DNA from: Phaeotremella fagi
Lineage: Eukaryota; Basidiomycota; Tremellomycetes; Tremellales; Phaeotremellaceae
Direction of reading: 5' to 3'
Assembly (NCBI GenBank): GCA_001599715.1
Contig: BCHU01000006.1
Span: 1,098,765 to 1,162,764, forward strand
DNA length: 64,000 nt
Part shown: positions 1-64,000 of the stretch, in pieces
How the letters are laid out: every line of letters begins with the position of its first letter
Numbering within the stretch: position 1 is the first letter of the stretch
Program-made: the position numbers and the translations under genes
Notes under the pieces: model-generated
What the model saw: only the letters and a program-made list of their open reading frames with translations
Databases searched by the model: none
Told to the model about the DNA's origin: nothing

Positions 1-2419
1 CCAATCACCGAGGATGATGGTTTGCAATCTGGACCAGCTGCTCGACTTACCGCTCTATTCGCTGCTTTGCCAGAAGCCAACAACAGAGAAATGATCGATA
101 AGTTAGCCGTTGAATTCGCTTTCCTCAATTCGAAAGCTGCTCGTAACAGGTTGATCAAGTTTATCAGCGCTGTCCCAAAAAACCGCACAGATTTGTTACC
201 GCATTATGGAAGATTTTTGGCGACTCTTGATCAATATCTACCAGATGTTGGTACTGGGGTGGTTGAAATCGTACGTACTGATTCTGATTGAACTAATCGT
301 ATCTTTCAGCTTGATGAAGAATTACGATATCTTCAGAGAAAGAAAATGGTCAGGGAACTTGACAGTGTTCGAATGAAGGTGCGTTACATAGATAACCTTG
401 CTGAAACCTCTGGTAGAACGTTAGATTCTTTGGTGAACTCGCAAAATTCAAGGTTACAAAGCCGTATACGATTCTTCACGTTCTCAAAGTCTTCTTAGAT
501 GATTTCAAGTTTAACATCGAAAACATCGCTAACCTCTTGGAAACGTGTGGAAGATTTCTGTTACGTTCAGAGGGTACTGCTGAATCTGCTAAGACTATGG
601 TGCGTGATTAGGTTGATGATAAACTGATGTCATTAGGTCGAACTTATGAGGAGAAAACAGAGTAACACCCATTTGGATTCTAGACAGACTGTTATGCTTG
701 AGAATGCTTTCTATCAAGTGAGTCCACTGTTGTTACTGTACTGACAACAGTGTAATCCTCCCGAACGAGTCGCTAAAGAAGTGATCGAATTACCGCCAAT
801 GCATAGTTTCATTCAACATTTATTGCATGATGTGTTGATGAAGAAGACACTTGACAAAGTGTTGAAATTATTAAGAAAACTTCATTGGGATGATCAAGAG
901 GTTCGTCGTAGAAGCAAGACTTATTACTGACGATTTAGATATATCAATTCATTTTGTCTTCTTTTACCGAAATTTGGGAAATCAAATTTCATAACATCCC
1001 TTACCTCGCTGCTTTGGTTTACGACTTACAGAGATATCATCCAGAGTTCAGTTTAGCTGTTGTTGATCAAGTAATGGAGGATATCAGGATTGGCATGGAG
1101 GTTGGTTATGTGATCGAAATTCTCTAATTCGGTTTCAGGAGAATATATTCAAATTCAATCAAAGACGAATATCGACTATCAAGTATTTGGGTGAACTTTA
1201 CATGTACAGAGTCGTCAACGCCGCCGTTATCTTTGATGTTCTTTGGTCATTGATATCTTTTGGTCATGGTATGTGTAGATCGTCTTCACCGCTGATGTCG
1301 TTTAGGCGAAGGATTCCCTGTCCCAGGTCGAGATAGTCCCATCGACGCTGTGCACGATTTCTTCAGAGTTCGATTGATATGTACACTGCTCGACACTTGT
1401 GGAGCATGTTTCGACAAAGGATCTCAAAGACGTAAACTGGACCATTTCTTGGTAGTCTTTCAGGTGAATTCATGAAAATGAGACCGTTACTGATCTTTTA
1501 GCTATACGTCGTTTGTAAAGCTGAACTACCTATGGATGTTGATTTCATGTTATCTGATACACTTGAGGTGAGGTTTGACGTAGGTTGTCGAAACTGACCT
1601 TCTAGGCTTTGAGACCGAAACAAACTCCATTGAAGACTTTCCAGCAAGCTGCTGCTGCTGTTGATGAACTCTTGGCTATCCAGGCTCAAGGTGAGGACGC
1701 TTGAAGTACTGTCAACTGACTTTGTAGAAGGAGACGAAAGCGCTACGGAAGACGGTAGTGAGGAAGGTGAACGTAATCCAGATCCTATAGACGAAGAGGA
1801 AGAAGAGGTAAGATGTCTCCTTGATCATTGCTGATCTCTTTAGCCGATAACGGCACGTATCGATGATGAATCAGAATCATCAGACGAAGAAGACGAAGCT
1901 GTAGTCATTAGAGAACCTATACACGAAGAGAAAGATCTCGAGGCAGAAGCGGATTTCGATAGAGAATTCGCAAGGATGCTGGCCGACACTACGGACGCTA
2001 GGAAAGGTGACGCAAGGAAAACGGCACCTCCAATATTCGACAGTGCTGTCCCTGTCATTCGAAAGAAACCTGAAGCAGCGATTGGAACTGAAGGGAACAT
2101 GCAGTTCATGTTACTCAGTAAGAAGGGTAATAAACAACAGGTGAGTGGAGTATAAGTTGAGATAAGCTGATTGTTAGGTTCGAGCAATGGAGATCCCGGT
2201 CGATTCAGCTATCGCCATCAACTCCCGTTCACATCAGTTACAAAATCGTGCTGAACAGGAACAGTTGAAACGCTTGGTTCTGCAGAATGAGAGACGTCAA
2301 GAGGTTTCGGAGATGCAGTGTGAGTTTTTGCTTTTTTCTGGATGACGGAACTGATAGTCTTAGCGATCGAACAACACGCTCGTAATAGAGGTATCAAACT
2401 TCGTTTCGTTCCTTCATGA
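1..2419 (+). CDS. UPF2: UPF2/NMD2 nonsense-mediated decay factor, C-terminal part (5' end outside window)
   Basis: Bridging factor of nonsense-mediated mRNA decay that links UPF1 to UPF3 in the cytoplasm. The reading frame is open from base 1 and continues through about a dozen short introns to a stop at 2417-2419. The first exons give helical MIF4G-repeat sequence (for example TKPYTILHVLKVFLDDFKF, then LPPMHSFIQHLLHDVLMKK). A very acidic stretch (EDGSEEGE, IDEEEEE, DDESESSDEEDE) follows at about 1730-1940. After it comes the UPF1-binding segment, with FARMLADTTDARK, NMQFMLLSKKGNKQQ and the terminal HARNRGIKLRFVPS. This order of MIF4G, acidic linker and UPF1-binding tail is the known UPF2 architecture. 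The N-terminal MIF4G domains must lie left of the window. Exact exon borders are inferred from GT/AG sites and frame. Confidence 0.93.
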
Positions 2420-2906
2420 TGACTTTATGGACTGGTTTCATTGGTTACGTGGAACCTCGAATTTCGTTACGAGAACAATCAGTACTCGTGCTGCACTACT
2501 GTAGACATCTCGGTGATCCATGACGCTGAGAACGCGTCAAGTAGAGTCGAATGGAAGAGTTCCGTTAATGAATTTGATCCATGTGATATGACAGATACGA
2601 TAACTTATGTTGATCTTTGACTATCCATTGATTGGTTGAACATCACACTTTTGACACTACGTAAACCCGTTATCTTAAATCCGAATTCTAAAATTGGATA
2701 ATTTAGACAGTCCCGCCCGACGGAGCACATTTGGACTTTGAATTTTATGTAATGTAATTAGCGATCATCGAATGTGGCTCCAACTCACGGTTATTTAATA
2801 TAGCTTAGAATATTCATGAAAAGTGTGCAAAGAAAGCAATCATAGCTTCAATCTACACTGCGACACAAAAGCTTCTTATTCCACAAAACCCCCAGCCCAC
2901 CCGAAA
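2420..2906. other. Intergenic: UPF2 3' region and transporter promoter
   Basis: No coding sequence is supported. The stretch holds the downstream region of UPF2 and the presumed promoter of the MFS transporter, including an AT-rich TATA-like tract (ttatttaatatagc) near 2790-2805, roughly 100 bases before the transporter start codon. Confidence 0.5.
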
Positions 2907-4861
2907 ATGTCTTCAATCCCATTAGAAGAGATGAAAGACGTTGAGAACATCACGACAATCAATGTTCTAGATGACGAGATGGTAGCATCTGAAATTGCAG
3001 CTGCCGCAGAACACGATAAAGCTCTAGCTTTACTCACCAACATTCATGTCGATCTATCAACAAAACAACAAGAAGCTAATGCGGTAGTTAAGAAAATTGA
3101 TAGAAACATTTTACCTTTATTGGTTTTCTTACAATTTCTTCAATTACTCGGTATGTCCCATCCTGTACGGGTGATTGCATACTGACTAAGCTTTTCTAGA
3201 TAAATCTATTCTATCTTATGGTGCTATCATGGGTTTGAAGACTGATCTCGGTTTGACAGCTCTACAATATTCATGGTTAGGTTCGATAGTTTATTTCGGT
3301 TTTTTAGTGGCTGAAATCCCAACTCATATTTTACTTCAACGGATCCCGATTGCTAAATATATTTCTGGGTAAGTGGTGGAGCTGTAATTATCTAGATGAG
3401 AAATTTGAATTGACTAGAGGAATTTTCGTCGTAATGATAGAGTGGTGACTCTTTGGGGTATCACCGTTCTTTGTTCGGCTGCAACTACTAGTTTCGCTGG
3501 GATGGCAACAACGAGATTTATCATGGGTACTTTAGAAGCTTGTACTGCCCCAGCTTTGGTTTTAGTTTCAGGTTCATGGTACACACCCCAAGAACAGGTA
3601 TGTCCGAAGATATCTTTCCTTCACCAATGGAATGTTCCCCCTAACCCCACCCTAGATCACCAGAATAGGAGCTTGGTATTGTATGACGGGCGTAGTTCAG
3701 ATCTTAGGTGGTTTACTAGCTTTCGGATTCTACCACGCCCCAGCATTCAAATGGCAAGGTCTCTACCTACTCTGTGGAGGTCTTACCACCTGCCACGGTA
3801 TATTGATGTGGTTCAGATTAGCGGCTTCACCAACAACCGCTAAATTCCTTAACGAAGATGAAAAAGTTATCGCGTTGGAACGTTTGAGAAGTGCTAGAAC
3901 TGGTACTGAAGCTTGGTCGTTTAACAAAGGTCAATTGATCGAGGCGTTCAAAGATGTTAGATTGTATTATCTGTTTTTCTTACTCATTTTCACTGGGTTA
4001 CCCGCTGGTGGTGTTCAAGCTTTTGGTCCAACTATTATCGCTGGTTTCGGTTTCGTGAGTAGTCGAATGCTGAATTCTGAGCTACACTCGCAAGTCACTG
4101 ATAAGCAAAATAATTCATCCAGTCCGTCGAACAGACTACACTTCTCGCTATGGCTCCAGGTGGTTCCATCCTCGTTGGAATGGCTTTATCAATCCTCTTG
4201 GCAAGAACTAGAATCGGTAGAGCTTGGACGGCAGCTATCGCACTTCTCATAGGAATGATCGGTGTCATTATCATGTTGGTTTTACCAGCTTCAAATCCTG
4301 TTGGACGATATGTCGGCTATTGCATTTTCTACTGGTATGTCGGGGTTTTGGTATTTGTGGAAATTGACTGATGTTTTTGGTAAAGGTATTCTATCGCTCC
4401 ATTGTACATTCTCGCTTTCATCGCTTCTTCTGCTTCGGGAACTACCAAGAAGTTGGCTTTCAATCTGTGCGTAATTTATAGCTATCTCTCATCATTTATG
4501 AACTTCCATTACTGATCGACTAATCAAACTCTCAGTTCATACAATTTAGGTTACTGCATAGGTAACATAGTTGGACCTCAAACGTATGTAAACCCCCAAC
4601 CACCTGACGTTAACATAAAATACTGAACAAAACAACAGCTACACCGACGCCTCGGCACCCAACTACTACCCAGCAAAATTCACCATGGTAATAGTCCTAC
4701 CCGCAGCAGCACTTCTCATGATGGCATTCTGGTATGAACATTATAGACTTAACAGGAAGAACGCAAGACTTCAAGCTGAGGGTAAAGCTACCCATGTTGT
4801 CAACGATGAGTTTTTGGATTTGTCAGATAAACAACAGAAGAACTTTAGGTATCCTTATTAA
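2907..4861 (+). CDS. MFS transporter, allantoate permease (DAL5)-like anion:cation symporter family
   Basis: Plasma-membrane transporter of the major facilitator superfamily; relatives carry allantoate, nicotinate, pantothenate or other organic anions. The start ATG at 2907 (gaaaATGt) is followed by a hydrophilic N-terminus, then KKIDRNILPLLVFLQFLQLL, the conserved TM1 entry of the ACS family. LGLTALQYSWLGSIVYFGFL leads into TM2. The classic TTRFIMGTLEACTAPALVLV (TM4) and RIGAWYCMTGVVQILGG (TM5) follow. A central hydrophilic loop (SPTTAKFLNEDEKVIALERL) separates the two six-helix halves, and the second half contains YCIGNIVGPQTY. About eight short introns interrupt the gene. The stop is at 4859-4861. 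The substrate cannot be read from sequence. It lies 26 kb from the hydantoinase cluster and lacks the cluster's promoter motif. Confidence 0.88.
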
Positions 4862-5220
4862 GGATCCTTGGATGGAAGGGTCGGGATGTAGGAAGAGTCG
4901 GAGTTGGATGGGTATAGTTTCCTTAGTTGTTTATCGTTCATAGCATAGCAGAGCTTAGCATAGGTTTAGGTGTAGGAGGTGGATGATGATGCATACCTTG
5001 CAGCGTCAAGCTCAGTATGATGCCAAGTGCCACTTTGAAATTTCCGAGTTTAGAGACCAGATTGTAAAGATTCTATGCTATCGACAAGGTATAGATATAT
5101 GTTCTAGTTCAAATTCTGTTATCCAAAACATATATGAGATTCAACTCGATCAGACCATTAATTACAAAGAATCTGCATCAATATCAACAAAGAATAATCC
5201 CCACATCAACAATCAGAGCC
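4862..5220. other. Intergenic: transporter 3' region and ARC1 promoter
   Basis: No gene is supported. There is a short imperfect repeat of 'agcata' units around 4940-4965, possibly part of the transporter 3' UTR. The AT-rich sequence before 5221 is the likely ARC1 leader. Small open frames here have no recognisable protein content. Confidence 0.45.
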
Positions 5221-6698
5221 ATGTCATCAATCAAAGAATTCGTAGCTGAAGCCCAAAAAGTTGATCCAACTTTGGCAGGATCGAATGAGAAGGATATCAA
5301 AGCTATCAGTGAACTAGTCAACGAGACTGAGGGCTATGTCAAAGATCTATCAGTGAGTTGTATCAGATCTATTCAATTTTTGATGGCTAAACACAGTCCA
5401 TCAGTCGTTGAACGAGAAACTCACTCCTTTGACTTATCTCTATTCGAACACACCATCAACAGCTGACATCAGTCTATACTGTCACCTACATCCCTCATTG
5501 GTAAGTCATGCACAACCCCCCAAGAATCTACGGAGTTAATGATGAGAAAAAAGGTCAACACCCCCTTAACCCAATTCCCAACCCAACCAGCCCTCCTCCG
5601 ATATTTCCTTCAAATCCAATCCTTAAACCCCGTCACCAAAGCTCAAAAATCATTACCAAACTCTTTCCCCCCTTTGGACATTGATATCACAACACTACCA
5701 ACCCCAGAGAGGAAAGTCATCGCTCCACCCAAAAAGGAGAAGAAGGAGAAAGTCGTTGCTGCAGTTACGGAGGCTGGGGCGGCAGCTTCAGCAGCTGCAG
5801 CGACCGTCAAAGAGACCGCTGAGAAAACTGTTGAAGCTGTCAAAGAATCTGCAGGTCCATCTACTGAGGGTGAGAAGAAAGATGGTAAAAAGAAAGAGAA
5901 AAAGGAAAAAGCTCCTAAAGCCCCTGTTGCCAAAGTCGAACCTACTGGTCCATTACCTTCTATGATTGATATGAGAGTTGGAAAAGTTTTAGATGGTAAG
6001 TTGGGTTTCACAACAGGAAAGATAATTTCATGCTAACTCTTTGTGTTAGTTAAAAGACATCCAGACGCTGAAAGTCTTTATGTTGAAACTATCGATATCG
6101 GAGAAGAAACTGGACCTCGACAAGTTTGTTCGGGTTTAGTTAAATACATGACAGAAGCCGAAATTCAAGATCAAACCATTATCGTTATTGTATGTAATCG
6201 TCCCTCTTACTCTCCGATCACCCAACTCAATTTGTCTTTTCAGTGTAATCTCAAACCAGTAACTATGCGTGGTGTAAAATCTTTCGCCATGTTACTCTGC
6301 GCTTCGTCAGCTGGAGGTAAAGAAAGTGGTGGTGTCGAATTCGTTCTTCCACCTGCTGGATCTAAACCCGGTGACAGGATATACTTTGAAGGAGAGAAAT
6401 ATGAAAGTAAGTTTTTCTCGTAATTTGTTTAACTTCAAGTATTCTTATTAATGTTTTGGAACCAGACGCAGTTCCAGAAGCTCAATTGAACCCCAAAAAG
6501 AAAGTTTTCGAAACTATCCAACCTGTAAGTCTGGATTTGGAGTCAGTGATATAGATACTAATCGGATACTAGGGGTTCATCACACTTGATAATTTAGATG
6601 CAGCTTGGGTCGATCCAGAGACCAAAACCGTTCATAAAATCAGAACAGCTTTGGGAGTCTGTAAAGCCAAGAGTTTTGTTGGTGCCAGTCTATCATAG
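5221..6698 (+). CDS. ARC1: ARC1/AIMP1-type tRNA-binding aminoacyl-tRNA synthetase cofactor
   Basis: Cytoplasmic cofactor that binds tRNA and delivers it to methionyl- and glutamyl-tRNA synthetases in fungi. The ATG at 5221 opens MSSIKEFVAEAQKVDP. After one intron the frame gives a GST-C-like N-domain ending STADISLYCHLHPSL, typical of Arc1/AIMP synthetase-docking domains. A middle segment rich in Lys and Ala (PPKKEKKEKV, EKKDGKKKEKKEK) is the basic tRNA-contacting linker. The C-terminal half is the EMAP-II/Trbp111 OB fold: DMRVGKVLDVKRHPDAESLY, RQVCSGLVKYM, CNLKPVTMRGVKSFAMLLCA. It ends IRTALGVCKAKSFVGASLS at 6696-6698. At least five introns. The 3' end converges with UAP1 136 bases away. Confidence 0.93.
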
Positions 6699-6834
6699 AA
6701 CCTCATTGCAAAGGAGACAATTTCTATGCATGCATGATATATACGTTACGTGACTCTCGAATCTAATGTCCAAATATACAGTGTTGGTGGTGGTGGTGAT
6801 GAAGGAAAGAAAATGGAAAACATGGGATCTCACT

Positions 6835-8363
6835 CTAAACAAGAGCAGAGGCGTCGGCTTCAGAAGTGATGAAACCAGATTTAACGAATCTCAATCCCTT
6901 GACCCAATCTAAACCTTCGCCAGCATAAGTGACAGAAGGAGTCAATTCGATTTCAACATCATCATCAACCGAAGCACCGTTTGAGATTAACCATCTTTTT
7001 TGTTGAGCCAATAGATCTCTTCTTGAAGTTTCTGGACAATCGGCTTTACTGCCTGGAGCGTTTTTCAATGGACTGAATTCTTCTTTCCTATCAACCTCTA
7101 AAACACATAACGATTTCGTGAACGGGAAAACGTCAAAGACGAACATTTCCAATTTCATACCGTTAGGAGAGGTTGGATTGATAGGTTCACCATTGGCGAG
7201 ATCAACCGTAGGGATTTTTTTACGAGCGATATGGAACGGCATTTCAGATTCCATTTCTTCGACGCCGTCCAAAAATTCAGTCGTATAGAAATGGTTAACG
7301 ATATTAGCGGCTCTGAACAACAGTTGACCTGATTCGTCACGTAAGATTGTTTTTTCCTTTGGGATTTCAGAATATTCGAGAACGGTGAATTTTTCTCCTC
7401 GGAGGGCTAGGACACCGACTGATTCTGTTGGATCGACTTTTCTGACGACTTTGGCACCGACGTTGGCGTTTCTTTCGATACAACATCCGAAGAAGACTGG
7501 ATCGGCTATTTTGACTAGACAGTTGTCGACACCGAATGTGTGGATGTATTTTATACCTTGATTATGGATGTCGGATAGGACTGTGCGTTGATCGGTCGCT
7601 GAGAGTGGTCTTCGAAGTGCGGCGTAGAGACCTCCGTTACCGTCCGGGGAGAACGAGAGTGATGATGGCGATTTGAGGAGGAGTTGACCCTCATTCGAAA
7701 GTGCTGGTAGGACACCTGTAGAGAATCAGCAGATGTCTAACAGCTGAAAATGGATCACTTACCCTGCTCGAAAAAGATGATATTCTCTTCACCTAGACCA
7801 AACCATTGTTTTGAAGTGAAATACGCAACGGTTTCCTCACGCGTCGGACCACTGGTCATAACGTACCATCGGATTTTGACATCCTTGACCTCCTTCCCAT
7901 GAGTTTCAGCAGCAATCTTTATCAATCTAACAAGTCTACCTGCTTGATATTCGAATAAAGTTTTACCACTTGGCAAACCAATATCATATAAACCTTTGGG
8001 AGATTTTGAACCAAGTCTACTACCTTGCCCACCAGCCATCAAAAGGACGGCACACTGATTATTCGATATAGCTGATAAACCGATTTCACGCCATTTAGCT
8101 TCTTCTTCAGCGTTATCAAAGACAGTCGCACAAGCTTCTTGAGGTAACGGACCTGCTTGTTCGGTTGAATGATCCTCTGTCGAAGTTTTGATGGCTAGTT
8201 TATAGATTTTGTTGACCCTTTCGACGTCAAGGTTGATAAGTTGGTTTAAGAAATCTGATTGTTCTGTTGGATTGAGAGTGTCGAAGAAATTGAATACGTG
8301 ACCTTGACCTGCGGCTTCGTAAATTGCCTTTGTCTTGACAACCAAAGCGGGATCTGAAGACAT
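6835..8363 (-). CDS. UAP1: UDP-N-acetylglucosamine pyrophosphorylase
   Basis: Forms UDP-GlcNAc from GlcNAc-1-phosphate and UTP, the last step in making the donor for chitin, N-glycans and GPI anchors; cytosolic. The start at 8363 gives MSSDPALVVKTKAIYEAAGQ. The nucleotide-binding signature LMAGGQGSRLG followed by SPKG sits near residue 108, and YVMTSGPT follows. One 47-base intron (7716-7762) splits the gene; removing it leaves about 493 residues, the normal size for eukaryotic UAP1. The C-terminal half contains HTFGVDNCLVKIADPVF and the conserved ARKKIPTVD uridine-site loop. The tail reads GFITSEADASALV. This near-absence of introns is unusual for the region. No sign of damage. Confidence 0.96.
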
Positions 8364-8763
8364 GGTAGGTGGTGAAAATAGGATGGCTGGGGGTTGGGGT
8401 ATCAGTCAGAAATGAAAACGATGAGAGGGGTTATGATCGAGTGAATTGATATCTAGGAATGGGAATGAAGAATGATATTAGGTGAAAGAGGAAGAAAGGA
8501 AGAAAAGATGAATGAATTGGCGTGGTTTAAAGCTGTGTCTGAAATGAAACAAAGGCAACGCGAAGGCAACCCAAATAAAGAACAAAGCAACTTACCCCAC
8601 ACGCGGGTAGACTTCACCCCACACATCATTTACACGTCATTTCATACATAAGCATATAGAAGCAAATGATAAAGAGGTGTTCAGATGGTACAAACGTATA
8701 AAACAAATTAGGTAGATAGAAATGGGAACAGAAGTAGAAGTCATAAACTAAGCATAGCTACAC
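8364..8763. other. Intergenic: UAP1 promoter and GMC oxidoreductase 3' region
   Basis: About 400 bases without coding content. The part next to 8363 is purine-rich on the plus strand (polypyrimidine on the coding strand of UAP1), as is common just upstream of highly expressed fungal genes. No repeat or RNA gene was seen. Confidence 0.45.
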
Positions 8764-10609
8764 CTAAATACCAGCATATAGATTTGGATGAGCAGCTTTG
8801 ATCATATCAGCACCTTTCTCACCGACCATGTAAACGACATTTTGAATACGACAATCCGGGATGATAGGGAAGATCGAAGCGTCGATAACACGTAGATTTG
8901 AAACCCCATGAACACGAAGATCAGAGTCTACAACACCTTGATTGATATCTTTACCCAAACGAAGGGTTCCACAAGGATGGAAACCAGTTTGAGATCTTTC
9001 CAAGATTTGTCGGTTCATCTCTTCATCTGAATCAAGCGGCATCGACCATGGATAATCACCTTCAACGATATCTTTCATTCCGTCACCGGTGTTGATGATG
9101 TCACTGACGAATCTGACACCTTCACGCATAGCGACGATATCAAGATCGTGTTCGAAGAATTTAATGTTGATGTTGGGTTGTTCGAATGGGTCGATAGAGT
9201 TTAATTTGACCAGACCGCAATCGGAGATTGGACGCATCAGGTCGACGATGACGGTCAAATAATCTCCTTTAGGTGGAGCTGGGAAATGCCATTGGAAAGC
9301 GTCAGCGAACATTGGCTATGAGTTGTTAGTCTAAGTACGATCTGAGGTGTGAATCAAACTTACGACGAAATCAATTTCGAAATGAGGTTGACCAGCTGGG
9401 CCGAATGGATCAAGACCACTGTTCTTAGCTTTATACTCTTGATAAGCTTTAATCTTCTCGAGACGTTCGTCGATACGAGGGAAAGCGACCATTTCAAGTA
9501 AACCACTACTGATTGGACCAGATTTGCTTTTGCTGTAAGTCGAAACAGCACTATCGTGGACTGAACCAGCGTGACGAATATGACTATCAAGAGCGTAACC
9601 ATCTTTCAATTTGAAAGCGTATGAAAGAATTGGATGATCCAGTAAATTCTGACCGACATGTCTTGAATCGACGACGTTTTGGATACCGAGTTCGAGAAGA
9701 TCGGATTTGTTACCGATACCAGAGAGCATCAAGATTTTAGGAGATTCGTAAACACCTTGAGAAACAATGACTTCTTTCTTGGCGTAGAAGGTGTATTCAC
9801 GAAGATCAGGTCCAATGACCGTAACACCGACAGCGACTTTGTTTTCAATGTTGATCTTCTTGGAGGTGGTTGAAGAAAGTAAAGTGATGTTGGATTTACC
9901 TTCGACGAACGCAGCTGCAGATGAACGTACACCGTTATAAATGGTGTCTACACATTTGAATAAACCTTTTTGGGTACCGTTATAAACGTCAACCGAAAGT
10001 TCTTGACCTTTACTAACCCAAGCTTTCTCGAGGGCGTCTCTGAAAGGTTTAGCTTCTGGTGTGAGATGAGCGTGTGAGATGTGGATTGGACCGTTGACAC
10101 CGATATTAGCGAGTTGGGGGTACAACCCATTGTCATCGTGGAAAGTTGCTGGTTTGTTGAAATAATCTTTGGTGTTCTCCCAATTCCACCCTGAACCACC
10201 GAAAGCTGCCCAATCGTCAAAGGTAGCTGCACTACCTCGAACCCAAGTGTAATAGTTTAACGAAGTCGAACCACCAAGAACTTTACCTCTGGTGTTTGGT
10301 TTCTCAATTCTGGTGTAATCGGGTCTATCGATTAAAGTCGTCTTGTAAGCCCAATCGTATTTGGAGTTACGGAGTGACATGGCACGAGATGGGGTGGTGA
10401 TTTGGTCAATCTCCATGGGGTTGCTAGAAGGTTGTCAGTGATGACTAAAGGTTGTGCACTCACTTTACACCAGCTTCAACGAGAAGGACTGAGACATTTG
10501 GGTTTTCGGCTAATCGTCCAGCGACGGTACAGCCACCTGCACCACCACCGAGAACGATGAAATCGAAGGACGCAGGAGCGTCTTTAGGATGGGTAGCTGG
10601 ATGAACCAT
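8764..10609 (-). CDS. GMC-family FAD oxidoreductase (alcohol/choline/glucose dehydrogenase-like)
   Basis: FAD-dependent oxidase or dehydrogenase of the glucose-methanol-choline family. The ATG at 10609 opens MVHPATHPKDAPASFDFIVLGGGAGGCTVAGRLAE, with the dinucleotide-binding GGGAGG at about residues 21-26. After one intron come KPNTRGKVLGGSTSLNYYTW (the GMC signature 1 region) and, further on, GVYESPKILMLSGIG (signature 2). A second intron at about 9313-9360 precedes the C-terminal domain, where GFHPCGTLRLG carries the expected catalytic His. The last block reads PDCRIQNVVYMVGEKGADMI; the second catalytic His/Asn position cannot be assigned with certainty and may be substituted. About 580 residues. 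No signal peptide is evident, so it is probably cytoplasmic or peroxisomal. It is divergent from the catalase gene, consistent with an H2O2-forming activity. The substrate is unknown. Confidence 0.9.
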
Positions 10610-11578
10610 ATTACTTGTTTGTTTGATTGCGGGGTTATGAATTGAAGATGAAGAGAAGTTGATATTGAAACAGAATTCGCCTCATGTCAGACAGCCTTAT
10701 ATATTAATGGAAACACCGCTTGTTGGTCCAAGAGTTCATCATCATTGCAACTACGTATCTCCGGCCGAACAACTTACCAACAACACCGTCAATTTGACTA
10801 TTCTCGGAATTCAGAAAATTTCTCACACTACTCTGAGTTTTACGCCTTGACGACCATCACAATGAAACACAGCTGCGTAAAATTACTGATTTGATAGAAA
10901 ATTTCTGTTTTTTCTCAGGACTGGCACCAGTGTTGGAACTGGAATTTACAGTGTCAAAGCGAATTTTGGCAAAAATTGAGGTTCCCGATGGGCGTTGTTT
11001 GAGTTTGATCGGGTAATGGACAAAACGTGGGACTAGCTTTTAGTGTATATCTGACACGGTCCGTGAACGTGGAAAAGGAACGTCTACATTCCCAAATTGT
11101 AACAACACATGTCAAACTTATTTGGGACAACTTAGCGTTTACTTTGCGGCTCCATGCCACATTCAGGAAGTACGAAGACAATCCCCAACGCCACACGGAG
11201 GAAGTACCACGGATTAGCAACATGGAAACCCCGTATTGATTAACTCTCTGCTCGGATGCTAATACGCATGCATGCATGGATGCAACATGGTCTCCAACGT
11301 TCTTGGTAAAAAACGGCCACGGCCGCGGTGGGTGTGAAAACATTTCGAATATTTTAGTAGTGAACCCCGTTTCGTGGTTGCCAAGATTAGATATAATACA
11401 CAATCTTCAGTGTATACGTGGTCGATGTCAACGAGGACTTTTTACGTGTGGTGGTGAAAATGTAGCTTTACCGACCAATGATAGGAGTTGATTTACCAGT
11501 CATAAATCTCGCGACCGGACTGGTCAAAACCTTTCTTCCCACTTTCAAAGTATCTACCATAACTTGAAATCGACTATC
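10610..11578. other. Divergent promoter region between GMC oxidoreductase and catalase
   Basis: About 970 bases with no supported gene. A 149-codon open frame on the minus strand (10954-11403) has no recognisable features. There is a short GCAT tandem (gcatgcatgcatgg) at 11266-11279. Because both flanking genes start here and concern peroxide metabolism, the region probably holds shared regulatory sites, but none could be identified securely. Confidence 0.45.
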
Positions 11579-13500
11579 ATGATGGCCAACAATGAAACAC
11601 CCACATACACATTAGCAGAAGGTCAGTATTCCACTCCAATCCATCTTCCTAAAAAAGATTCCAGCTAAAAGAGAATAAATCCAGGACGACCAGTGTCTAA
11701 TGCCACAACGACCGAAAGACTCGCCGGGAACACCCCAATCAAATCCCTTCTCCTCCTCCAAGATACCCAACTCATAGAAACCCTCGCGCATTTTAACCGC
11801 GAAAGGATCCCAGAACGTGTAGTTCACGCTCAAGCTGTGGGCGCTTTAGGTGAACTCGAGGTAATCAGCGATAACTCCGAGTTGACCAGTGCCAAATTCT
11901 TACTTGGTATCGGTAAAAAATCCAAGGTGTTGATGAGGATTTCGACTGTTGGTCCTGAACGAGGTAGTGCGGAGACGGTTCGAGATGTTAGAGGTTGGGC
12001 AATGAAGATTTTCACTGAAGAGGGTAATCAGGATTTCGTTTTTAATAATATTCCAGTGTTCTTCGTTAGAGATCCAATCAAATTCCCTTCGCTTAATCGA
12101 TCACATAAGAGGAATCCTGCGACTAACACTTCAGATCCATCGATGGTAAGTGAATTTCGTTCAAAGTGGCACCGTAGCTAACACCTCCGTAGTTCTGGGA
12201 GTAAGTCATTGTTTTGATACACCCACTGACTTCAGCTTCCATAACAACAACCAAGAAGGTACTCATGCACTCATGCATCTCTTCTGTAATCGAGGTATCC
12301 CAACTTCCATCCGTCAAATCCACGGATTTTCAGGAAGTACCTACAAATTCGTGAAAGAGGTGAGTAAAGTGCCACTCAGCTACATCCCAAAAATTTGCCT
12401 ATAGTACTAGCAACTAACTCTAAAGTACGATTAGGACGGAACATTCCACTACGTGAAAATCCATTTCAAATCCAACCAAGGAGCTGCCGGTCTCACCGCC
12501 GCTCAAGCAGCGAAATTAGCAGGTGAACAACCTGATTATCATTCGAAAGATCTATGGAACGCCATCGAGCAAGGCGATTATCCGTCTTGGACAATGTGCG
12601 CTCAAGTCATGACCCCAGCCCAGGCTGAGAGTTATCGTTGGAATATCTTTGATATGACTAAGATTTGGCCTCATGAGGATTTCCCTTTGATTCCATTGGC
12701 TAAATTGACTTTGAACAAGAATGTACGTTTCTGGTTTTCGTCTTTTCGTCTTTGTGCTGAATGTTATTTTTAGCCAACTAACTATTTCACTGATATCGAA
12801 CAAGCTGCTTTCGTGAGTTATCCTATTCACTTCCACGCCCCCTTTGACTCACAAAACCCTTAGTCACCATCAACGATGGTCCCAGGAATAGCACCCTCAG
12901 CTGATCCAAGTAAGTCTCCCAAACCATCACCAGACCTAACCCCCAATCCCCACAGTGCTCCAAGCCCGAATGTTCGCCTACCCCGATGCAGCGCGTTACA
13001 GACTAGGTGTAAACTACCAACAACTACCAACCAATCAACCCGTCTCAAAAGTCTACAGTCCCTATCAAAGAGACGGATTCATGAGACAAGAGAACTACGG
13101 CAACGATCCAAACTACGTTCGTTCATCTCTCAAACCAACAAATTTCGTTAAACCACCACCACCAACGATCGCTGAGAATCAACATGAAGAATGGGTTGGG
13201 AAAGTTGTCAGCTATACCTCTGAAGTTGTGGATGAAGATTTCGAACAATCTAGAATGTTTTGGAAAGTACTAGTTGGGGCTGGTGAAGCTCAAGATTTTA
13301 TTGATAACATCTCGGGTCATCTTCAACAAGCTGATTCGAGACTTTGGCAAGATGCTATCGGTAGGTTTATATTTCAACCGGAGCTGAGGTACTCGGTGTA
13401 CGTTTTCGTTTTTTTACTGATATTCTTAAATCTATTAGAAACTTTCACCAGGGTCGCTCCTGAATTAGGACAAGGGATCTCAAGGAAATTGAAAATTTAA
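11579..13500 (+). CDS. Haem catalase, small-subunit type
   Basis: Breaks down hydrogen peroxide to water and oxygen. Two adjacent ATGs (11579, 11582) open MMANNETPTYTLAEG, then six or seven short introns follow. The distal His lies in RERIPERVVHAQAVGALGEL and the distal Asn in FVFNNIPVFFVRDPIKFP. ISTVGPERGSAETVRD is typical of catalases. The proximal haem ligand Tyr is in RMFAYPDAARYRLG. About 480-500 residues, so it lacks the C-terminal flavodoxin-like domain of large catalases. The loop after the distal His deviates from the usual pattern (AQAVGALGELEV rather than an AKGAGAFGYFEV-type loop). The protein ends RKLKI, not a classical SKL-type peroxisomal signal. It is divergently paired with the GMC oxidoreductase. 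Confidence 0.93.
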
Positions 13501-14035
13501 TAGTTCATGTATTTCGCTGTAGATTTTCGGATTGGTTTTAGGTTAGAGTAGAGTGATCAAAATACCCAATTTTCTAGTCGTTCAACCTTTTGAGTCTCCG
13601 AGTTAACGTCTGATGAATTTCATTACAAGAAAACATGATTAGACTTCATACAATATACATAGCATACTCTGATATATCAGAAATTCACAATATGACTGAT
13701 AAAAAGATAATTTGAAAATTGAAAATGACCAATATAAATAGAAAGAAAAAATATAATAATCGACGAGATGATAAAGAATATTCCCAGGATATTGAATGCA
13801 CTGTATTGAAGAATTAATTTACTGATAAAATACGTGATGGTGATGGATATTGAAGATTTGATAAATGCTCGTATCGGGATTTCAAGTTAATGTATATGAT
13901 ATAATTTTAGATTCGCCGGGGTATGTTGTAGCACTAGAACTCGACTTATGTTAACCAAAATAAAGTCGTTCGATATGTAATGGAGTTAATTTTGCTAAGC
14001 GATCGTTTTTCGGACTTCGTATTCGCGGAAACGGT
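13501..14035. other. Convergent intergenic region, catalase and CAF40 3' ends
   Basis: AT-rich stretch of 535 bases where two genes converge. Polyadenylation-type A/T tracts occur at 13620-13800. No open frame, repeat or RNA gene is supported. Confidence 0.45.
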
Positions 14036-15687
14036 TTATTGTTGAATGAGATTTGATTGTCTTTCACTTTCTGGTCTTGGATCGTTCAGATTCGCCAAAA
14101 GAGTGTTCAAACATCGTTTAGTGACTTGATCGCCTTTCAATAGAGCAGCAAAAGTACCATCTCTTAGAGGATCAGGTAAACAAGCTCTCAAAGCTTCTCT
14201 AGCACTACAACAGGTTGTCAGCTGTATTCTCCAATTAATCGAATTCCTGACTTACCGTGGATTATCACTCATTCTCAGATAACATCTGACCACATGTTTC
14301 AACAATCTCACAGCCTGACTGTCCACCAAAGCCGAAACCATGTTACTGAGTACCGTTCCAACCGCATAAAATCTCTCATAAGTTTGACAGATATATTGTA
14401 AACCTAGATCATCTAGTAAGATCTTCTGAACGATAAAGATGGCAACGGTTTTCGATAGTTCTGAACCTGTTTCCATGATTCTTAAACACAGCGGTATGAT
14501 TTCTGTTGAAAGGAGGAAATTTATCACGTCTGAATTTTCGTTTTGTTGTTTGACTAGAGCTCCTATTACTCCTAATGATGTTAGACGGAGATATTCGAAT
14601 GGTCTCGTTTTACTTGTCGTGTTGAGGAATGGGTAGAGGAAGAGTGGGACGTGGGCTAAGTGTCAAGTTAGACGTATCCAGAACTGTTCCACTTACCATT
14701 CAAGAATAAACTTCTGGTATCGGAATGACTGGCTACACATTGAAGTAAAGCGAGGGCGTTACAGACTCGATTAGAAGCATGAGCAGTGAGTGACGGTGGT
14801 GACAATGCCGGATAAACATTGACAATCTCAAGTAAGAGTGATGACATGATACCTAAACACCCACGACGATTAGATAGAACTCGATGTGAACTGAAACACG
14901 ATTACTCACCAAAACCACCCCAAAGTACCAAAGCAAGATCTTCATACATCTCCCTCTTCTTACTCAACTCCAACAAAGCCGTTTCTCTGGTCTCGGGATC
15001 CAAAAGTTCAGTTATCAATTGATAGATTTTTTCCTCCTCACTACCAGGAGGAGGAGCTGCTCCATTAGGTAAGATCAATAATTTACCCGTCGAAGGTTGT
15101 TGACCACTTTGAATGGGAGTTGGATTTCCACCACCACCAGTCATTTGTTGCTGCTGCTGTTGCTGTTGTGGTTGTTGCTGCTGCTGTAATTGTTGCGGTG
15201 GTAAATTAGATTGATTCGTGAAACCATTCGATTGATTATTGAATCCTAAAGATAAATTCTGAAAATCCTTGATAGGCGGTGGAGGGTTATTCAAATGTTG
15301 AGCCAAATTATTCAACAACAAAGGTGGTCCACCACCTTGTTGATTCTGATTCTGATTCTGGTTACCATTACTGTTATTATGACGTGCGAAATTATTAGAT
15401 GAATTGGTACCAGTTGATAAATGATCACCATAGAAATTGTTACTGTTACTATTGGAATTAGAATTTCCACCCGCGCCGTTAGTTGAATTTCCTGATGGAT
15501 GTCGATTTCTGGTTACACCGTTTGGTGGTTCGTTGTATAAGAATCCTTGTGAGTTAGGGGTCGGGTTTGGATTTGAATTGTACATGGATGAAGGACCTGC
15601 TCCCCAGCCTGTTGATGATGGACCTGTGGAATCTGGAAGTAAAGTGTCAGGTGTTGGGGGTGCTGTTGGAGGTCTGAAGGCGAACAT
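14036..15687 (-). CDS. CAF40: CCR4-NOT complex subunit CAF40/RCD1 (CNOT9) with Q/N-rich N-terminus
   Basis: Armadillo-repeat subunit of the CCR4-NOT deadenylase that docks RNA-binding proteins and GW-repeat factors. The ATG at 15687 opens [14 protein letters not shown]. Roughly the first 200 residues are low complexity: Asn/Ser runs, repeated NQ pairs, and a Gln tract near residues 165-185 encoded at 15140-15190. The conserved Rcd1 domain begins at [20 protein letters not shown] and continues with [19 protein letters not shown], then [18 protein letters not shown] and [16 protein letters not shown]. It ends NLIQQ at 14036-14038. These blocks are nearly invariant across eukaryotes. Three short introns. 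The N-terminal extension is the variable part of fungal CAF40 proteins. Confidence 0.95.
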
Positions 15688-15928
15688 TGTTGAGATGTTT
15701 AGGGGTTGAGGGTCAAGAGGGTTGAGGTGGGTGTTGGGTGCTGGTGCTGAGAGTTGTAGCTGTTGTTAATGAGATGTTTAATGGATGATATGATAAATGT
15801 GAATAGATAAGAATAAGGTGAACCATAGAGTAAGCTATTAATCAAGTAGGTTGAGTGGACAACATTCTTATTTCCGAAGTGGCACTTTTTGGTACTGAAT
15901 AATATTCATCCTTCTACTGTATATACAC

Positions 15929-18606
15929 CTACTCCTCTACTGCTTGTACACCACTATAGCTCTCGAGTTTACTACTCGCACCTTCCCAATCAATAGTACC
16001 TTTAACAAGTTGATCAACAATCTCAATAACTTGATCAATAGGTCCAATAAGTTGAGCTGTAGAATCGCGTTCACTGTGCGTGCAGACAGGTTCAGTATTC
16101 TATCCGAACAACACTCCACACTACCACTTACCGAAGTGTGATTGTTCCATTTTGAATGGCTAAGCAGATATTCATCAATACCAGAATATAACCTCAACGT
16201 CAATCCACTCACAAGCGAAATCAACAGTACATCCAAATGGTGTACCGAGTTCATCATTTCTAGCGTATTTCTTACCGATCGATGCGGAAGAATCATCAAC
16301 TCTGCTGGCAACTCCCAATCGACGCATTTTACGAGCTACCCATAGATCATCAGCACAAGTCCAAAGTCGAAGTTAAACATTAAACGTACAGATTTCGTGA
16401 ATAAGATCTCGCAATGCTGGGTCGTTTGAGATGGCGACAATCAAACATTTGATTGGAGCAACGATAGTTGGTAATGAAAGAACCTTTTGGTTCAGTTGTA
16501 TGATCACACTCGTTAAACTTACCACTCTGGCTTTGTCCTGTTCACGAGCCCAGTAACTGTGTTCAAGAAGAGAATAAAGGATTCTACCAATACCGAACGA
16601 AGGTTCGATAACGTTAGGTGTGAAATCACGAACTGATCACAGAATTAGAAAGAAGGCCTCTTTTATTCTACGCCAACACTCACCATGTTCAGTGACGGTG
16701 ATTGGTTTGATTGAAACCAAGCTAGAAGTAATCTCATAAGACTTTCCATCGGCGCAAAGGACATTCGAAGTTCTAAGCCATTAATTCAAACATCATCATT
16801 TTCACCTACCCCTTCTCAAGTTCCTCCTTTATGCACTGTAATTTATCTTCCTCCAAAGCCAACAAAGTATCTTTAACCATAGCAGCGTCCTTTTTGAAAG
16901 TCATACCGAACTCTTTGGCACTGAAAGTGACCTCCAACTTATCGACGACACGAGGTTGGTCCAGACGTTGTTGAACACGTAAAGGTTGTTTGGTCTTTAT
17001 TGAATGAACAGTCAAATCGTAAGCGGAACGATCAGCACATCCGACACATTCGATCCAACCGTATGAAGATTGAATTTCGAAATCCCAACAATCCTGTGGG
17101 GGGTGAGATTCATGCTTCTCACCTCCTAAGACTTACAGCAGCGTAATGAGCCATCTCGTTGGCCATGTGTTGACGACATCTGAGTCTTTTTGGATCGATA
17201 CCAATTTTAACCAAGAAAAGTTGAACTCTGGCAAGGAAATAACCGAGAGTTTCGTTATCAACAATTTTCTATTTAATCAGTCAACTGTCCAAATAGATCA
17301 TTTACCAACCTTTGAAACAGCTTCTCCAACTGTCATAGAGAATAGATCAGTTTTACCTTGAGATTGAACATCTTTAGGTAAAAGTGATAAAACGATATCC
17401 TTAACTTCCGAAAATCTAGCATGGGACTTATCAAGTGGATCGACGTAATGTTCAATCTCAGCCATGATGAATTCTCTAAACAATCAGTTCAACTATCCGT
17501 GGTAAACCCTAACCCACCTAACACGTAAGAGACCTTGACGAGGGGCGATTTCGTTTCTGAAACTTCTACCGATTTGAGCAGAAGCGAAAGGAACTTTTCC
17601 GTTGTTGAATTCAAGTAATCGAGCGAAATTAACGAAATGACCTTGAGCAGTTTCAGGTCTTAGATAACCTTTGATTTGTCCAGTTGGTCCAATGTTACTT
17701 TCAAACATTAAATTGAATTCTACCGGTTCAGTAACTTCGTTACCAGTCTCTGGATTTCTGATGTTATGTTTTTTAATGATTTCACCGAGTTCAGGTCCGG
17801 TATAGTTGTCAATCTATCATCGTTAGAACATGATGTTGTCACGGAAATCGTTTACCCACCTGAGCAAGTAAATTTTCATACTCTGCAACAACTTCATCTT
17901 CAAGTTTAACAGCGACACTTTTAACAGTCTTCTTCTTTTTCTTCTTCTTCTCCTCAGCCTCAGCTTCAGTAAGTTCGACGATTTTTTCACCACGAGCTTC
18001 CTTGTCACCTTTCAATCTAGCTTCAAGAACGCCTTCAACTAGATGATCGGCTCTGAAGATTTGTCCGTTTTGAACATCTTTACACATCCAATCGGCGAAT
18101 CTGGAATTCGAGGTGAGTTTGGGTTCCGTGTTGGTTGAAGCGTTGCTACTTACTTGTCAACGTGTCCGGAAGTCTTCAATACCTCAGCAAGTGTCATGAT
18201 AGTCGTATCAAGTTCCAACATATCTTCTTCGATGATGAAATGTTTTCTCCAAGCGTCAAGGATATTAGCTTGAAGTGCTGATCCAGGTGGTCCATAATCG
18301 TAAAGTCCAGCGACACCTAAAGGAGGTACAATCAATCAGCCAACCATGACTGCAAGACAGAAACTAAGACATACCACCGTAGATCTCGAAAGCTGGAGTG
18401 AAAAAGAATCTTCTTGATAGCGTAGCGTCTAAAGTTGTTTTATCAAACTCATGAGCTGTTTTATTGATCAATGTTGAAGGTGTTGAAGTGGAAGCTGTAG
18501 ATGCCGTTGCCATTTTGCGATGAAAATTCAGGTTTTTGGGGTTAACGAGTCTTTGGGTTGATTGATTTGATATTAACTGTTTGAGTTGATTTGGGGTAAA
18601 TCTCAT
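15929..18606 (-). CDS. GRS1: Glycyl-tRNA synthetase, eukaryotic class II, with probable mitochondrial and cytosolic starts
   Basis: Charges tRNA-Gly in cytosol and mitochondria. Two in-frame starts are visible. ATG 18606 gives an N-terminus with Arg/Lys and no acidic residues ([15 protein letters not shown]...), fitting a mitochondrial presequence; ATG 18513 gives [13 protein letters not shown], fitting the cytosolic form. Motif-level evidence: [16 protein letters not shown] (motif 1 region), [13 protein letters not shown], then [15 protein letters not shown] and [14 protein letters not shown] (motif 2). [18 protein letters not shown] comes later, and the motif 3 region reads [17 protein letters not shown]. 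An acidic, Lys-rich insertion ([14 protein letters not shown]) lies between motifs 1 and 2. The C-terminal anticodon domain starts around [13 protein letters not shown]. About ten introns. The stop is at 15929-15931. Confidence 0.95.
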
Positions 18607-18803
18607 TCAAAGTTGAGTATGGACCAGAGATGAAAGTAAGAAAAGGAAAGAAAAAGAGAAGAAAACGACAGCGACTCGGTAAAGGTGATAACCAACTTTC
18701 GTAGATACTGCATAATTAATTAAATGACGTGTAACGGAAGTTGATACTGCTACACTCGTATTAAATCACTGTGTGTAGGTTTATCAACAACCACACCACT
18801 GCG

Positions 18804-20518
18804 ATGAGAACATTAAGACCAGTAGAGAAACAATGGTTATTCTCAAAGCAATCACTAGAGAAAACTCCATCAAGAGAACATGGAATATCACTGAAAGATG
18901 AATTGAAAAGACGTAAAACATGTATAGAATACATCAGGAGTCTAGCAGGGAGAGCGAGGTTGTAAGTCAAAGTATACTTCACATGTAACCATTCTAATAC
19001 GGGGAATAGGGGGTTTGACGATGAACATCAAACTGCTGCTAAGGGAGTTATGACTGTCGCTGCGACGTTAGTCCATAGATTCTACATGAGGAGATCGTTG
19101 AAAGATTTCTCTGAAAAAGTGGGTCAAACAGATCTAGGATTTTCAGTCTAGCTTTGTGAGACTTACCGATGACTTATAGTTAATGGCACCAACGATTTTA
19201 TTCTTGGCATCTAAAATCGAAGAGGAACCGTTGAAATTGCGATACATCATCAACGGGTTCTTAGATAAATTCGAAGGACCTGGTCTAATCTGGAATCCAA
19301 AGAATGAACATGACGTAGGTGAATGTTCCAAATTATTATGGAATGAACATTGACATGTATAAACAAATCTAGCAACCAAGCTCTGAATATCGTGGATGGG
19401 AGAAAGACGTTTTATCGACTGAAGAGATTCTGTTGGAAGCTCTATGTTTTGATATGGGGATCGAACAGCCTTGGGTTATTTTACGTCGTTCGATCAGGGG
19501 TTTAGATGATTTATGGATGGATCATGGGTTTGATAATGAGATTCAAAAAAATGGGGAATCTAGTTCACAAGGTGAAGCGTCTTATGGTGTTCATGACCAC
19601 CATAGTAACGGTCATGGCAAAGGTAAAGGTAAAATGAGAAATCGTTTATCTGAAGCGATAATATCTGAACTTAGTTGGGTAATACTTAACGAAGTGTGAG
19701 TCCATCCATCTCAACCCAATTATATATTTAAGTTAAACTGAAACCTCCTAAAGCTATCTCTCACCACTCCCAATCCTCCATCATCCAACAATAACATCCT
19801 ACACAACCCTCCTAATAATCTTCAGCTGTCTCAACCAAACCCCACTATCAATCTCGAAACGTCAACTAGCTGAAATCGGATATAAATTCAACTTGGATAT
19901 CGAGTTGGACGTGGGTAACGAGATTCGTGGGGATGATTTGGAAGAGGTCGATCGATGTTTGAAAGATTTCATTGATTATTGTCATGAAGGGATAATCGAT
20001 TCTAATTTACCTAATCTTATACCGGTACGTCTGGTCTCTTTTCTTGACGAAAAGTTCAGGTAAGTCAAACTTACCCACATACCATGTAGCCAGAGAATGG
20101 AGATGACGATCAAATCGAAAAGGATAGATCGGATTATAAAAGACTGTTCATACCACGCAACCCAGAAATCAAACTTGAATCACCGCAACGAGTAACCAAA
20201 GAAACTATATTGATAGAGGTGAAACCGGATGAAGAGGGGATACCAGATCAACCAATGGTCGATGTCACTGAAAAACCTGATGATTCTCAGTCGAAGGATC
20301 CTGAGGATGTTGACATCAAGGGAACTAGTACTCCGAGTGAAGCGAAGGATGAAGGGGTGGAAAAAACAGATGATCCAAAAGATTCAGATGATGGAAGTTT
20401 GTTCGGTGATGACGATGGAGGTGATAACACACCCAGCGGGAATGATAAGAAACGATCGTTTAATGATGAAGATGAGGATGTTGATGAGAACGAAGATAAA
20501 AAAATGAAATTAGATTAG
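18804..20518 (+). CDS. Transcription-type cyclin (cyclin T/K/CTK2-like)
   Basis: Probable regulatory partner of a CDK that phosphorylates RNA polymerase II. The ATG at 18804 opens MRTLRPVEKQWLFSKQSLEK. After an intron the cyclin box starts with TAAKGVMTVAATLVHRFYMR, and the next exon contains MAPTILFLASKIEEEPLKLR, the hallmark helix of the cyclin C/T/K/L group. STEEILLEALCFDMGIEQPW fits the end of the first cyclin fold. The second fold is shorter and interrupted by a His/Gly/Lys-rich loop near 19560-19640. The C-terminal tail from about 20230 is strongly acidic (DDGSLFGDDDGGD, NDEDEDVDENEDKK) and ends KKMKLD. It is divergent from GRS1 with 197 bases between starts. The choice among cyclin T, K and CTK2 is not settled. 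Confidence 0.82.
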
Positions 20519-21007
20519 ATTTACTCATGAACCCCATGTATCAGTAAAACACCGTATGGGAGTGATCTGAACCATCAATTGACGTGAACAGTAAATAAAA
20601 CATGAGAAGCTATCCGATAGATCCATATTCAGAAACCAAACATGGCCTGAAGGGAAAATCAAAAATCAAAAATCGTCAAAATTTCCCATGAACACTGAAA
20701 GAATGATATCCGTTCTTCTCAAGATTTGAATTGATTCTTCTAATTATTGACAAAGAGGGAATCAATCAATTCAAAGATTCAGCTGCCACCTATCTTATAT
20801 GAATACCTCCAAAGCATAACTTGCTGAATCAACCAACTTGACTCTCGGCCACAATTGCAATTGCACGATAAGAATATCTATTTACATTGTATGATTTGAT
20901 GACCGGATTAAATAAAGAGAAAAACACCATATGAACAGGTATAAAAAGAGAGAAGAAACTGTATTAAAAGAAGGACAAACTAACAAACGATTTCAACAAC
21001 CTAAAAT
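20519..21007. other. Convergent intergenic region, cyclin and KAP123 3' ends
   Basis: AT-rich, 489 bases, no gene supported. It contains short local repeats (aaaaatcaaaaatcaaaaatcg near 20658) and A-rich tracts that probably serve 3' end formation on both strands. Confidence 0.45.
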
Positions 21008-24000
21008 CTAAAACCCAGCAGCTGAGATCTTTTCAGGAATCTGAGCTCTGAGATGATCGATCAAAGCTCTCAACTCGGCTTTTGTCTCATCAGTAGTCTC
21101 TTCTTCATGACTAGGATCCAACAAGACATAAGCGAAAGCTACCAAAAGATGATCTATATGAGGCAAGATCAATTCAGGTCTCGATCTGAAGACACTAAAG
21201 ATTGCACCGTAAACCGCTCGATTCTCCAACGGATCGAATCGAAGTGGTAGAGTCGATAGCAAGACAGGTAAGATGGATTCGAGTGGTAAAGCGTTTGAAT
21301 TTTTTATTATCATTCGGGAAACTGCACCGGCGGCGTTATCTTTGGCGTTGTTGACTGATGGTGAGGAATGTTCGGGGACTTCGAAATAGGGTTGAAGGGC
21401 TGTTAGGAGGTTGATGTAGTGGGCCGAGAGATCTGTTGTGCTGTGCTCAATTAATACTCCAGCTGCGAACGCGGCGTTCGATCGAACATCGGCTTCCTCA
21501 TCTCGGAGACCTCTCGAGATGATTTCAAGGAGTTGGGGAGTGAATTGGGTAACACCATGTTTGAGACCGACAATGATTTCTCCGAGTGACCCGATGGCCA
21601 TCGATCTTTCGGCAAGTGTGCGTTTAGCGTTCTGTCAGATGAGTCAGTATTGGCCTACTTTGTAACACTTCGGACATACAGAGTAATTCGAAATAAGTGG
21701 TAAAACAGATGGGAAGGCTTGAGCGAAATCAGGTCCGAGAACAGTTGCCATGGCACCAAACACATCAGCGGCGTTGGAGATCAAAGCAGCCTCGTATTCA
21801 GACGAGTCTTCATCAATATCAACCTCGTCATCAGCATCAGGATCTTGTTGACAGATGGATTTCTTTTCAAGAATTTCGATAGCGAAAGTGGCGACTTCGT
21901 CAAGATCTTTCGACTTGTCAGCTATAGTTTCCTATAGGATATCCAAGTAAACTTACGACCCTCAACCAAAGCTGGTCCACATTTGTTCATGGTATCAGCA
22001 AGTTCTGAACACATGAGGATGACGACGGATCTAAAATCGTTTCAGTACAGTTCCAACGGTGTCATCAATAAAGTCATAAGGAATGGTAAAGAATCAGGAG
22101 TTGATGTATCGTGTTCGTCTCATTGCACAATTGTGCATCGAAGTGAGCTGAGTTAACGAAATAAAATCTCATCCGCTAGAAGAACAGGGGGAGGCGAGTG
22201 TAAAGAACAAAAAAAGAGATACCCACTTGTCGTCCTCAGTTTTCCAAGCTTCAAAGATTGGTACCAAGATGAGTTCAGCCAATTTTTTAACATCCGCGTG
22301 AAGTGGTACTTGCTAATCGAGTCGTTAGTCAACCGAATCTCCACTGAACAAAACTTACCACAACACCACCTGCAACCCATTCAACTGGATCACTTAAATC
22401 ATAGAAAGTTTTGATGAAAGAGAACAAAGCGCCAACAGCTGATTTTCTGATTCCCTCGTAATAATGGTCAAGTAGTTCGATCAAAACCTGAACAGTCTCC
22501 TCGACATAAGGCATGAAAGCTTGTTTGGTAGCTGCGAACAATTCTCCGATCGTATCAGCAGCGACTTCTTTTTCGATAGCGACAGCTGAGTTGACGTTTG
22601 AGAACATTTGTTCTAAAGCGTCCAAATCTGGTTCGTCGTCGTCTAACTCTTCGTCATCGGCGTGAGCCTTTGAACTACCTCCAATACCAGTTGCAAAAGC
22701 TTCTGCTACGGCACCTGGGGTGGCAGAGTTACCTTCACCATCTTCAAGATAATCATCAGTGTTTTCGTTTTGTTGACAAGAAGCTATTAATGCTGGAACA
22801 CATTCTGGTAGATAAGGTGCGAAATCACCTTCAAAGACTTTGGCCATGACTCCAAAGAAGATGAAAGAACTTTCACGAAGTCTCGTGTTGTCCATTGTCA
22901 AACCTTCGAAAGCTGCTTTCATGAGATCATGGAAGTAAAGTCTGAAAACCTCTGCACCAACAGCGTCGGCGATCGTACCGATGGTATCGGTAGCAACACC
23001 ACGTAAGTCACTTTGTTCGTCGGTCTCTTTGAGAGCAAGGAAGGGTACTAGACGTTTGATGGTTTGGTCAAAGTAATGAGTGAACTTTTCCTTGGAAGCA
23101 TGAGCTGCAGATCCAATGGCACCGGTGACGGTGATCTTGACTGGGATAGCCCCGTTTTCGAGAAGAACCAACAGTCGCTCCATGAGAAGGGTAAGGTAGT
23201 CGACGATATCGTCACCAAGGATTTCCAAATAAGAGTCGAGACATGTACAAGCGTTCTTCTGGGTTGCAGGATCGACAATAAGGTTGAAGAGAATCTTTTC
23301 AAAATTAGCAGTGCACCATCTTGAAACCTACAGGAACAATGACTTGATGACGGGTGGCACATTCTTCAGCGAGCCATTCACAAAGACAACCGAGAGCGAT
23401 ACAAGCCGCCTTTCTAACGATGACTTCTTGATCTTGAAGACCTGAGTCGATAACGGGCCAAAGTTGATCGACATGTGGTCTGATGTATTCTGAACATCCC
23501 TCGACAGAGACACCGAAAGCCATCAAAGCGGATTTACGCATTCTTGGATCAGGTGAGGACATGTAAACTTGAAGTTGTGATGTGAGGACTGGGAAGACTT
23601 GTTGAGGTGGAAGGGCTTGGGACAGGGCGTCAAGACAACGGAAAGCGAGCTAAGTGTTAGTTTTGTAGGAATAATCTACTTACTCTTGAGGGGGAGTCAT
23701 CATCTGCATCCTCTGGATCATCCTCACATCCGATAGGTAGTAAACCTTCGACTATTGGTTTAGCCAAACCTAGAGCTTGAACTTTGCTCTTCTTGCTGAT
23801 ATTGTCAGTATCGTCCATATATCTTGACTCACTATCTAACAGTCCAGGCTAAAGCGTTCAAAGCACCACATCTCATCGACTCGTCGACATCTTTGTTACT
23901 CGCAGCACCAAGGAAGAATTGAACGAGTTCAGACACGTGTTTGGAAACGAGAGGAGTATCGAGGATTAACAAAGTCTCAAAGACATCGTAACCATGTTTA

Positions 24001-24888
24001 ACACCTTCATCATCACCGTCGTTGATAGCCTGTTGAAGGACGTTCAACATTGGAACGATGAGTTCCTGGAAAGCTTTGATATCATGTTTATCTTCAACCG
24101 AAATATACTCGGCGACTTTAGCCAAAGCTCTCAAGGTTGTCATACGAACTTCAGAGCTTTCTGGGTCGACTAGTGTAGTTGAAAAAAGTTTGAATAAGGT
24201 TTTAAGATGTTGTTCGAATGAATCGACAACAGTGTCGAGTAAGGAGTAAAGGACGTAGACGGCAGTTTCACGGTGAGAAGCTTGGGGTGAACCAGCAGCT
24301 TGATACAGACCAGGTAAAAGGTCTGGCCATTGGATGGGTTGAACGGTGAGCTCGATATCAGCAATAGCAGAAACTGCACGAGCCAAGGCATGTCGAACGA
24401 TCGATCTGAAGTCAGGAAAAGCTATTTAAGGTGGGACATACGAAGTTTCTTGCGTCAAACGTTCCAATAAACTTTGCTTAATTTGTGCACGTAAATTTTC
24501 TGGAGTTTTCTTCCATAATTTACCGTCGCCTGTTGATATTCTTTTTCTCAATTCAACAGCAGCAAGTTGTCGGACCTGATGTCAGTGATGCATTTCGATT
24601 TTGAGCTTACAGCTTGGTTCTGACTGGTGCAAGAGATTTCATAAAGGGCTGGGATACATGTTGGGTTTTTATAGAATTGGGTGTTGAGTTGTGCCGTAGC
24701 CTGGGGAGGGCGGAGTGTCAGGATTTGTCAAGTATGGTTGGAGGGACAGACTTACAGCTTTAATGACGTTGGTATCTGGTGCAATAGTTCCTTCAAGAAG
24801 TTGATGAAGGGTTTGTAGGTAATTTGCCTGAAAGGTAGGTGAGTAAGTGATGAGCAGTGAGTAGGACAGCTAGCTAACTTACGTCCAT
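21008..24888 (-). CDS. KAP123: Importin beta family karyopherin KAP123 (importin-4)
   Basis: Nuclear import receptor for ribosomal proteins and histones, built from HEAT repeats. The start is a two-codon first exon (ATG GAC at 24888-24883) that splices to ANYLQTLHQLLEGTIAPDTNVIKA, the usual importin N-terminus. Further exons give NPTCIPALYEISCTSQNQAV, ELRKRISTG, HALARAVSAIADIEL and a long series of HEAT helices. Examples are KSALMAFGVSVEGCSEY and RKAACIALGCLCEWLAEE. An acidic loop (DDEELDDDEPDLDALEQMF) near 22610-22660 is a KAP123/importin-4 trait. The C-terminus ends QIPEKISAAGF at 21008. Roughly 1,080-1,100 residues. Introns cluster at the 5' end. It is divergent from AP-3 sigma, with 294 bases between starts. 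Confidence 0.94.
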
Positions 24889-25182
24889 GTTGATGTTATC
24901 CTGCTACAATCTTCAATCCTTAACCTTCTTATGATATGTTAAAACTGAGAAGAAGAGTAAGAATAAGAATGGGTATGAGATGATTTGATTGGCAGTGATT
25001 GCTGGTTGCTGGTTGTAAAAAGTCGGTGCAGTAATAAAATTCTTAAAATTATAGACGCGTGTGATAAGCAAATTTAGAGTGTGAATAGTAATGACACGTA
25101 ATTAAAGAGGTCCCTCCACCTACTACAGTGAGTATGATCCTCTCTATCTCATGGTTGCCCTCCTACTCCTACCACAATCACA

Positions 25183-26082
25183 ATGATTCAAGCTGTTCTA
25201 ATATTCAACACTCATGGTAAGTTAACATAAAACAACACTTCATCAACTAACACCAACCAACTCGAAGGTAAACCCCGTCTATCGAAATTCTATACTCCCC
25301 TCTCACCAATCACCCAACAACAACTCATCTCACAGATCTTCTCGTTAATCTCGGACAGACCATCAGGTCTATGCAACTTCCTAGACGCTCCTGATCTAGT
25401 CTTTCCTAAACCTGGTAACGCCGTCGCTGGTAGTGGTAACACGACTGCTGGGAAAGGGAAGAACGTAGTCCGAGATGAGGACGATGATTCTAGAGTCATC
25501 TATCGTCATTACGCTACACTATATTTCGTGTAGGTTTGCAAGACTAATTCATGGTCAAAGACAATTGTTAAATAAGAATATAGATTCGTTGTCGATGGTG
25601 CTGAATCTGAACTTGGTATACTAGATCTGATACAGGTACGTTGACGTCCACCATCAATCTAACTCCGATAGGTGTTCGTCGAATCTTTAGACAGAGCATT
25701 CGAGAACGTTTGTGAATTAGATTTGATCTTCCATTTCGACGAGGTAAGCTGAGAAGTGACAGAGGTCATGACTAAGCTTACGTCTAATCACAGGTGCATC
25801 ATGTTTTATCAGAAATCATCCAAGGGGGTCTAGTCCTCGAAACCAATATAAATGAAATTTCAACTTGTGGTATGTAGTTCTATCCTCTCCTTGAGCAACA
25901 GCTAATTACTTGCATCGGTAGTTCAAGCTTCAGCTAAAAATCGTAAAAATTCCGCTGCATCAGCTAATCCACTTATACCGTCTGCACTGGTGAATCCAGG
26001 TGGTGGTGGAATGGGACGATCAAGTAGAGGTGGTGGCAGTGCAGACGGTCCAAGAAGATGGTTAGCTGCCATAGGTGTTTAA
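25183..26082 (+). CDS. APS3: AP-3 adaptor complex sigma subunit
   Basis: Small subunit of the AP-3 coat that moves cargo from Golgi/endosome to the vacuole. The ATG at 25183 opens MIQAVLIFNTHGKPRLSKFY. Then RVIYRHYATLYFVFVVDGAE, ESELGILDLIQVFVESLDRA and FENVCELDLIFHFDEVHHVL follow. The EIIQGGLVLETNINEI segment marks the sigma-3 class rather than sigma-1 or -2. Compared with animal sigma-3 there is an extra low-complexity segment (AVAGSGNTTAGKGK) after NFLDAPDLVF, encoded at about 25410-25470. It is bounded by GT and AG and could instead be a 54-base in-frame intron. A Gly/Ser-rich tail follows the core. Five introns. The 3' end converges with the next gene at only 49 bases. Confidence 0.94.
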
Positions 26083-26131
26083 CTTTATAACGACTTTATA
26101 ATGTTGTATCAAATGTATAAATCTACGACCA

Positions 26132-27442
26132 CTAAGCAGGTAAACCATACTTTCTCCTAGCCTGTTTCTCAACATACAACCAACCTAGAGGTGTATCTCT
26201 GGTTAAAGCAGTTATACGATAGATAAAAGGAATATGAACAACGGGTTTGGGAGGGATGTTTAATGCTTTGATCCATGAGAACGGGGGATAAGGAATAAGA
26301 GGTGCAGGATTAGGGTTGATAGATAGATTATCTAGAATCGTGGAAACAACTATAAAAATCAGCGTTCAATTCCATAAGCAAGAACCAACCTTTTTCTGGG
26401 GGTAACAATAAATTCTTCAATGGCTGTTCGAAATCTAATTTAGTCTCGTCTCGACCACCACTGCCAGAAGTAGCAGATTTAGTTCTGAAATCGTTAGCGA
26501 TAGTTCCTGGACACAGTGCTTTATCTACATCAGTACCAACATCATATCTCGAGTTCTTTTGACACTCACAAAAGAATCTAACTCCACAACCTTCACATTC
26601 GACTCTACAACTTTCGACAGCCATCAACGCGGCTGCTTTAGTAGCTGCATAAATAGTTCTACAAGGTGCAGGGGTAGTCGCAGCCACCGAAGACAGATGA
26701 TGTAAAGCAGGTGAAGAAGATGAAGACGATAGAATCGGTAACTAGAAACCGTTATTAATGACCTCGTGTGGTGACTTACGAAACATGTTAATGCCAACAC
26801 AGTCCCAACGTAATTGATCTCACTACAAGCGCGAGCTTCCACCGCAACTCTATTCAAACCATCAACGTCCGGTCCGTTGTTTGCGAAAACCCTCGTTTGG
26901 TTGATATTATGTTTCGAGTGGTTTCGTCGATCTGATAACGAAACACCGGAAATTTCTAGGATAGGTAGGGTGGAAGGTACCCCAGCGAGTATGTGGAGTG
27001 TATCCAATCCCCCCCAAGCTGTTTGAATCAATCAGTAAAAAACAAGAAAATTCTGATATACATACCCTTAACCACTGTCTCTCGTATTCTAAACAAATCG
27101 TCAGTGTTGGTGATATCAGCCTGAACTATCAATATCTTCCCAGCCTCCAACCCAAGAGCCAAACATTCATTCCTAACTTCTTCAAGACTGGTCGAACGTC
27201 TCGCTACCAAACATCTGCGTCTTAATGAGATCTATCCAAACCAAAAAGTCGTTAGCTTACATTCTAGCACCTCTTCTAGCGTAGGCATGAGCTAGATCCC
27301 TTCCCACACCTGAACTCGCTCCTAGTAAGACTACCCGCTCTTCGGTGGGTTTGATGATCGTTTCTCTTGAGGGGAGGGGACGAGATTTTAGTAGTTGGAG
27401 GACGATGGGGAGTGCTAGGAGGGTGTAGTATATTGATGGCAT
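26132..27442 (-). CDS. Membrane-anchored short-chain dehydrogenase/reductase (DHRS7/11-beta-HSD-like)
   Basis: NAD(P)-dependent oxidoreductase; related proteins act on sterol, sphingoid or lipid carbonyls at the ER. The start at 27442 opens MPSIYYTLLALPIVLQLLKS, a hydrophobic anchor. Then the Rossmann motif VVLLGASSGVGRDLAHAYARRG follows, and DTLHILAGV. The catalytic tail of the fold reads LSSVAATT...IYAATKAAAL, with Tyr and Lys of YxxxK present. CPGTIANDF follows. A GTGAGT...TAG segment of 45 bases (26525-26569) is read through without a stop; removing it gives VRFFYKALCPGTI, the expected SDR sequence, so it is best treated as an intron. The C-terminus ends YVEKQARRKYGLPA. The substrate is not identifiable; a 3-ketosphinganine reductase role is possible but unproven. 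Confidence 0.82.
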
Positions 27443-27792
27443 TGGATTGGTTTTAGAAAGATATTTACTGTAGCGGATTGTTGATGTTATGTTATGTACG
27501 AGTAGCTAAGGATTCTGTATGAGATCGCTTAACGTAAACGATCAATGTTGACGAAAGTGGCGGCGGAATTCTTTGGCGTTCTACTTACATACAAGAAGTC
27601 TCGTTATACCTCCTTTCATCCAGGTGAAATCAATTGGATTTAAAAGTCAGTCGGAGTGTATAATCTCTCAATGCAACCTAAATTCTTGTTCTACGTCACC
27701 TCAACATCATTATCTATCAAAACGTACCACTCGAATTGTACAGAGATAAATTTCTAGTTGAACAACACCACCACCCAGAAGTAAATTTAATC
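27443..27792. other. Divergent promoter region of SDR and small coiled protein
   Basis: 350 bases between two divergent starts. No ORF is supported on its own; the downstream frame is open back to 27736 (MYRDKFLVEQHHH...), giving a possible 19-residue longer form of the next protein. No repeats were seen. Confidence 0.45.
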
Positions 27793-28173
27793 ATGTCAAC
27801 TCCTTCTCAAAGCCAAAAACCCACCACCTTGAGACTAGACTGGGATAGAATTAAAGAAACAATCCGAAAACAACAAACAACTATCCAAATTCAAGAGAGA
27901 TATTTGGATACCTATGTATTAGAAAAAGAACTCGAGGAGGAGGATGATCTAGGTGAAGTGTTTTCAACTATTCAATCATGGAGAAAAACTTTGAAACCTG
28001 TTCTCAAAGCTGGTAAGAAGATTATTGATTTTGTTGGTGAGGATGATGAAATTCGGTTGACACTTTTTGAGAGGTATGAAAAACTCTTGAAGATACACCA
28101 AAGTTATGATACAAAGATTTCGAGTTTGTTGAGTTACCAGGATACGGTTGATGAGAGGGTTGAGAGTTTGTGA
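27793..28173 (+). CDS. Small hypothetical protein, charged and helical, no introns
   Basis: An uninterrupted frame of 126 codons from ATG 27793 (MSTPSQSQKPTTLRLDWDRI). The sequence is rich in Lys, Glu and hydrophobics with heptad-like spacing (IRKQQTTIQIQERYLDTYVL, then LFERYEKLLKIHQSYDTKIS), suggesting a helical, possibly coiled-coil protein. An in-frame ATG at 27736 would add 19 residues, but 27793 has the better context (aatcATGt). I do not recognise a family. Single-exon structure is unusual here, although the short length may explain it. No signal peptide or membrane segment. It is divergent from the SDR gene. Confidence 0.6.
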   Translation: MSTPSQSQKPTTLRLDWDRIKETIRKQQTTIQIQERYLDTYVLEKELEEEDDLGEVFSTIQSWRKTLKPVLKAGKKIIDFVGEDDEIRLTLFERYEKLLKIHQSYDTKISSLLSYQDTVDERVESL

Positions 28174-28413
28174 GCTGTCAGTTCCGACTTCTTTGTAGAT
28201 AGCAGTACAGTAGTTGTACTAGTAAAACGCAATGAATTATCTATGTATCGCCTTGTTCTACAGACCGAAATAGTCTGGACAAAAGTACACAGTCAATCGC
28301 AATTGTTCATCATCTATGACGTATTCAACACGAAAAACAGTAAATTCCCTCAATCAAAGACCATAATCTCTGCCGTCTCCTAAAATCCTCCTTCCCTCGA
28401 GATACTACAGTAT

Positions 28414-28880
28414 CTACGAACAGGCCAAGAAGATGCTCTTGGAAGGTGTCCACATTTGATATGGACTTGGAGCCGTGGTCGAAGCGAAAGGAGCGACACT
28501 GTTAATGAAGAAATGAGCGATTTCACCAGCAGCAGGAGCTCCTGTGAAAACGCACTACAAGTGCAATCGGTCAATCCATCGTGCTCCGAGGCATACAATT
28601 TGAAACACTTACGTGAACAGGGTTGGGAACCCCAGCAGTGATTTCGAAATTTGATGGGGTTGAGGTGAAAGAGAAAGTTTGTGGTCCTGGGCCACCATAC
28701 TTTCCATCGTCTGACTATTTTACGAGTCAGCATCAGATAAAACTCTGGTAAAAGGATTGAACCAACCTGGATGGTGATGTCATTACCAGTTTCCAAAACT
28801 ACAGTACCTTGAGCTTGAACCGAGCCGAGTAGAAAGACGACATTGAGCAGTCCGAAAGAGATGAAATTGGTCAATTGCAT
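28414..28880 (-). CDS. Small secreted protein of unknown function
   Basis: The start at 28880 gives MQLTNFISFGLLNVVFLLGS followed by VQAQ, a clear signal peptide with a likely cut after Ala/Gln near residue 24. Two introns must be removed (about 28710-28770 and 28564-28613) to keep frame. The spliced product then reads GTVVLETGNDITIQ, SDDGKYGGPGPQTFSFTST, NFEITAGVPNPVH, CVFTGAPAAGEIAHFFINSV and ends SKSIFLACS at 28414-28416. About 118 residues, with only two cysteines in the mature part, which could form one disulphide. No family was recognised. The Gly/Pro/Thr-rich beta-type composition resembles many basidiomycete small secreted proteins. Confidence 0.68.
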
Positions 28881-29307
28881 TTTCTGAAGTTTCTTTATTA
28901 ATTCTGGATATTCTTTCCCAGCTTCACAGTACTTATACCTTGTAATCAGATCAAACTAATTGCCATTGCTCCTTAACCCCTGTGCGGTCACCGAAAGGAT
29001 TCATTTACCTCCTTGATTTTTTTTACCCCTTTTTACTAGATCGTCGTTTCTGTTTCGAAAGCTAGTGGGAATACTATATGCCCCTTTAAGTACCTCGTGG
29101 GTGAAGTTTGTCTCTGATTAGCATCAAGATCTTTCACCCAAAATGATACGAAATGCACTGGTTGTCCACTAATCGAAATCCAAATCGATTGAAGCTACGT
29201 TGGCTTGATCTTCTTCAAAGCTTTATACACTAATCTTCCTTCTCTGCCAGGTCTGGATTTTATAATATGCATAGACAAATATTAATCATCATCAGAACAT
29301 GCGATAA
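28881..29307. other. Intergenic: small secreted protein promoter and carbamoylase 3' region
   Basis: 427 bases without a supported gene. Contains a T-run (gattttttttaccccttttta) at about 29014-29035 upstream of the secreted protein gene. The cluster promoter motif is absent here, which helps to place the left edge of the catabolic cluster at the carbamoylase gene. Confidence 0.45.
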
Positions 29308-30406
29308 TCAAGGTTCAAGTGGAACCTGCACACCGTCGGTCGCCACCAGGCGACCATACATCTCCGGTCTTCTATGTTTAGCGAGGTTGAACGTACGCTC
29401 CTTTCCTTGATTACACTCGTCCAAGTCAATGGTAGCAATCACCAGCTCATCGTCCTGTGTGGTAGATTCTGCGACAATGTGACCTTCAGGATTGACGATC
29501 ATTGAACCAGGAATAAGGGGATGGATCCCATCATCAACCCCAGCTCTTGCAGCTGTGATACAGAATGTAGAATTCGTATAGGCGTTAGCCTGTATAACCA
29601 GTTTGTGATGGAACATCGCCTCTGAGTAACCCTTCTCTCTGGTGATAGATTGATCTCCACCCCATAGTTGAGGAGCCCAAGCTGTCGTGTTCTGCAAATT
29701 TGATCAGCTGACGTCGCTGGCGTCTTTAGCAGAGAACACTCACGTAGCCGCAACAGACAATTTCCACCCCTTGCAGACCGTAGCATCTCCAACCTTCTGC
29801 CCATCGTCTATCATTGCATATAAGTTGACCAACAATGGGGGATCTCGTCTCGTCTTTTAATGAAGTAGCTCTGAACGCATTGAAACCTAGATCACCGGGT
29901 AAGAAATATCGTTTTTCGAGTTGGTTGGTAGTTGAAGGATCAAGATCGAACGGCTCTATCGTTCCAGGAAGATGGACTTTTCGATATTTATTGATTACTT
30001 GACCCGTCTTTCCATTGACGTAGACCGAGGTGTTGTATCTTCCAGCTCCAGTGTCCTCAGCGTAACCGATTTGGACATCCACATCTAACTGGAAGGCGGT
30101 TTCGAAAAATCGAGCAACATTGGGACTTTTGGTTATCGTGATTTCTTTGTTTTCTACTTCAAAGTAGCTAGAAAGCTCTGTCTCATCGGTAATGTAGTAT
30201 CGAGGGAAGAATGTAGTAAAGGTAGTCTCAGCTGAAACTGTCAGTCCAGAACTCTGAGTTTCAAACTTACGAAACACGACCAGTTGCACACCCTGCGCAG
30301 CTGCATCTTTCAACAGCTTGATCAATCGTTCCAAGACTTCTTCTCGTGATGATGAACGATGGACAGCTCCAACTTGAGCAGCAGCAACCTTGAGTGAACG
30401 AACCAT
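29308..30406 (-). CDS. N-carbamoyl-D-amino-acid hydrolase-like nitrilase-superfamily amidase
   Basis: Hydrolyses N-carbamoyl compounds to the amino acid, CO2 and ammonia; the closest recognisable relatives are the D-carbamoylases that work after hydantoinase. The start at 30406 opens MVRSLKVAAAQVGAVHRSS. After removal of the first intron the frame reads LVVFPETTFTTFFPRYY, with the catalytic Glu. The catalytic Lys is in KYRKVHLPG and the Cys in GQLICNDRRWAEGWR. The ICNDRRW signature, LEKRYFLPGDLGF and CCGYNTTA (across the second intron) are characteristic of D-carbamoylase rather than of fungal beta-ureidopropionase. It ends GVQVPLEP at 29308. Two introns; about 325 residues. It is divergent from the Zn2Cys6 regulator, with a motif copy 65 bases upstream of its start. 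Confidence 0.9.
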
Positions 30407-30470
30407 GACTGCTTTGTATTGAGCAATCAGTCGAAATCTCCAGCATAATCTTTATCCACAACACCTGCTC

Positions 30471-30479
30471 GCCGTAGGC
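30471..30479. promoter_or_regulatory. Cluster palindromic motif, copy 1 (GCCGTAGGC)
   Basis: Exact core of the recurrent element, in context CTCGCCGTAGGCCTA, 65 bases upstream of the carbamoylase start and in the region shared with the divergent regulator gene. The motif is a palindrome with a three-base centre. Binding by a cluster regulator is inference. Confidence 0.6.
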
Positions 30480-30616
30480 CTAGATGAACTGAAGAAGAGA
30501 TCAGGGTTCTCACGTGGGTTGTTGACAACGCTATTTTTATATCGCCTCTTAGCGCCCCTAAGTATTTCCCTACTTCCCTATTCTCTTAAACGGGTACCTC
30601 CCATAAGGGTTATTCT

Positions 30617-30625
30617 GCCCAAGGC
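30617..30625. promoter_or_regulatory. Variant of cluster motif (GCCCAAGGC)
   Basis: Same GCC-N3-GGC frame with CAA in the centre, in context CTGCCCAAGGCCAA, 15 bases before the first ATG of the regulator gene. The identical 9-mer recurs at 45313. A weaker match, possibly an autoregulatory site. Confidence 0.35.
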
Positions 30626-30639
30626 CAAAGGAATTCGCT

Positions 30640-32955
30640 ATGATGAAGCTCATAAACACAACCATGTCCAATATTTTCAACACCAACAGCGCCATCTCTC
30701 ATACAGACCATTTCAACCCCCCCGGTTCGAATATCTCCGGGGGGCGACCTCCGCGTTCTAGAAAGAACAGACCTTGCGATCGATGTCGAAAAGCCAAATC
30801 ACGCTGCACGATTACCAGCACTGGACCTCCATGTACAGAATGCTCTGAGACTGGTAAAGTTTGTAGCTTTGATTTCGCTCCACCACCCCGCAATAAACGA
30901 CCTCGAGAAACTCAAAGTCCAATTCACTTTCAGGATGGGGAATCAATGGTGCCGCAGGAGGTCACCACGTCGACGTCTTCAACAGGATACACCACCCAGG
31001 ACACGTCCCAAGATGCTCCACAGGATCGATCCAAGTCCAGAGTGAACAAAAGGAAGGCTTCGATTTCGCTACCGGTCACAGGGTTGGACCTTCTGGCCAC
31101 TGCAGTTCCCTCATTTGACAACATGGCTAGCTCAGCATTCGATCCTCAAGGTGAGCAAGATGTTTGAACTCGCATTAACAATCAACTCAGTTCTCACGGT
31201 CGTCCTCACCGATGACTTACTTCCAATATCTGGATCCGTGAATCCTTCAAACAAAGACGAAGCCTACGTCAGACAAATCGTGAGTGATCGTCATCGTTCA
31301 GTGTCTAATGTTAGTCTGCCGATCCTACACGACCGGTATTTGTGGTCATGCAGCCCAAGTCAGAGGGTAAGTGCCAGAATTCTTGCTTCTGTACTAACCA
31401 CGCCAGATACTCTGACAACCTCGTCCACTTCGTCTTCTTTGTTACACTTGAGGAGATTCCTTCAGAGTCATCCAATGAATCCAACCGAAGCGACTCTTGT
31501 CAATCTCTACAATTCGTTGATACATACCGCTCTTCCTATCCTGGCAAACACCGAGCCCAGCAACCTTCCACCTCACTTACTCGCCGTAATACTCTGTTCA
31601 GCACTCAGTCACTCAGTTTCCTATCGTCCTCTAGCCCCTGTCGCCGTTGGTCTTCTAGGGACAACATCATTGGATCACACAGAGAACAGTCTTGCTGGCG
31701 TTGCATCTGCAGTGCTCGAGCTTGGAATGCGACCGGGCTCGAACCCTCGATTGATGTTTCTTTCCATTGCAAAGGTGGGTTCGTTTATCCAATCATTACT
31801 GACAAACAAAATAGACCATTGCTCTGGCCCAATTACTAGGAATGCATATGGATCCTCTTAAATGGGCCATTCCAAAGTGGGAACAGCAACTGAGGATTAG
31901 ATTATGGTGGACACTCTGCATCCATGACGCTTGGATGAGTTTTTGTAAGTCTTCTAATCTAAAACACTCGATTGACCTTTTAGTAAATTCTAGGCCTTGT
32001 CATATCCAAGCAGGCAATTCAACAGTGCCTCTGCCGTCTATCGGATCAATCATCGACGCCGCACCATCAATTGGCGCTCCCTCTCCGTCGATCGCTTCCG
32101 CCAAATCCTTTGTTTCATCTTGTCGGCTGGCTCAGCTGGTTTGTCGATTTCAAGCTAAAGTCTGTACTTTGGCTACATTCAGTAATCCTGAGGAGAGAAA
32201 GGAAGAAACCGTGGAGCTCGGCAATGCAGTTGATGAACTATATTTTGAATGGAAGGATTCTATTGATGATCAACGTCCCAGGAACACTGGTGTCAGTAAG
32301 TCAAATATATTGGCACAATTATGCTGACGTTCAGATTCATTCTTGATCATGCTGTTAGGATTTCGCTGCATGCTCAAGCGTATTCAGGTCGAGCTTGAAC
32401 ATGGGCTTGGTTCAGCGTTCACCTTCTCCAGTGAAATTGTTGCACCCTTTCACGTCTGTGTGACATTTCTAAGCAAGCTGTCTGATGATGAGCTTGACGG
32501 CTATTTCTTAGGTTGTAAGTGGAATGACATACGTTCTCGACTGACCGCTAGACGTTTCCCATATACTGTTATCCGTGGTATCATCATTGGTTCGTCTTTC
32601 GATAGCATCCGATTTTGGACCAAACACAGAAGCTCTCGGTCTTTTGACAACGTTGGTCTCAACGCTACATCGTTGGAATTCTGTCAATTCTTGGGATTTG
32701 GCCAAAGCTGCTCTTCGACGGGCGGCTGCGATCGCGGAAAGATTCAGAGGCATGAACGAACATTCAGAACTGTGCAACGCATTACAAAGTGCTGGTCACT
32801 CTTCTTCCAACATTCTTCCTGCAAATGACATTGCCTTCACAATGGACATTCCACTTTACCCTACTACCATGGCACCCGATCAACAGCTGTCATGGAATGT
32901 CACTACAACGGATATGGACTTGGATTTTGGGACTATGTTCAATTTCCTGACTTGA
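30640..32955 (+). CDS. Zn2Cys6 fungal-specific transcription factor, candidate cluster regulator
   Basis: DNA-binding regulator. Possible starts at 30640, 30643 and 30664 all keep the zinc cluster. The binuclear cluster is complete: CDRC, six residues to C, eight to C, then CTEC and six residues to C (CX2CX6CX8CX2CX6C). It is flanked by basic RPPRSRKNRP and PRNKRPRE. A Ser/Thr/Gln-rich linker follows (STSSTGYTTQDTSQDAPQD). The fungal_trans middle homology region is spread over several exons, including LGMHMDPLKWAIPKWEQQLR-type sequence at about 31830-31890 and RLWWTLCIHDAWMSF. It ends TMFNFLT at 32955. At least six introns; some internal borders are uncertain. It lies inside the catabolic cluster and is divergent from the carbamoylase, so control of the cluster is a reasonable inference. 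Confidence 0.88.
30718..30744. repeat. GC-rich perfect inverted repeat inside regulator 5' coding region
   Basis: CCCCCCGG at 30718-30725 and CCGGGGGG at 30737-30744 are perfect inverse complements with an 11-base loop. They lie about 80 bases into the coding sequence, just before the zinc cluster. In mRNA this would form a strong hairpin, which might slow initiation or scanning to downstream starts. It is coding (PPGSNISGGRP), so it may be incidental. Confidence 0.6.
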
Positions 32956-33342
32956 TACGTCGGGAAACTCGACTCTTCTATTCAAGTCAAGTTATAGTGT
33001 TTATGTAATATGTGTGTACTCAATTTTTAGTGTTTTCGGGCAAGCCCAAAAGATAAGGTATTCACCAATTCTGTGACATCTTGTTTCCTAGCTCAATGTG
33101 ACTTTTGCTTATAGTCAAAAAGTAAATGATAGAAACATCCCTGAAACGGATTGAGCTACTTATCTTCATTGACTTAGGTGCATGGGATCTGAGTTGATAA
33201 GCCAAAAAGCAACATGTGGTCATGGACATTTTAGGTTTTTAGAATCAAGGGCAGAATTGCCGAAGGCGAGCTAAACGCTAATCTCAGCTTAAAGATCCAA
33301 ACCCGACCAATTCTTTACTTCATTGATTCTCAACAAAGCAAA
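32956..33342. other. Intergenic: regulator 3' region and hydantoinase promoter
   Basis: 387 bases with no gene. It contains the motif copy at 33257-33269 and, between it and the ATG, a pyrimidine-rich leader (attctttacttcattgattc) just before 33343. Confidence 0.5.
33257..33269. promoter_or_regulatory. Cluster palindromic motif, copy 2 (TTGCCGAAGGCGA)
   Basis: Core GCCGAAGGC at 33259-33267, 76 bases upstream of the hydantoinase ATG. The outer bases TTG and CGA match the extended palindrome except for one position. Confidence 0.65.
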
Positions 33343-35063
33343 ATGGCTACAGTGTTTGATTTCGATCTGGTTATCAAGAATGGTATCGTCGTCACCGCCG
33401 CGGTAAGTGTTGAGTGTCCATGAGAATCTATATCGTTCTAAAAACATGTTTCAGGATGAAACCGCTTGCGACATAGGAGTGAAGGATGGTATGGTGGTTT
33501 GCTTGGCTCAGAACCTACCTTATGGACCCAATTGCGAGGTGATTGATGCAGAGGGTGGCTATGTGACTGTAAGCTGTGATCATCGACATTGTGGGGCTCT
33601 TGACACTAATGCCTCTGCATAGCCTGGAGGTATCGATTCCCACGTTCACATTGGCCAATCAGCTTCTGGTGCTAGGAGCGCTGATAACTGGACGACTGGA
33701 ACGAGAGGTGCTATCAGTGGTGGAACCACGACTGTGCTGGCTTTCGCAGTACAAGCTCGAGGTACCTCGGTCATGGATGCAGTCAATGCATACTACAAAC
33801 TAGCGGATGGCAAAACTCACTGTGATTACTCGTTTCACACAATCGTAACGGATCCCAACGAACGGGTTATCACAGACGAGATTCCCAAAATGATCGATTT
33901 TGGAATAACTAGTGTCAAGGTGAGTAGACCATCTTGATCAGAAATAACGCCAGATCTATATGACATATCCTTTACTCAAACTCAACGACAAACAAGTATT
34001 GGACATTCTTTGTGCTGCTCGTAAAACAGGAGTGACAACTATGGTTCATGCTGAGAATGCTGATATCATTGATTGGATGACTAAAAATTTGGTTGAAAGA
34101 GGAATGGTTGAACCTTGGCATCATGGAACATCGCGTCCTCCATTGGTAGAAGACGAAGCAACAAATCGAGCGATCGCCCTTGCTGAAGTTGTCGACGCTC
34201 CAATGCTCATCGTTCACGTTAGCTCCAAAGAAGCTACGGCTCATATTCGTAAAGCTCAAACACGCGGTCTTCCTCTCTACGCAGAGACCTGTCCACATTA
34301 TGCACTTCTTACCGCAGAGAAGATGCAAGCTCCAGGATTCGAAGGGTAAGTTCACAACCACGACAATTCTGATGGTTTCAGGGCAAAATGCGTTTGCGCT
34401 CCTCCTCTTAGATCTGATCCTGCCGATAAGCAAGGAATATGGGATGGACTCGCGAATGGTACTTTCACAGTCTTCTCTTCCGATCATGCTCCTACCAACT
34501 TCCATGACGAAAAGGGTAAACAGCTAGGTCTTATCAACAATCCAACCAAAAATCCTCGAGGCCATTTTTTGTCAATTCCGAACGGTCTTCCAGGGGTATG
34601 CACTCGAACTCCTCTGCTCTGGTCTGAAGGTGTCTTGAAGGGACGCATCACAAGACAAAAATTCGTAGAATTGAACTCTACCAACGCAGCTAAACTTTAC
34701 GGAATGTATCCGAAGAAGGGAACGATTCAGCCTGGTTCAGATGCCGACTTTGTGATTTGGCGATCAAAGGACAAGCGAGAACCTGTCACCATCAAGCAAA
34801 CTATGTTACATCATGGCGCTGACTACACTCCTTATGAAGATATGGTCATCGAAGACTGGCCTAGATTAGTTATCCTTCGAGGTAAAATCGCTTATGATGG
34901 TGAGAACAACAAAGTCGTGTGCGCGGAAGGAACTGGAAATTTCATCAAACGGGGGTTCAGCTCGTTACCGTAAGTCAATTATTTGAGATTTAGCTAAGCA
35001 ACTTTCAGCGGTCCAAGAGGCCACTCGACTGCGTGGATTAATGGCTTCGATCCCTATGCTTGA
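33343..35063 (+). CDS. Hydantoinase/dihydropyrimidinase
   Basis: Zinc amidohydrolase that opens cyclic ureides such as hydantoins or dihydropyrimidines to N-carbamoyl acids. The ATG at 33343 opens MATVFDFDLVIKNGIVVTAA. PGGIDSHVHIGQ supplies the HxH metal pair. The carboxylated Lys is at the exon junction GITSVK/IYMTYP. Further metal ligands lie in MLIVHVSSKEAT (His) and FSSDHAPTNF (Asp). LYAETCPHYALLT is typical of the family. Five introns were inferred. The frame would stop at 34971, but a GTAAGT...CAG intron there joins the C-terminal exon GPRGHSTAWINGFDPYA, with the stop at 35061-35063; this tail fits the family better. Next to it are the carbamoylase and regulator. Whether the natural substrate is hydantoin or dihydrouracil cannot be read from the sequence. 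Confidence 0.93.
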
Positions 35064-35107
35064 TTTATTACGTAGATACATTATGCAATTAGTTAGCTTT
35101 CATTCAT

Positions 35108-35122
35108 TCGCCGGTGGGCAAA
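35108..35122. promoter_or_regulatory. Loose variant of cluster motif upstream of class II aldolase gene
   Basis: TCGCCGGTGGGCAAA resembles the extended palindrome but has four bases, not three, between GCC and GGC. It lies about 120 bases before the aldolase ATG. A weak call, kept because of position. Confidence 0.25.
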
Positions 35123-35243
35123 TTCAGAAAATCAAGGTTTTGAACTCTTTTGCCGGCGCCATCGAGCCACATTCTATGCCACTCGCTATATTTCGCAATC
35201 TACAGCTTCTCGTCAACGTCTCTCATTCACGAAAGTATCCAAG

Positions 35244-36377
35244 ATGGCTCCTATCGCAATTCACGACGCTACAGTAGACGCAACTCCAATTGTTAAGCCC
35301 GATGTCGAGTTCAAACAATCAACTGCAGATCTCAATAAGAATCCCTTAGAGCGTACTTGGAGAGGCGACAGAGAAAACACTTTGAGGATTGAAGCGTACC
35401 CTTCTTTCATGAACAGTGTTGATGAAGAAAGTTTATTGAAGAAAAGACAATGGGTTAGGGTATGTTCTCCTAACTGCAATTGCTGATGATGACAGGAACA
35501 TCTCGCACTCGCATTTCGTTACTGGGGGAAGATGGGATATGGTGAAGGGATCAGGTAGGTATCCACACTGTTTTCGTGCTCACCATGACAGTGGTCACAT
35601 AACCGTTCGTGATCCAATCTTACGTGATCATTTCTGGATGAACCCATTCGGTGTACACTTCTCTGGGATGTCAGTCAGCGAGTGAGTTGTTTTTGAGACA
35701 CAAACACTAAACAGACAGTCTTGTTTTAGTCACTCCCGATGGATTCGTTCATGCTCTAGGAAACCAAAGACCAATCAATGTATGTAAAAACGTGAACCAA
35801 TAATGCAGGAGCTGATTATCACAGATGGCTGGCTTTTACATCCACTCTGCGATCCATCACGCTAGACCAGAAGTTGAGGCTGCTGCTCACTGTCATTCAC
35901 TCCACGGAAAGGCTTGGTCTGCCTTTGGTCGTCCAGTCGACATCGCAACCCAAGATGCTTGTTTATTCTACGATAACCAAGTCGTTTACGAGAATTTTGG
36001 TGGAATTGTTCTTGCAGCTGAAGAAGGAGCTAACATCGCCAAAGCGTTGGGTCCCAAAAATAAATGCTGCATCTTGCAGAATCACGGTTTACTCACTTTG
36101 GGTGACACTCTTGATGAAGCGGTTTATCTCTTCTCCGCATTGGACAAACAATGTAAATGTCAACTCATGATAGAGGCAGCTTCAGCTAGTGGAATCAAGA
36201 AGACAGTGATCGATGATGTAGACGCTAAATTCACCGCTGCCACCATTCAATAGTGAGTCCTGGGCTTTTGAAATCTTGTTCTGTTGTTGATGATCTTTCA
36301 GTCCAGAGAATGTTTACTACAATTTACACCCCGAATTAGAACTCATTCGCAAGCGTGAGCCTGATGTATTAAATTAG
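35244..36377 (+). CDS. Class II aldolase/adducin-domain protein
   Basis: Zn-dependent aldolase/epimerase-fold enzyme; relatives cleave phosphorylated or free hydroxy-acids and sugars, and fungal members are mostly uncharacterised. The ATG at 35244 opens MAPIAIHDATVDATPIVKPD. After the first intron the frame reads EHLALAFRYWGKMGYGEGIS, then GHITVRDP and FWMNPFGVHFSGMSVS, the typical start of the fold. Metal ligands are visible as AAAHCHSLHGKAWSAFG (two His) and CILQNHGLLTLGDTLDEAV (third His). It ends YYNLHPELELIRKREPDVLN at 36375-36377. Five introns. It is co-directional with the hydantoinase, 180 bases downstream of it. The substrate is unknown; a hydroxy-acid intermediate of the cluster pathway is possible. 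Confidence 0.9.
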
Positions 36378-37696
36378 AAGGATGGTGGAGAGGAGATGAA
36401 TGATGTTGCTCTGATACTCGTCCAATATTCTTCATGCATTGAATGTTTAGATACAGTAAATCTTACTAGATGACTCGGAGACAAGGCACGAGTGGAAGCT
36501 ACAGAACGCACGTTGGCCAAATCATGAAATATGAACTCTCATAACAGAGAGATCATATCACCGATCAAAAGATCTAAGTTCCTCAGTCCATAAACGATGC
36601 TTCCATCTCAGCAAGTTCTCAAGCGCTTTTCGAACTCAAGCATCAATCTTTTCGAACACATCAGGGTGTTGACTATAGGTAGCGGTGTGACGAAGTTGAT
36701 ATGTATCCCATGTTCAATTTGTGACGAGGAAGATCGTTTTTGTATGTTACCTCTATGCTGATGATATCGAAACGTAAGGAGAGATGAGCCCAAACGGGTT
36801 CCTACCTTCCGGTATTAACACAGAGAATACATCGTAATACAAGTTCCGACAATATGTTATAAACCCAAACCTCCTGCGAAATGTTTCTCCTATTGGTACT
36901 AGGTATCTGTGAATATGGTTTTGAATCTTCTCTGTTTTTCAATAATGATATCTTATACCAGCGCTATCCTCAGCGTCAGAAGCATCATGAAGCGTTTTGG
37001 CGTTTTGTTTATACTCGTCGTGATCTTTAGACCCCTAGCTTTGATCATGGTGTGCATGTTGAAGAAGATTGCTAGGACAGCTTTTGTTGTCATATTCGAA
37101 ATCTTCATTTACATTGAATATCTCTGAAATGACCGAAGCTCATAACCGAAGCTTACAACATAGTTGGTAGACCAACTCATTGTTCATGAAGCAGGTCGTC
37201 AATAAAGTTGTAAAGATTCTCCGCCGTTGGCTATTCAGACTTGAACTGGGATCGAAACAAAACTGAAGACCGAGCTATGTGACCCTGACAAGGTGAATGC
37301 CAAGTGTTGAGAGTTTGAGCCTGACATCATCATGTCTTATCAATGCCGGCCGGTGCTAAAAATAAATGAGCTAAAAATAACCCTGACTTCTTGCCGAAGG
37401 CAAAACCTTGAAGCATGTGGAGCTTTTTTTTTTTTTCATTTCGTCCCCTTTTCGTTGGACCAATCACAGAGTTGAGAAATAAAATGATACTCCACACTTT
37501 AGCTGCGAGGATCATTTTGCTTTCTGGCCTTATCTTTCGAACGGGATTCAAATGTGTTGTCAATGGAAATGATCGGATTTTGGAGTTTGCCGTCGCCCTC
37601 AGTCAAATACTTGATAATGACTGCTCTTGTTTTAACTTCTGTCTCATCTCTTGTCTTTTCTTAACTCTTTTATAAACTTAGTAGCCCTTGCTAGCC
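36378..37696. other. Long intergenic region with cluster motif, upstream of permease
   Basis: 1.3 kb without a supported gene. A 72-codon hydrophobic frame at 36909-37127 has no other support. The best copy of the cluster motif lies at 37391, and a GCCGGCCGG sequence lies at about 37345. A T-run at 37424-37437 follows the motif. The region is longer than needed for a simple promoter and may carry an unrecognised non-coding transcript. Confidence 0.45.
37391..37403. promoter_or_regulatory. Cluster palindromic motif, copy 3, perfect palindrome (TTGCCGAAGGCAA)
   Basis: Perfect extended palindrome: TTGCC, three-base centre GAA, GGCAA. It lies 294 bases upstream of the amino-acid permease ATG. 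This copy defines the fullest form of the element. Confidence 0.7.
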
Positions 37697-39984
37697 ATGT
37701 CGGAAAAGAATAGCAACTTGGAGGACGAGAAGAATATCAGTGGCTATCAGCCTGATGACATCAATGTCATGGTCAACGATGCCGCTGTCCCTGTTGTTGA
37801 ACACGAGGAGTCTGGTGACATCAAAGTCGACGTGCATACCCATATCTGTGTGTCCCCTTTCCTTAATCGCCCAGAATGAATCAAAACTAACTTCTTTAAC
37901 AGACGATGGTGTCCACAGAAAGATGAAACAACGTCACATGCAGATGATTGGGCTTGCTGGTACTTTGGGTACCGGTTTATTCTTGGGTAGTGGTAAAACC
38001 ATCCGTCAAGGTGGACCATTGGGAGCACTGTTAGCTTATATGCAAACCGGTTCAATGTCTTACTGCATGTGTAAGTACATTTCCTCGAAGAAAGTAGTGA
38101 TTGAAGACTGACGACGACTATTCCAGTAATGTCTCTCGGTGAAATGGCTGTCTATGCGTGAGCTATACTTATCATGATTTAGGGTTTGTTCTCTGACCTA
38201 GTGACAGACCTATCTCTGGTGGTTACATCCATTATGCAGAGCGTTGGCTCCACCCATCCGTCGGTTTTGCTCTTGGTTGGCAAGCTGTCTTGTCTCACAG
38301 TATCTCTCTCCCCAACGAGCTTATTTCTGGAAGTATTTTAATCGGTTACTGGGACACGAGTGAGTCATTTTCATTCTATCTTTGCACTAGTAGCTGATAG
38401 TAAACCTCTAGACATGCCAAACTCTCACACTGCTGCTTACCTCACTGTCTTAATGGTTCTCTGTGCAGGAATTGTGAGTCTTTCAAAGCTTTGTTGACAT
38501 AACAAAAACCCTAATGTTGTAGAATTTCTTCGGTGCTAAATGGTTCGGTGAAAGTGAAGTGAGTCAAGAGTCGCCTGTTGTATCGTACAACCTCGCTGAC
38601 AACATATCAGTTCTGGTTCTCATTGATCAAAATTCTCTTGATTGTTGGTCTTATTCTCGCTGGTCTCATCGTCGATCTTGGAGGTAACCCTGCTGGAGAA
38701 CGTATTGGTTTCAGATATTGGCAAGACCCTGGACCATTCGTCTACTACCTCTTATCTGGAAGCAAGGGTAAGTCCGTTTGAAGATAGCAACCCTCAACTT
38801 GAAAAATGCTTAACTCTCATCTCTTCAGGTCAATTCGCTGGATGGTTCACGGATCTCACGCAAGCCGCTTATTCTTTCTTGGGTATGGAGTCGATCGCTA
38901 TCGCAGCAGGTGAAGTTCAGAACCCAAGAGTTTCCGTTACCAAGGCCATCAAGAGAGGTGAGTCGCATAATCTCTAGAAAATTGAGTCTCTTTGCTGATA
39001 CTTTGCAAAGTCTTCATCAGAATCTGTCTCTTCTATGTTGTCGGTATTCTCATCATCGGAATGCTCGTACCTTCCAACGACCCATTGTTGTTGTCTGCAA
39101 CTGGTACCACTGCAGCCTCCTCTCCTTTCGTTATTGCCTTTTCCCGTCTCGGTATCAAGGCCTTGCCATCCATCATCAACGCCTGTGTTCTTACATCAGC
39201 ATTCTCAGCTGGAAATACCGGTGTATATATCAGTTCAAGAATGCTTTACGGTTTAGCTCTTAGAGGTCAAGCTCACAGAGTCTTCGCCAGAACCACTAAG
39301 GGAGGTTTGCCAATTGTCGCTTTGACATTCGTCATCTGCTTCATGCCCTTGTCCTACATGGCTCTCGCTTCAGGAGCCCAAACTGTCTTGAACTGGCTTA
39401 CTCACTTGACTGCTCTGTAAGTGATTCGTCTCTCATCCTCGTGGATAGTCGCTGACACAGCTGGTTAGTTCCGGAATCCTCGTTTGGTGTACCATTGCTT
39501 GCACCTACATCCGCTTCAAAAAGGGTGTAGATGCTCAAGGTATCGACAGAACAAAGTTCCAGTGAGTTCCAACCTTAATGCAGCTTCGAGGCGATAACTT
39601 AACTTTATTTTACAGCTACTACAACCGATTCCAGCCATTCATCGCTTACTGGGTTATCTTCTGGTGTTGCATCGTGAGTAGCATTTTGATAAGGTTCTTG
39701 CACAGAGCGCTGAACTTCACTCTTCCTAGGTTCTTCTCTTCAACGGTTGGACAGTTTTCCTCGATGGTCAATGGAACGTTTCCAACTTCCTTGTTGCATA
39801 CATCAACTTGCCCCTCTTCTTCGGTGCTATTTTGGGTCATTGGCTACTCCACGGTAGACCCAAGTTTACCAAACCCGCCGATCTCGACATGTACAGCAAC
39901 ATCCCCAAGGACGAGGATGTTTCATACACCGAGCCACCACCAAAGAATTGGTTCTACAAGGCGGTCAACTTCTTATTCACTTAG
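37697..39984 (+). CDS. Amino-acid permease (APC superfamily, YAT type)
   Basis: Plasma-membrane proton-coupled amino-acid transporter. The ATG at 37697 opens MSEKNSNLEDEKNISGYQPD. After an intron come RKMKQRHMQMIGLAGTLGTG and LFLGSG, the signature of TM1 in fungal amino-acid permeases. MSLGEMAVYA, PISGGYIHYAERWLHPSVGF and ALGWQAVLSHSISLPNELIS follow. Later exons give FFGAKWFGESEFWFSLIKIL, QAAYSFLGMESIAIAAGEVQ, then SSRMLYGLALRGQAHRVFAR. It ends PPPKNWFYKAVNFLFT at 39984. About ten introns and roughly twelve hydrophobic helices. It sits within the cluster and has its own motif copy. Uptake of an amino acid or carbamoyl/ureide-type substrate used by the cluster is inference. Confidence 0.93.
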
Positions 39985-40659
39985 AAATGGCAAGATGTTG
40001 TGCGAGAAAGCAATGTTGGGATGGACTATAGGGTTGTTAAAATTGACAGTGTGATCGTTTCGGTGTTGAAATTGGGTGTGATAGATTTGATAATTAGATT
40101 TATGGTGTTATGCAGTTGTCTTTTTAAAGCGAAGCTGCACATCAATTTGGTCGACATACTAGAACAGACCGTTCCATTACCGAAGGTCTTAACGTCGTAT
40201 GCAGTTTTGAGATCTGTACCAAGAATAAACAAACTATGGACCTTCTACCAAGCGATCAACAGGTCTCGTTCAATATTGACGTTTCCAGGCCGCTTGAAAA
40301 ATATTCAGTAATCAGAGGTGGGGTATCGTAGTAGAGCAATCTCCATCATACCTGTAAAAACACTCACTAAGCTATTCAGAACGATAACGCGAAAAGATGC
40401 TTCAGAACGAAGAAGAAGAAGAGACCGTGAGAACGTTATTAATGGACCCAGCTAAGTGAAGCTATTCCCATTGTTAGATAGAACGACCATACTGTATATG
40501 GGTCGATTGATGTCACGGATGATTTCTCCATTTGATTTCTTGACTTGTGTTTTGTGATTTCACTATGGTATCTGTCTCATGATGAACTACGAAATTTGTA
40601 TTCGCAAACTTCGTTTGATGGTAAGAATAATTCATGTATCAAATCGATGACCAAAAATC

Positions 40660-40696
40660 GACGAATCGATGACAACAGTGGACGAATCGATACAGT
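40660..40696. repeat. Imperfect tandem repeat based on GACGAATCGAT
   Basis: GACGAATCGAT begins at 40660 and again at 40681, each followed by ACAGTG (the first copy has an extra GACA-type insertion). AATCGATGA also occurs just upstream at about 40642, and the inverse GATTCGTG follows at 40699. Possible remnant of a local duplication. Confidence 0.6.
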
Positions 40697-40868
40697 GGAT
40701 TCGTGAACCATGATCCTTCTCCATGACGTGTATTTAATTGTGGAAGACTTATCACTGATTCAGGGAAAATCTGGCGTAAATTCTAGGCGCTGTCAATGTT
40801 CGGAAAATCCGTAGAAATTTGCCCTGAAAATTCAAAATAGGCAAAGAAACGGCCGAATCAAAAAAAAG

Positions 40869-40908
40869 AGTGACCGATTCAAGAAAACAGTGACCGATTT
40901 GAAGAAAT
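40869..40908. repeat. Two 20-base tandem copies starting AGTGACCGATT
   Basis: Copy 1 is 40869-40888 and copy 2 is 40889-40908. Both begin AGTGACCGATT and then carry an A-rich tail (CAAGAAAAC versus TGAAGAAAT). No function is evident. Confidence 0.6.
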
Positions 40909-41015
40909 AGCGGGCGAAATGACAAAAAAGCCTTGATGACTAGAAATGAAGAATTCGGGGGTCTTGATGATGACAAAATTCAGGGATTTATGTCAATCCC
41001 AGTCAATGCGCACCG

Positions 41016-41028
41016 TCCCCTACGGCAA
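41016..41028. promoter_or_regulatory. Degenerate cluster motif (TCCCCTACGGCAA)
   Basis: The right half TACGGCAA matches the element exactly; the left half has C instead of G in the core (CCCTACGGC). It is about 785 bases upstream of the monooxygenase, farther than other copies. Confidence 0.3.
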
Positions 41029-41543
41029 AGAACATCACAAAAGATTGCTATTTGAAATCATCGGGGGTTTTTCTGTTTTTCTACCTTTTGAGAATTTTGC
41101 CCCCTTTGACATTAGAAAAATTAAGGTCAGGGTTCAGGATTCTTTAAGTCTAATTTCATGTTTGCGGGGTAAGCTACTGAACACAGCGATAGCTAAATGT
41201 AATTCCGATCATTGTCGCCTTTGTATATATCATCATTGTTGATATTTTTCATCCACTTGGTTCAACTTCTTATTTTACCTCCTTCGCTCCATTCAGTGTT
41301 GATTCGAGTCTCATATCATATTCCTGGTTCGAGAGACTATTTTCTCGGTCAATCTCTCAATAGCACTATCAAGGGTTGCCACACGGGGTTTTGCGGCATT
41401 ATCAATGAAAAGACAGACGTTCATACAACGCCGCAATATCACTCTGAACTACATTTCCGAATTGGATGCTCCTAACTCAAGGAGAGTTGCTGTAAAACAT
41501 TTGTTTCCACTTTGGATGTCTTTCCTTCTTCCTACCTTCCTTT

Positions 41544-41590
41544 CATGACTCTCTCTTCTTCATGCTCTTCTCTTCAGAAGAAGAGTCATG
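41544..41590. repeat. Imperfect inverted repeat, CATGACTCT...AGAGTCATG
   Basis: The left arm at 41544-41559 (CATGACTCTCTCTTCT) pairs with the right arm at 41576-41590 (AGAAGAAGAGTCATG) with one bulge. The loop is 16 bases of CT-rich sequence. It lies 220 bases upstream of the monooxygenase start. TGACTC within each arm resembles an AP-1/GCN4-type site, so each arm might be a bZIP site; this is inference. Confidence 0.55.
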
Positions 41591-41694
41591 ATTGATGTTC
41601 AGAAAAACGTTTTATAAGTCTCTCGATTGCATCCCTCGAAAGCACATGTGTCGCACGTTGTGTTTGGTTCCACGAGTTCAGGGAATAAAGGCAA

Positions 41695-41707
41695 TCGCCT
41701 ACGGCAA
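41695..41707. promoter_or_regulatory. Cluster palindromic motif, copy 4 (TCGCCTACGGCAA)
   Basis: Core GCCTACGGC at 41697-41705, the reverse complement of copy 1's core, 106 bases upstream of the monooxygenase ATG at 41813. The outer bases match the extended palindrome except one. Confidence 0.65.
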
Positions 41708-41812
41708 ATTCGTTGTATTCATTATCAGCGGTTTTTTTTTTTGGGTTATGAATATATGCACAATACCACGATTAATGACACTCAAAGAACTCCCTACCAA
41801 GCTTTAAATATC

Positions 41813-43904
41813 ATGCATTGCACCGCCAACACTCAAGAAGAAGATTCATGGCAGCTGCCAAGACCCATAAGTCGGGTCGCCGTCATTGGTGTCGGCTCAG
41901 CTGGCGTAAGTTCTTATCGTCCTAGGAAATAATAACGCTGACGTTCATCAGATGCCCATGATTCGTCATTTACACGAAGCTGGAATCGAGGTGGTTGCTT
42001 ATGAGCGAAACGACCATGTCGGAGGGATTTGGAAACTGAAGACTGCCAGAGGATTGGTACCACCTATGCCTACCGTTGAATCAAGTAGAACTGACTACAC
42101 TCCTGAGGTAATTGAACTCATTCTTTTTTGCGAAGATGTGTTGATCTTGGTGATTTAGCTACCTGGAAGCTCAGGTCTTTCTCAAACAGAGAAAGTCACG
42201 GTCAGCGCAACGGAGGCTAACGAGATGAAATTAAAATTTGCCCCACCTGGACCAGCCTACAGTACTTTGAAAAATAACATTCCCGCACCAATCATGGTTT
42301 ACCAAGATTCGTGAGTGACTTCACATTTTTTAGATAAATGTCAACTAACGTCTTGCAGACCTCGATCTCCCGAAGAGATGTATGTCTTCCACAACGAACA
42401 TCAAGCGTATCTCGAGGAATATGCCCTTAAATATGATCTTGCAAAATTTACGAGGTTCAACACGAGGGTAGAGAAAGTGGAGGAGGTTCTTGATGCGGAA
42501 AACAAGTCACAGGGCTGGCGTGTTTGGAGCCAAACTATGGAGGTTGAGAGTATGGGTGACAACGCTGAAGTGACTAGGACATGGAATTGCGAGGTGAGGA
42601 TGACAGCAGAGAGATTGAGACCAAAGCTGATGTTAAACTTTGAAGAATTTCGACGCTGTTGTCTGCGCTTCTGGTCATCACAAGTGAGTATTGTTTTTTC
42701 AGAGTTCCTAACTAGATCTATCGCTAATTACTTATCATAATAGTGCTCCTGCAATCCCTCACTTCCCTGGACTTTCAGATTGGCGTAACACATGGCCAGA
42801 TCGAATGTCTCACGCTTCCAACTTCAGAGATGGAAAAGATTTCATCAACCGTAAACGGGTATTGATTGTTGGAAGTGGACCATCGGGATCAGATATAGCT
42901 AGGGAAGTTGCAGTCTACGCTGAGCACGTATACGTCACAACAAGGCCATTCGAAACGGATGACACGCCCGACACAATGGTAGGTTTTGATTAATGAATCG
43001 TTTCCACTGGATTCAATGGTATGTTGGCTGACAGAAAATTAGATCGTCAAAACTGTCTTCAGAGATAGGATGGTTTCTGACCGGTGTTCACTCGTCCCTG
43101 GTATTAAACAATTCCACGCGATCAAAGATGCCAACGCCTTAGGTCAAGTTGAGATGATTGACGGAACCATACTCGAGGTCGACGCTGTAGTCTTTGCTAC
43201 TGGATACTACCATTCATATCCCTTCCTCAATGATTGGGAAGCAACAAGAAAAGACGATCCAACGACACAATTGGTTCAAGCACAATACACCGTTGCCAAC
43301 CTTCACTTGGATCTCTTTTACATACGTAAGTCTTACATACCTTGCAAAGAAATCATACTGACTTGATACACAGCTGATCCAACATTGATCATGCTTGGAG
43401 TTGCCGCCAATATCTGTGAGTCGCAAGTGCTAGTCCTGCGCTATAATCTGATCCCTTCGATAAGCTGCCTTTTCCTTTTTCGAGTATCACAGTCAAGCTG
43501 TCGCCAGAGTCTTTTCAGGATCAGCGAAGCTACCATCCAAACCAACCATGGCTAACATTCACCTCAAGCGACGAGCTCTAGTCTCTAATCGAAATCTTCA
43601 TGTTTACGGCAAAGTCGAAGAACCTCGAATTGTTCGAGAAATCGCAACTTGGTTGAATGAAGATGCCCAGAAGCTTGGTCGAAATGATTTGCCCGAGATT
43701 AAGCCTTACTCGGATGAGTACATGGAGATCAAATCGAGGACCGTAGCGGGTCTTAGGATGAGAGATGAGGTTGAAGATGTCCGATTGGCCAGTGACAGAG
43801 AAGCCTTTTTGGTTTCTGCTGGAGCAAAGGGATCGAGACTAGAGTCTTCATCGAGAATGCCAGTGGCTACTGAAGTCTACCGAGGTGTGGAGGTAAAGGC
43901 ATAG
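41813..43904 (+). CDS. FAD-dependent monooxygenase (flavin-containing monooxygenase / N-oxidising type)
   Basis: FAD- and NADPH-dependent oxygenase; relatives oxidise soft nucleophiles (N, S) or carbonyls. The chosen start ATG 41813 gives MHCTANTQEEDSWQLPRPI and then SRVAVIGVGSAG, a GxGxxG FAD site, split by an intron from MPMIRHLHEAGIEVVAYERN. DHVGGIWK is the usual end of the FAD-binding unit. A second dinucleotide site VLIVGSGPSGSDIAREVA binds NADPH, just after SHASNFRDGKDF. VVFATGYYHSYPFLNDW is the conserved ATGY block. It ends YRGVEVKA at 43904. About seven introns. A longer frame is open upstream (in-frame ATG at 41750), but 41813 fits the fold. It is the first gene of the right half of the cluster; the substrate is not known. 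Confidence 0.88.
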
Positions 43905-44062
43905 TTCATAGTGTTTCGGCATGATCTGTAGTTCATGTAGAAATTTGTAGATTATTGAATATTCAGAGGACATCTCCATTCACTTCACATAGTTTCCATC
44001 CGTATCACGAGTTTCAAGCAGTATGTTAACACTTCATCGTAACATCTACGATATATGCATGC

Positions 44063-45135
<1,073 letters not shown>

Positions 45136-45291
45136 ATTGTTGTCGAGCTTATCAGGGCGAACACCAGTATTGTTATGGATATCCAAGATTTGCTCGATCG
45201 AGAGGTGGAATGAGAGAGAAAACGTTAGATGGGAGTTAGGGCATCTTGGCGGAACCCTTCCGGAAAATGTCTGTTGTCCCATTGGCCAAGC

Positions 45292-45304
45292 TTGCCTACG
45301 GCTT
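45292..45304. promoter_or_regulatory. Cluster palindromic motif, copy 5, in bidirectional SDR promoter (TTGCCTACGGCTT)
   Basis: Core GCCTACGGC at 45294-45302. It lies 157 bases from the SDR A start and 113 bases from the SDR B start, so a single site could serve both genes. Confidence 0.65.
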
Positions 45305-45312
45305 AGGACAAC

Positions 45313-45321
45313 GCCCAAGGC
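45313..45321. promoter_or_regulatory. Variant of cluster motif (GCCCAAGGC), second copy
   Basis: Same 9-mer as at 30617, ten bases downstream of motif copy 5. A double site in the bidirectional promoter is possible. Confidence 0.35.
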
Positions 45322-45416
45322 TATGAGTTATTTTGGGATTTCACTCTTTCATTTTCTTATTATCACCAACATTATCTAAGACCTACTCATTAACCCACAA
45401 CGACGTATACCACATC

Positions 45417-46731
45417 ATGCCACTCGATCTCTCATCCTTATCAGCTGTTAACCTGTACAATGTCCGAAACAAGTGGACAGTCATCACTGGAGGTGGTTCA
45501 GGTGAGGTCTTTGTCCGAATTTAGCCTTTCCCCCCTATGTGTACGTGCTAACCATTCCTTAGGTATCGGTAGAGTCTTGGCATCAGCCTATGCAGTAAAC
45601 GGTGCCAATGTTATTATCACTGGACGAAGGAAGGAGGTTTTGGAAGAAACAGCCAAAGAAATCAACGAAGCCATCTCTGGGGGTCAAGGCAAGGTCTACC
45701 CGTAAGCTATCTTTATCTGGCACAAAACAGTATTTTATCATTTGTGAATAGGGTACAAGGTGACGTGTCTTCTAAAGCTGCTGTCGCTGCTATGGCTACG
45801 GCTATTGGTGAAGTCACCGAGGTCGTTGATGTTCTGATCAACTGTGCTGGTCTATTAAAGCCATGGCGAAAACAGTGTGACGTCAACGATGGTAAGTTTG
45901 ACTCACAAGACGACACTTTCCTCCTCTTACGTTCCTCGTAGTCGAAAATTTACAGTCCATGTTATGGGATGGTGTTGAAGAGTAAGCTAGTGTAAATTTC
46001 AGAGCTAATATGAAGTGATGACTTTGTGGACATGTCTCGAGGTGAGTTTCCTTCTTATCTGTTATCTTTGAATGCAGCTGACTCCTGTGATAGTCAACGT
46101 CAACGGTGAGATTCACAACAGCCTCACTTTCGTCTATCACATCTGACCATTCGATTAGGTGTTTACTTCACCACCGTCGCAATGATCCCTTTACTCAGAA
46201 AATCATCTCTACCTGTTGTCATTAACATCGCATCCCTTGCTGCTTTGGGATTGCAGAGAACAGGAAGTTCTGTTACTTTGGGAGCCACCAAAGCCGGTAG
46301 TGAGTCGCTTCCCAAGAATATCTCGACTAGTCCTGACCCTTCGTAGCTTTACACTTGACAGGATTATTGGCTTCACGACTGATCCCGTGAGTCCCATTTT
46401 TCGAAACATTGCACCCAGCTCAATCCCTTGCAGTTTCAAAATCCGTGTCAACGCGGTTTGCCCAGGTCTTTTCCCCAGTGCCATGACTGGTGATGGTAAG
46501 ACCCTCGCACCAGTCTTATCAGAAGCAGTCAAAGTCTCCCCTGTTGGAAGAGCAGGAAGACCAGAGGAGATCGCTGGACCAGTCTTGTTACTCGGATCAG
46601 ATGCTGGATCTTATATGGATAACGCAGTCTTGATTGTAGACGGTGGAAGATTGATCGTGAGTAGTAACTATTACACCTTTGAAGTCACAGCTGATATCGG
46701 TACAGACCATGTCAGCATTGTCATAGATTGA
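45417..46731 (+). CDS. Short-chain dehydrogenase/reductase B, catalytic Tyr apparently replaced by Leu
   Basis: The ATG at 45417 opens MPLDLSSLSAVNLYNVRNKW, then TVITGGGSG/IGRVLASAYAV across an intron, an intact TGxxxGIG cofactor site. VIITGRRKEVLEETAKEINE and VDVLINCAGLLKPW follow. The region around 45940-46160 is split into very small exons (NVNGVYFTT is the recognisable piece) and its borders are uncertain. The active-site segment reads VVINIASLAALGLQ, then SSVTLGATKAALHLT. The Lys is present, but the residue four before it is Leu where classical SDRs have Tyr. [15 protein letters not shown] and PVGRAGRPEEIAGPVLLLGS follow; the C-terminus is extended beyond IVDGGR. It may be catalytically altered. 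It shares its promoter with SDR A. Confidence 0.83.
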
Positions 46732-47081
46732 ATCGTCGTAGATTATATAGACTTCATAGTATCAGATCAGGGATGATATAAGATGACCGAAAAATCTAAA
46801 ATATTCGTATGCATCATGAGTTCAATTCAGCATCAAGGGAGCCCATGTCGTATCTTCTCTACATCAAAACCCAATATGCTATCGTCTCAACTTTCAAGTT
46901 TTGTGACCGTGTCAACTTCGCAGTGGTACAGTAGCATGCAAGAAAGAGGTTGACATTGAACTCTATGTATCTATGATCTATGACATCTTCAAATATTCTT
47001 GCGATACGATGAATAGCCTTCCTGACTCTTCCCATACCTTGAGCTTGTCTTTATTCACCCCCACTATCCACAATTACCCAT
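46732..47081. other. Convergent intergenic region between SDR B and D-2-hydroxyacid dehydrogenase
   Basis: 350 bases between two 3' ends. No open frame, repeat or motif copy was seen, consistent with terminator/polyadenylation sequence only. Confidence 0.45.
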
Positions 47082-48551
47082 CTAGTATCCCTTCTCCGGA
47101 TCTACAACATTCAATAAAGGCTTTCCCTGCTTGATTTGCTCAGCCTGTTTGATCAACAGATCCGCACCGAGATCAAAGTAGTTTGCGACGAAAGAACTAG
47201 TATGGGGTGTGACGATGACTTTGGGATGAGTAAACAATGGATGACCTTGAGGGAGAGGTTCTGGGTCGGTAACGTCTAAGACGGCACCAAAGAGGCCACC
47301 TTCCCGATCGAGGGCTTCGAGTAGGTCGCCTGTACTTGGTCAGCGATTGGTCTCATGCTAAACCTCAGAACTCACTGGATTTCACTAAGTCTCCACGTCC
47401 AACATTTACGAAAACAGCTGCAGGAGGTAAACGAGCTAGGTACAGTTAATGAGCCCCTGCTTCGCGAAATGAATCCGACAAGGGTGCTTACCTAACCTCT
47501 CCTTGGTCATCAACCATTCTGTCTTCGGTGTTGAGGGAAGACTAGCCACCAAGATTTCTGAGCGACTCAAGAACTCGTTGAAAGAGCTGTCATCCGTGGT
47601 TGAATACATTTCTGACGGTATTGAGCCTTCCACATCTCCAGTTCCCGGCACGACGTACTAAATGCAGGGTAAGTTTAATTCTGCTGCAGAGTGAGGGTAT
47701 CCAATGTCAGATTTAGAGATCAACTCACGCCAGTGTCCACTGCCCTCTTCCCACTCGAGTTTGCTGCAATGATCTTGCAGTTGAAGGATTTGAAAAGTCT
47801 CGCCGTCTCCCTATTGATATGACCGTAACCCTGGAAATTGAATGAGCGATCATATGTATTATAAATCAGAAGAGATGATGGACTTACAAGCAGTCCAACG
47901 GTTTTGCCCATGATCGACTGGTGGTGAGGAACTTTGGGCTCCCATCTGGCATCCTGCCTTGCCGCGAGGATTTGCAAGGGAATAGACATATAAACTGTAA
48001 AAAGAGAACATTCATCAGCCTCTCTGTTTCGTCAATCCACAAGGTTGAACGCACCATTGATCACGTTTGCGACGATGTACTGGGGCATGGCCACGACATG
48101 AATACCTGGAGCGATCTCAGTTTCATGCTTTCACGTACACAACTCACCAGAGGCAGAGCATACTTTGATTCGCTCTCTAGCTTCCTTTGATGCCATGAGC
48201 TTACCATCTAAAAAGATTTTCGCACCAGCTATAAATGAGAATCGCTCAATAAGCTACAAATACTCCTATCTATCTCACATGATAATGCCAAAGGTCAAGA
48301 ACTAACTTACCAGAAGAGAGTTGAACCATCTTGGTATTTGGCACCTGATCCAGAGAAGTCACTTTGGGAATACCTATCCAGTTGGTATACCAAACATCGG
48401 CCTCCTTGAGTATATGCTCAGGTATCTCCAAATCCGGGTTCAATCCATTCCCAATATTGTAAACTTTGGGAAAGACCTTCTCTATCTCAGCGAGCTTAGC
48501 CTTACTGATGTTCGCAGTGATGACAGCGGTAGTGAAAGATTCTTGAGTCAT
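47082..48551 (-). CDS. D-isomer-specific 2-hydroxyacid dehydrogenase
   Basis: NAD(P)-dependent enzyme that interconverts 2-oxo acids and D-2-hydroxy acids (glyoxylate, hydroxypyruvate, D-lactate types). The start at 48551 opens MTQESFTTAVITANISKAKL. Several small exons give FLDGKLMASKEARERIKVCS, IHVVAMPQYIVANVING and VYMSIPLQILAARQDARWEP. GYGHINRETARLFKSF is the NAD-binding GxGxxN motif. The catalytic Arg is in AVFVNVGRGDLV, the Glu in DVTDPEPLP, and the His in VIVTPHTSSFVANYF. It ends GKPLLNVVDPEKGY at 47082. About seven introns. It is divergent from the aminotransferase, with a motif copy in between, which suggests that the two act on the same 2-oxo acid. Confidence 0.88.
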
Positions 48552-48700
48552 AGTGGAACTCTTTTCGATATGGGTCGATGACTTAATTATGGCTCTGCCT
48601 TGGTGTTGTATCCCAACAAATCTCAGTTTTCAGGTGAAGAACAAGAAAAAAATCCTGACGTGGCATTTATTCGGTCATCTCCGACTTTCCCGAGCTAGTA

Positions 48701-48713
48701 GTGCCGTAGGCGA
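48701..48713. promoter_or_regulatory. Cluster palindromic motif, copy 6, in bidirectional promoter (GTGCCGTAGGCGA)
   Basis: Core GCCGTAGGC at 48703-48711, 150 bases from the hydroxyacid dehydrogenase start and 122 bases from the aminotransferase start. A single site in a 283-base shared promoter. Confidence 0.65.
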
Positions 48714-48834
48714 GTTTTGAGGTCAGTTGTCAAATGTGAATGTTCACCAGCACAATGGTTGTAAATTTAATTATTCATTCTTCATCACTATAGCTGAAAA
48801 GACCAACAGGTAGTCAACTATACAACTCATCATC

Positions 48835-50926
48835 ATGTCACCCGCACCCTCGCTTCCAGAAAGTCTCGATCTCCAACACCATCTGACCCCTCTTGTCAGA
48901 GCACAGCGACCTAGTGCAATGAAAGCGATGGGAAGATTGCTAAAGGAGAACAAGGGAATCAGGTCATTAGCTGGAGGTTTACCTCATCGTGAGTCGATTG
49001 AAGGTCCTGAACAGTCTCGTAATACATTTTTTGATTATTATTTTAGCCTCTCTCTTCCCCATGCAACACGCGACTTTCACAATGCCAACTCTGGAATCCA
49101 TTTCTAGTGGTTCTTTGGAGGGCTGGAAAAATGGAACCTCACAGACTGAGAACTTCCATTTCAAAAAAACTGGTCCTGGAACTGAGAATGATCCATCGGG
49201 AGTATATGACATCAACGAGGTCCTGCAATATGGTCTATCGAATGGTTTCCCGACGTTGATTGAGTTGATGGAGGAGCTCAACGAGTTGATGCACGGACGA
49301 GTCTTGAACGATTCAGAGATCTTCATCACCTGCGGAGGCTCAGATGGTGAGTGTTCTTTGCTTATAAGGTTTTGGTGGGTAAAATTGATTTTGACGTCTG
49401 TCTTGCGCAGGTATCTCGAAAGTGTTCCAACTTTTTGTGGAGCCAGTGAGTCTGGCTACTTTGTCACACCATTTGCAGTACTTACGAAATATTCACTTTC
49501 AGGGAATTGACACCGTATTGACCGAAGAGTATTCCTTCGATACATCCTTGATCAACGGCAAAGGCAGAGGTGCAAAATTTTTCCCAATCAAGACTGATGA
49601 CGATGGTATGGTCCCCGAGGATCTGGAGGATGTCTTATCGAACTGGGACGAAGCGAAGAAAGGACGCAAACCTCATTTGATTTATACTATTCCCTGTGGA
49701 CAGAATCCAACTGGTTCTGTGATGCCTGCGGAGCGTTACGAGAAGATTTATGAGATCTGTTCGAAGCACGACGTTATCATGTGAGTCGTCCTCGATACAT
49801 TCCTGGATTCTGGCTGACAATGGATGCAGAATGGAAGACGATCCGTACTTTGGTTGGTACATGCTACTTCATGTTTGAATTGGAACTGACTGAATCTCTT
49901 TAGCACTCCAATACAAGCCATACGTTGCAGATGTCACCAAGCGAGAAGAGATCTCGTCAGAGGCTCGAAACTCCATGTCCAATATCCCCTTGGGTCAAGA
50001 ACATTCACGAGAAGTTGCAAAAGTTTTCAACGACTATGCTGGCATCAGGAGCTACCTCAGTCGAGATACAGAAGGAAGAGTTGTGAGAATAGACACATTT
50101 AGTAAGATCTTTGGACCAGGTATCCGAACTGGATGGATTGCCTGTAATTCCCTTTTTGCAGAAAGGTTGATGAGGCTTGGAGGTAAGCGATCGTCCGCGT
50201 TCCTTTACAAAGATCAGTGACTTACCTCAATGAACAGAATCGTCAACGCAGAGTCCTAACAATGTCGGACAAGCAATTCTAGCCAGTTACTTGTCACCTG
50301 GACACTGGGGTGTTACTGGATTTATGCGTTGGATGTGGGGTAAGTCATTACATTCCTGTTTTATCCTGCATGTGCTAATGTTCGATGTCGTTTCTAGCGG
50401 TTCGACTCGAGTACCAAATGAAGAGAGACTATTTCATCGATTGTCTTACTAAATACTGTGATCCAAACCTTGTCTCAACCAAACCTTGTGGAGCCGGAAT
50501 GTTCCAATTCCTCGAAATCAACATCAAATCCCATGCTCGCTACAGTCGCACCAAGATCGTATCCGTCGCTGAAATTCCAACACAGACGTCTGACAAGATC
50601 ACCAGTAAACCGTTCGTTGGAACTGAGAGTGGGGACTACACAACGAACACGAGTGAATTGATGGATGAATTATGGCAATGCTTGATTGAAGAGGCAGGAG
50701 TCTTGTTGATGCCTGCTAAATTTTTCCTCGTCGAAAGACCAGGTGTGGATCAGACTGATAGATTGAATTTCTTCCGTGCAACGGTAAGTCATAGAAGTTT
50801 ATCTGTCTTGGACGTCGTTTTTCTGACACTTTGGTTGGGTTGTAGTTTGCCGGTGACATGCCTAACATCGACGAATCTCTCAAATCATTTGGAGCAGGAT
50901 TGAAAAAGTGGTTTGAAAGGGGATAG
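48835..50926 (+). CDS. PLP-dependent aminotransferase, class I/II (ARO8/alpha-aminoadipate type)
   Basis: Transfers the amino group of an aromatic or other amino acid to a 2-oxo acid. The ATG at 48835 opens MSPAPSLPESLDLQHHLTPL, then MKAMGRLLKENKGIRSLAGG followed by LP. LQYGLSNGFPTLIELMEELN, ITCGGSDGISKVFQLFVEPG and EEYSFDTSLINGKGRGAKFF build the large domain. PHLIYTIPCGQNPTGSVMPA and DVIMMEDDPYF contain the Asn and Asp that hold PLP. The Schiff-base Lys is in RIDTFSKIFGPGIRTGW. The C-terminal part includes KPCGAGMFQFLEI and ends LKKWFERG at 50926. About nine introns. It is divergent from the D-2-hydroxyacid dehydrogenase. The aromatic/aminoadipate grouping is by sequence character; the amino acid used is inference. 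Confidence 0.91.
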
Positions 50927-51300
50927 GACTAGTTAGACCAGATACGAGATAGCCATACTTATAGAGTAGTCCGGATGTATGTAATTGTTACGACTACAAA
51001 CGTTCCACTGTCAACATCTCAAATGCAACGATTACGAGGCTAGATCTTTGAAATGATGAGGTGATTGCTGTCATAAATGAAATTAATAAGATGATTTATG
51101 CATGTGAGGTGTCAAGTACAAGATATTGATCGGAGTGGAAGAGTTGCTGCATCAACAGAGCGTTCAGAGTGAAATATACCATGGAAGTCGCTTAATCAAC
51201 AACGAGATATACTTCCTAAGAATGATTAGCTACATTCGTATCTTTGAGCGAATGAAGAAAACTTACAGTCCCCATCCATTTGCTCCTATCCGCCTATCCC
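50927..51300. other. Convergent intergenic region, aminotransferase and PEPM-like gene 3' ends
   Basis: 374 bases with no supported gene and no motif copy. A small frame at 51126-51392 overlaps the neighbouring gene antisense and is not credible. Confidence 0.45.
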
Positions 51301-52233
51301 TCAAATCTTCTTCCACTCATCTTCTGCAGCCAACCAACCAATATCCCTTTCTAGGAGCTCACGTTGCTCTTCCTTGCTGTAACCACCCATAGTGTGCTCG
51401 TCCGAGTAGCGTGTGCTTTGAGATTTAAATACCTGTTTACCGTAATCCATCATACCGTACATGGATCCCTTTTCAAGGTAATGCATGGTAACCAAGTTGA
51501 AACCCAAAGCCGCAATATCCTCGAGCTCGACGAAAGGCTTGCCATCAACGACAGCGACATCACCAAACATCTTCCATCCTGGGAGAGCCTTAGCTACCTT
51601 CTGACATTCTTCTAAAGTACGAAGACCATGAACATATGTCATTTCCGCACCTAGTGCTTCTGCACGTACACAACGCTCGATAGCGTCATCAAGACCTTTT
51701 TCGAGTTTGGATTCAGTTCGGGCAATGACCACACAATCGGTACCTTCGCAAGCATCGATTGCGGCTTTGATTTTAGTGAGCCAGAGTTCTTGGGAAATGA
51801 CTGGGTGCTCGATATTACCGTCAAGCTTACCAGCCAAAGTAGCTGCTTCCATAGCTCGTCCGAAACGGGCGTAACCACGTTCGTTTGGTGTGTCCTCGAG
51901 AAGGATGGCAGCGGCACCTGCCTTAGCCAACCTCCTGCAGGTTCTGTAAGCCTGAGCTACGTCACCAAAACAGTCGTCTGCGTCGATGATGAGTGGTAGA
52001 GGTGAATAATCTGAGATTCTGTCCGTTGCCCAGATAAGTTCTTCCTGGTTGTGAAGTCCCATATCGGGGACACCAGACATACTGAAACCTAAGGATGCAC
52101 CACTGAGAAGAATAGCTTTGAACCCAGCCATCTCAGCAGCTTTGGCAGAGTAACAGTCCCAAACGCAAGGAGTGAAGACCTGTCCGGCAGACATGAGTTC
52201 ACGGAATGTTTTTCTGGGTCGTTTGTCGAACAT
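51301..52233 (-). CDS. Isocitrate lyase/PEP mutase superfamily lyase, intronless
   Basis: Members split or rearrange 2-oxo/2-hydroxy acids (2-methylisocitrate, dimethylmalate, oxaloacetate, phosphonopyruvate). A single uninterrupted frame of 310 codons from ATG 52233 opens MFDKRPRKTFRELMSAGQVF. ILLSGASLGFSMSGVPDMG, then LPLIIDADDCFGDVAQAYRT (metal-binding Asp cluster), and AAAILLEDTPNERGYARFG follow. VISQELWLTKIKAAIDACEG and CVVIARTESKLEKGLDDAIE are characteristic. The canonical KKCGH loop of isocitrate lyase is absent, and the loop after LLEDTPNERG looks more like the oxaloacetate-hydrolase/carboxy-PEP-mutase branch. The only larger gene in the window without introns, which would fit a bacterial origin or retrotransposition. 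Its start faces a 1-kb region with motif copy 7. Confidence 0.9.
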   Translation of the reverse strand: MFDKRPRKTFRELMSAGQVFTPCVWDCYSAKAAEMAGFKAILLSGASLGFSMSGVPDMGLHNQEELIWATDRISDYSPLPLIIDADDCFGDVAQAYRTCRRLAKAGAAAILLEDTPNERGYARFGRAMEAATLAGKLDGNIEHPVISQELWLTKIKAAIDACEGTDCVVIARTESKLEKGLDDAIERCVRAEALGAEMTYVHGLRTLEECQKVAKALPGWKMFGDVAVVDGKPFVELEDIAALGFNLVTMHYLEKGSMYGMMDYGKQVFKSQSTRYSDEHTMGGYSKEEQRELLERDIGWLAAEDEWKKI

Positions 52234-53237
52234 TTTGATCAGTTGAAAAGGGGTGTGATGTGCGGTGAGTGTCGAAAGGCAAGTCTGATATCAAGTGCGA
52301 TACTACACCAGAAAGGTCAGTACAATTGGATGACCTCGATAAAACGACGACTTACGAGATTCTAGCAAGTTGATAGGCCCTCTGTGGTTTGAAGAATGGA
52401 TGTAATGGTTGAAAAGTTTTTAACATCAAGAAGCAGTGAGTGCTACACATTACACAGATAACCAAAATTGGCCGTAGGCGAGATGTTGAAACCCTGGATT
52501 TCTCACCAATTGGAATTAGCGTGACCGCATGCTTCCACCTTCTTCATTCCCGTACGGTCTAAATCTATTTTCGGTCACTCTGTTGCTAGGCATTAATTAA
52601 ATATTCACAGAGCTTAAACTTAGTGAGATGCCCATCAAAAGAGAGTGTACTTACAGACACGTGCCTTAATCAACACTGAAGTATTCCGAATCTCACTCTG
52701 TATTCTCGGAGTAAACACACGTCCACGAAGAAGACTCTGACTACCAGATGGACATGGCAAGGAGCAGTAAGATGTACCTGCTCTGGAGCTTGATACGATT
52801 ATGTAGGAGTCAATTAAGCAATTACTCTCAGACCTTTAAACAGGGGACCGAGATGAAAGCTAGCGCTTGGCTGCTGGACGATTACGTGGCTAGCTCAACA
52901 GTTTAGGTATATATATTAATACTTAAATTAAATAATTTATGTACGTCTCTCCAGTGCAGCTATCTGCAGAGTAAGTTACTTGACTTACCACAACCTGATT
53001 AAATATAATTGAATTTAGGCAAGCCGTGTGTGATCGTCAATCAGATCAATCATGCATATGATGGATAAACTTCAGGTACCATCAACCCTCTTATCACCTT
53101 GCACCGTCTTGCCGACGCGTAGACTGACTTCGTAGTAACATTCTCAATGGCTAGCATGCGTTGGCAACATACTCTGGCATTCACGCTGAAAATCATTTGA
53201 TTCCTACACTTCATCCATCTCATACGTTACTACCGAA
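52234..53237. other. Divergent promoter region of PEPM-like lyase and ketoreductase, with motif copy 7
   Basis: 1.0 kb between divergent starts. It contains the motif at 52469-52481, an AT-rich block (tatatatattaatacttaaa) near 52910-52930, and a half-match TTGCCGAC at 53109-53116, about 120 bases before the ketoreductase ATG. No gene is supported. Confidence 0.5.
52469..52481. promoter_or_regulatory. Cluster palindromic motif, copy 7 (TGGCCGTAGGCGA)
   Basis: Core GCCGTAGGC at 52471-52479, 238 bases upstream of the PEPM-like gene start, in the region shared with the divergent ketoreductase. The rightmost exact core copy in the window. Confidence 0.62.
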
Positions 53238-54574
53238 ATGCCAGCAATTCAGAAAGGATCTTTAGTTCTTGTCACTGGAGCAACTGGGTTCCTCGCAGCG
53301 TAAGTGTTCAAAATAGCATTCTCTAAACTTTAGTCATACTGTGAAAATCCTATTGGAGGAAGGCTTTCCCGTGAGAGGGACTGTTCGCTCGAAGGCAAAA
53401 GGAAACTATCTTTCAGATCTTTTCAAAGATCTCCCCGCTCCATTCGAATATGTCATCGTTGAAGATATCGAGAAGGTAAATCAAACGCCGTTATAGAGCT
53501 AAAGCTAGGCCGATGCATTCGACGAAGCCGTTAAAGACGTTGTTGGAGTGATCCACATGGCCAGCCCTTTCCATATGAAAGCTGATCATCCAAACGATCT
53601 CATTGGGCCAGCGGTTGGAGGTACCGTTGGTATTCTGCAGAGTTTGAAAAAATTGAAGTGAGTCCGGTGGTACTGCTATGCTGACAATTAGTCCCAAAGC
53701 TCAGCGAGTCGTTGTCACCAGTTCCTGTGCTTCCATTAAGGAAGATTCCAAACCCCAGCCATTCCATTACACAGAAAAGGGTGAGTGTAGATTGAGTGAT
53801 CGGAACGCTTACTTTAGATTGGAACGAATCTAGTCCGGGAGTTTGCGAAGCAAAAGGCCGTGACGCCCCCGCTTCAGACAAATATAGAGGTACGAACAAC
53901 TGAGAATTAAACTGATGTCAGCAAGCAAAACTCTTGCAGAGAGAGCACTGTGGAAGTTTTTAGAGGATCCCTCATTAAGTTTTGATGGTGTCTCGATCAA
54001 TCCACCGATGGTAGGTCAAAGTCCAATCTTCGCTAATCATAGGTTTATGGACCCATCATTCATCCAGTTGCGACCCCAGAAGATCTCAACACTTCCGTCG
54101 GTATGTTAAAAAACGCAAACATTGCTGATTTTAGCTACCTTCTACAGTTGGTTAAAAGGTGGTAAATCCGAATCCGATATTCCCATGATAGCAACTTCCA
54201 ATTTCGTTGACGTTAGAGATGGTACGTCTAGGTGTGACAACACTGACTCCTAGTTTCACTGGCCCATGTTCGTGCTCTTACAGTTGTGGAAGCATCTGGA
54301 CAACGTTTCATTACAAGTGCTGGTCCTGCATCTCCTAACGATCTCTGCTTGGTGAGTTTAGTGGGGACGTGACTAACTCCAGGGTATTCACAAATATTTC
54401 CCTCAATTCCATGATGTTCCAAATGGAGATGTCGAAAATGTCGCAAAAATCAATGCTGCAAGTAATGTGTTTGACGGATCAAAAGCTTCTACCATACTGG
54501 GTATCGAATATCGAGATATCGACATATGCGTTAAGGACATGGGAGAGTGTTTGATCAAAAAGTTCAACCTCTAG
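53238..54574 (+). CDS. NAD(P)-dependent ketoreductase, dihydroflavonol-4-reductase/GRE2-like extended SDR
   Basis: Reduces aldehydes or ketones such as methylglyoxal or 2-oxo compounds. The ATG at 53238 opens MPAIQKGSLVLVTGATGFLA, the TGxTGFxA cofactor motif, then an intron and HTVKILLEEGFPVRGTVRSK. VVGVIHMASPFHM and QRVVVTSSCASIKED (catalytic Ser) follow. The active site KYRASKTLAERALWKF is formed across an intron and contains YxxxK. DVRDVSLAHVRAL and GIHKYFPQFHDVPNGD complete the family pattern. It ends LIKKFNL at 54572-54574. About seven introns. It is divergent from the PEPM-like lyase and is the last gene on the right that plausibly belongs to the motif-bearing cluster. Confidence 0.88.
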
Positions 54575-55049
54575 GCTTTCACGTTTATAACTTGTTGCTA
54601 TAAATGTTTGTCTGGTCTCCTGGTACAATGGTTTCCGAATGTGTTATACTTACTGTACATCCTAAAATATTGTGCGATCTTAAGTGCATACCAAATGCTA
54701 CTGAACGAGAAACAAGACCGCGGCTTTCAGTTCTTATCAATCACCTGTTCGGAAAGCCATGGACTTCAAGAAGCGATTCGGCATAAAAACTGAACACACA
54801 TCAGTTGAAATGATTGGCTTACTCTGACCGTTGATATTGTAACTCACTCTTTTCATAGAAGGGGGAAAATATATCGCCGCAGATGGTCTGTAAATCACTT
54901 CTTGAAAAAGCAGTCTTTGCCTGCTTCGTTCAACCTTTGTATTTTCTACAGTAAAAGGATGTCCGAAGGGGTAATAATACTGTACATATATTTTCCGTTT
55001 CTTCCAGAAGTCCTTCTTTCTTAACTTTCTACATATACAAGTTTACAGT
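54575..55049. other. Intergenic: ketoreductase 3' region and SGNH esterase A promoter
   Basis: 475 bases without a gene. The sequence TGTCCGAAGGGGT at 54960-54972 resembles the cluster motif with one change in each half; I do not count it as a copy. AT-rich TATA-like sequence (tgtacatatatttt) at about 54982-54995. Confidence 0.45.
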
Positions 55050-56268
55050 ATGAGTAAATCAACCAAAATTTCAATCATAGCAGTAGTGAGTCTATCCATA
55101 TACAGTTTTGTTGTTTAAGAAGCTCATCAACATTTAGGGAGACTCCTTAATCGAGAGGAGCCGATTCGTTGCAGAACTGCAGAGCTACTATTGTCGCCAC
55201 GCCTCAGTAGAAAATTGGGGATGCGGGGGTAAGTGTGATAACAACCTAATACTGTATTAAGCTTGGTCTTCATTGTGTTGACGTTCTTGTTCAGGATATA
55301 ATTCAAGAATGTAAGCATGTACTGTGCTCATCAGTACATATACCCAATTAATACATTTTCTTTATTTTCGCAGGTTACTCCAAGCCCTTAAACAGGCTTT
55401 TGCGTCCGAAGAACAACGGAAAAACGGTGATGTAGAGGAGTACCGACTCATAACCATTCTTGTTGGTAGGTTAGATAAGAGATTCTGACTGTACAATTTG
55501 ATTGATTGATTCATTCAGGATCTAACGATGCTACAATCAATCCTCCGGAAAGTGAAGGCTGGGAGGGAAGTGTAAATCAATTTATTCCTATCGAGGAATA
55601 CGAGAAGAATCTCACAGAGGCGATCAATTGTTGCTTAGAAACCGGCAAGAAGTCAAAAACCTATACAAAGGTTATCCTTATCACCCCTCCTTCTTTTGTG
55701 GCTTCTCTTGCCGACAAAAGAAGTGACGACTTCGCTAGAAAACAAGGGATCTCCTTAGAAGCCGTCGTTCGTCGAACTAAAACCAACACTCACGAGTATG
55801 CCAAGGCTGCTCTTCGGGTTGCAGACGAAAATGGTGTGCCCTGTGTTGATTTCTATAGCGATCTCATCAGAAAAGCTGGTAGAGAAGATGATGAGTCTCT
55901 CGGACCTTATTTCGTACCGTGAGTGCAACAAACCTTCATAAAAACACAATGTTACTGATTTTAAATCCTTAGCGATGGTCTCCATCTCTCAGATATGGGT
56001 TCTGAGGTTCTCTTTGAGTCCTTCAAGGCAACGGTCGAAGCTAAATATCCCGAGATGAAAGTCAGTGGGATAGATACGGAGGGTGGTCTCACTACCATCT
56101 ATCCGTTGTACGTTATCATATCTTATTGAAGATTGACTGACTGACTGCATTGATAGTTTTCGAGAGGTTGCCGGTGAAGACTACGAAACAGTCTTCGAGA
56201 ATCATAGACAAAGACGAGAGGCGCAAATCTATAGAGACTTCTCTAGTTGGCGAGAATCATCAGACTGA
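55050..56268 (+). CDS. SGNH/GDSL esterase A (IAH1-like)
   Basis: Serine esterase of the SGNH fold; yeast IAH1 hydrolyses acetate esters. The ATG at 55050 opens MSKSTKISIIAV, and an intron joins it to GDSLIERSRFVAELQSYYCR, with the nucleophile Ser in GDSL. The block-II Gly is in HASVENWGCGGYNSRM. GSNDATINP is block III (Asn), preceded by YRLITILV. VILITPPSFVASL and the catalytic pair in DGLHLSDMGSEVLF (Asp, His) follow. It ends YRDFSSWRESSD at 56268. Five introns. No signal peptide, so cytoplasmic. It is followed in the same direction by a paralogue 416 bases downstream, so the two form a tandem duplicate. Confidence 0.91.
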
Positions 56269-56684
56269 GTAGGCTGTTCGCTTGTAGATAAGTTGAGTAT
56301 AGTCACGTTAGTACAATGGTCCGTTCCAGGAGGGTTGAAAGAGTTGAAAGTCATGTAATCAAGTGAAGCCGTTCTACGTGAATCACTATGAGAGTCTTCT
56401 AGCGCACATGAGCTTAGAGAAAAACTAGATGAAAACGCTCTGGGCTATCCTATTCGTCATTGAATAAAGGATCATCATTTGTCACATACTGTAAATACAT
56501 ACTCATAAAAGGAAAGTAAATTACCGATGCCATCGGTAAAATATTTCTGAGTTCTGTAAACCTTTGTACTGTAGTATGGTGAAGGATTGTGTCTTCTTCG
56601 CCACCTTCCTGGATTAGACTTAACCAGCTACCCCTCTAGAATTTCTCTTTCCTTACATATCATTACTATCCCAAGATCATCAAA
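56269..56684. other. Intergenic between tandem SGNH esterases, with 19-bp palindrome
   Basis: 416 bases. Apart from the palindrome at 56521-56539 nothing gene-like is visible. The cluster motif is absent. Confidence 0.45.
56521..56539. promoter_or_regulatory. Perfect palindrome TTACCGAT-GCC-ATCGGTAA upstream of SGNH esterase B
   Basis: Eight-base arms TTACCGAT and ATCGGTAA around a three-base centre, 146 bases upstream of the esterase B ATG. Arms with CCG/CGG three bases from the centre could be a binding site for a Zn2Cys6 dimer. No second copy was seen, although ATCGGT and GGTAACGGTACGGTAA occur at 57892-57980 upstream of the next hydrolase gene. Confidence 0.5.
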
Positions 56685-57820
56685 ATGTCAGACGATCCTG
56701 TTCTTTCAGTTATCACTTTGGTAAGTAGTCTATTTTATACTTTGTCACGCTTCTCACTTTCTTCGAAGGGAGACTCCATTTCGCAATGGGGACAATACAC
56801 TCAACGCATGTCCGAGTATTGGCGAGGCTTCGCGGACTACGAAAACTGGGCGGTCAGCGGTAAGTTGGGACTGCGTGAAGATCAACAGAGCTGATTCGTT
56901 TTGATAGGCTACAACTCGGCCAGGTGAGGTATCAGCTTGATAATCGCTGTGCGGGCTTGGAGCTTACTCTGATACCGTAGAATGCTCCAGGTAGTCAAGC
57001 AACGTCTTGCCACCGAGAAATTCCAAGGCTTATCCTCCAGTAATCGATATCGTTTTGTTGGGATACTTTGCGGTAGGTAGCAACAGCGAAAACGCTAAGC
57101 TGAATAAAATTTTAGGTACTAATGATGCTTGCATCAAACCAGAAGGGGAAGAGGTTGGTCCAGGGAATGCTTACGTCTCCATCGAAGAGTTTAAGAGTAA
57201 TCTCTCCCAAACCATCAACGAATTCAGATCAGCAGGGTATACCAAATTCGTCTTGATCACACCTCCACCGATCATCGAAACCAAGTGTAAGAAATACTCG
57301 GAAGGTTTCGCAAAAGAACACGAGACCCCTTACGTTCACAGAACCAACTACAACACTTTCAAATACACAGAGGCTGTCTTCGAAGTCGCTTCAAAGGAGG
57401 GGGGTATTCCCGTTGCAGACGTCTGGTCAGCTTTCATCGCCAAAGCTGGAGGGTTGGAGGAGGAAAAGCTGTCTCCTTATCTCAACAAGTGAGTAGAATT
57501 GCAATTTATACACAGTAGGATTGATGGTCCAAACAGCGATGGTCTCCACCCTTCCAACGAGGGGAATGAAGTTATCTTCGACACCGTACACGAGACCACA
57601 GTCTCGAACTATCCAGAACTCGATACATCTGCCAAACGAGAAGTGAGAATCTTGGCAAGACACCCTCAGTAAGTTGAACACTACCGCAGGGGTATTGGAA
57701 CGCTCATCCGGACATAGCTGGACCGCTTTCAGTGGAACCGACATCGAAACAGCCTTCAAAGAGCACAAGGAGAAGAGATCCAAGCAGTTTGAGACTATTT
57801 TCTCTAGTTGGAGACCTTAA
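56685..57820 (+). CDS. SGNH/GDSL esterase B (paralogue of esterase A)
   Basis: Second IAH1-like esterase. The ATG at 56685 opens MSDDPVLSVIT and splices to LGDSISQWGQYTQRMSEYWR (nucleophile Ser in GDS). AVSGYNSARMLQVVKQRLA continues. A GTAGGT...TAG intron of 44 bases at about 57075-57117 must be removed; it joins FVGILC to GTNDACIKPEGEE, restoring block III GxND. VLITPPPIIETKC and DGLHPSNEGNEVIFDT (Asp, His) follow, and it ends FETIFSSWRP at 57820. Six introns. It matches esterase A in exon order, with the same W-S/S-S-W end pattern, so they arose by tandem duplication. The GDSL motif here is GDSI, a common variant. Confidence 0.9.
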
Positions 57821-58121
57821 TGATTAGTTGGTGATTAGTGCTGCTTCTTAGTTACTGTTGTCGAGTTCCCATGTAATCCATCTGCCACTAATTTGGTAAC
57901 GGTACGGTAAATGCTATACAATGTGCCTTGCGCTCACTGAAACAAAGGAGTGATCTTCGCCGCTAACGATGATCGGTGACCGTTGTTTCATGAATGGAAT
58001 TGTTTACAATATGTTGTAAACATATAAAATACTAAGGACACTTTCCTCCCCCTTGCGCATCTTTGTATATTCTCCGTCTTTTAATCTACATATTCTAAGC
58101 TTCGAAACCATAATCTTCACC
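57821..58121. other. Intergenic: esterase B 3' region and secreted hydrolase promoter
   Basis: About 300 bases without a gene. It contains GGTAACGGTACGGTAA at about 57894-57909 and ACGATGATCGGTGACCGT at about 57966-57983, both related in letters to the palindrome at 56521, and a TATA-like run (acatataaaatac) at 58020. Confidence 0.45.
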
Positions 58122-60220
58122 ATGAGTCTATACTTGCCTCTCTTGGCTATACTTTCCTTTTCAACCATAGCCCTCTCTCGACCAGTCGATTGTGCTCAAG
58201 ACATCCAATGGGTGAATTGCTCAGAGCACGTTCCAGCCCCTATTCAAGATTCTTGAATGGCTCAGCTCTTCCAGAACTTCCTCCCACTCTTCATTGCGGT
58301 ATGATCAATGTTCCTATGGATTATTCTAGACCGTTCGGAGATGATAACCAGATTTCCCTTGGATTCGCAATGTAAGTTCATCGAGCAAAAATTGTCAATC
58401 TGGCTAATTGTTTGCTCCAGGTATCGACCAGAATGTCCTGAAGGTCTCATGAACTTCAATCCAGGTAGGTGTAAAGCAACTTGAACAAATCTCCGGGAAG
58501 AAGCAAAATTAACATCCGAAACAGGTGGTCCTTTGGTTGAAGTTGCGTCTTTTGCGTGGCAAATGGCTCTCAACGTTTCTGAAGGACAGTTTTTTGCTCC
58601 TTTCGCTGGATACGACCTCCTGGGTGAGTCATCGCAATCATATATAGACAGATGTTTACCATTGAATCGACAGCTTTGGACGTGAGGGGTTCGTCACAAT
58701 CGACACCACTCAATTGCTCCATCGAGCCTTTCGGTGCAGTATTGAACTCTTCATAGTAAGCAACTTTATTTTAACCTACTCTGACGTCAGTCCTGCCGAC
58801 GAGACTGCTTTCACCACTTTACAATCTCAAGCAAGGTCTTGGGCTACTGCTTGTAATTCCACTCAGCCTGAAGGCTTAATTGGATTCATCGGAACGAGAG
58901 AGGTTGTCCAAGATTGGGATCAAGTACGTCAGGCACTCGGATATGATCAAATCAATTTGATGGGCGTATCTTAGTGAGTTCAAGCTCTTTCCAGGATATC
59001 CACATGGTGTTAGTGCTTACAAAATCAGTGCGACATTCATCAACGAGAATTATGCCCTTACTTTTCCCGATAACGTGGACAGGATCGTCTTGGACGGTCC
59101 TGCTCCTGGTGGAATTGTGAGTAGAGACGATGTTTCAATATGACCGATATGACTTAACAATTTTCCATAGAATCAAACTGAAGCTTTCACAAGTCAAATC
59201 GTAGCTGCCAATCTTTTACTTGAAAGAGCAGATGCATTTTGTCTCGTTGATCCAACGTGCCCATTCTATGGTCAAGGTAAAGGTTCTGTCATTAATGTCA
59301 GTTCAATCGGCTGGAAGAGAACAAGATACTGATAAGTTTTCCTATAGGCATGGGCTCAAGTCATGAACGCTACTTCGAACGGAACAACCCCGGTATCAGC
59401 AGATGACATATGTGCATTCACTTCTTTCAACTTCCTAGTTTTACAACCACCTTTTCAAGTGTTTAACGAATTCATTGGTCTGGCTGTCACTGGCAACTAC
59501 TCCGGTTTTGATTGGAACAGTTTCAGTCCAATTGGTACTCCCGCTCTTTTACCTGCAGTTGCAGTTTTCTGCCTAGACAGGGGTAAGTCAAGCATTGGCA
59601 GTGGGTTTGAGTAATCCCTTATCCATTCAGAACGTACCTCAATCGATTTCGACACATTCTCTACGTTACGAGAGGAAGCGAACGCGGTCGATACTCATGG
59701 AATGCGATTCTCTCAAGACGGTTTGATATTTGTAAGTTTGATACACAGTTTAGTATCTACCAACTTACCTTCCTTAGTTACTTTGTAGTGATTGGCCAAT
59801 CAACGTGACAACTATTGATACACGTACTCCAGCGGTTCAATCTCAGATGGTAGTAGTGACCTCGGACTTTGACTACAAGTAAGTTCTCTTCAGTAAGACA
59901 CTTGTTGACTAAACCCCCCAGTACACCAACAGACTTTGCTGACATGATTTTCCAACGGGATCCAAATTCAACACTGGTTGTTCGTCATGGAGATGGTCAT
60001 GGAAGTATCAATGGTGAGTCTCAGTCATCGGAATACACGGAAAACGCTGACGGGAAACCAAGTACTTTCGGATGCAAGGACTGTCATGTTGGATTATCTC
60101 GTCAATGGGACTATTCCACAACCTATTGATAATGCCAACGTCTCAATTTATGCCTTTGGTGCGGCTAGGGATCCACTTCCCGATCCTCAGTTGTCGTTGG
60201 GATTGCTGGCGGCGATTTGA
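58122..60220 (+). CDS. Secreted alpha/beta hydrolase (tripeptidyl-peptidase-like), apparent N-terminal frameshift
   Basis: Serine hydrolase of the prolyl/tripeptidyl-peptidase type. The ATG at 58122 opens MSLYLPLLAILSFSTIALSR, a signal peptide, then DIQWVNCSEHVPAP. The frame stops at 58254-58256, while the following family sequence (LNGSALPELPPTLHCGMINV, then PMDYSRPFGDD) is in another frame. A single base missing in the C run at 58227-58230 would explain this; a less likely alternative is a weak-donor intron from about 58190 to 58263. Downstream the family pattern is intact: FNPGGP, YDLLALDVRGSSQSTPLNCS (across introns), nucleophile elbow GVSYA and VRIVLDGPAPG-type strand. VVVTSDFDY is the Asp region, and HGDGHGS carries the His. 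It ends LGLLAAI at 60220. About nine introns. Confidence 0.78.
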
Positions 60221-60486
60221 CGGACCCTGGTAGTTCGTGAAATGGATGTTGAACATTGTAGCTACTATCACAACCATATAAACTAATCGTACTTTTCAAT
60301 CCAATAATGTAATTCAATGTGTCCGTGGACGAACTATACTGGTTCTGCTGTACATGATGGATACTATCATCGACCACTCGAAGGTGTAATCCAGATGGCT
60401 CTGGGGATAGCGGATGAACCAGTTTACCCGCACTCCCCTTCTCATTTAAAGCCTTCCCTGATCTCACAGATCTCATCATCTCAAAC

Positions 60487-61489
60487 ATGAATCTCATTCA
60501 ACCAAACGAAACGACAGCGTCTGTATCGTTCAAAAGTCGAGTCATAGTGGATCATATACTCAAGCAGTATGAAGAGCATCACAAGAAGCAGACTATAGGT
60601 CCATTGATGGTAGCGTTGCAAGGTCCACAGGGGTCAGGTATGTAAAGCATTTTCAAAGCAGAATTTAACATTTTTAGGCAAAACAACCGTTACTCAAGCA
60701 GTAGAAGCTATGCTTACTGGGTCGACGTGTAATCTACGAGTTGCTGTGTTGTCGATGGATGGTGAGTTCATATGAAAATCAAGATTCTCATGGAACGCTC
60801 TAGATTTATACAGGACGCACCAGGGACTGAAAGAATTAGCTGCATCCAATCCTGATAATAGCCTCTTAGCTGGAAGAGGTCTTCCAGGTACTCATGATGT
60901 CTCTTTAGGATTGAAAATATTCCAACAACTCACCGATACCACATTATCGACCAAATCCTTAGAGCTCCCCATATTTGATAAAAGTCTTTTCAACGGTGAA
61001 GGAGATAGAAGTTCCGAAACAATCCAGGTCAATCTACCGATAGATATTTTCATCTTTGAAGGGTGGAGTGTTGGGTTCGGTCATTTGAAATCTGAGGAAT
61101 TGGACAAGAAATATATATCAGCACAACAGAATACTGAAAACCCATATTTCGCTTCCCATTCTCTCGAAAGTCTGCTTACAGTCAACAATCTGCTCTCTGA
61201 GGTCGAAAAATCCTTTTATCCATTTTTCACAGTATTCATCAGATTCACTTTATCGTCGTTGGACCATATCAGACGGTGGAGATGGGAACAGGAATTAGCT
61301 ATGATGGCAAAGGGCAAAACTGGCATGACTGAAGAACAAGTTGACGCTTTCGTTGGTCGATATTTGCCAGGATATGAACTGTGGGCAGAAGGTATTGAAA
61401 ATGGGGAGTATGCGACGAGCTGGAGAGGTAGACTTCTGACTATGGAGTTAGGGAAAGAACGGGATGTTTTGAGGGTGGACTACTCTTAG
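60487..61489 (+). CDS. TDA10: D-glycerate 3-kinase / TDA10-like P-loop kinase
   Basis: ATP-dependent kinase similar to plant glycerate kinase and yeast Tda10. The ATG at 60487 opens MNLIQPNETTASVSFKSRVI. The P-loop is LQGPQGSGKTTVTQAVEA, formed across an intron. VAVLSMDDLYRTHQG, also across an intron, matches the SxDDFYLT motif of the family. GRGLPGTHDVSLGLKIFQQL is the family's most typical segment. DIFIFEGWSVGF follows, then HIRRWRWEQELAMMAKGKTG. It ends KERDVLRVDYS at 61489. Two introns; about 300 residues, normal size. It lies between the hydrolase and a transcription factor and has no motif copy upstream. A role in glycerate use downstream of hydroxypyruvate/glyoxylate reduction would fit the neighbouring dehydrogenase but is only an inference. 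Confidence 0.88.
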
Positions 61490-61828
61490 ATAGTACGTGA
61501 TGTGGGAATGTCTCTTTTCATTGGAATGCATGGGATCATACAGAATGTCGCTTGGTCGCTGTCCACAATCTAGACTATCCACATTTACCTGTGCTATCAT
61601 TTGATTCAGATCCCATCTACCTCTGGATTTCCCTCCCCTTGGTTTTAGCAGTCTGTGGTGAAATGAAATCTCTATCAGATGCTTTTCTTACATCTGCTGT
61701 CATATACGGAGATGCCGGATCGAATGATAACTTACAAACTTTGGACTATCGAAAGCCTAAGGACCAATTGAGAAGAAGTGAACGAAGTTATCAATATCGT
61801 AGACCAAGAAAATTGAACACCTTCCCTT
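61490..61828. other. Convergent intergenic region
   Basis: 339 bases between the glycerate kinase stop and the 3' end of the transcription factor. A plus-strand frame reaching 61956 runs antisense into the factor gene and has no family features. Nothing else is seen. Confidence 0.45.
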
Positions 61829-64000
61829 TTATGCTGGAGAATGCGGTACTGATTGATGAAACGCCCAATCCACACCAGGATGTAGACCAAAAGATTCCAA
61901 ATCAAATGAAAAATCATCAATTCGCCCGGGAAGCAACTGACCAAATATATCATTAGCATCAAAAGGTCCGGATCCGAACGACCCAAAAGTTTGGTCGATA
62001 GGTTGGAAATCAAGATTACTGTCGAAAGTCGTGTTGACTGTGAAATCCAAGTTGGAGTCTCTTGACACTCGACTCAAATCTCCTTCGTCTCCCCCATGAG
62101 GGCCTGAGGGAGATGGATTTGCACCAGTAGTTTCGTTGGCGTTGTTGAGTAGATTACGCATGACCCTCAGATATGGCCGTACGGTATGAAATCTTTCTTG
62201 TAGATTTTCAAGCAACCGTATAATCCTCTTTAGATCACCTTGAAACCTTAAGATTAGTCCTGTCGATAACCTGTACTCACGCATGATCGGCTCGAGCTGC
62301 ACGCCTGGACTGCTTCATACCGTAAATCGTGATCAGACCTGACAAGAACACAGCGTTGATATATCCTGGCCACATCATAGGCAATTCATTGGATCCTGGA
62401 GCTGTAGCGGAGGCTATAGCTTTTGATAATGTGCGACAGATTATCCTAGAAGACGATATTGTTATCTGCAAAGCAGCAGCATGATCGACTCGAGATGATG
62501 ACAGCGACAAGGTCGGTCGGTAGAGTCCTATAAGTTGAGAGTGATATAGACATGTAAACAATACAGCGTAACGTTTACGAGGATCTGGGATGGATTGGCC
62601 AGATGGCGTCTATACATTCAGGTAAATTTTCATACTCGACTCACCTCATCTTCACAATCCAGTCCTAAACCGTTCCACCAAAGATCTAAATCTGCCTTTA
62701 ATTCCATCACTTCTTCAGCTATATCTGGTTAGCAATATAATATTGAGGAGCACTTACGATTGGAACGCCGATGCAGAACGGACCGATTGAAGATATCCAT
62801 CGTTCTGCCCATAATTCTAGCAATGGAAATCAAAGAATGCGCCGCAAGTAACCTTGTTGACTCTGTGATAGACGTATCTGGATTTAAACCGCTAGGCGTA
62901 TGTAAACTTTCTGCTGGGGATGTCGATCGTGGAAAAGCAGGATCATTACCGCGCGATGCAGAATTTGCAATGGAATGAACGCTTTTTCTTCTGACAGGGG
63001 AGAGTAACTGATTACTGTTGCTTTCGGATGGTTCAACGTCTTGACCTCTTTTCCTTTTGTTCGTCGTCTTGTTGACAGGATCTTCATGACGTTCCACTCC
63101 TCCTGGCATGCAAGTATCGATATCTGAATCTCTATAAACCATAGGCACACCGAAGTCCGCTGATAAGATCCTATCCAAAACATAGAGAGAATAGAAAATT
63201 CGTTTCCTTAATTCCCTTTCCGCTCGACTCTGAAAAACCTCTGGAAATCTATGAGGACAACGATGAAGACCTGTTTCCTGCGCGAGACCTATCATCAGCA
63301 ACTAATCTAGTATTTCACTTACGAGCTAAAGTACCAGTCAAATGCATTGCAGGTCTAAGCTTGGTGGTAGCAAATAGGGATAGTTGAATTGAGAGTAGAG
63401 CTTGAACACCAAGCGAACCAGAAATTTTAGAATCTTGACAAGCTGTCAAGATATAAGGGATATATTCTTGCGCTTCCAACGTAGAGCCGATTTTCAACCC
63501 AATAGTCGATGTTTCCCCTTGATGATTATTCGTGTCTATTAAAGAAATACTAAAGATAGATCGAACAATGGCCGACAAAGCTAATGCGTATTCCATCCCA
63601 CCTTTATCAGCATCCCAAAACAACCCTAAATCCATCTGCCCATCCATCTCTTTACACTCATCCACAGTCTTACTAGCATCTGAACAAGCTTGGTAAATCA
63701 TTTCACCATCAAGAAAAGGGAAAAGTGGATGCCATAACGAGAAATATCGAGTGAGAAGAGTATCGGCAAAGGCTTTTGAAGGATAGTGTGAGGATCGAAC
63801 GAAAAGATGATTTGGGATAGGTAAACGATTCCTGTTGGAGGAAGATTCATTGTCTATATCTCCATGAAAGGCAAAGGCGTCGTCAAAAGCACCTGGTCGA
63901 TTTATGTTAAGACTTGTTTGAACGACATCAGCAAGATAGACTCCAGAAGATGAACCGACGAATCTGGGATAACCACCCTATTCGAGTTCAGTATGACAAC
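61829..64000 (-). CDS. Fungal-specific transcription factor, C-terminal part (N-terminus outside window)
   Basis: Regulator with the fungal_trans middle homology region. The coding strand enters from beyond 64000: an intron end (AATAG) near 63978 is followed by GGYPRFVGSSSGVYLADVVQ, the typical lead-in to the regulatory domain. LWHPLFPFLDGEMIYQAC, GVQALLSIQLSLFATTKLRP, MLMIGLAQETGLHRCPHRFP and ELRKRIFYSLYVLDRILSAD follow. The last block (xELRKRIFYSLYVLDR...GVPMVYRDSDIDTCMP) is the conserved RR(I)WW-like core of the domain. A Ser/Lys-rich insert (KRKRGQDVEPSESNSNQLL) sits within it. The C-terminus is acidic/Phe-rich (FDANDIFGQLLPGRIDDFSF), possibly an activation segment, and ends SVPHSPA at 61829. 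The zinc cluster itself must lie to the right of the window. Confidence 0.85.

What the first reader, a model, noticed from the sequence alone, without database searches (positions are those of the whole stretch)
30471..52481. Palindromic promoter element TTGCC-GWA-GGCRA marks a previously unseen catabolic regulon
Seven exact copies of the core GCCGWAGGC (either orientation) occur at 30471, 33259, 37393, 41697, 45294, 48703 and 52471. At equal base composition about one would be expected in 64 kb. All seven are intergenic. Each lies 65-300 bases upstream of a start codon, and two sit in bidirectional promoters. Variants are at 30617, 45313, 41018 and 35108. I saw no exact core outside the 29-53 kb block. 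Together they tie the carbamoylase, hydantoinase, permease, monooxygenase, both SDRs, hydroxyacid dehydrogenase, aminotransferase and PEPM-like lyase into one unit. Regulation itself is inference; the copies and positions are read directly.
Basis: partly seen in the sequence, partly recalled or inferred. Interest (0 to 1): 0.9.

Follow-up and report, generated by a model that had tools for sequence, protein, structure and literature searches.

The report
Fungal hydantoin-cluster regulon with captured gene
In a fungal genome (likely of the order Tremellales), seven copies of one short DNA motif lie just upstream of ten neighbouring genes and are likely the switch by which the cluster's own regulator would turn on breakdown of hydantoin-type nitrogen compounds, including one gene that likely came from rhizobial bacteria.

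Summary
GCCGWAGGC occurs 7 times in the window, all intergenic, and 53 times in the 22.6-Mb genome. The 22-kb block would hold 0.045 by chance (P 7e-14), and an unbiased enumeration ranks it first of 282,240 patterns. The window is fungal: 11 intact genes, ten with introns. Seven of eight intergenic regions, serving ten genes including a Zn2Cys6 regulator, carry one exact core each; the class II aldolase does not. Flanks are unrelated. Corrections: three divergent promoters, not two; consensus GCCGWAGGCRA, not a full palindrome; variant 35108 unsupported.

(2) The PEPM-like gene is intronless and 90-93% identical to Rhizobiaceae proteins; in 22 of 29 bacterial loci a hydantoinase and an N-carbamoyl amidohydrolase follow it. 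It too has the motif.

Binding, regulation and substrate are inferred. Best reading: a cluster-specific regulon of a known kind, unusually informative about rewiring.

The parts
29308..30406 (-). carbamoylase gene (3 exons), N-carbamoyl-D-amino-acid hydrolase type
   Evidence: model; PF00795; 6led 241.6 bits
30471..30479 (+). exact core GCCGTAGGC in the divergent carbamoylase/regulator promoter (64 and 160 bases from the ATGs)
30617..30625 (+). one-mismatch variant GCCCAAGGC before the regulator
30640..32955 (+). Zn2Cys6 regulator gene (8 exons)
   Evidence: models; PF04082; PF00172 on the 65-residue piece
33259..33267 (+). exact core GCCGAAGGC, 75 bases before the hydantoinase ATG
33343..35065 (+). 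D-hydantoinase/dihydropyrimidinase gene (6 exons)
   Evidence: model; TIGR02033; 2fty
35244..36377 (+). class II aldolase-family gene; no exact core upstream
   Evidence: PF00596
37393..37401 (+). exact core GCCGAAGGC, 295 bases before the permease ATG
37697..39984 (+). amino-acid permease gene
   Evidence: model; PF00324
41018..41026 (-). one-mismatch variant GCCGTAGGG
41697..41705 (-). exact core GCCGTAGGC, 50 bases before the monooxygenase ATG
41756..43904 (+). FMO-like flavin monooxygenase gene
   Evidence: model; PF00743
44063..45135 (-). short-chain dehydrogenase SDR1
   Evidence: model; PF13561
45294..45302 (-). exact core GCCGTAGGC between SDR1 and SDR2 (158 and 114 bases from the ATGs)
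45313..45321 (+). one-mismatch variant GCCCAAGGC
45417..46726 (+). short-chain dehydrogenase SDR2
   Evidence: model; PF13561
47082..48551 (-). D-2-hydroxyacid dehydrogenase-family gene
   Evidence: model; PF02826
48703..48711 (+). exact core GCCGTAGGC between HADH and aminotransferase (151 and 123 bases from the ATGs)
48835..50927 (+). class I/II aminotransferase gene
   Evidence: model; PF00155
51301..52233 (-). intronless PEPM-like gene, predicted rhizobial origin
   Evidence: PF13714
52471..52479 (+). exact core GCCGTAGGC, 237 bases before the PEPM-like ATG

Best explanation
Seven copies of GCCGWAGGC stand in seven of the eight intergenic regions of an 11-gene fungal cluster and are likely the binding sites of the cluster's own Zn2Cys6 regulator, which would switch on ten of these genes, its own included, for a predicted hydantoin-type catabolic pathway. 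Shown: positions, rarity, one exact core per region, unrelated flanks, an intact regulator gene in the cluster with a core in its own upstream region, and regulator-carbamoylase linkage in other basidiomycetes. Inferred: a dimer of the regulator binds the core and activates when a pathway compound is present; the hydantoinase opens a cyclic ureide, the D-carbamoylase removes the carbamoyl group, and the aminotransferase, dehydrogenases, monooxygenase and PEPM-like enzyme process the released amino acid. The PEPM-like gene was likely acquired from a Rhizobiaceae hydantoin operon and came under the same site. A paralogous cluster with a sister regulator likely uses a site one base different (GCCGWCGGC), so the two regulons may have separated by divergence of site and DNA-binding domain.
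For: Seven exact cores, shuffle mean 0.21; 53 genome-wide, backwards control 63; P 6.9e-14; first of 282,240 patterns. Flank identity 0.254 against 0.257 for random intergenic pairs, so the sites are not copies of one duplicated promoter. Coding score <=2.9 at 7 of 7 window sites, >=3.0 at 17 of 28 sampled outside sites. Regulator: PF04082 on the full protein, PF00172 on its 65-residue piece. Paralogous cluster; GCCGWCGGC at 18 places genome-wide, 2 in that cluster's promoters, P 3.7e-5. PEPM-like gene: 90-93% to Rhizobiaceae, grouped with six Rhizobium/Rhizobiales rows (93/97); ErtD and ErtE homologues follow it in 22 of 29 loci.
Against: No binding, expression or growth data; no DNA of a related species could be read. 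The core lacks the two CGG triplets usual for the family (recalled). The aldolase region has no core, and the core in the regulator's own promoter has the least typical flanks. 5 of the 11 outside GCCGWAGGCRA sites have a low coding score (<3) and may be further promoters, so exclusivity is not proven. Substrate unknown; no racemase gene was recognised among the 11 genes. The full-length regulator scan did not list PF00172 at E<=0.001.
Confidence: 0.78

Rival explanations
1. The motif is bound by some other, possibly global, transcription factor, and the local Zn2Cys6 protein acts elsewhere or through another site.
For: No binding data; the half-site is not a plain CGG; 46 copies exist elsewhere in the genome, 5 of 11 RA-type ones with low coding score.
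Against: A global factor would need sites across the genome, yet outside the cluster the core (46) does not exceed the genome-wide backwards control (63). The regulator's own promoter has a core, and the sister cluster with a sister regulator has a one-base relative.
Confidence: 0.14
2. The copies are chance, or a by-product of composition or of promoter duplication.
For: The core is G+C-rich and was picked after inspection.
Against: Rarity and first rank in an unbiased enumeration; flanks no more alike than random intergenic DNA.
Confidence: 0.02
3. The cluster degrades pyrimidines by the reductive route (dihydropyrimidinase, N-carbamoyl-beta-alanine hydrolase, aminotransferase) rather than hydantoins or D-amino-acid precursors.
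For: The closest solved relative of the hydantoinase is a dihydropyrimidinase (2fty, 411.7 bits); an aminotransferase is present.
Against: No dihydropyrimidine dehydrogenase among the 11 genes. The carbamoylase matches N-carbamoyl-D-amino-acid hydrolases (241.6 bits) far above the next class (55.8 bits or less). The paralogous cluster has a hydantoin-racemase-family gene; the donor-type operon has a hydantoin-5-propionate amidohydrolase above its cut-off.
Confidence: 0.25
4. The two regulators are not separate: both bind both site types and cross-regulate the two clusters.
For: Sites differ by one base; in yeast MalR paralogues Malx3 binds both site classes (PMC4172970, passages).
Against: Each cluster has only its own exact core; the two DNA-binding domains differ between the second and third cysteine (RKAKSR against RRRKTR).
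Confidence: 0.3

Closest known systems
Pathway-specific Zn2Cys6 regulons of fungal gene clusters (for example AflR, PrnA, NirA; recalled, not from a call)
   Same: Zn2Cys6 gene inside the cluster; one short dyad-like site per promoter, shared by divergent pairs; likely autoregulation
   Different: Core GCC-GWA-GGC has one CCG and one AGG instead of two CGG triplets; no fungal hydantoin-type cluster turned up in my searches; one target is predicted to be a bacterial gene
Yeast MalR regulators Malx3 and Yfl052w (PMC4172970; passages)
   Same: Paralogous Zn-finger regulators whose sites differ by one nucleotide in the triplet (CGC against CGG)
   Different: Here the change is on one half only (CGGC against AGGC), the spacing is short, whole gene groups are paralogous, and nothing has been tested at the bench
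Bacterial hydantoinase process: racemase, D-hydantoinase, D-carbamoylase (recalled)
   Same: The paralogous cluster carries genes of all three classes; the window cluster of two
   Different: Fungal, with introns and an own regulator; window cluster without recognised racemase and with seven genes not found by tblastn in the 50 kb around the sister cluster
Bacterial Ert genes (hydantoin-5-propionate amidohydrolase ErtD, N-carbamyl-L-glutamate amidohydrolase ErtE; NCBIfam)
   Same: The operon type around bacterial homologues of the PEPM-like gene carries both, above cut-off in the one locus scanned (L050)
   Different: Its ammonia-lyase scores as histidine ammonia-lyase; UbiD, UbiX and the PEPM-like gene are extra; the fungal hydantoinase is only about 25% identical to L050's ErtD

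Membership tests
Zn2Cys6 (Gal4-type) transcription factor | CX2CX6CX5-12CX2CX6-8C binuclear cluster | tested here: met
   CDRCRKAKSRCTITSTGPPCTECSETGKVC; PF00172 23.6 bits, cut-off 21, on a 65-residue piece; not listed at E<=0.001 for the full protein
Zn2Cys6 (Gal4-type) transcription factor | fungal transcription-factor middle domain | tested here: met
   PF04082 25.1 bits, cut-off 23
Cluster-specific regulon | motif enriched in cluster promoters over the genome | tested here: met
Cluster-specific regulon | regulator binds the motif and controls the genes | not testable with these tools
   no binding or expression data
Cluster-specific regulon | sites conserved in related species | not testable with these tools
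   no other fungal genome DNA was open to me; only the paralogous cluster could be compared
Classical Zn2Cys6 site (recalled) | two CGG/CCG triplets at fixed spacing | tested here: not met
   window core has one CCG and one AGG; the sister cluster's GCCGWCGGC does have CCG-W-CGG
N-carbamoyl-D-amino-acid hydrolase | full-length match and Glu-Lys-Cys residues (roles recalled) | tested here: met
   6led 241.6 bits over residues 1-330; FPE, YRKVH and ICNDRRW aligned
D-hydantoinase/dihydropyrimidinase | family score and HxH, Lys, His, Asp metal ligands (roles recalled) | tested here: met
   TIGR02033 482.1 bits, cut-off 393.25; SHVH, SVK, VHAEN, VHVSS, SDH aligned to 2fty. PRK13404 is below its cut-off (614.3 against 647)
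PEP mutase/isocitrate-lyase superfamily | family domain | tested here: met
   PF13714 116.7 bits, cut-off 31.5
2-methylisocitrate lyase (PrpB) | active-site loop cysteine (KRCGH; role recalled) and equivalog score | tested here: not met
   loop reads ARFGR against CGH in the aligned lyases; TIGR02317 124.9 bits, cut-off 354.4
Reductive pyrimidine catabolism cluster | dihydropyrimidine dehydrogenase in the cluster | tested here: not met
   none among the 11 cluster genes; rest of the genome not searched for it

The most novel reading that the evidence does not exclude
A gene from a Rhizobiaceae hydantoin operon entered a fungal hydantoin cluster and was wired into its regulon by gaining its own copy of the cluster's site, a site that had itself split by one base from that of a sister regulon. 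The genome would hold, side by side, two stages of rewiring: divergence of site and regulator after cluster duplication, and recruitment of a foreign gene into a pathway it already served in bacteria.
Probability: 0.45. Interest if true: 0.75.

Novelty: new member of a known kind. Interest (0 to 1): 0.55.

Why it matters
It offers a compact, testable fungal regulon: about ten targets, one candidate regulator and one 9-base core, with a sister set one base away in the same genome as a built-in specificity control. It also offers a concrete case for asking how a horizontally acquired bacterial gene comes under a eukaryotic pathway-specific switch, since donor-type operon, recipient cluster and site can all be named. 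My searches for a fungal hydantoinase-carbamoylase cluster gave 3 papers, none on such a cluster by title and abstract start, and none; the library is open-licence papers only.

Tried and rejected
Chance or composition: rejected. Promoter duplication: rejected. Bacterial-operon reading of the window: rejected, since the gene models need GT-AG introns. Variant 35108 tying in the aldolase: rejected. Contamination as source of the PEPM-like gene: thought unlikely, since it lies within a 1.6-Mb contig beside intron-bearing genes, with GC3 0.45 (its ten neighbours 0.41-0.52; the aldolase figure was made on a model corrected later) against 0.66-0.86 in five bacterial homologues, nucleotide identity 0.69-0.76. 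PEPM as a canonical methylisocitrate lyase: not met. Grouping of outside cores along the contigs: not tested. Not used: structure prediction, fold search, PHROGs, PADLOC, Rfam, viral scans. Papers: PMC4172970 and PMC11185503, passages only (the latter has no hit for hydantoin or Zn2Cys6); all others search listings only: 3 papers; 6; 3; 190, 12 listed; 13, 10 listed; 86 print GCCGTAGGC, 10 listed, none on a fungal promoter by title; two searches found none.

Full report
What the window is. Its genes are interrupted by short GT-AG introns, so it is eukaryotic. It lies at C6:1098765-1162764 of a 22,626,164-base genome in 24 contigs. Intron-aware models give 11 intact genes from 29308 to 52233 (the aldolase model was corrected by hand afterwards and the corrected protein matched PF00596). 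Only the PEPM-like gene has no intron.

The observation. Seven exact GCCGWAGGC cores are confirmed. Genome-wide there are 53, with 63 for the backwards control, so the core is at background outside the cluster and about 156-fold denser in the 22-kb block (7 in 22.0 kb against 46 in 22.6 Mb; hand calculation). Expected 0.045, P 6.9e-14. To allow for the post-hoc choice I enumerated 9-mers with up to one two-fold ambiguous position in the eight intergenic regions: GCCGWAGGC is first of 282,240. Beyond the core the sites share only RA on the right, in 6 of 7; the flanks are otherwise no more alike than random intergenic DNA. GCCGWAGGCRA occurs 17 times in the genome, 6 in the cluster. Of the 46 outside cores I read 28: the first 20 listed, plus 8 chosen because they carry RA. 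17 of 28 score >=3.0 for coding potential; 7 of 7 window cores score <=2.9 (Mann-Whitney p 0.006). The scorer is rough (5th percentile of known coding positions 2.3, 95th of intergenic ones 4.6) and the cut was set after seeing the scores. Five of the 11 outside RA-type sites score below 3 and could be further promoters.

The regulator. The 30640 gene encodes a Zn2Cys6 protein (PF04082; PF00172 on the excised piece). Among species where both proteins are listed show the same longest-contig length for both (a proxy for linkage); R. kratochvilovae has tags two apart (000945/000943); Meredithblackwellia has different contigs, against linkage; R. paludigena (different assemblies) and K. dejecticola (no contig given) could not be judged. 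Nine pairs have visible locus tags one to three apart, for example K. shivajii IL334_006202/006204 and Coniferiporia M0805_008963/008964. One listed protein joins a class II aldolase domain to this regulator type (P0055), and three join hydantoin-racemase and carbamoylase domains (P0131, P0141, P0175); these may be annotation fusions but point to gene neighbourhood.

The sister cluster. At C4:536-548 kb lie a transporter-like gene (read by eye, not scanned), a second Zn2Cys6 gene, a gene whose first exon matches PF14226 (non-haem dioxygenase), an Asp/Glu/hydantoin-racemase-family gene (PF01177, 119.1 bits, cut-off 31), a carbamoylase, a class II aldolase and a hydantoinase. It has no GCCGWAGGC. 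It has GCCGWCGGC 66 bases before the aldolase ATG and 103 before the hydantoinase ATG, and CCCGACGGC 76 before the carbamoylase ATG. GACGGCCAA is in 3 of 5 promoters but at 78 places genome-wide. This is moderate evidence. In the regulator tree (25 rows, quick method) the sister falls with seven Kwoniella regulators (SH-aLRT 100), the window regulator elsewhere among Tremellales, next to Dioszegia (93). All eight members of the sister clade read CRRRKTRC; the window regulator reads CRKAKSRC, and the four other Tremellales rows outside that clade in which the domain was found carry G or S at the same place. A link between this residue and the changed base is a hypothesis from two clusters.

The acquired gene. 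The PEPM-like protein is 90% identical to an Agrobacterium vitis protein and 93% to one of Rhizobium oryzicola, and groups with six Rhizobium/Rhizobiales rows (93/97). None of the 120 listed homologues bears a fungal name, though many are unnamed and 504 further hits were not shown. The window's genome has one other relative, 30% identical. In 29 bacterial loci, homologues of L050's genes were found as follows: solute-binding protein 29, UbiX 27, UbiD 26, HAL-like 25, ErtD 24, ErtE 24; counting only close homologues downstream of the PEPM-like gene, ErtD and ErtE together in 22 (L063 has a remote ErtE elsewhere, L072 only remote ones, five loci neither). In L050 ErtD and ErtE pass their NCBIfam cut-offs (748.7 against 600; 562.4 against 520). 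So the gene's bacterial home is also a hydantoin-processing operon. A core within the 1,006-bp region before the fungal gene has a chance of about 0.002 at the genome rate (hand calculation).

Mechanism. I commit to a pathway-specific activator binding GCCGWAGGCRA-like cores upstream of each gene, its own included. Gene content, motif, rarity and linkage are shown; binding, activation, inducer and substrate are inferred. Enzyme classes favour hydantoin or N-carbamoyl-D-amino-acid use over pyrimidines, but the substrate is open.

Verdict. A well-supported candidate member of a known kind of system (cluster-specific Zn2Cys6 regulon), made more interesting by the one-base sister site and the predicted foreign gene under the same site.

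Noticed in passing
G000:C4:536200-548390 (L042, L043): Paralogous hydantoin-type cluster with its own Zn2Cys6 gene and a hydantoin-racemase-family gene; none of the latter was recognised in the window cluster.
   Followed up: yes
window 51301-52233: Intronless PEPM-like gene 90-93% identical to Rhizobiaceae proteins: predicted bacteria-to-fungus transfer.
   Followed up: yes
L050-L078: Conserved mostly alphaproteobacterial operon type with UbiD, UbiX, solute-binding protein, PEPM-like gene, transporter genes, ErtD, ErtE and a histidine-ammonia-lyase-like gene; substrate unclear.
   Followed up: partly
G000:C6:661004-662711 (L046): Third hydantoinase paralogue, 43-46% identical; neighbourhood not studied.
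   Followed up: no
G000:C6:1268903, C6:1281932, C11:709533, C11:763141, C13:989927 (L099, L100, L103, L104, L106): Outside GCCGWAGGCRA sites with low coding score: possible further targets of the regulator.
   Followed up: partly
window 39985-41755: 1.8-kb region before the monooxygenase with an exact and a one-mismatch site about 680 bp apart; I made no gene model there.
   Followed up: no
P0055, P0131, P0141, P0175: Listed proteins joining aldolase with this regulator type, and hydantoin racemase with carbamoylase, in other fungi or unnamed sources.
   Followed up: no
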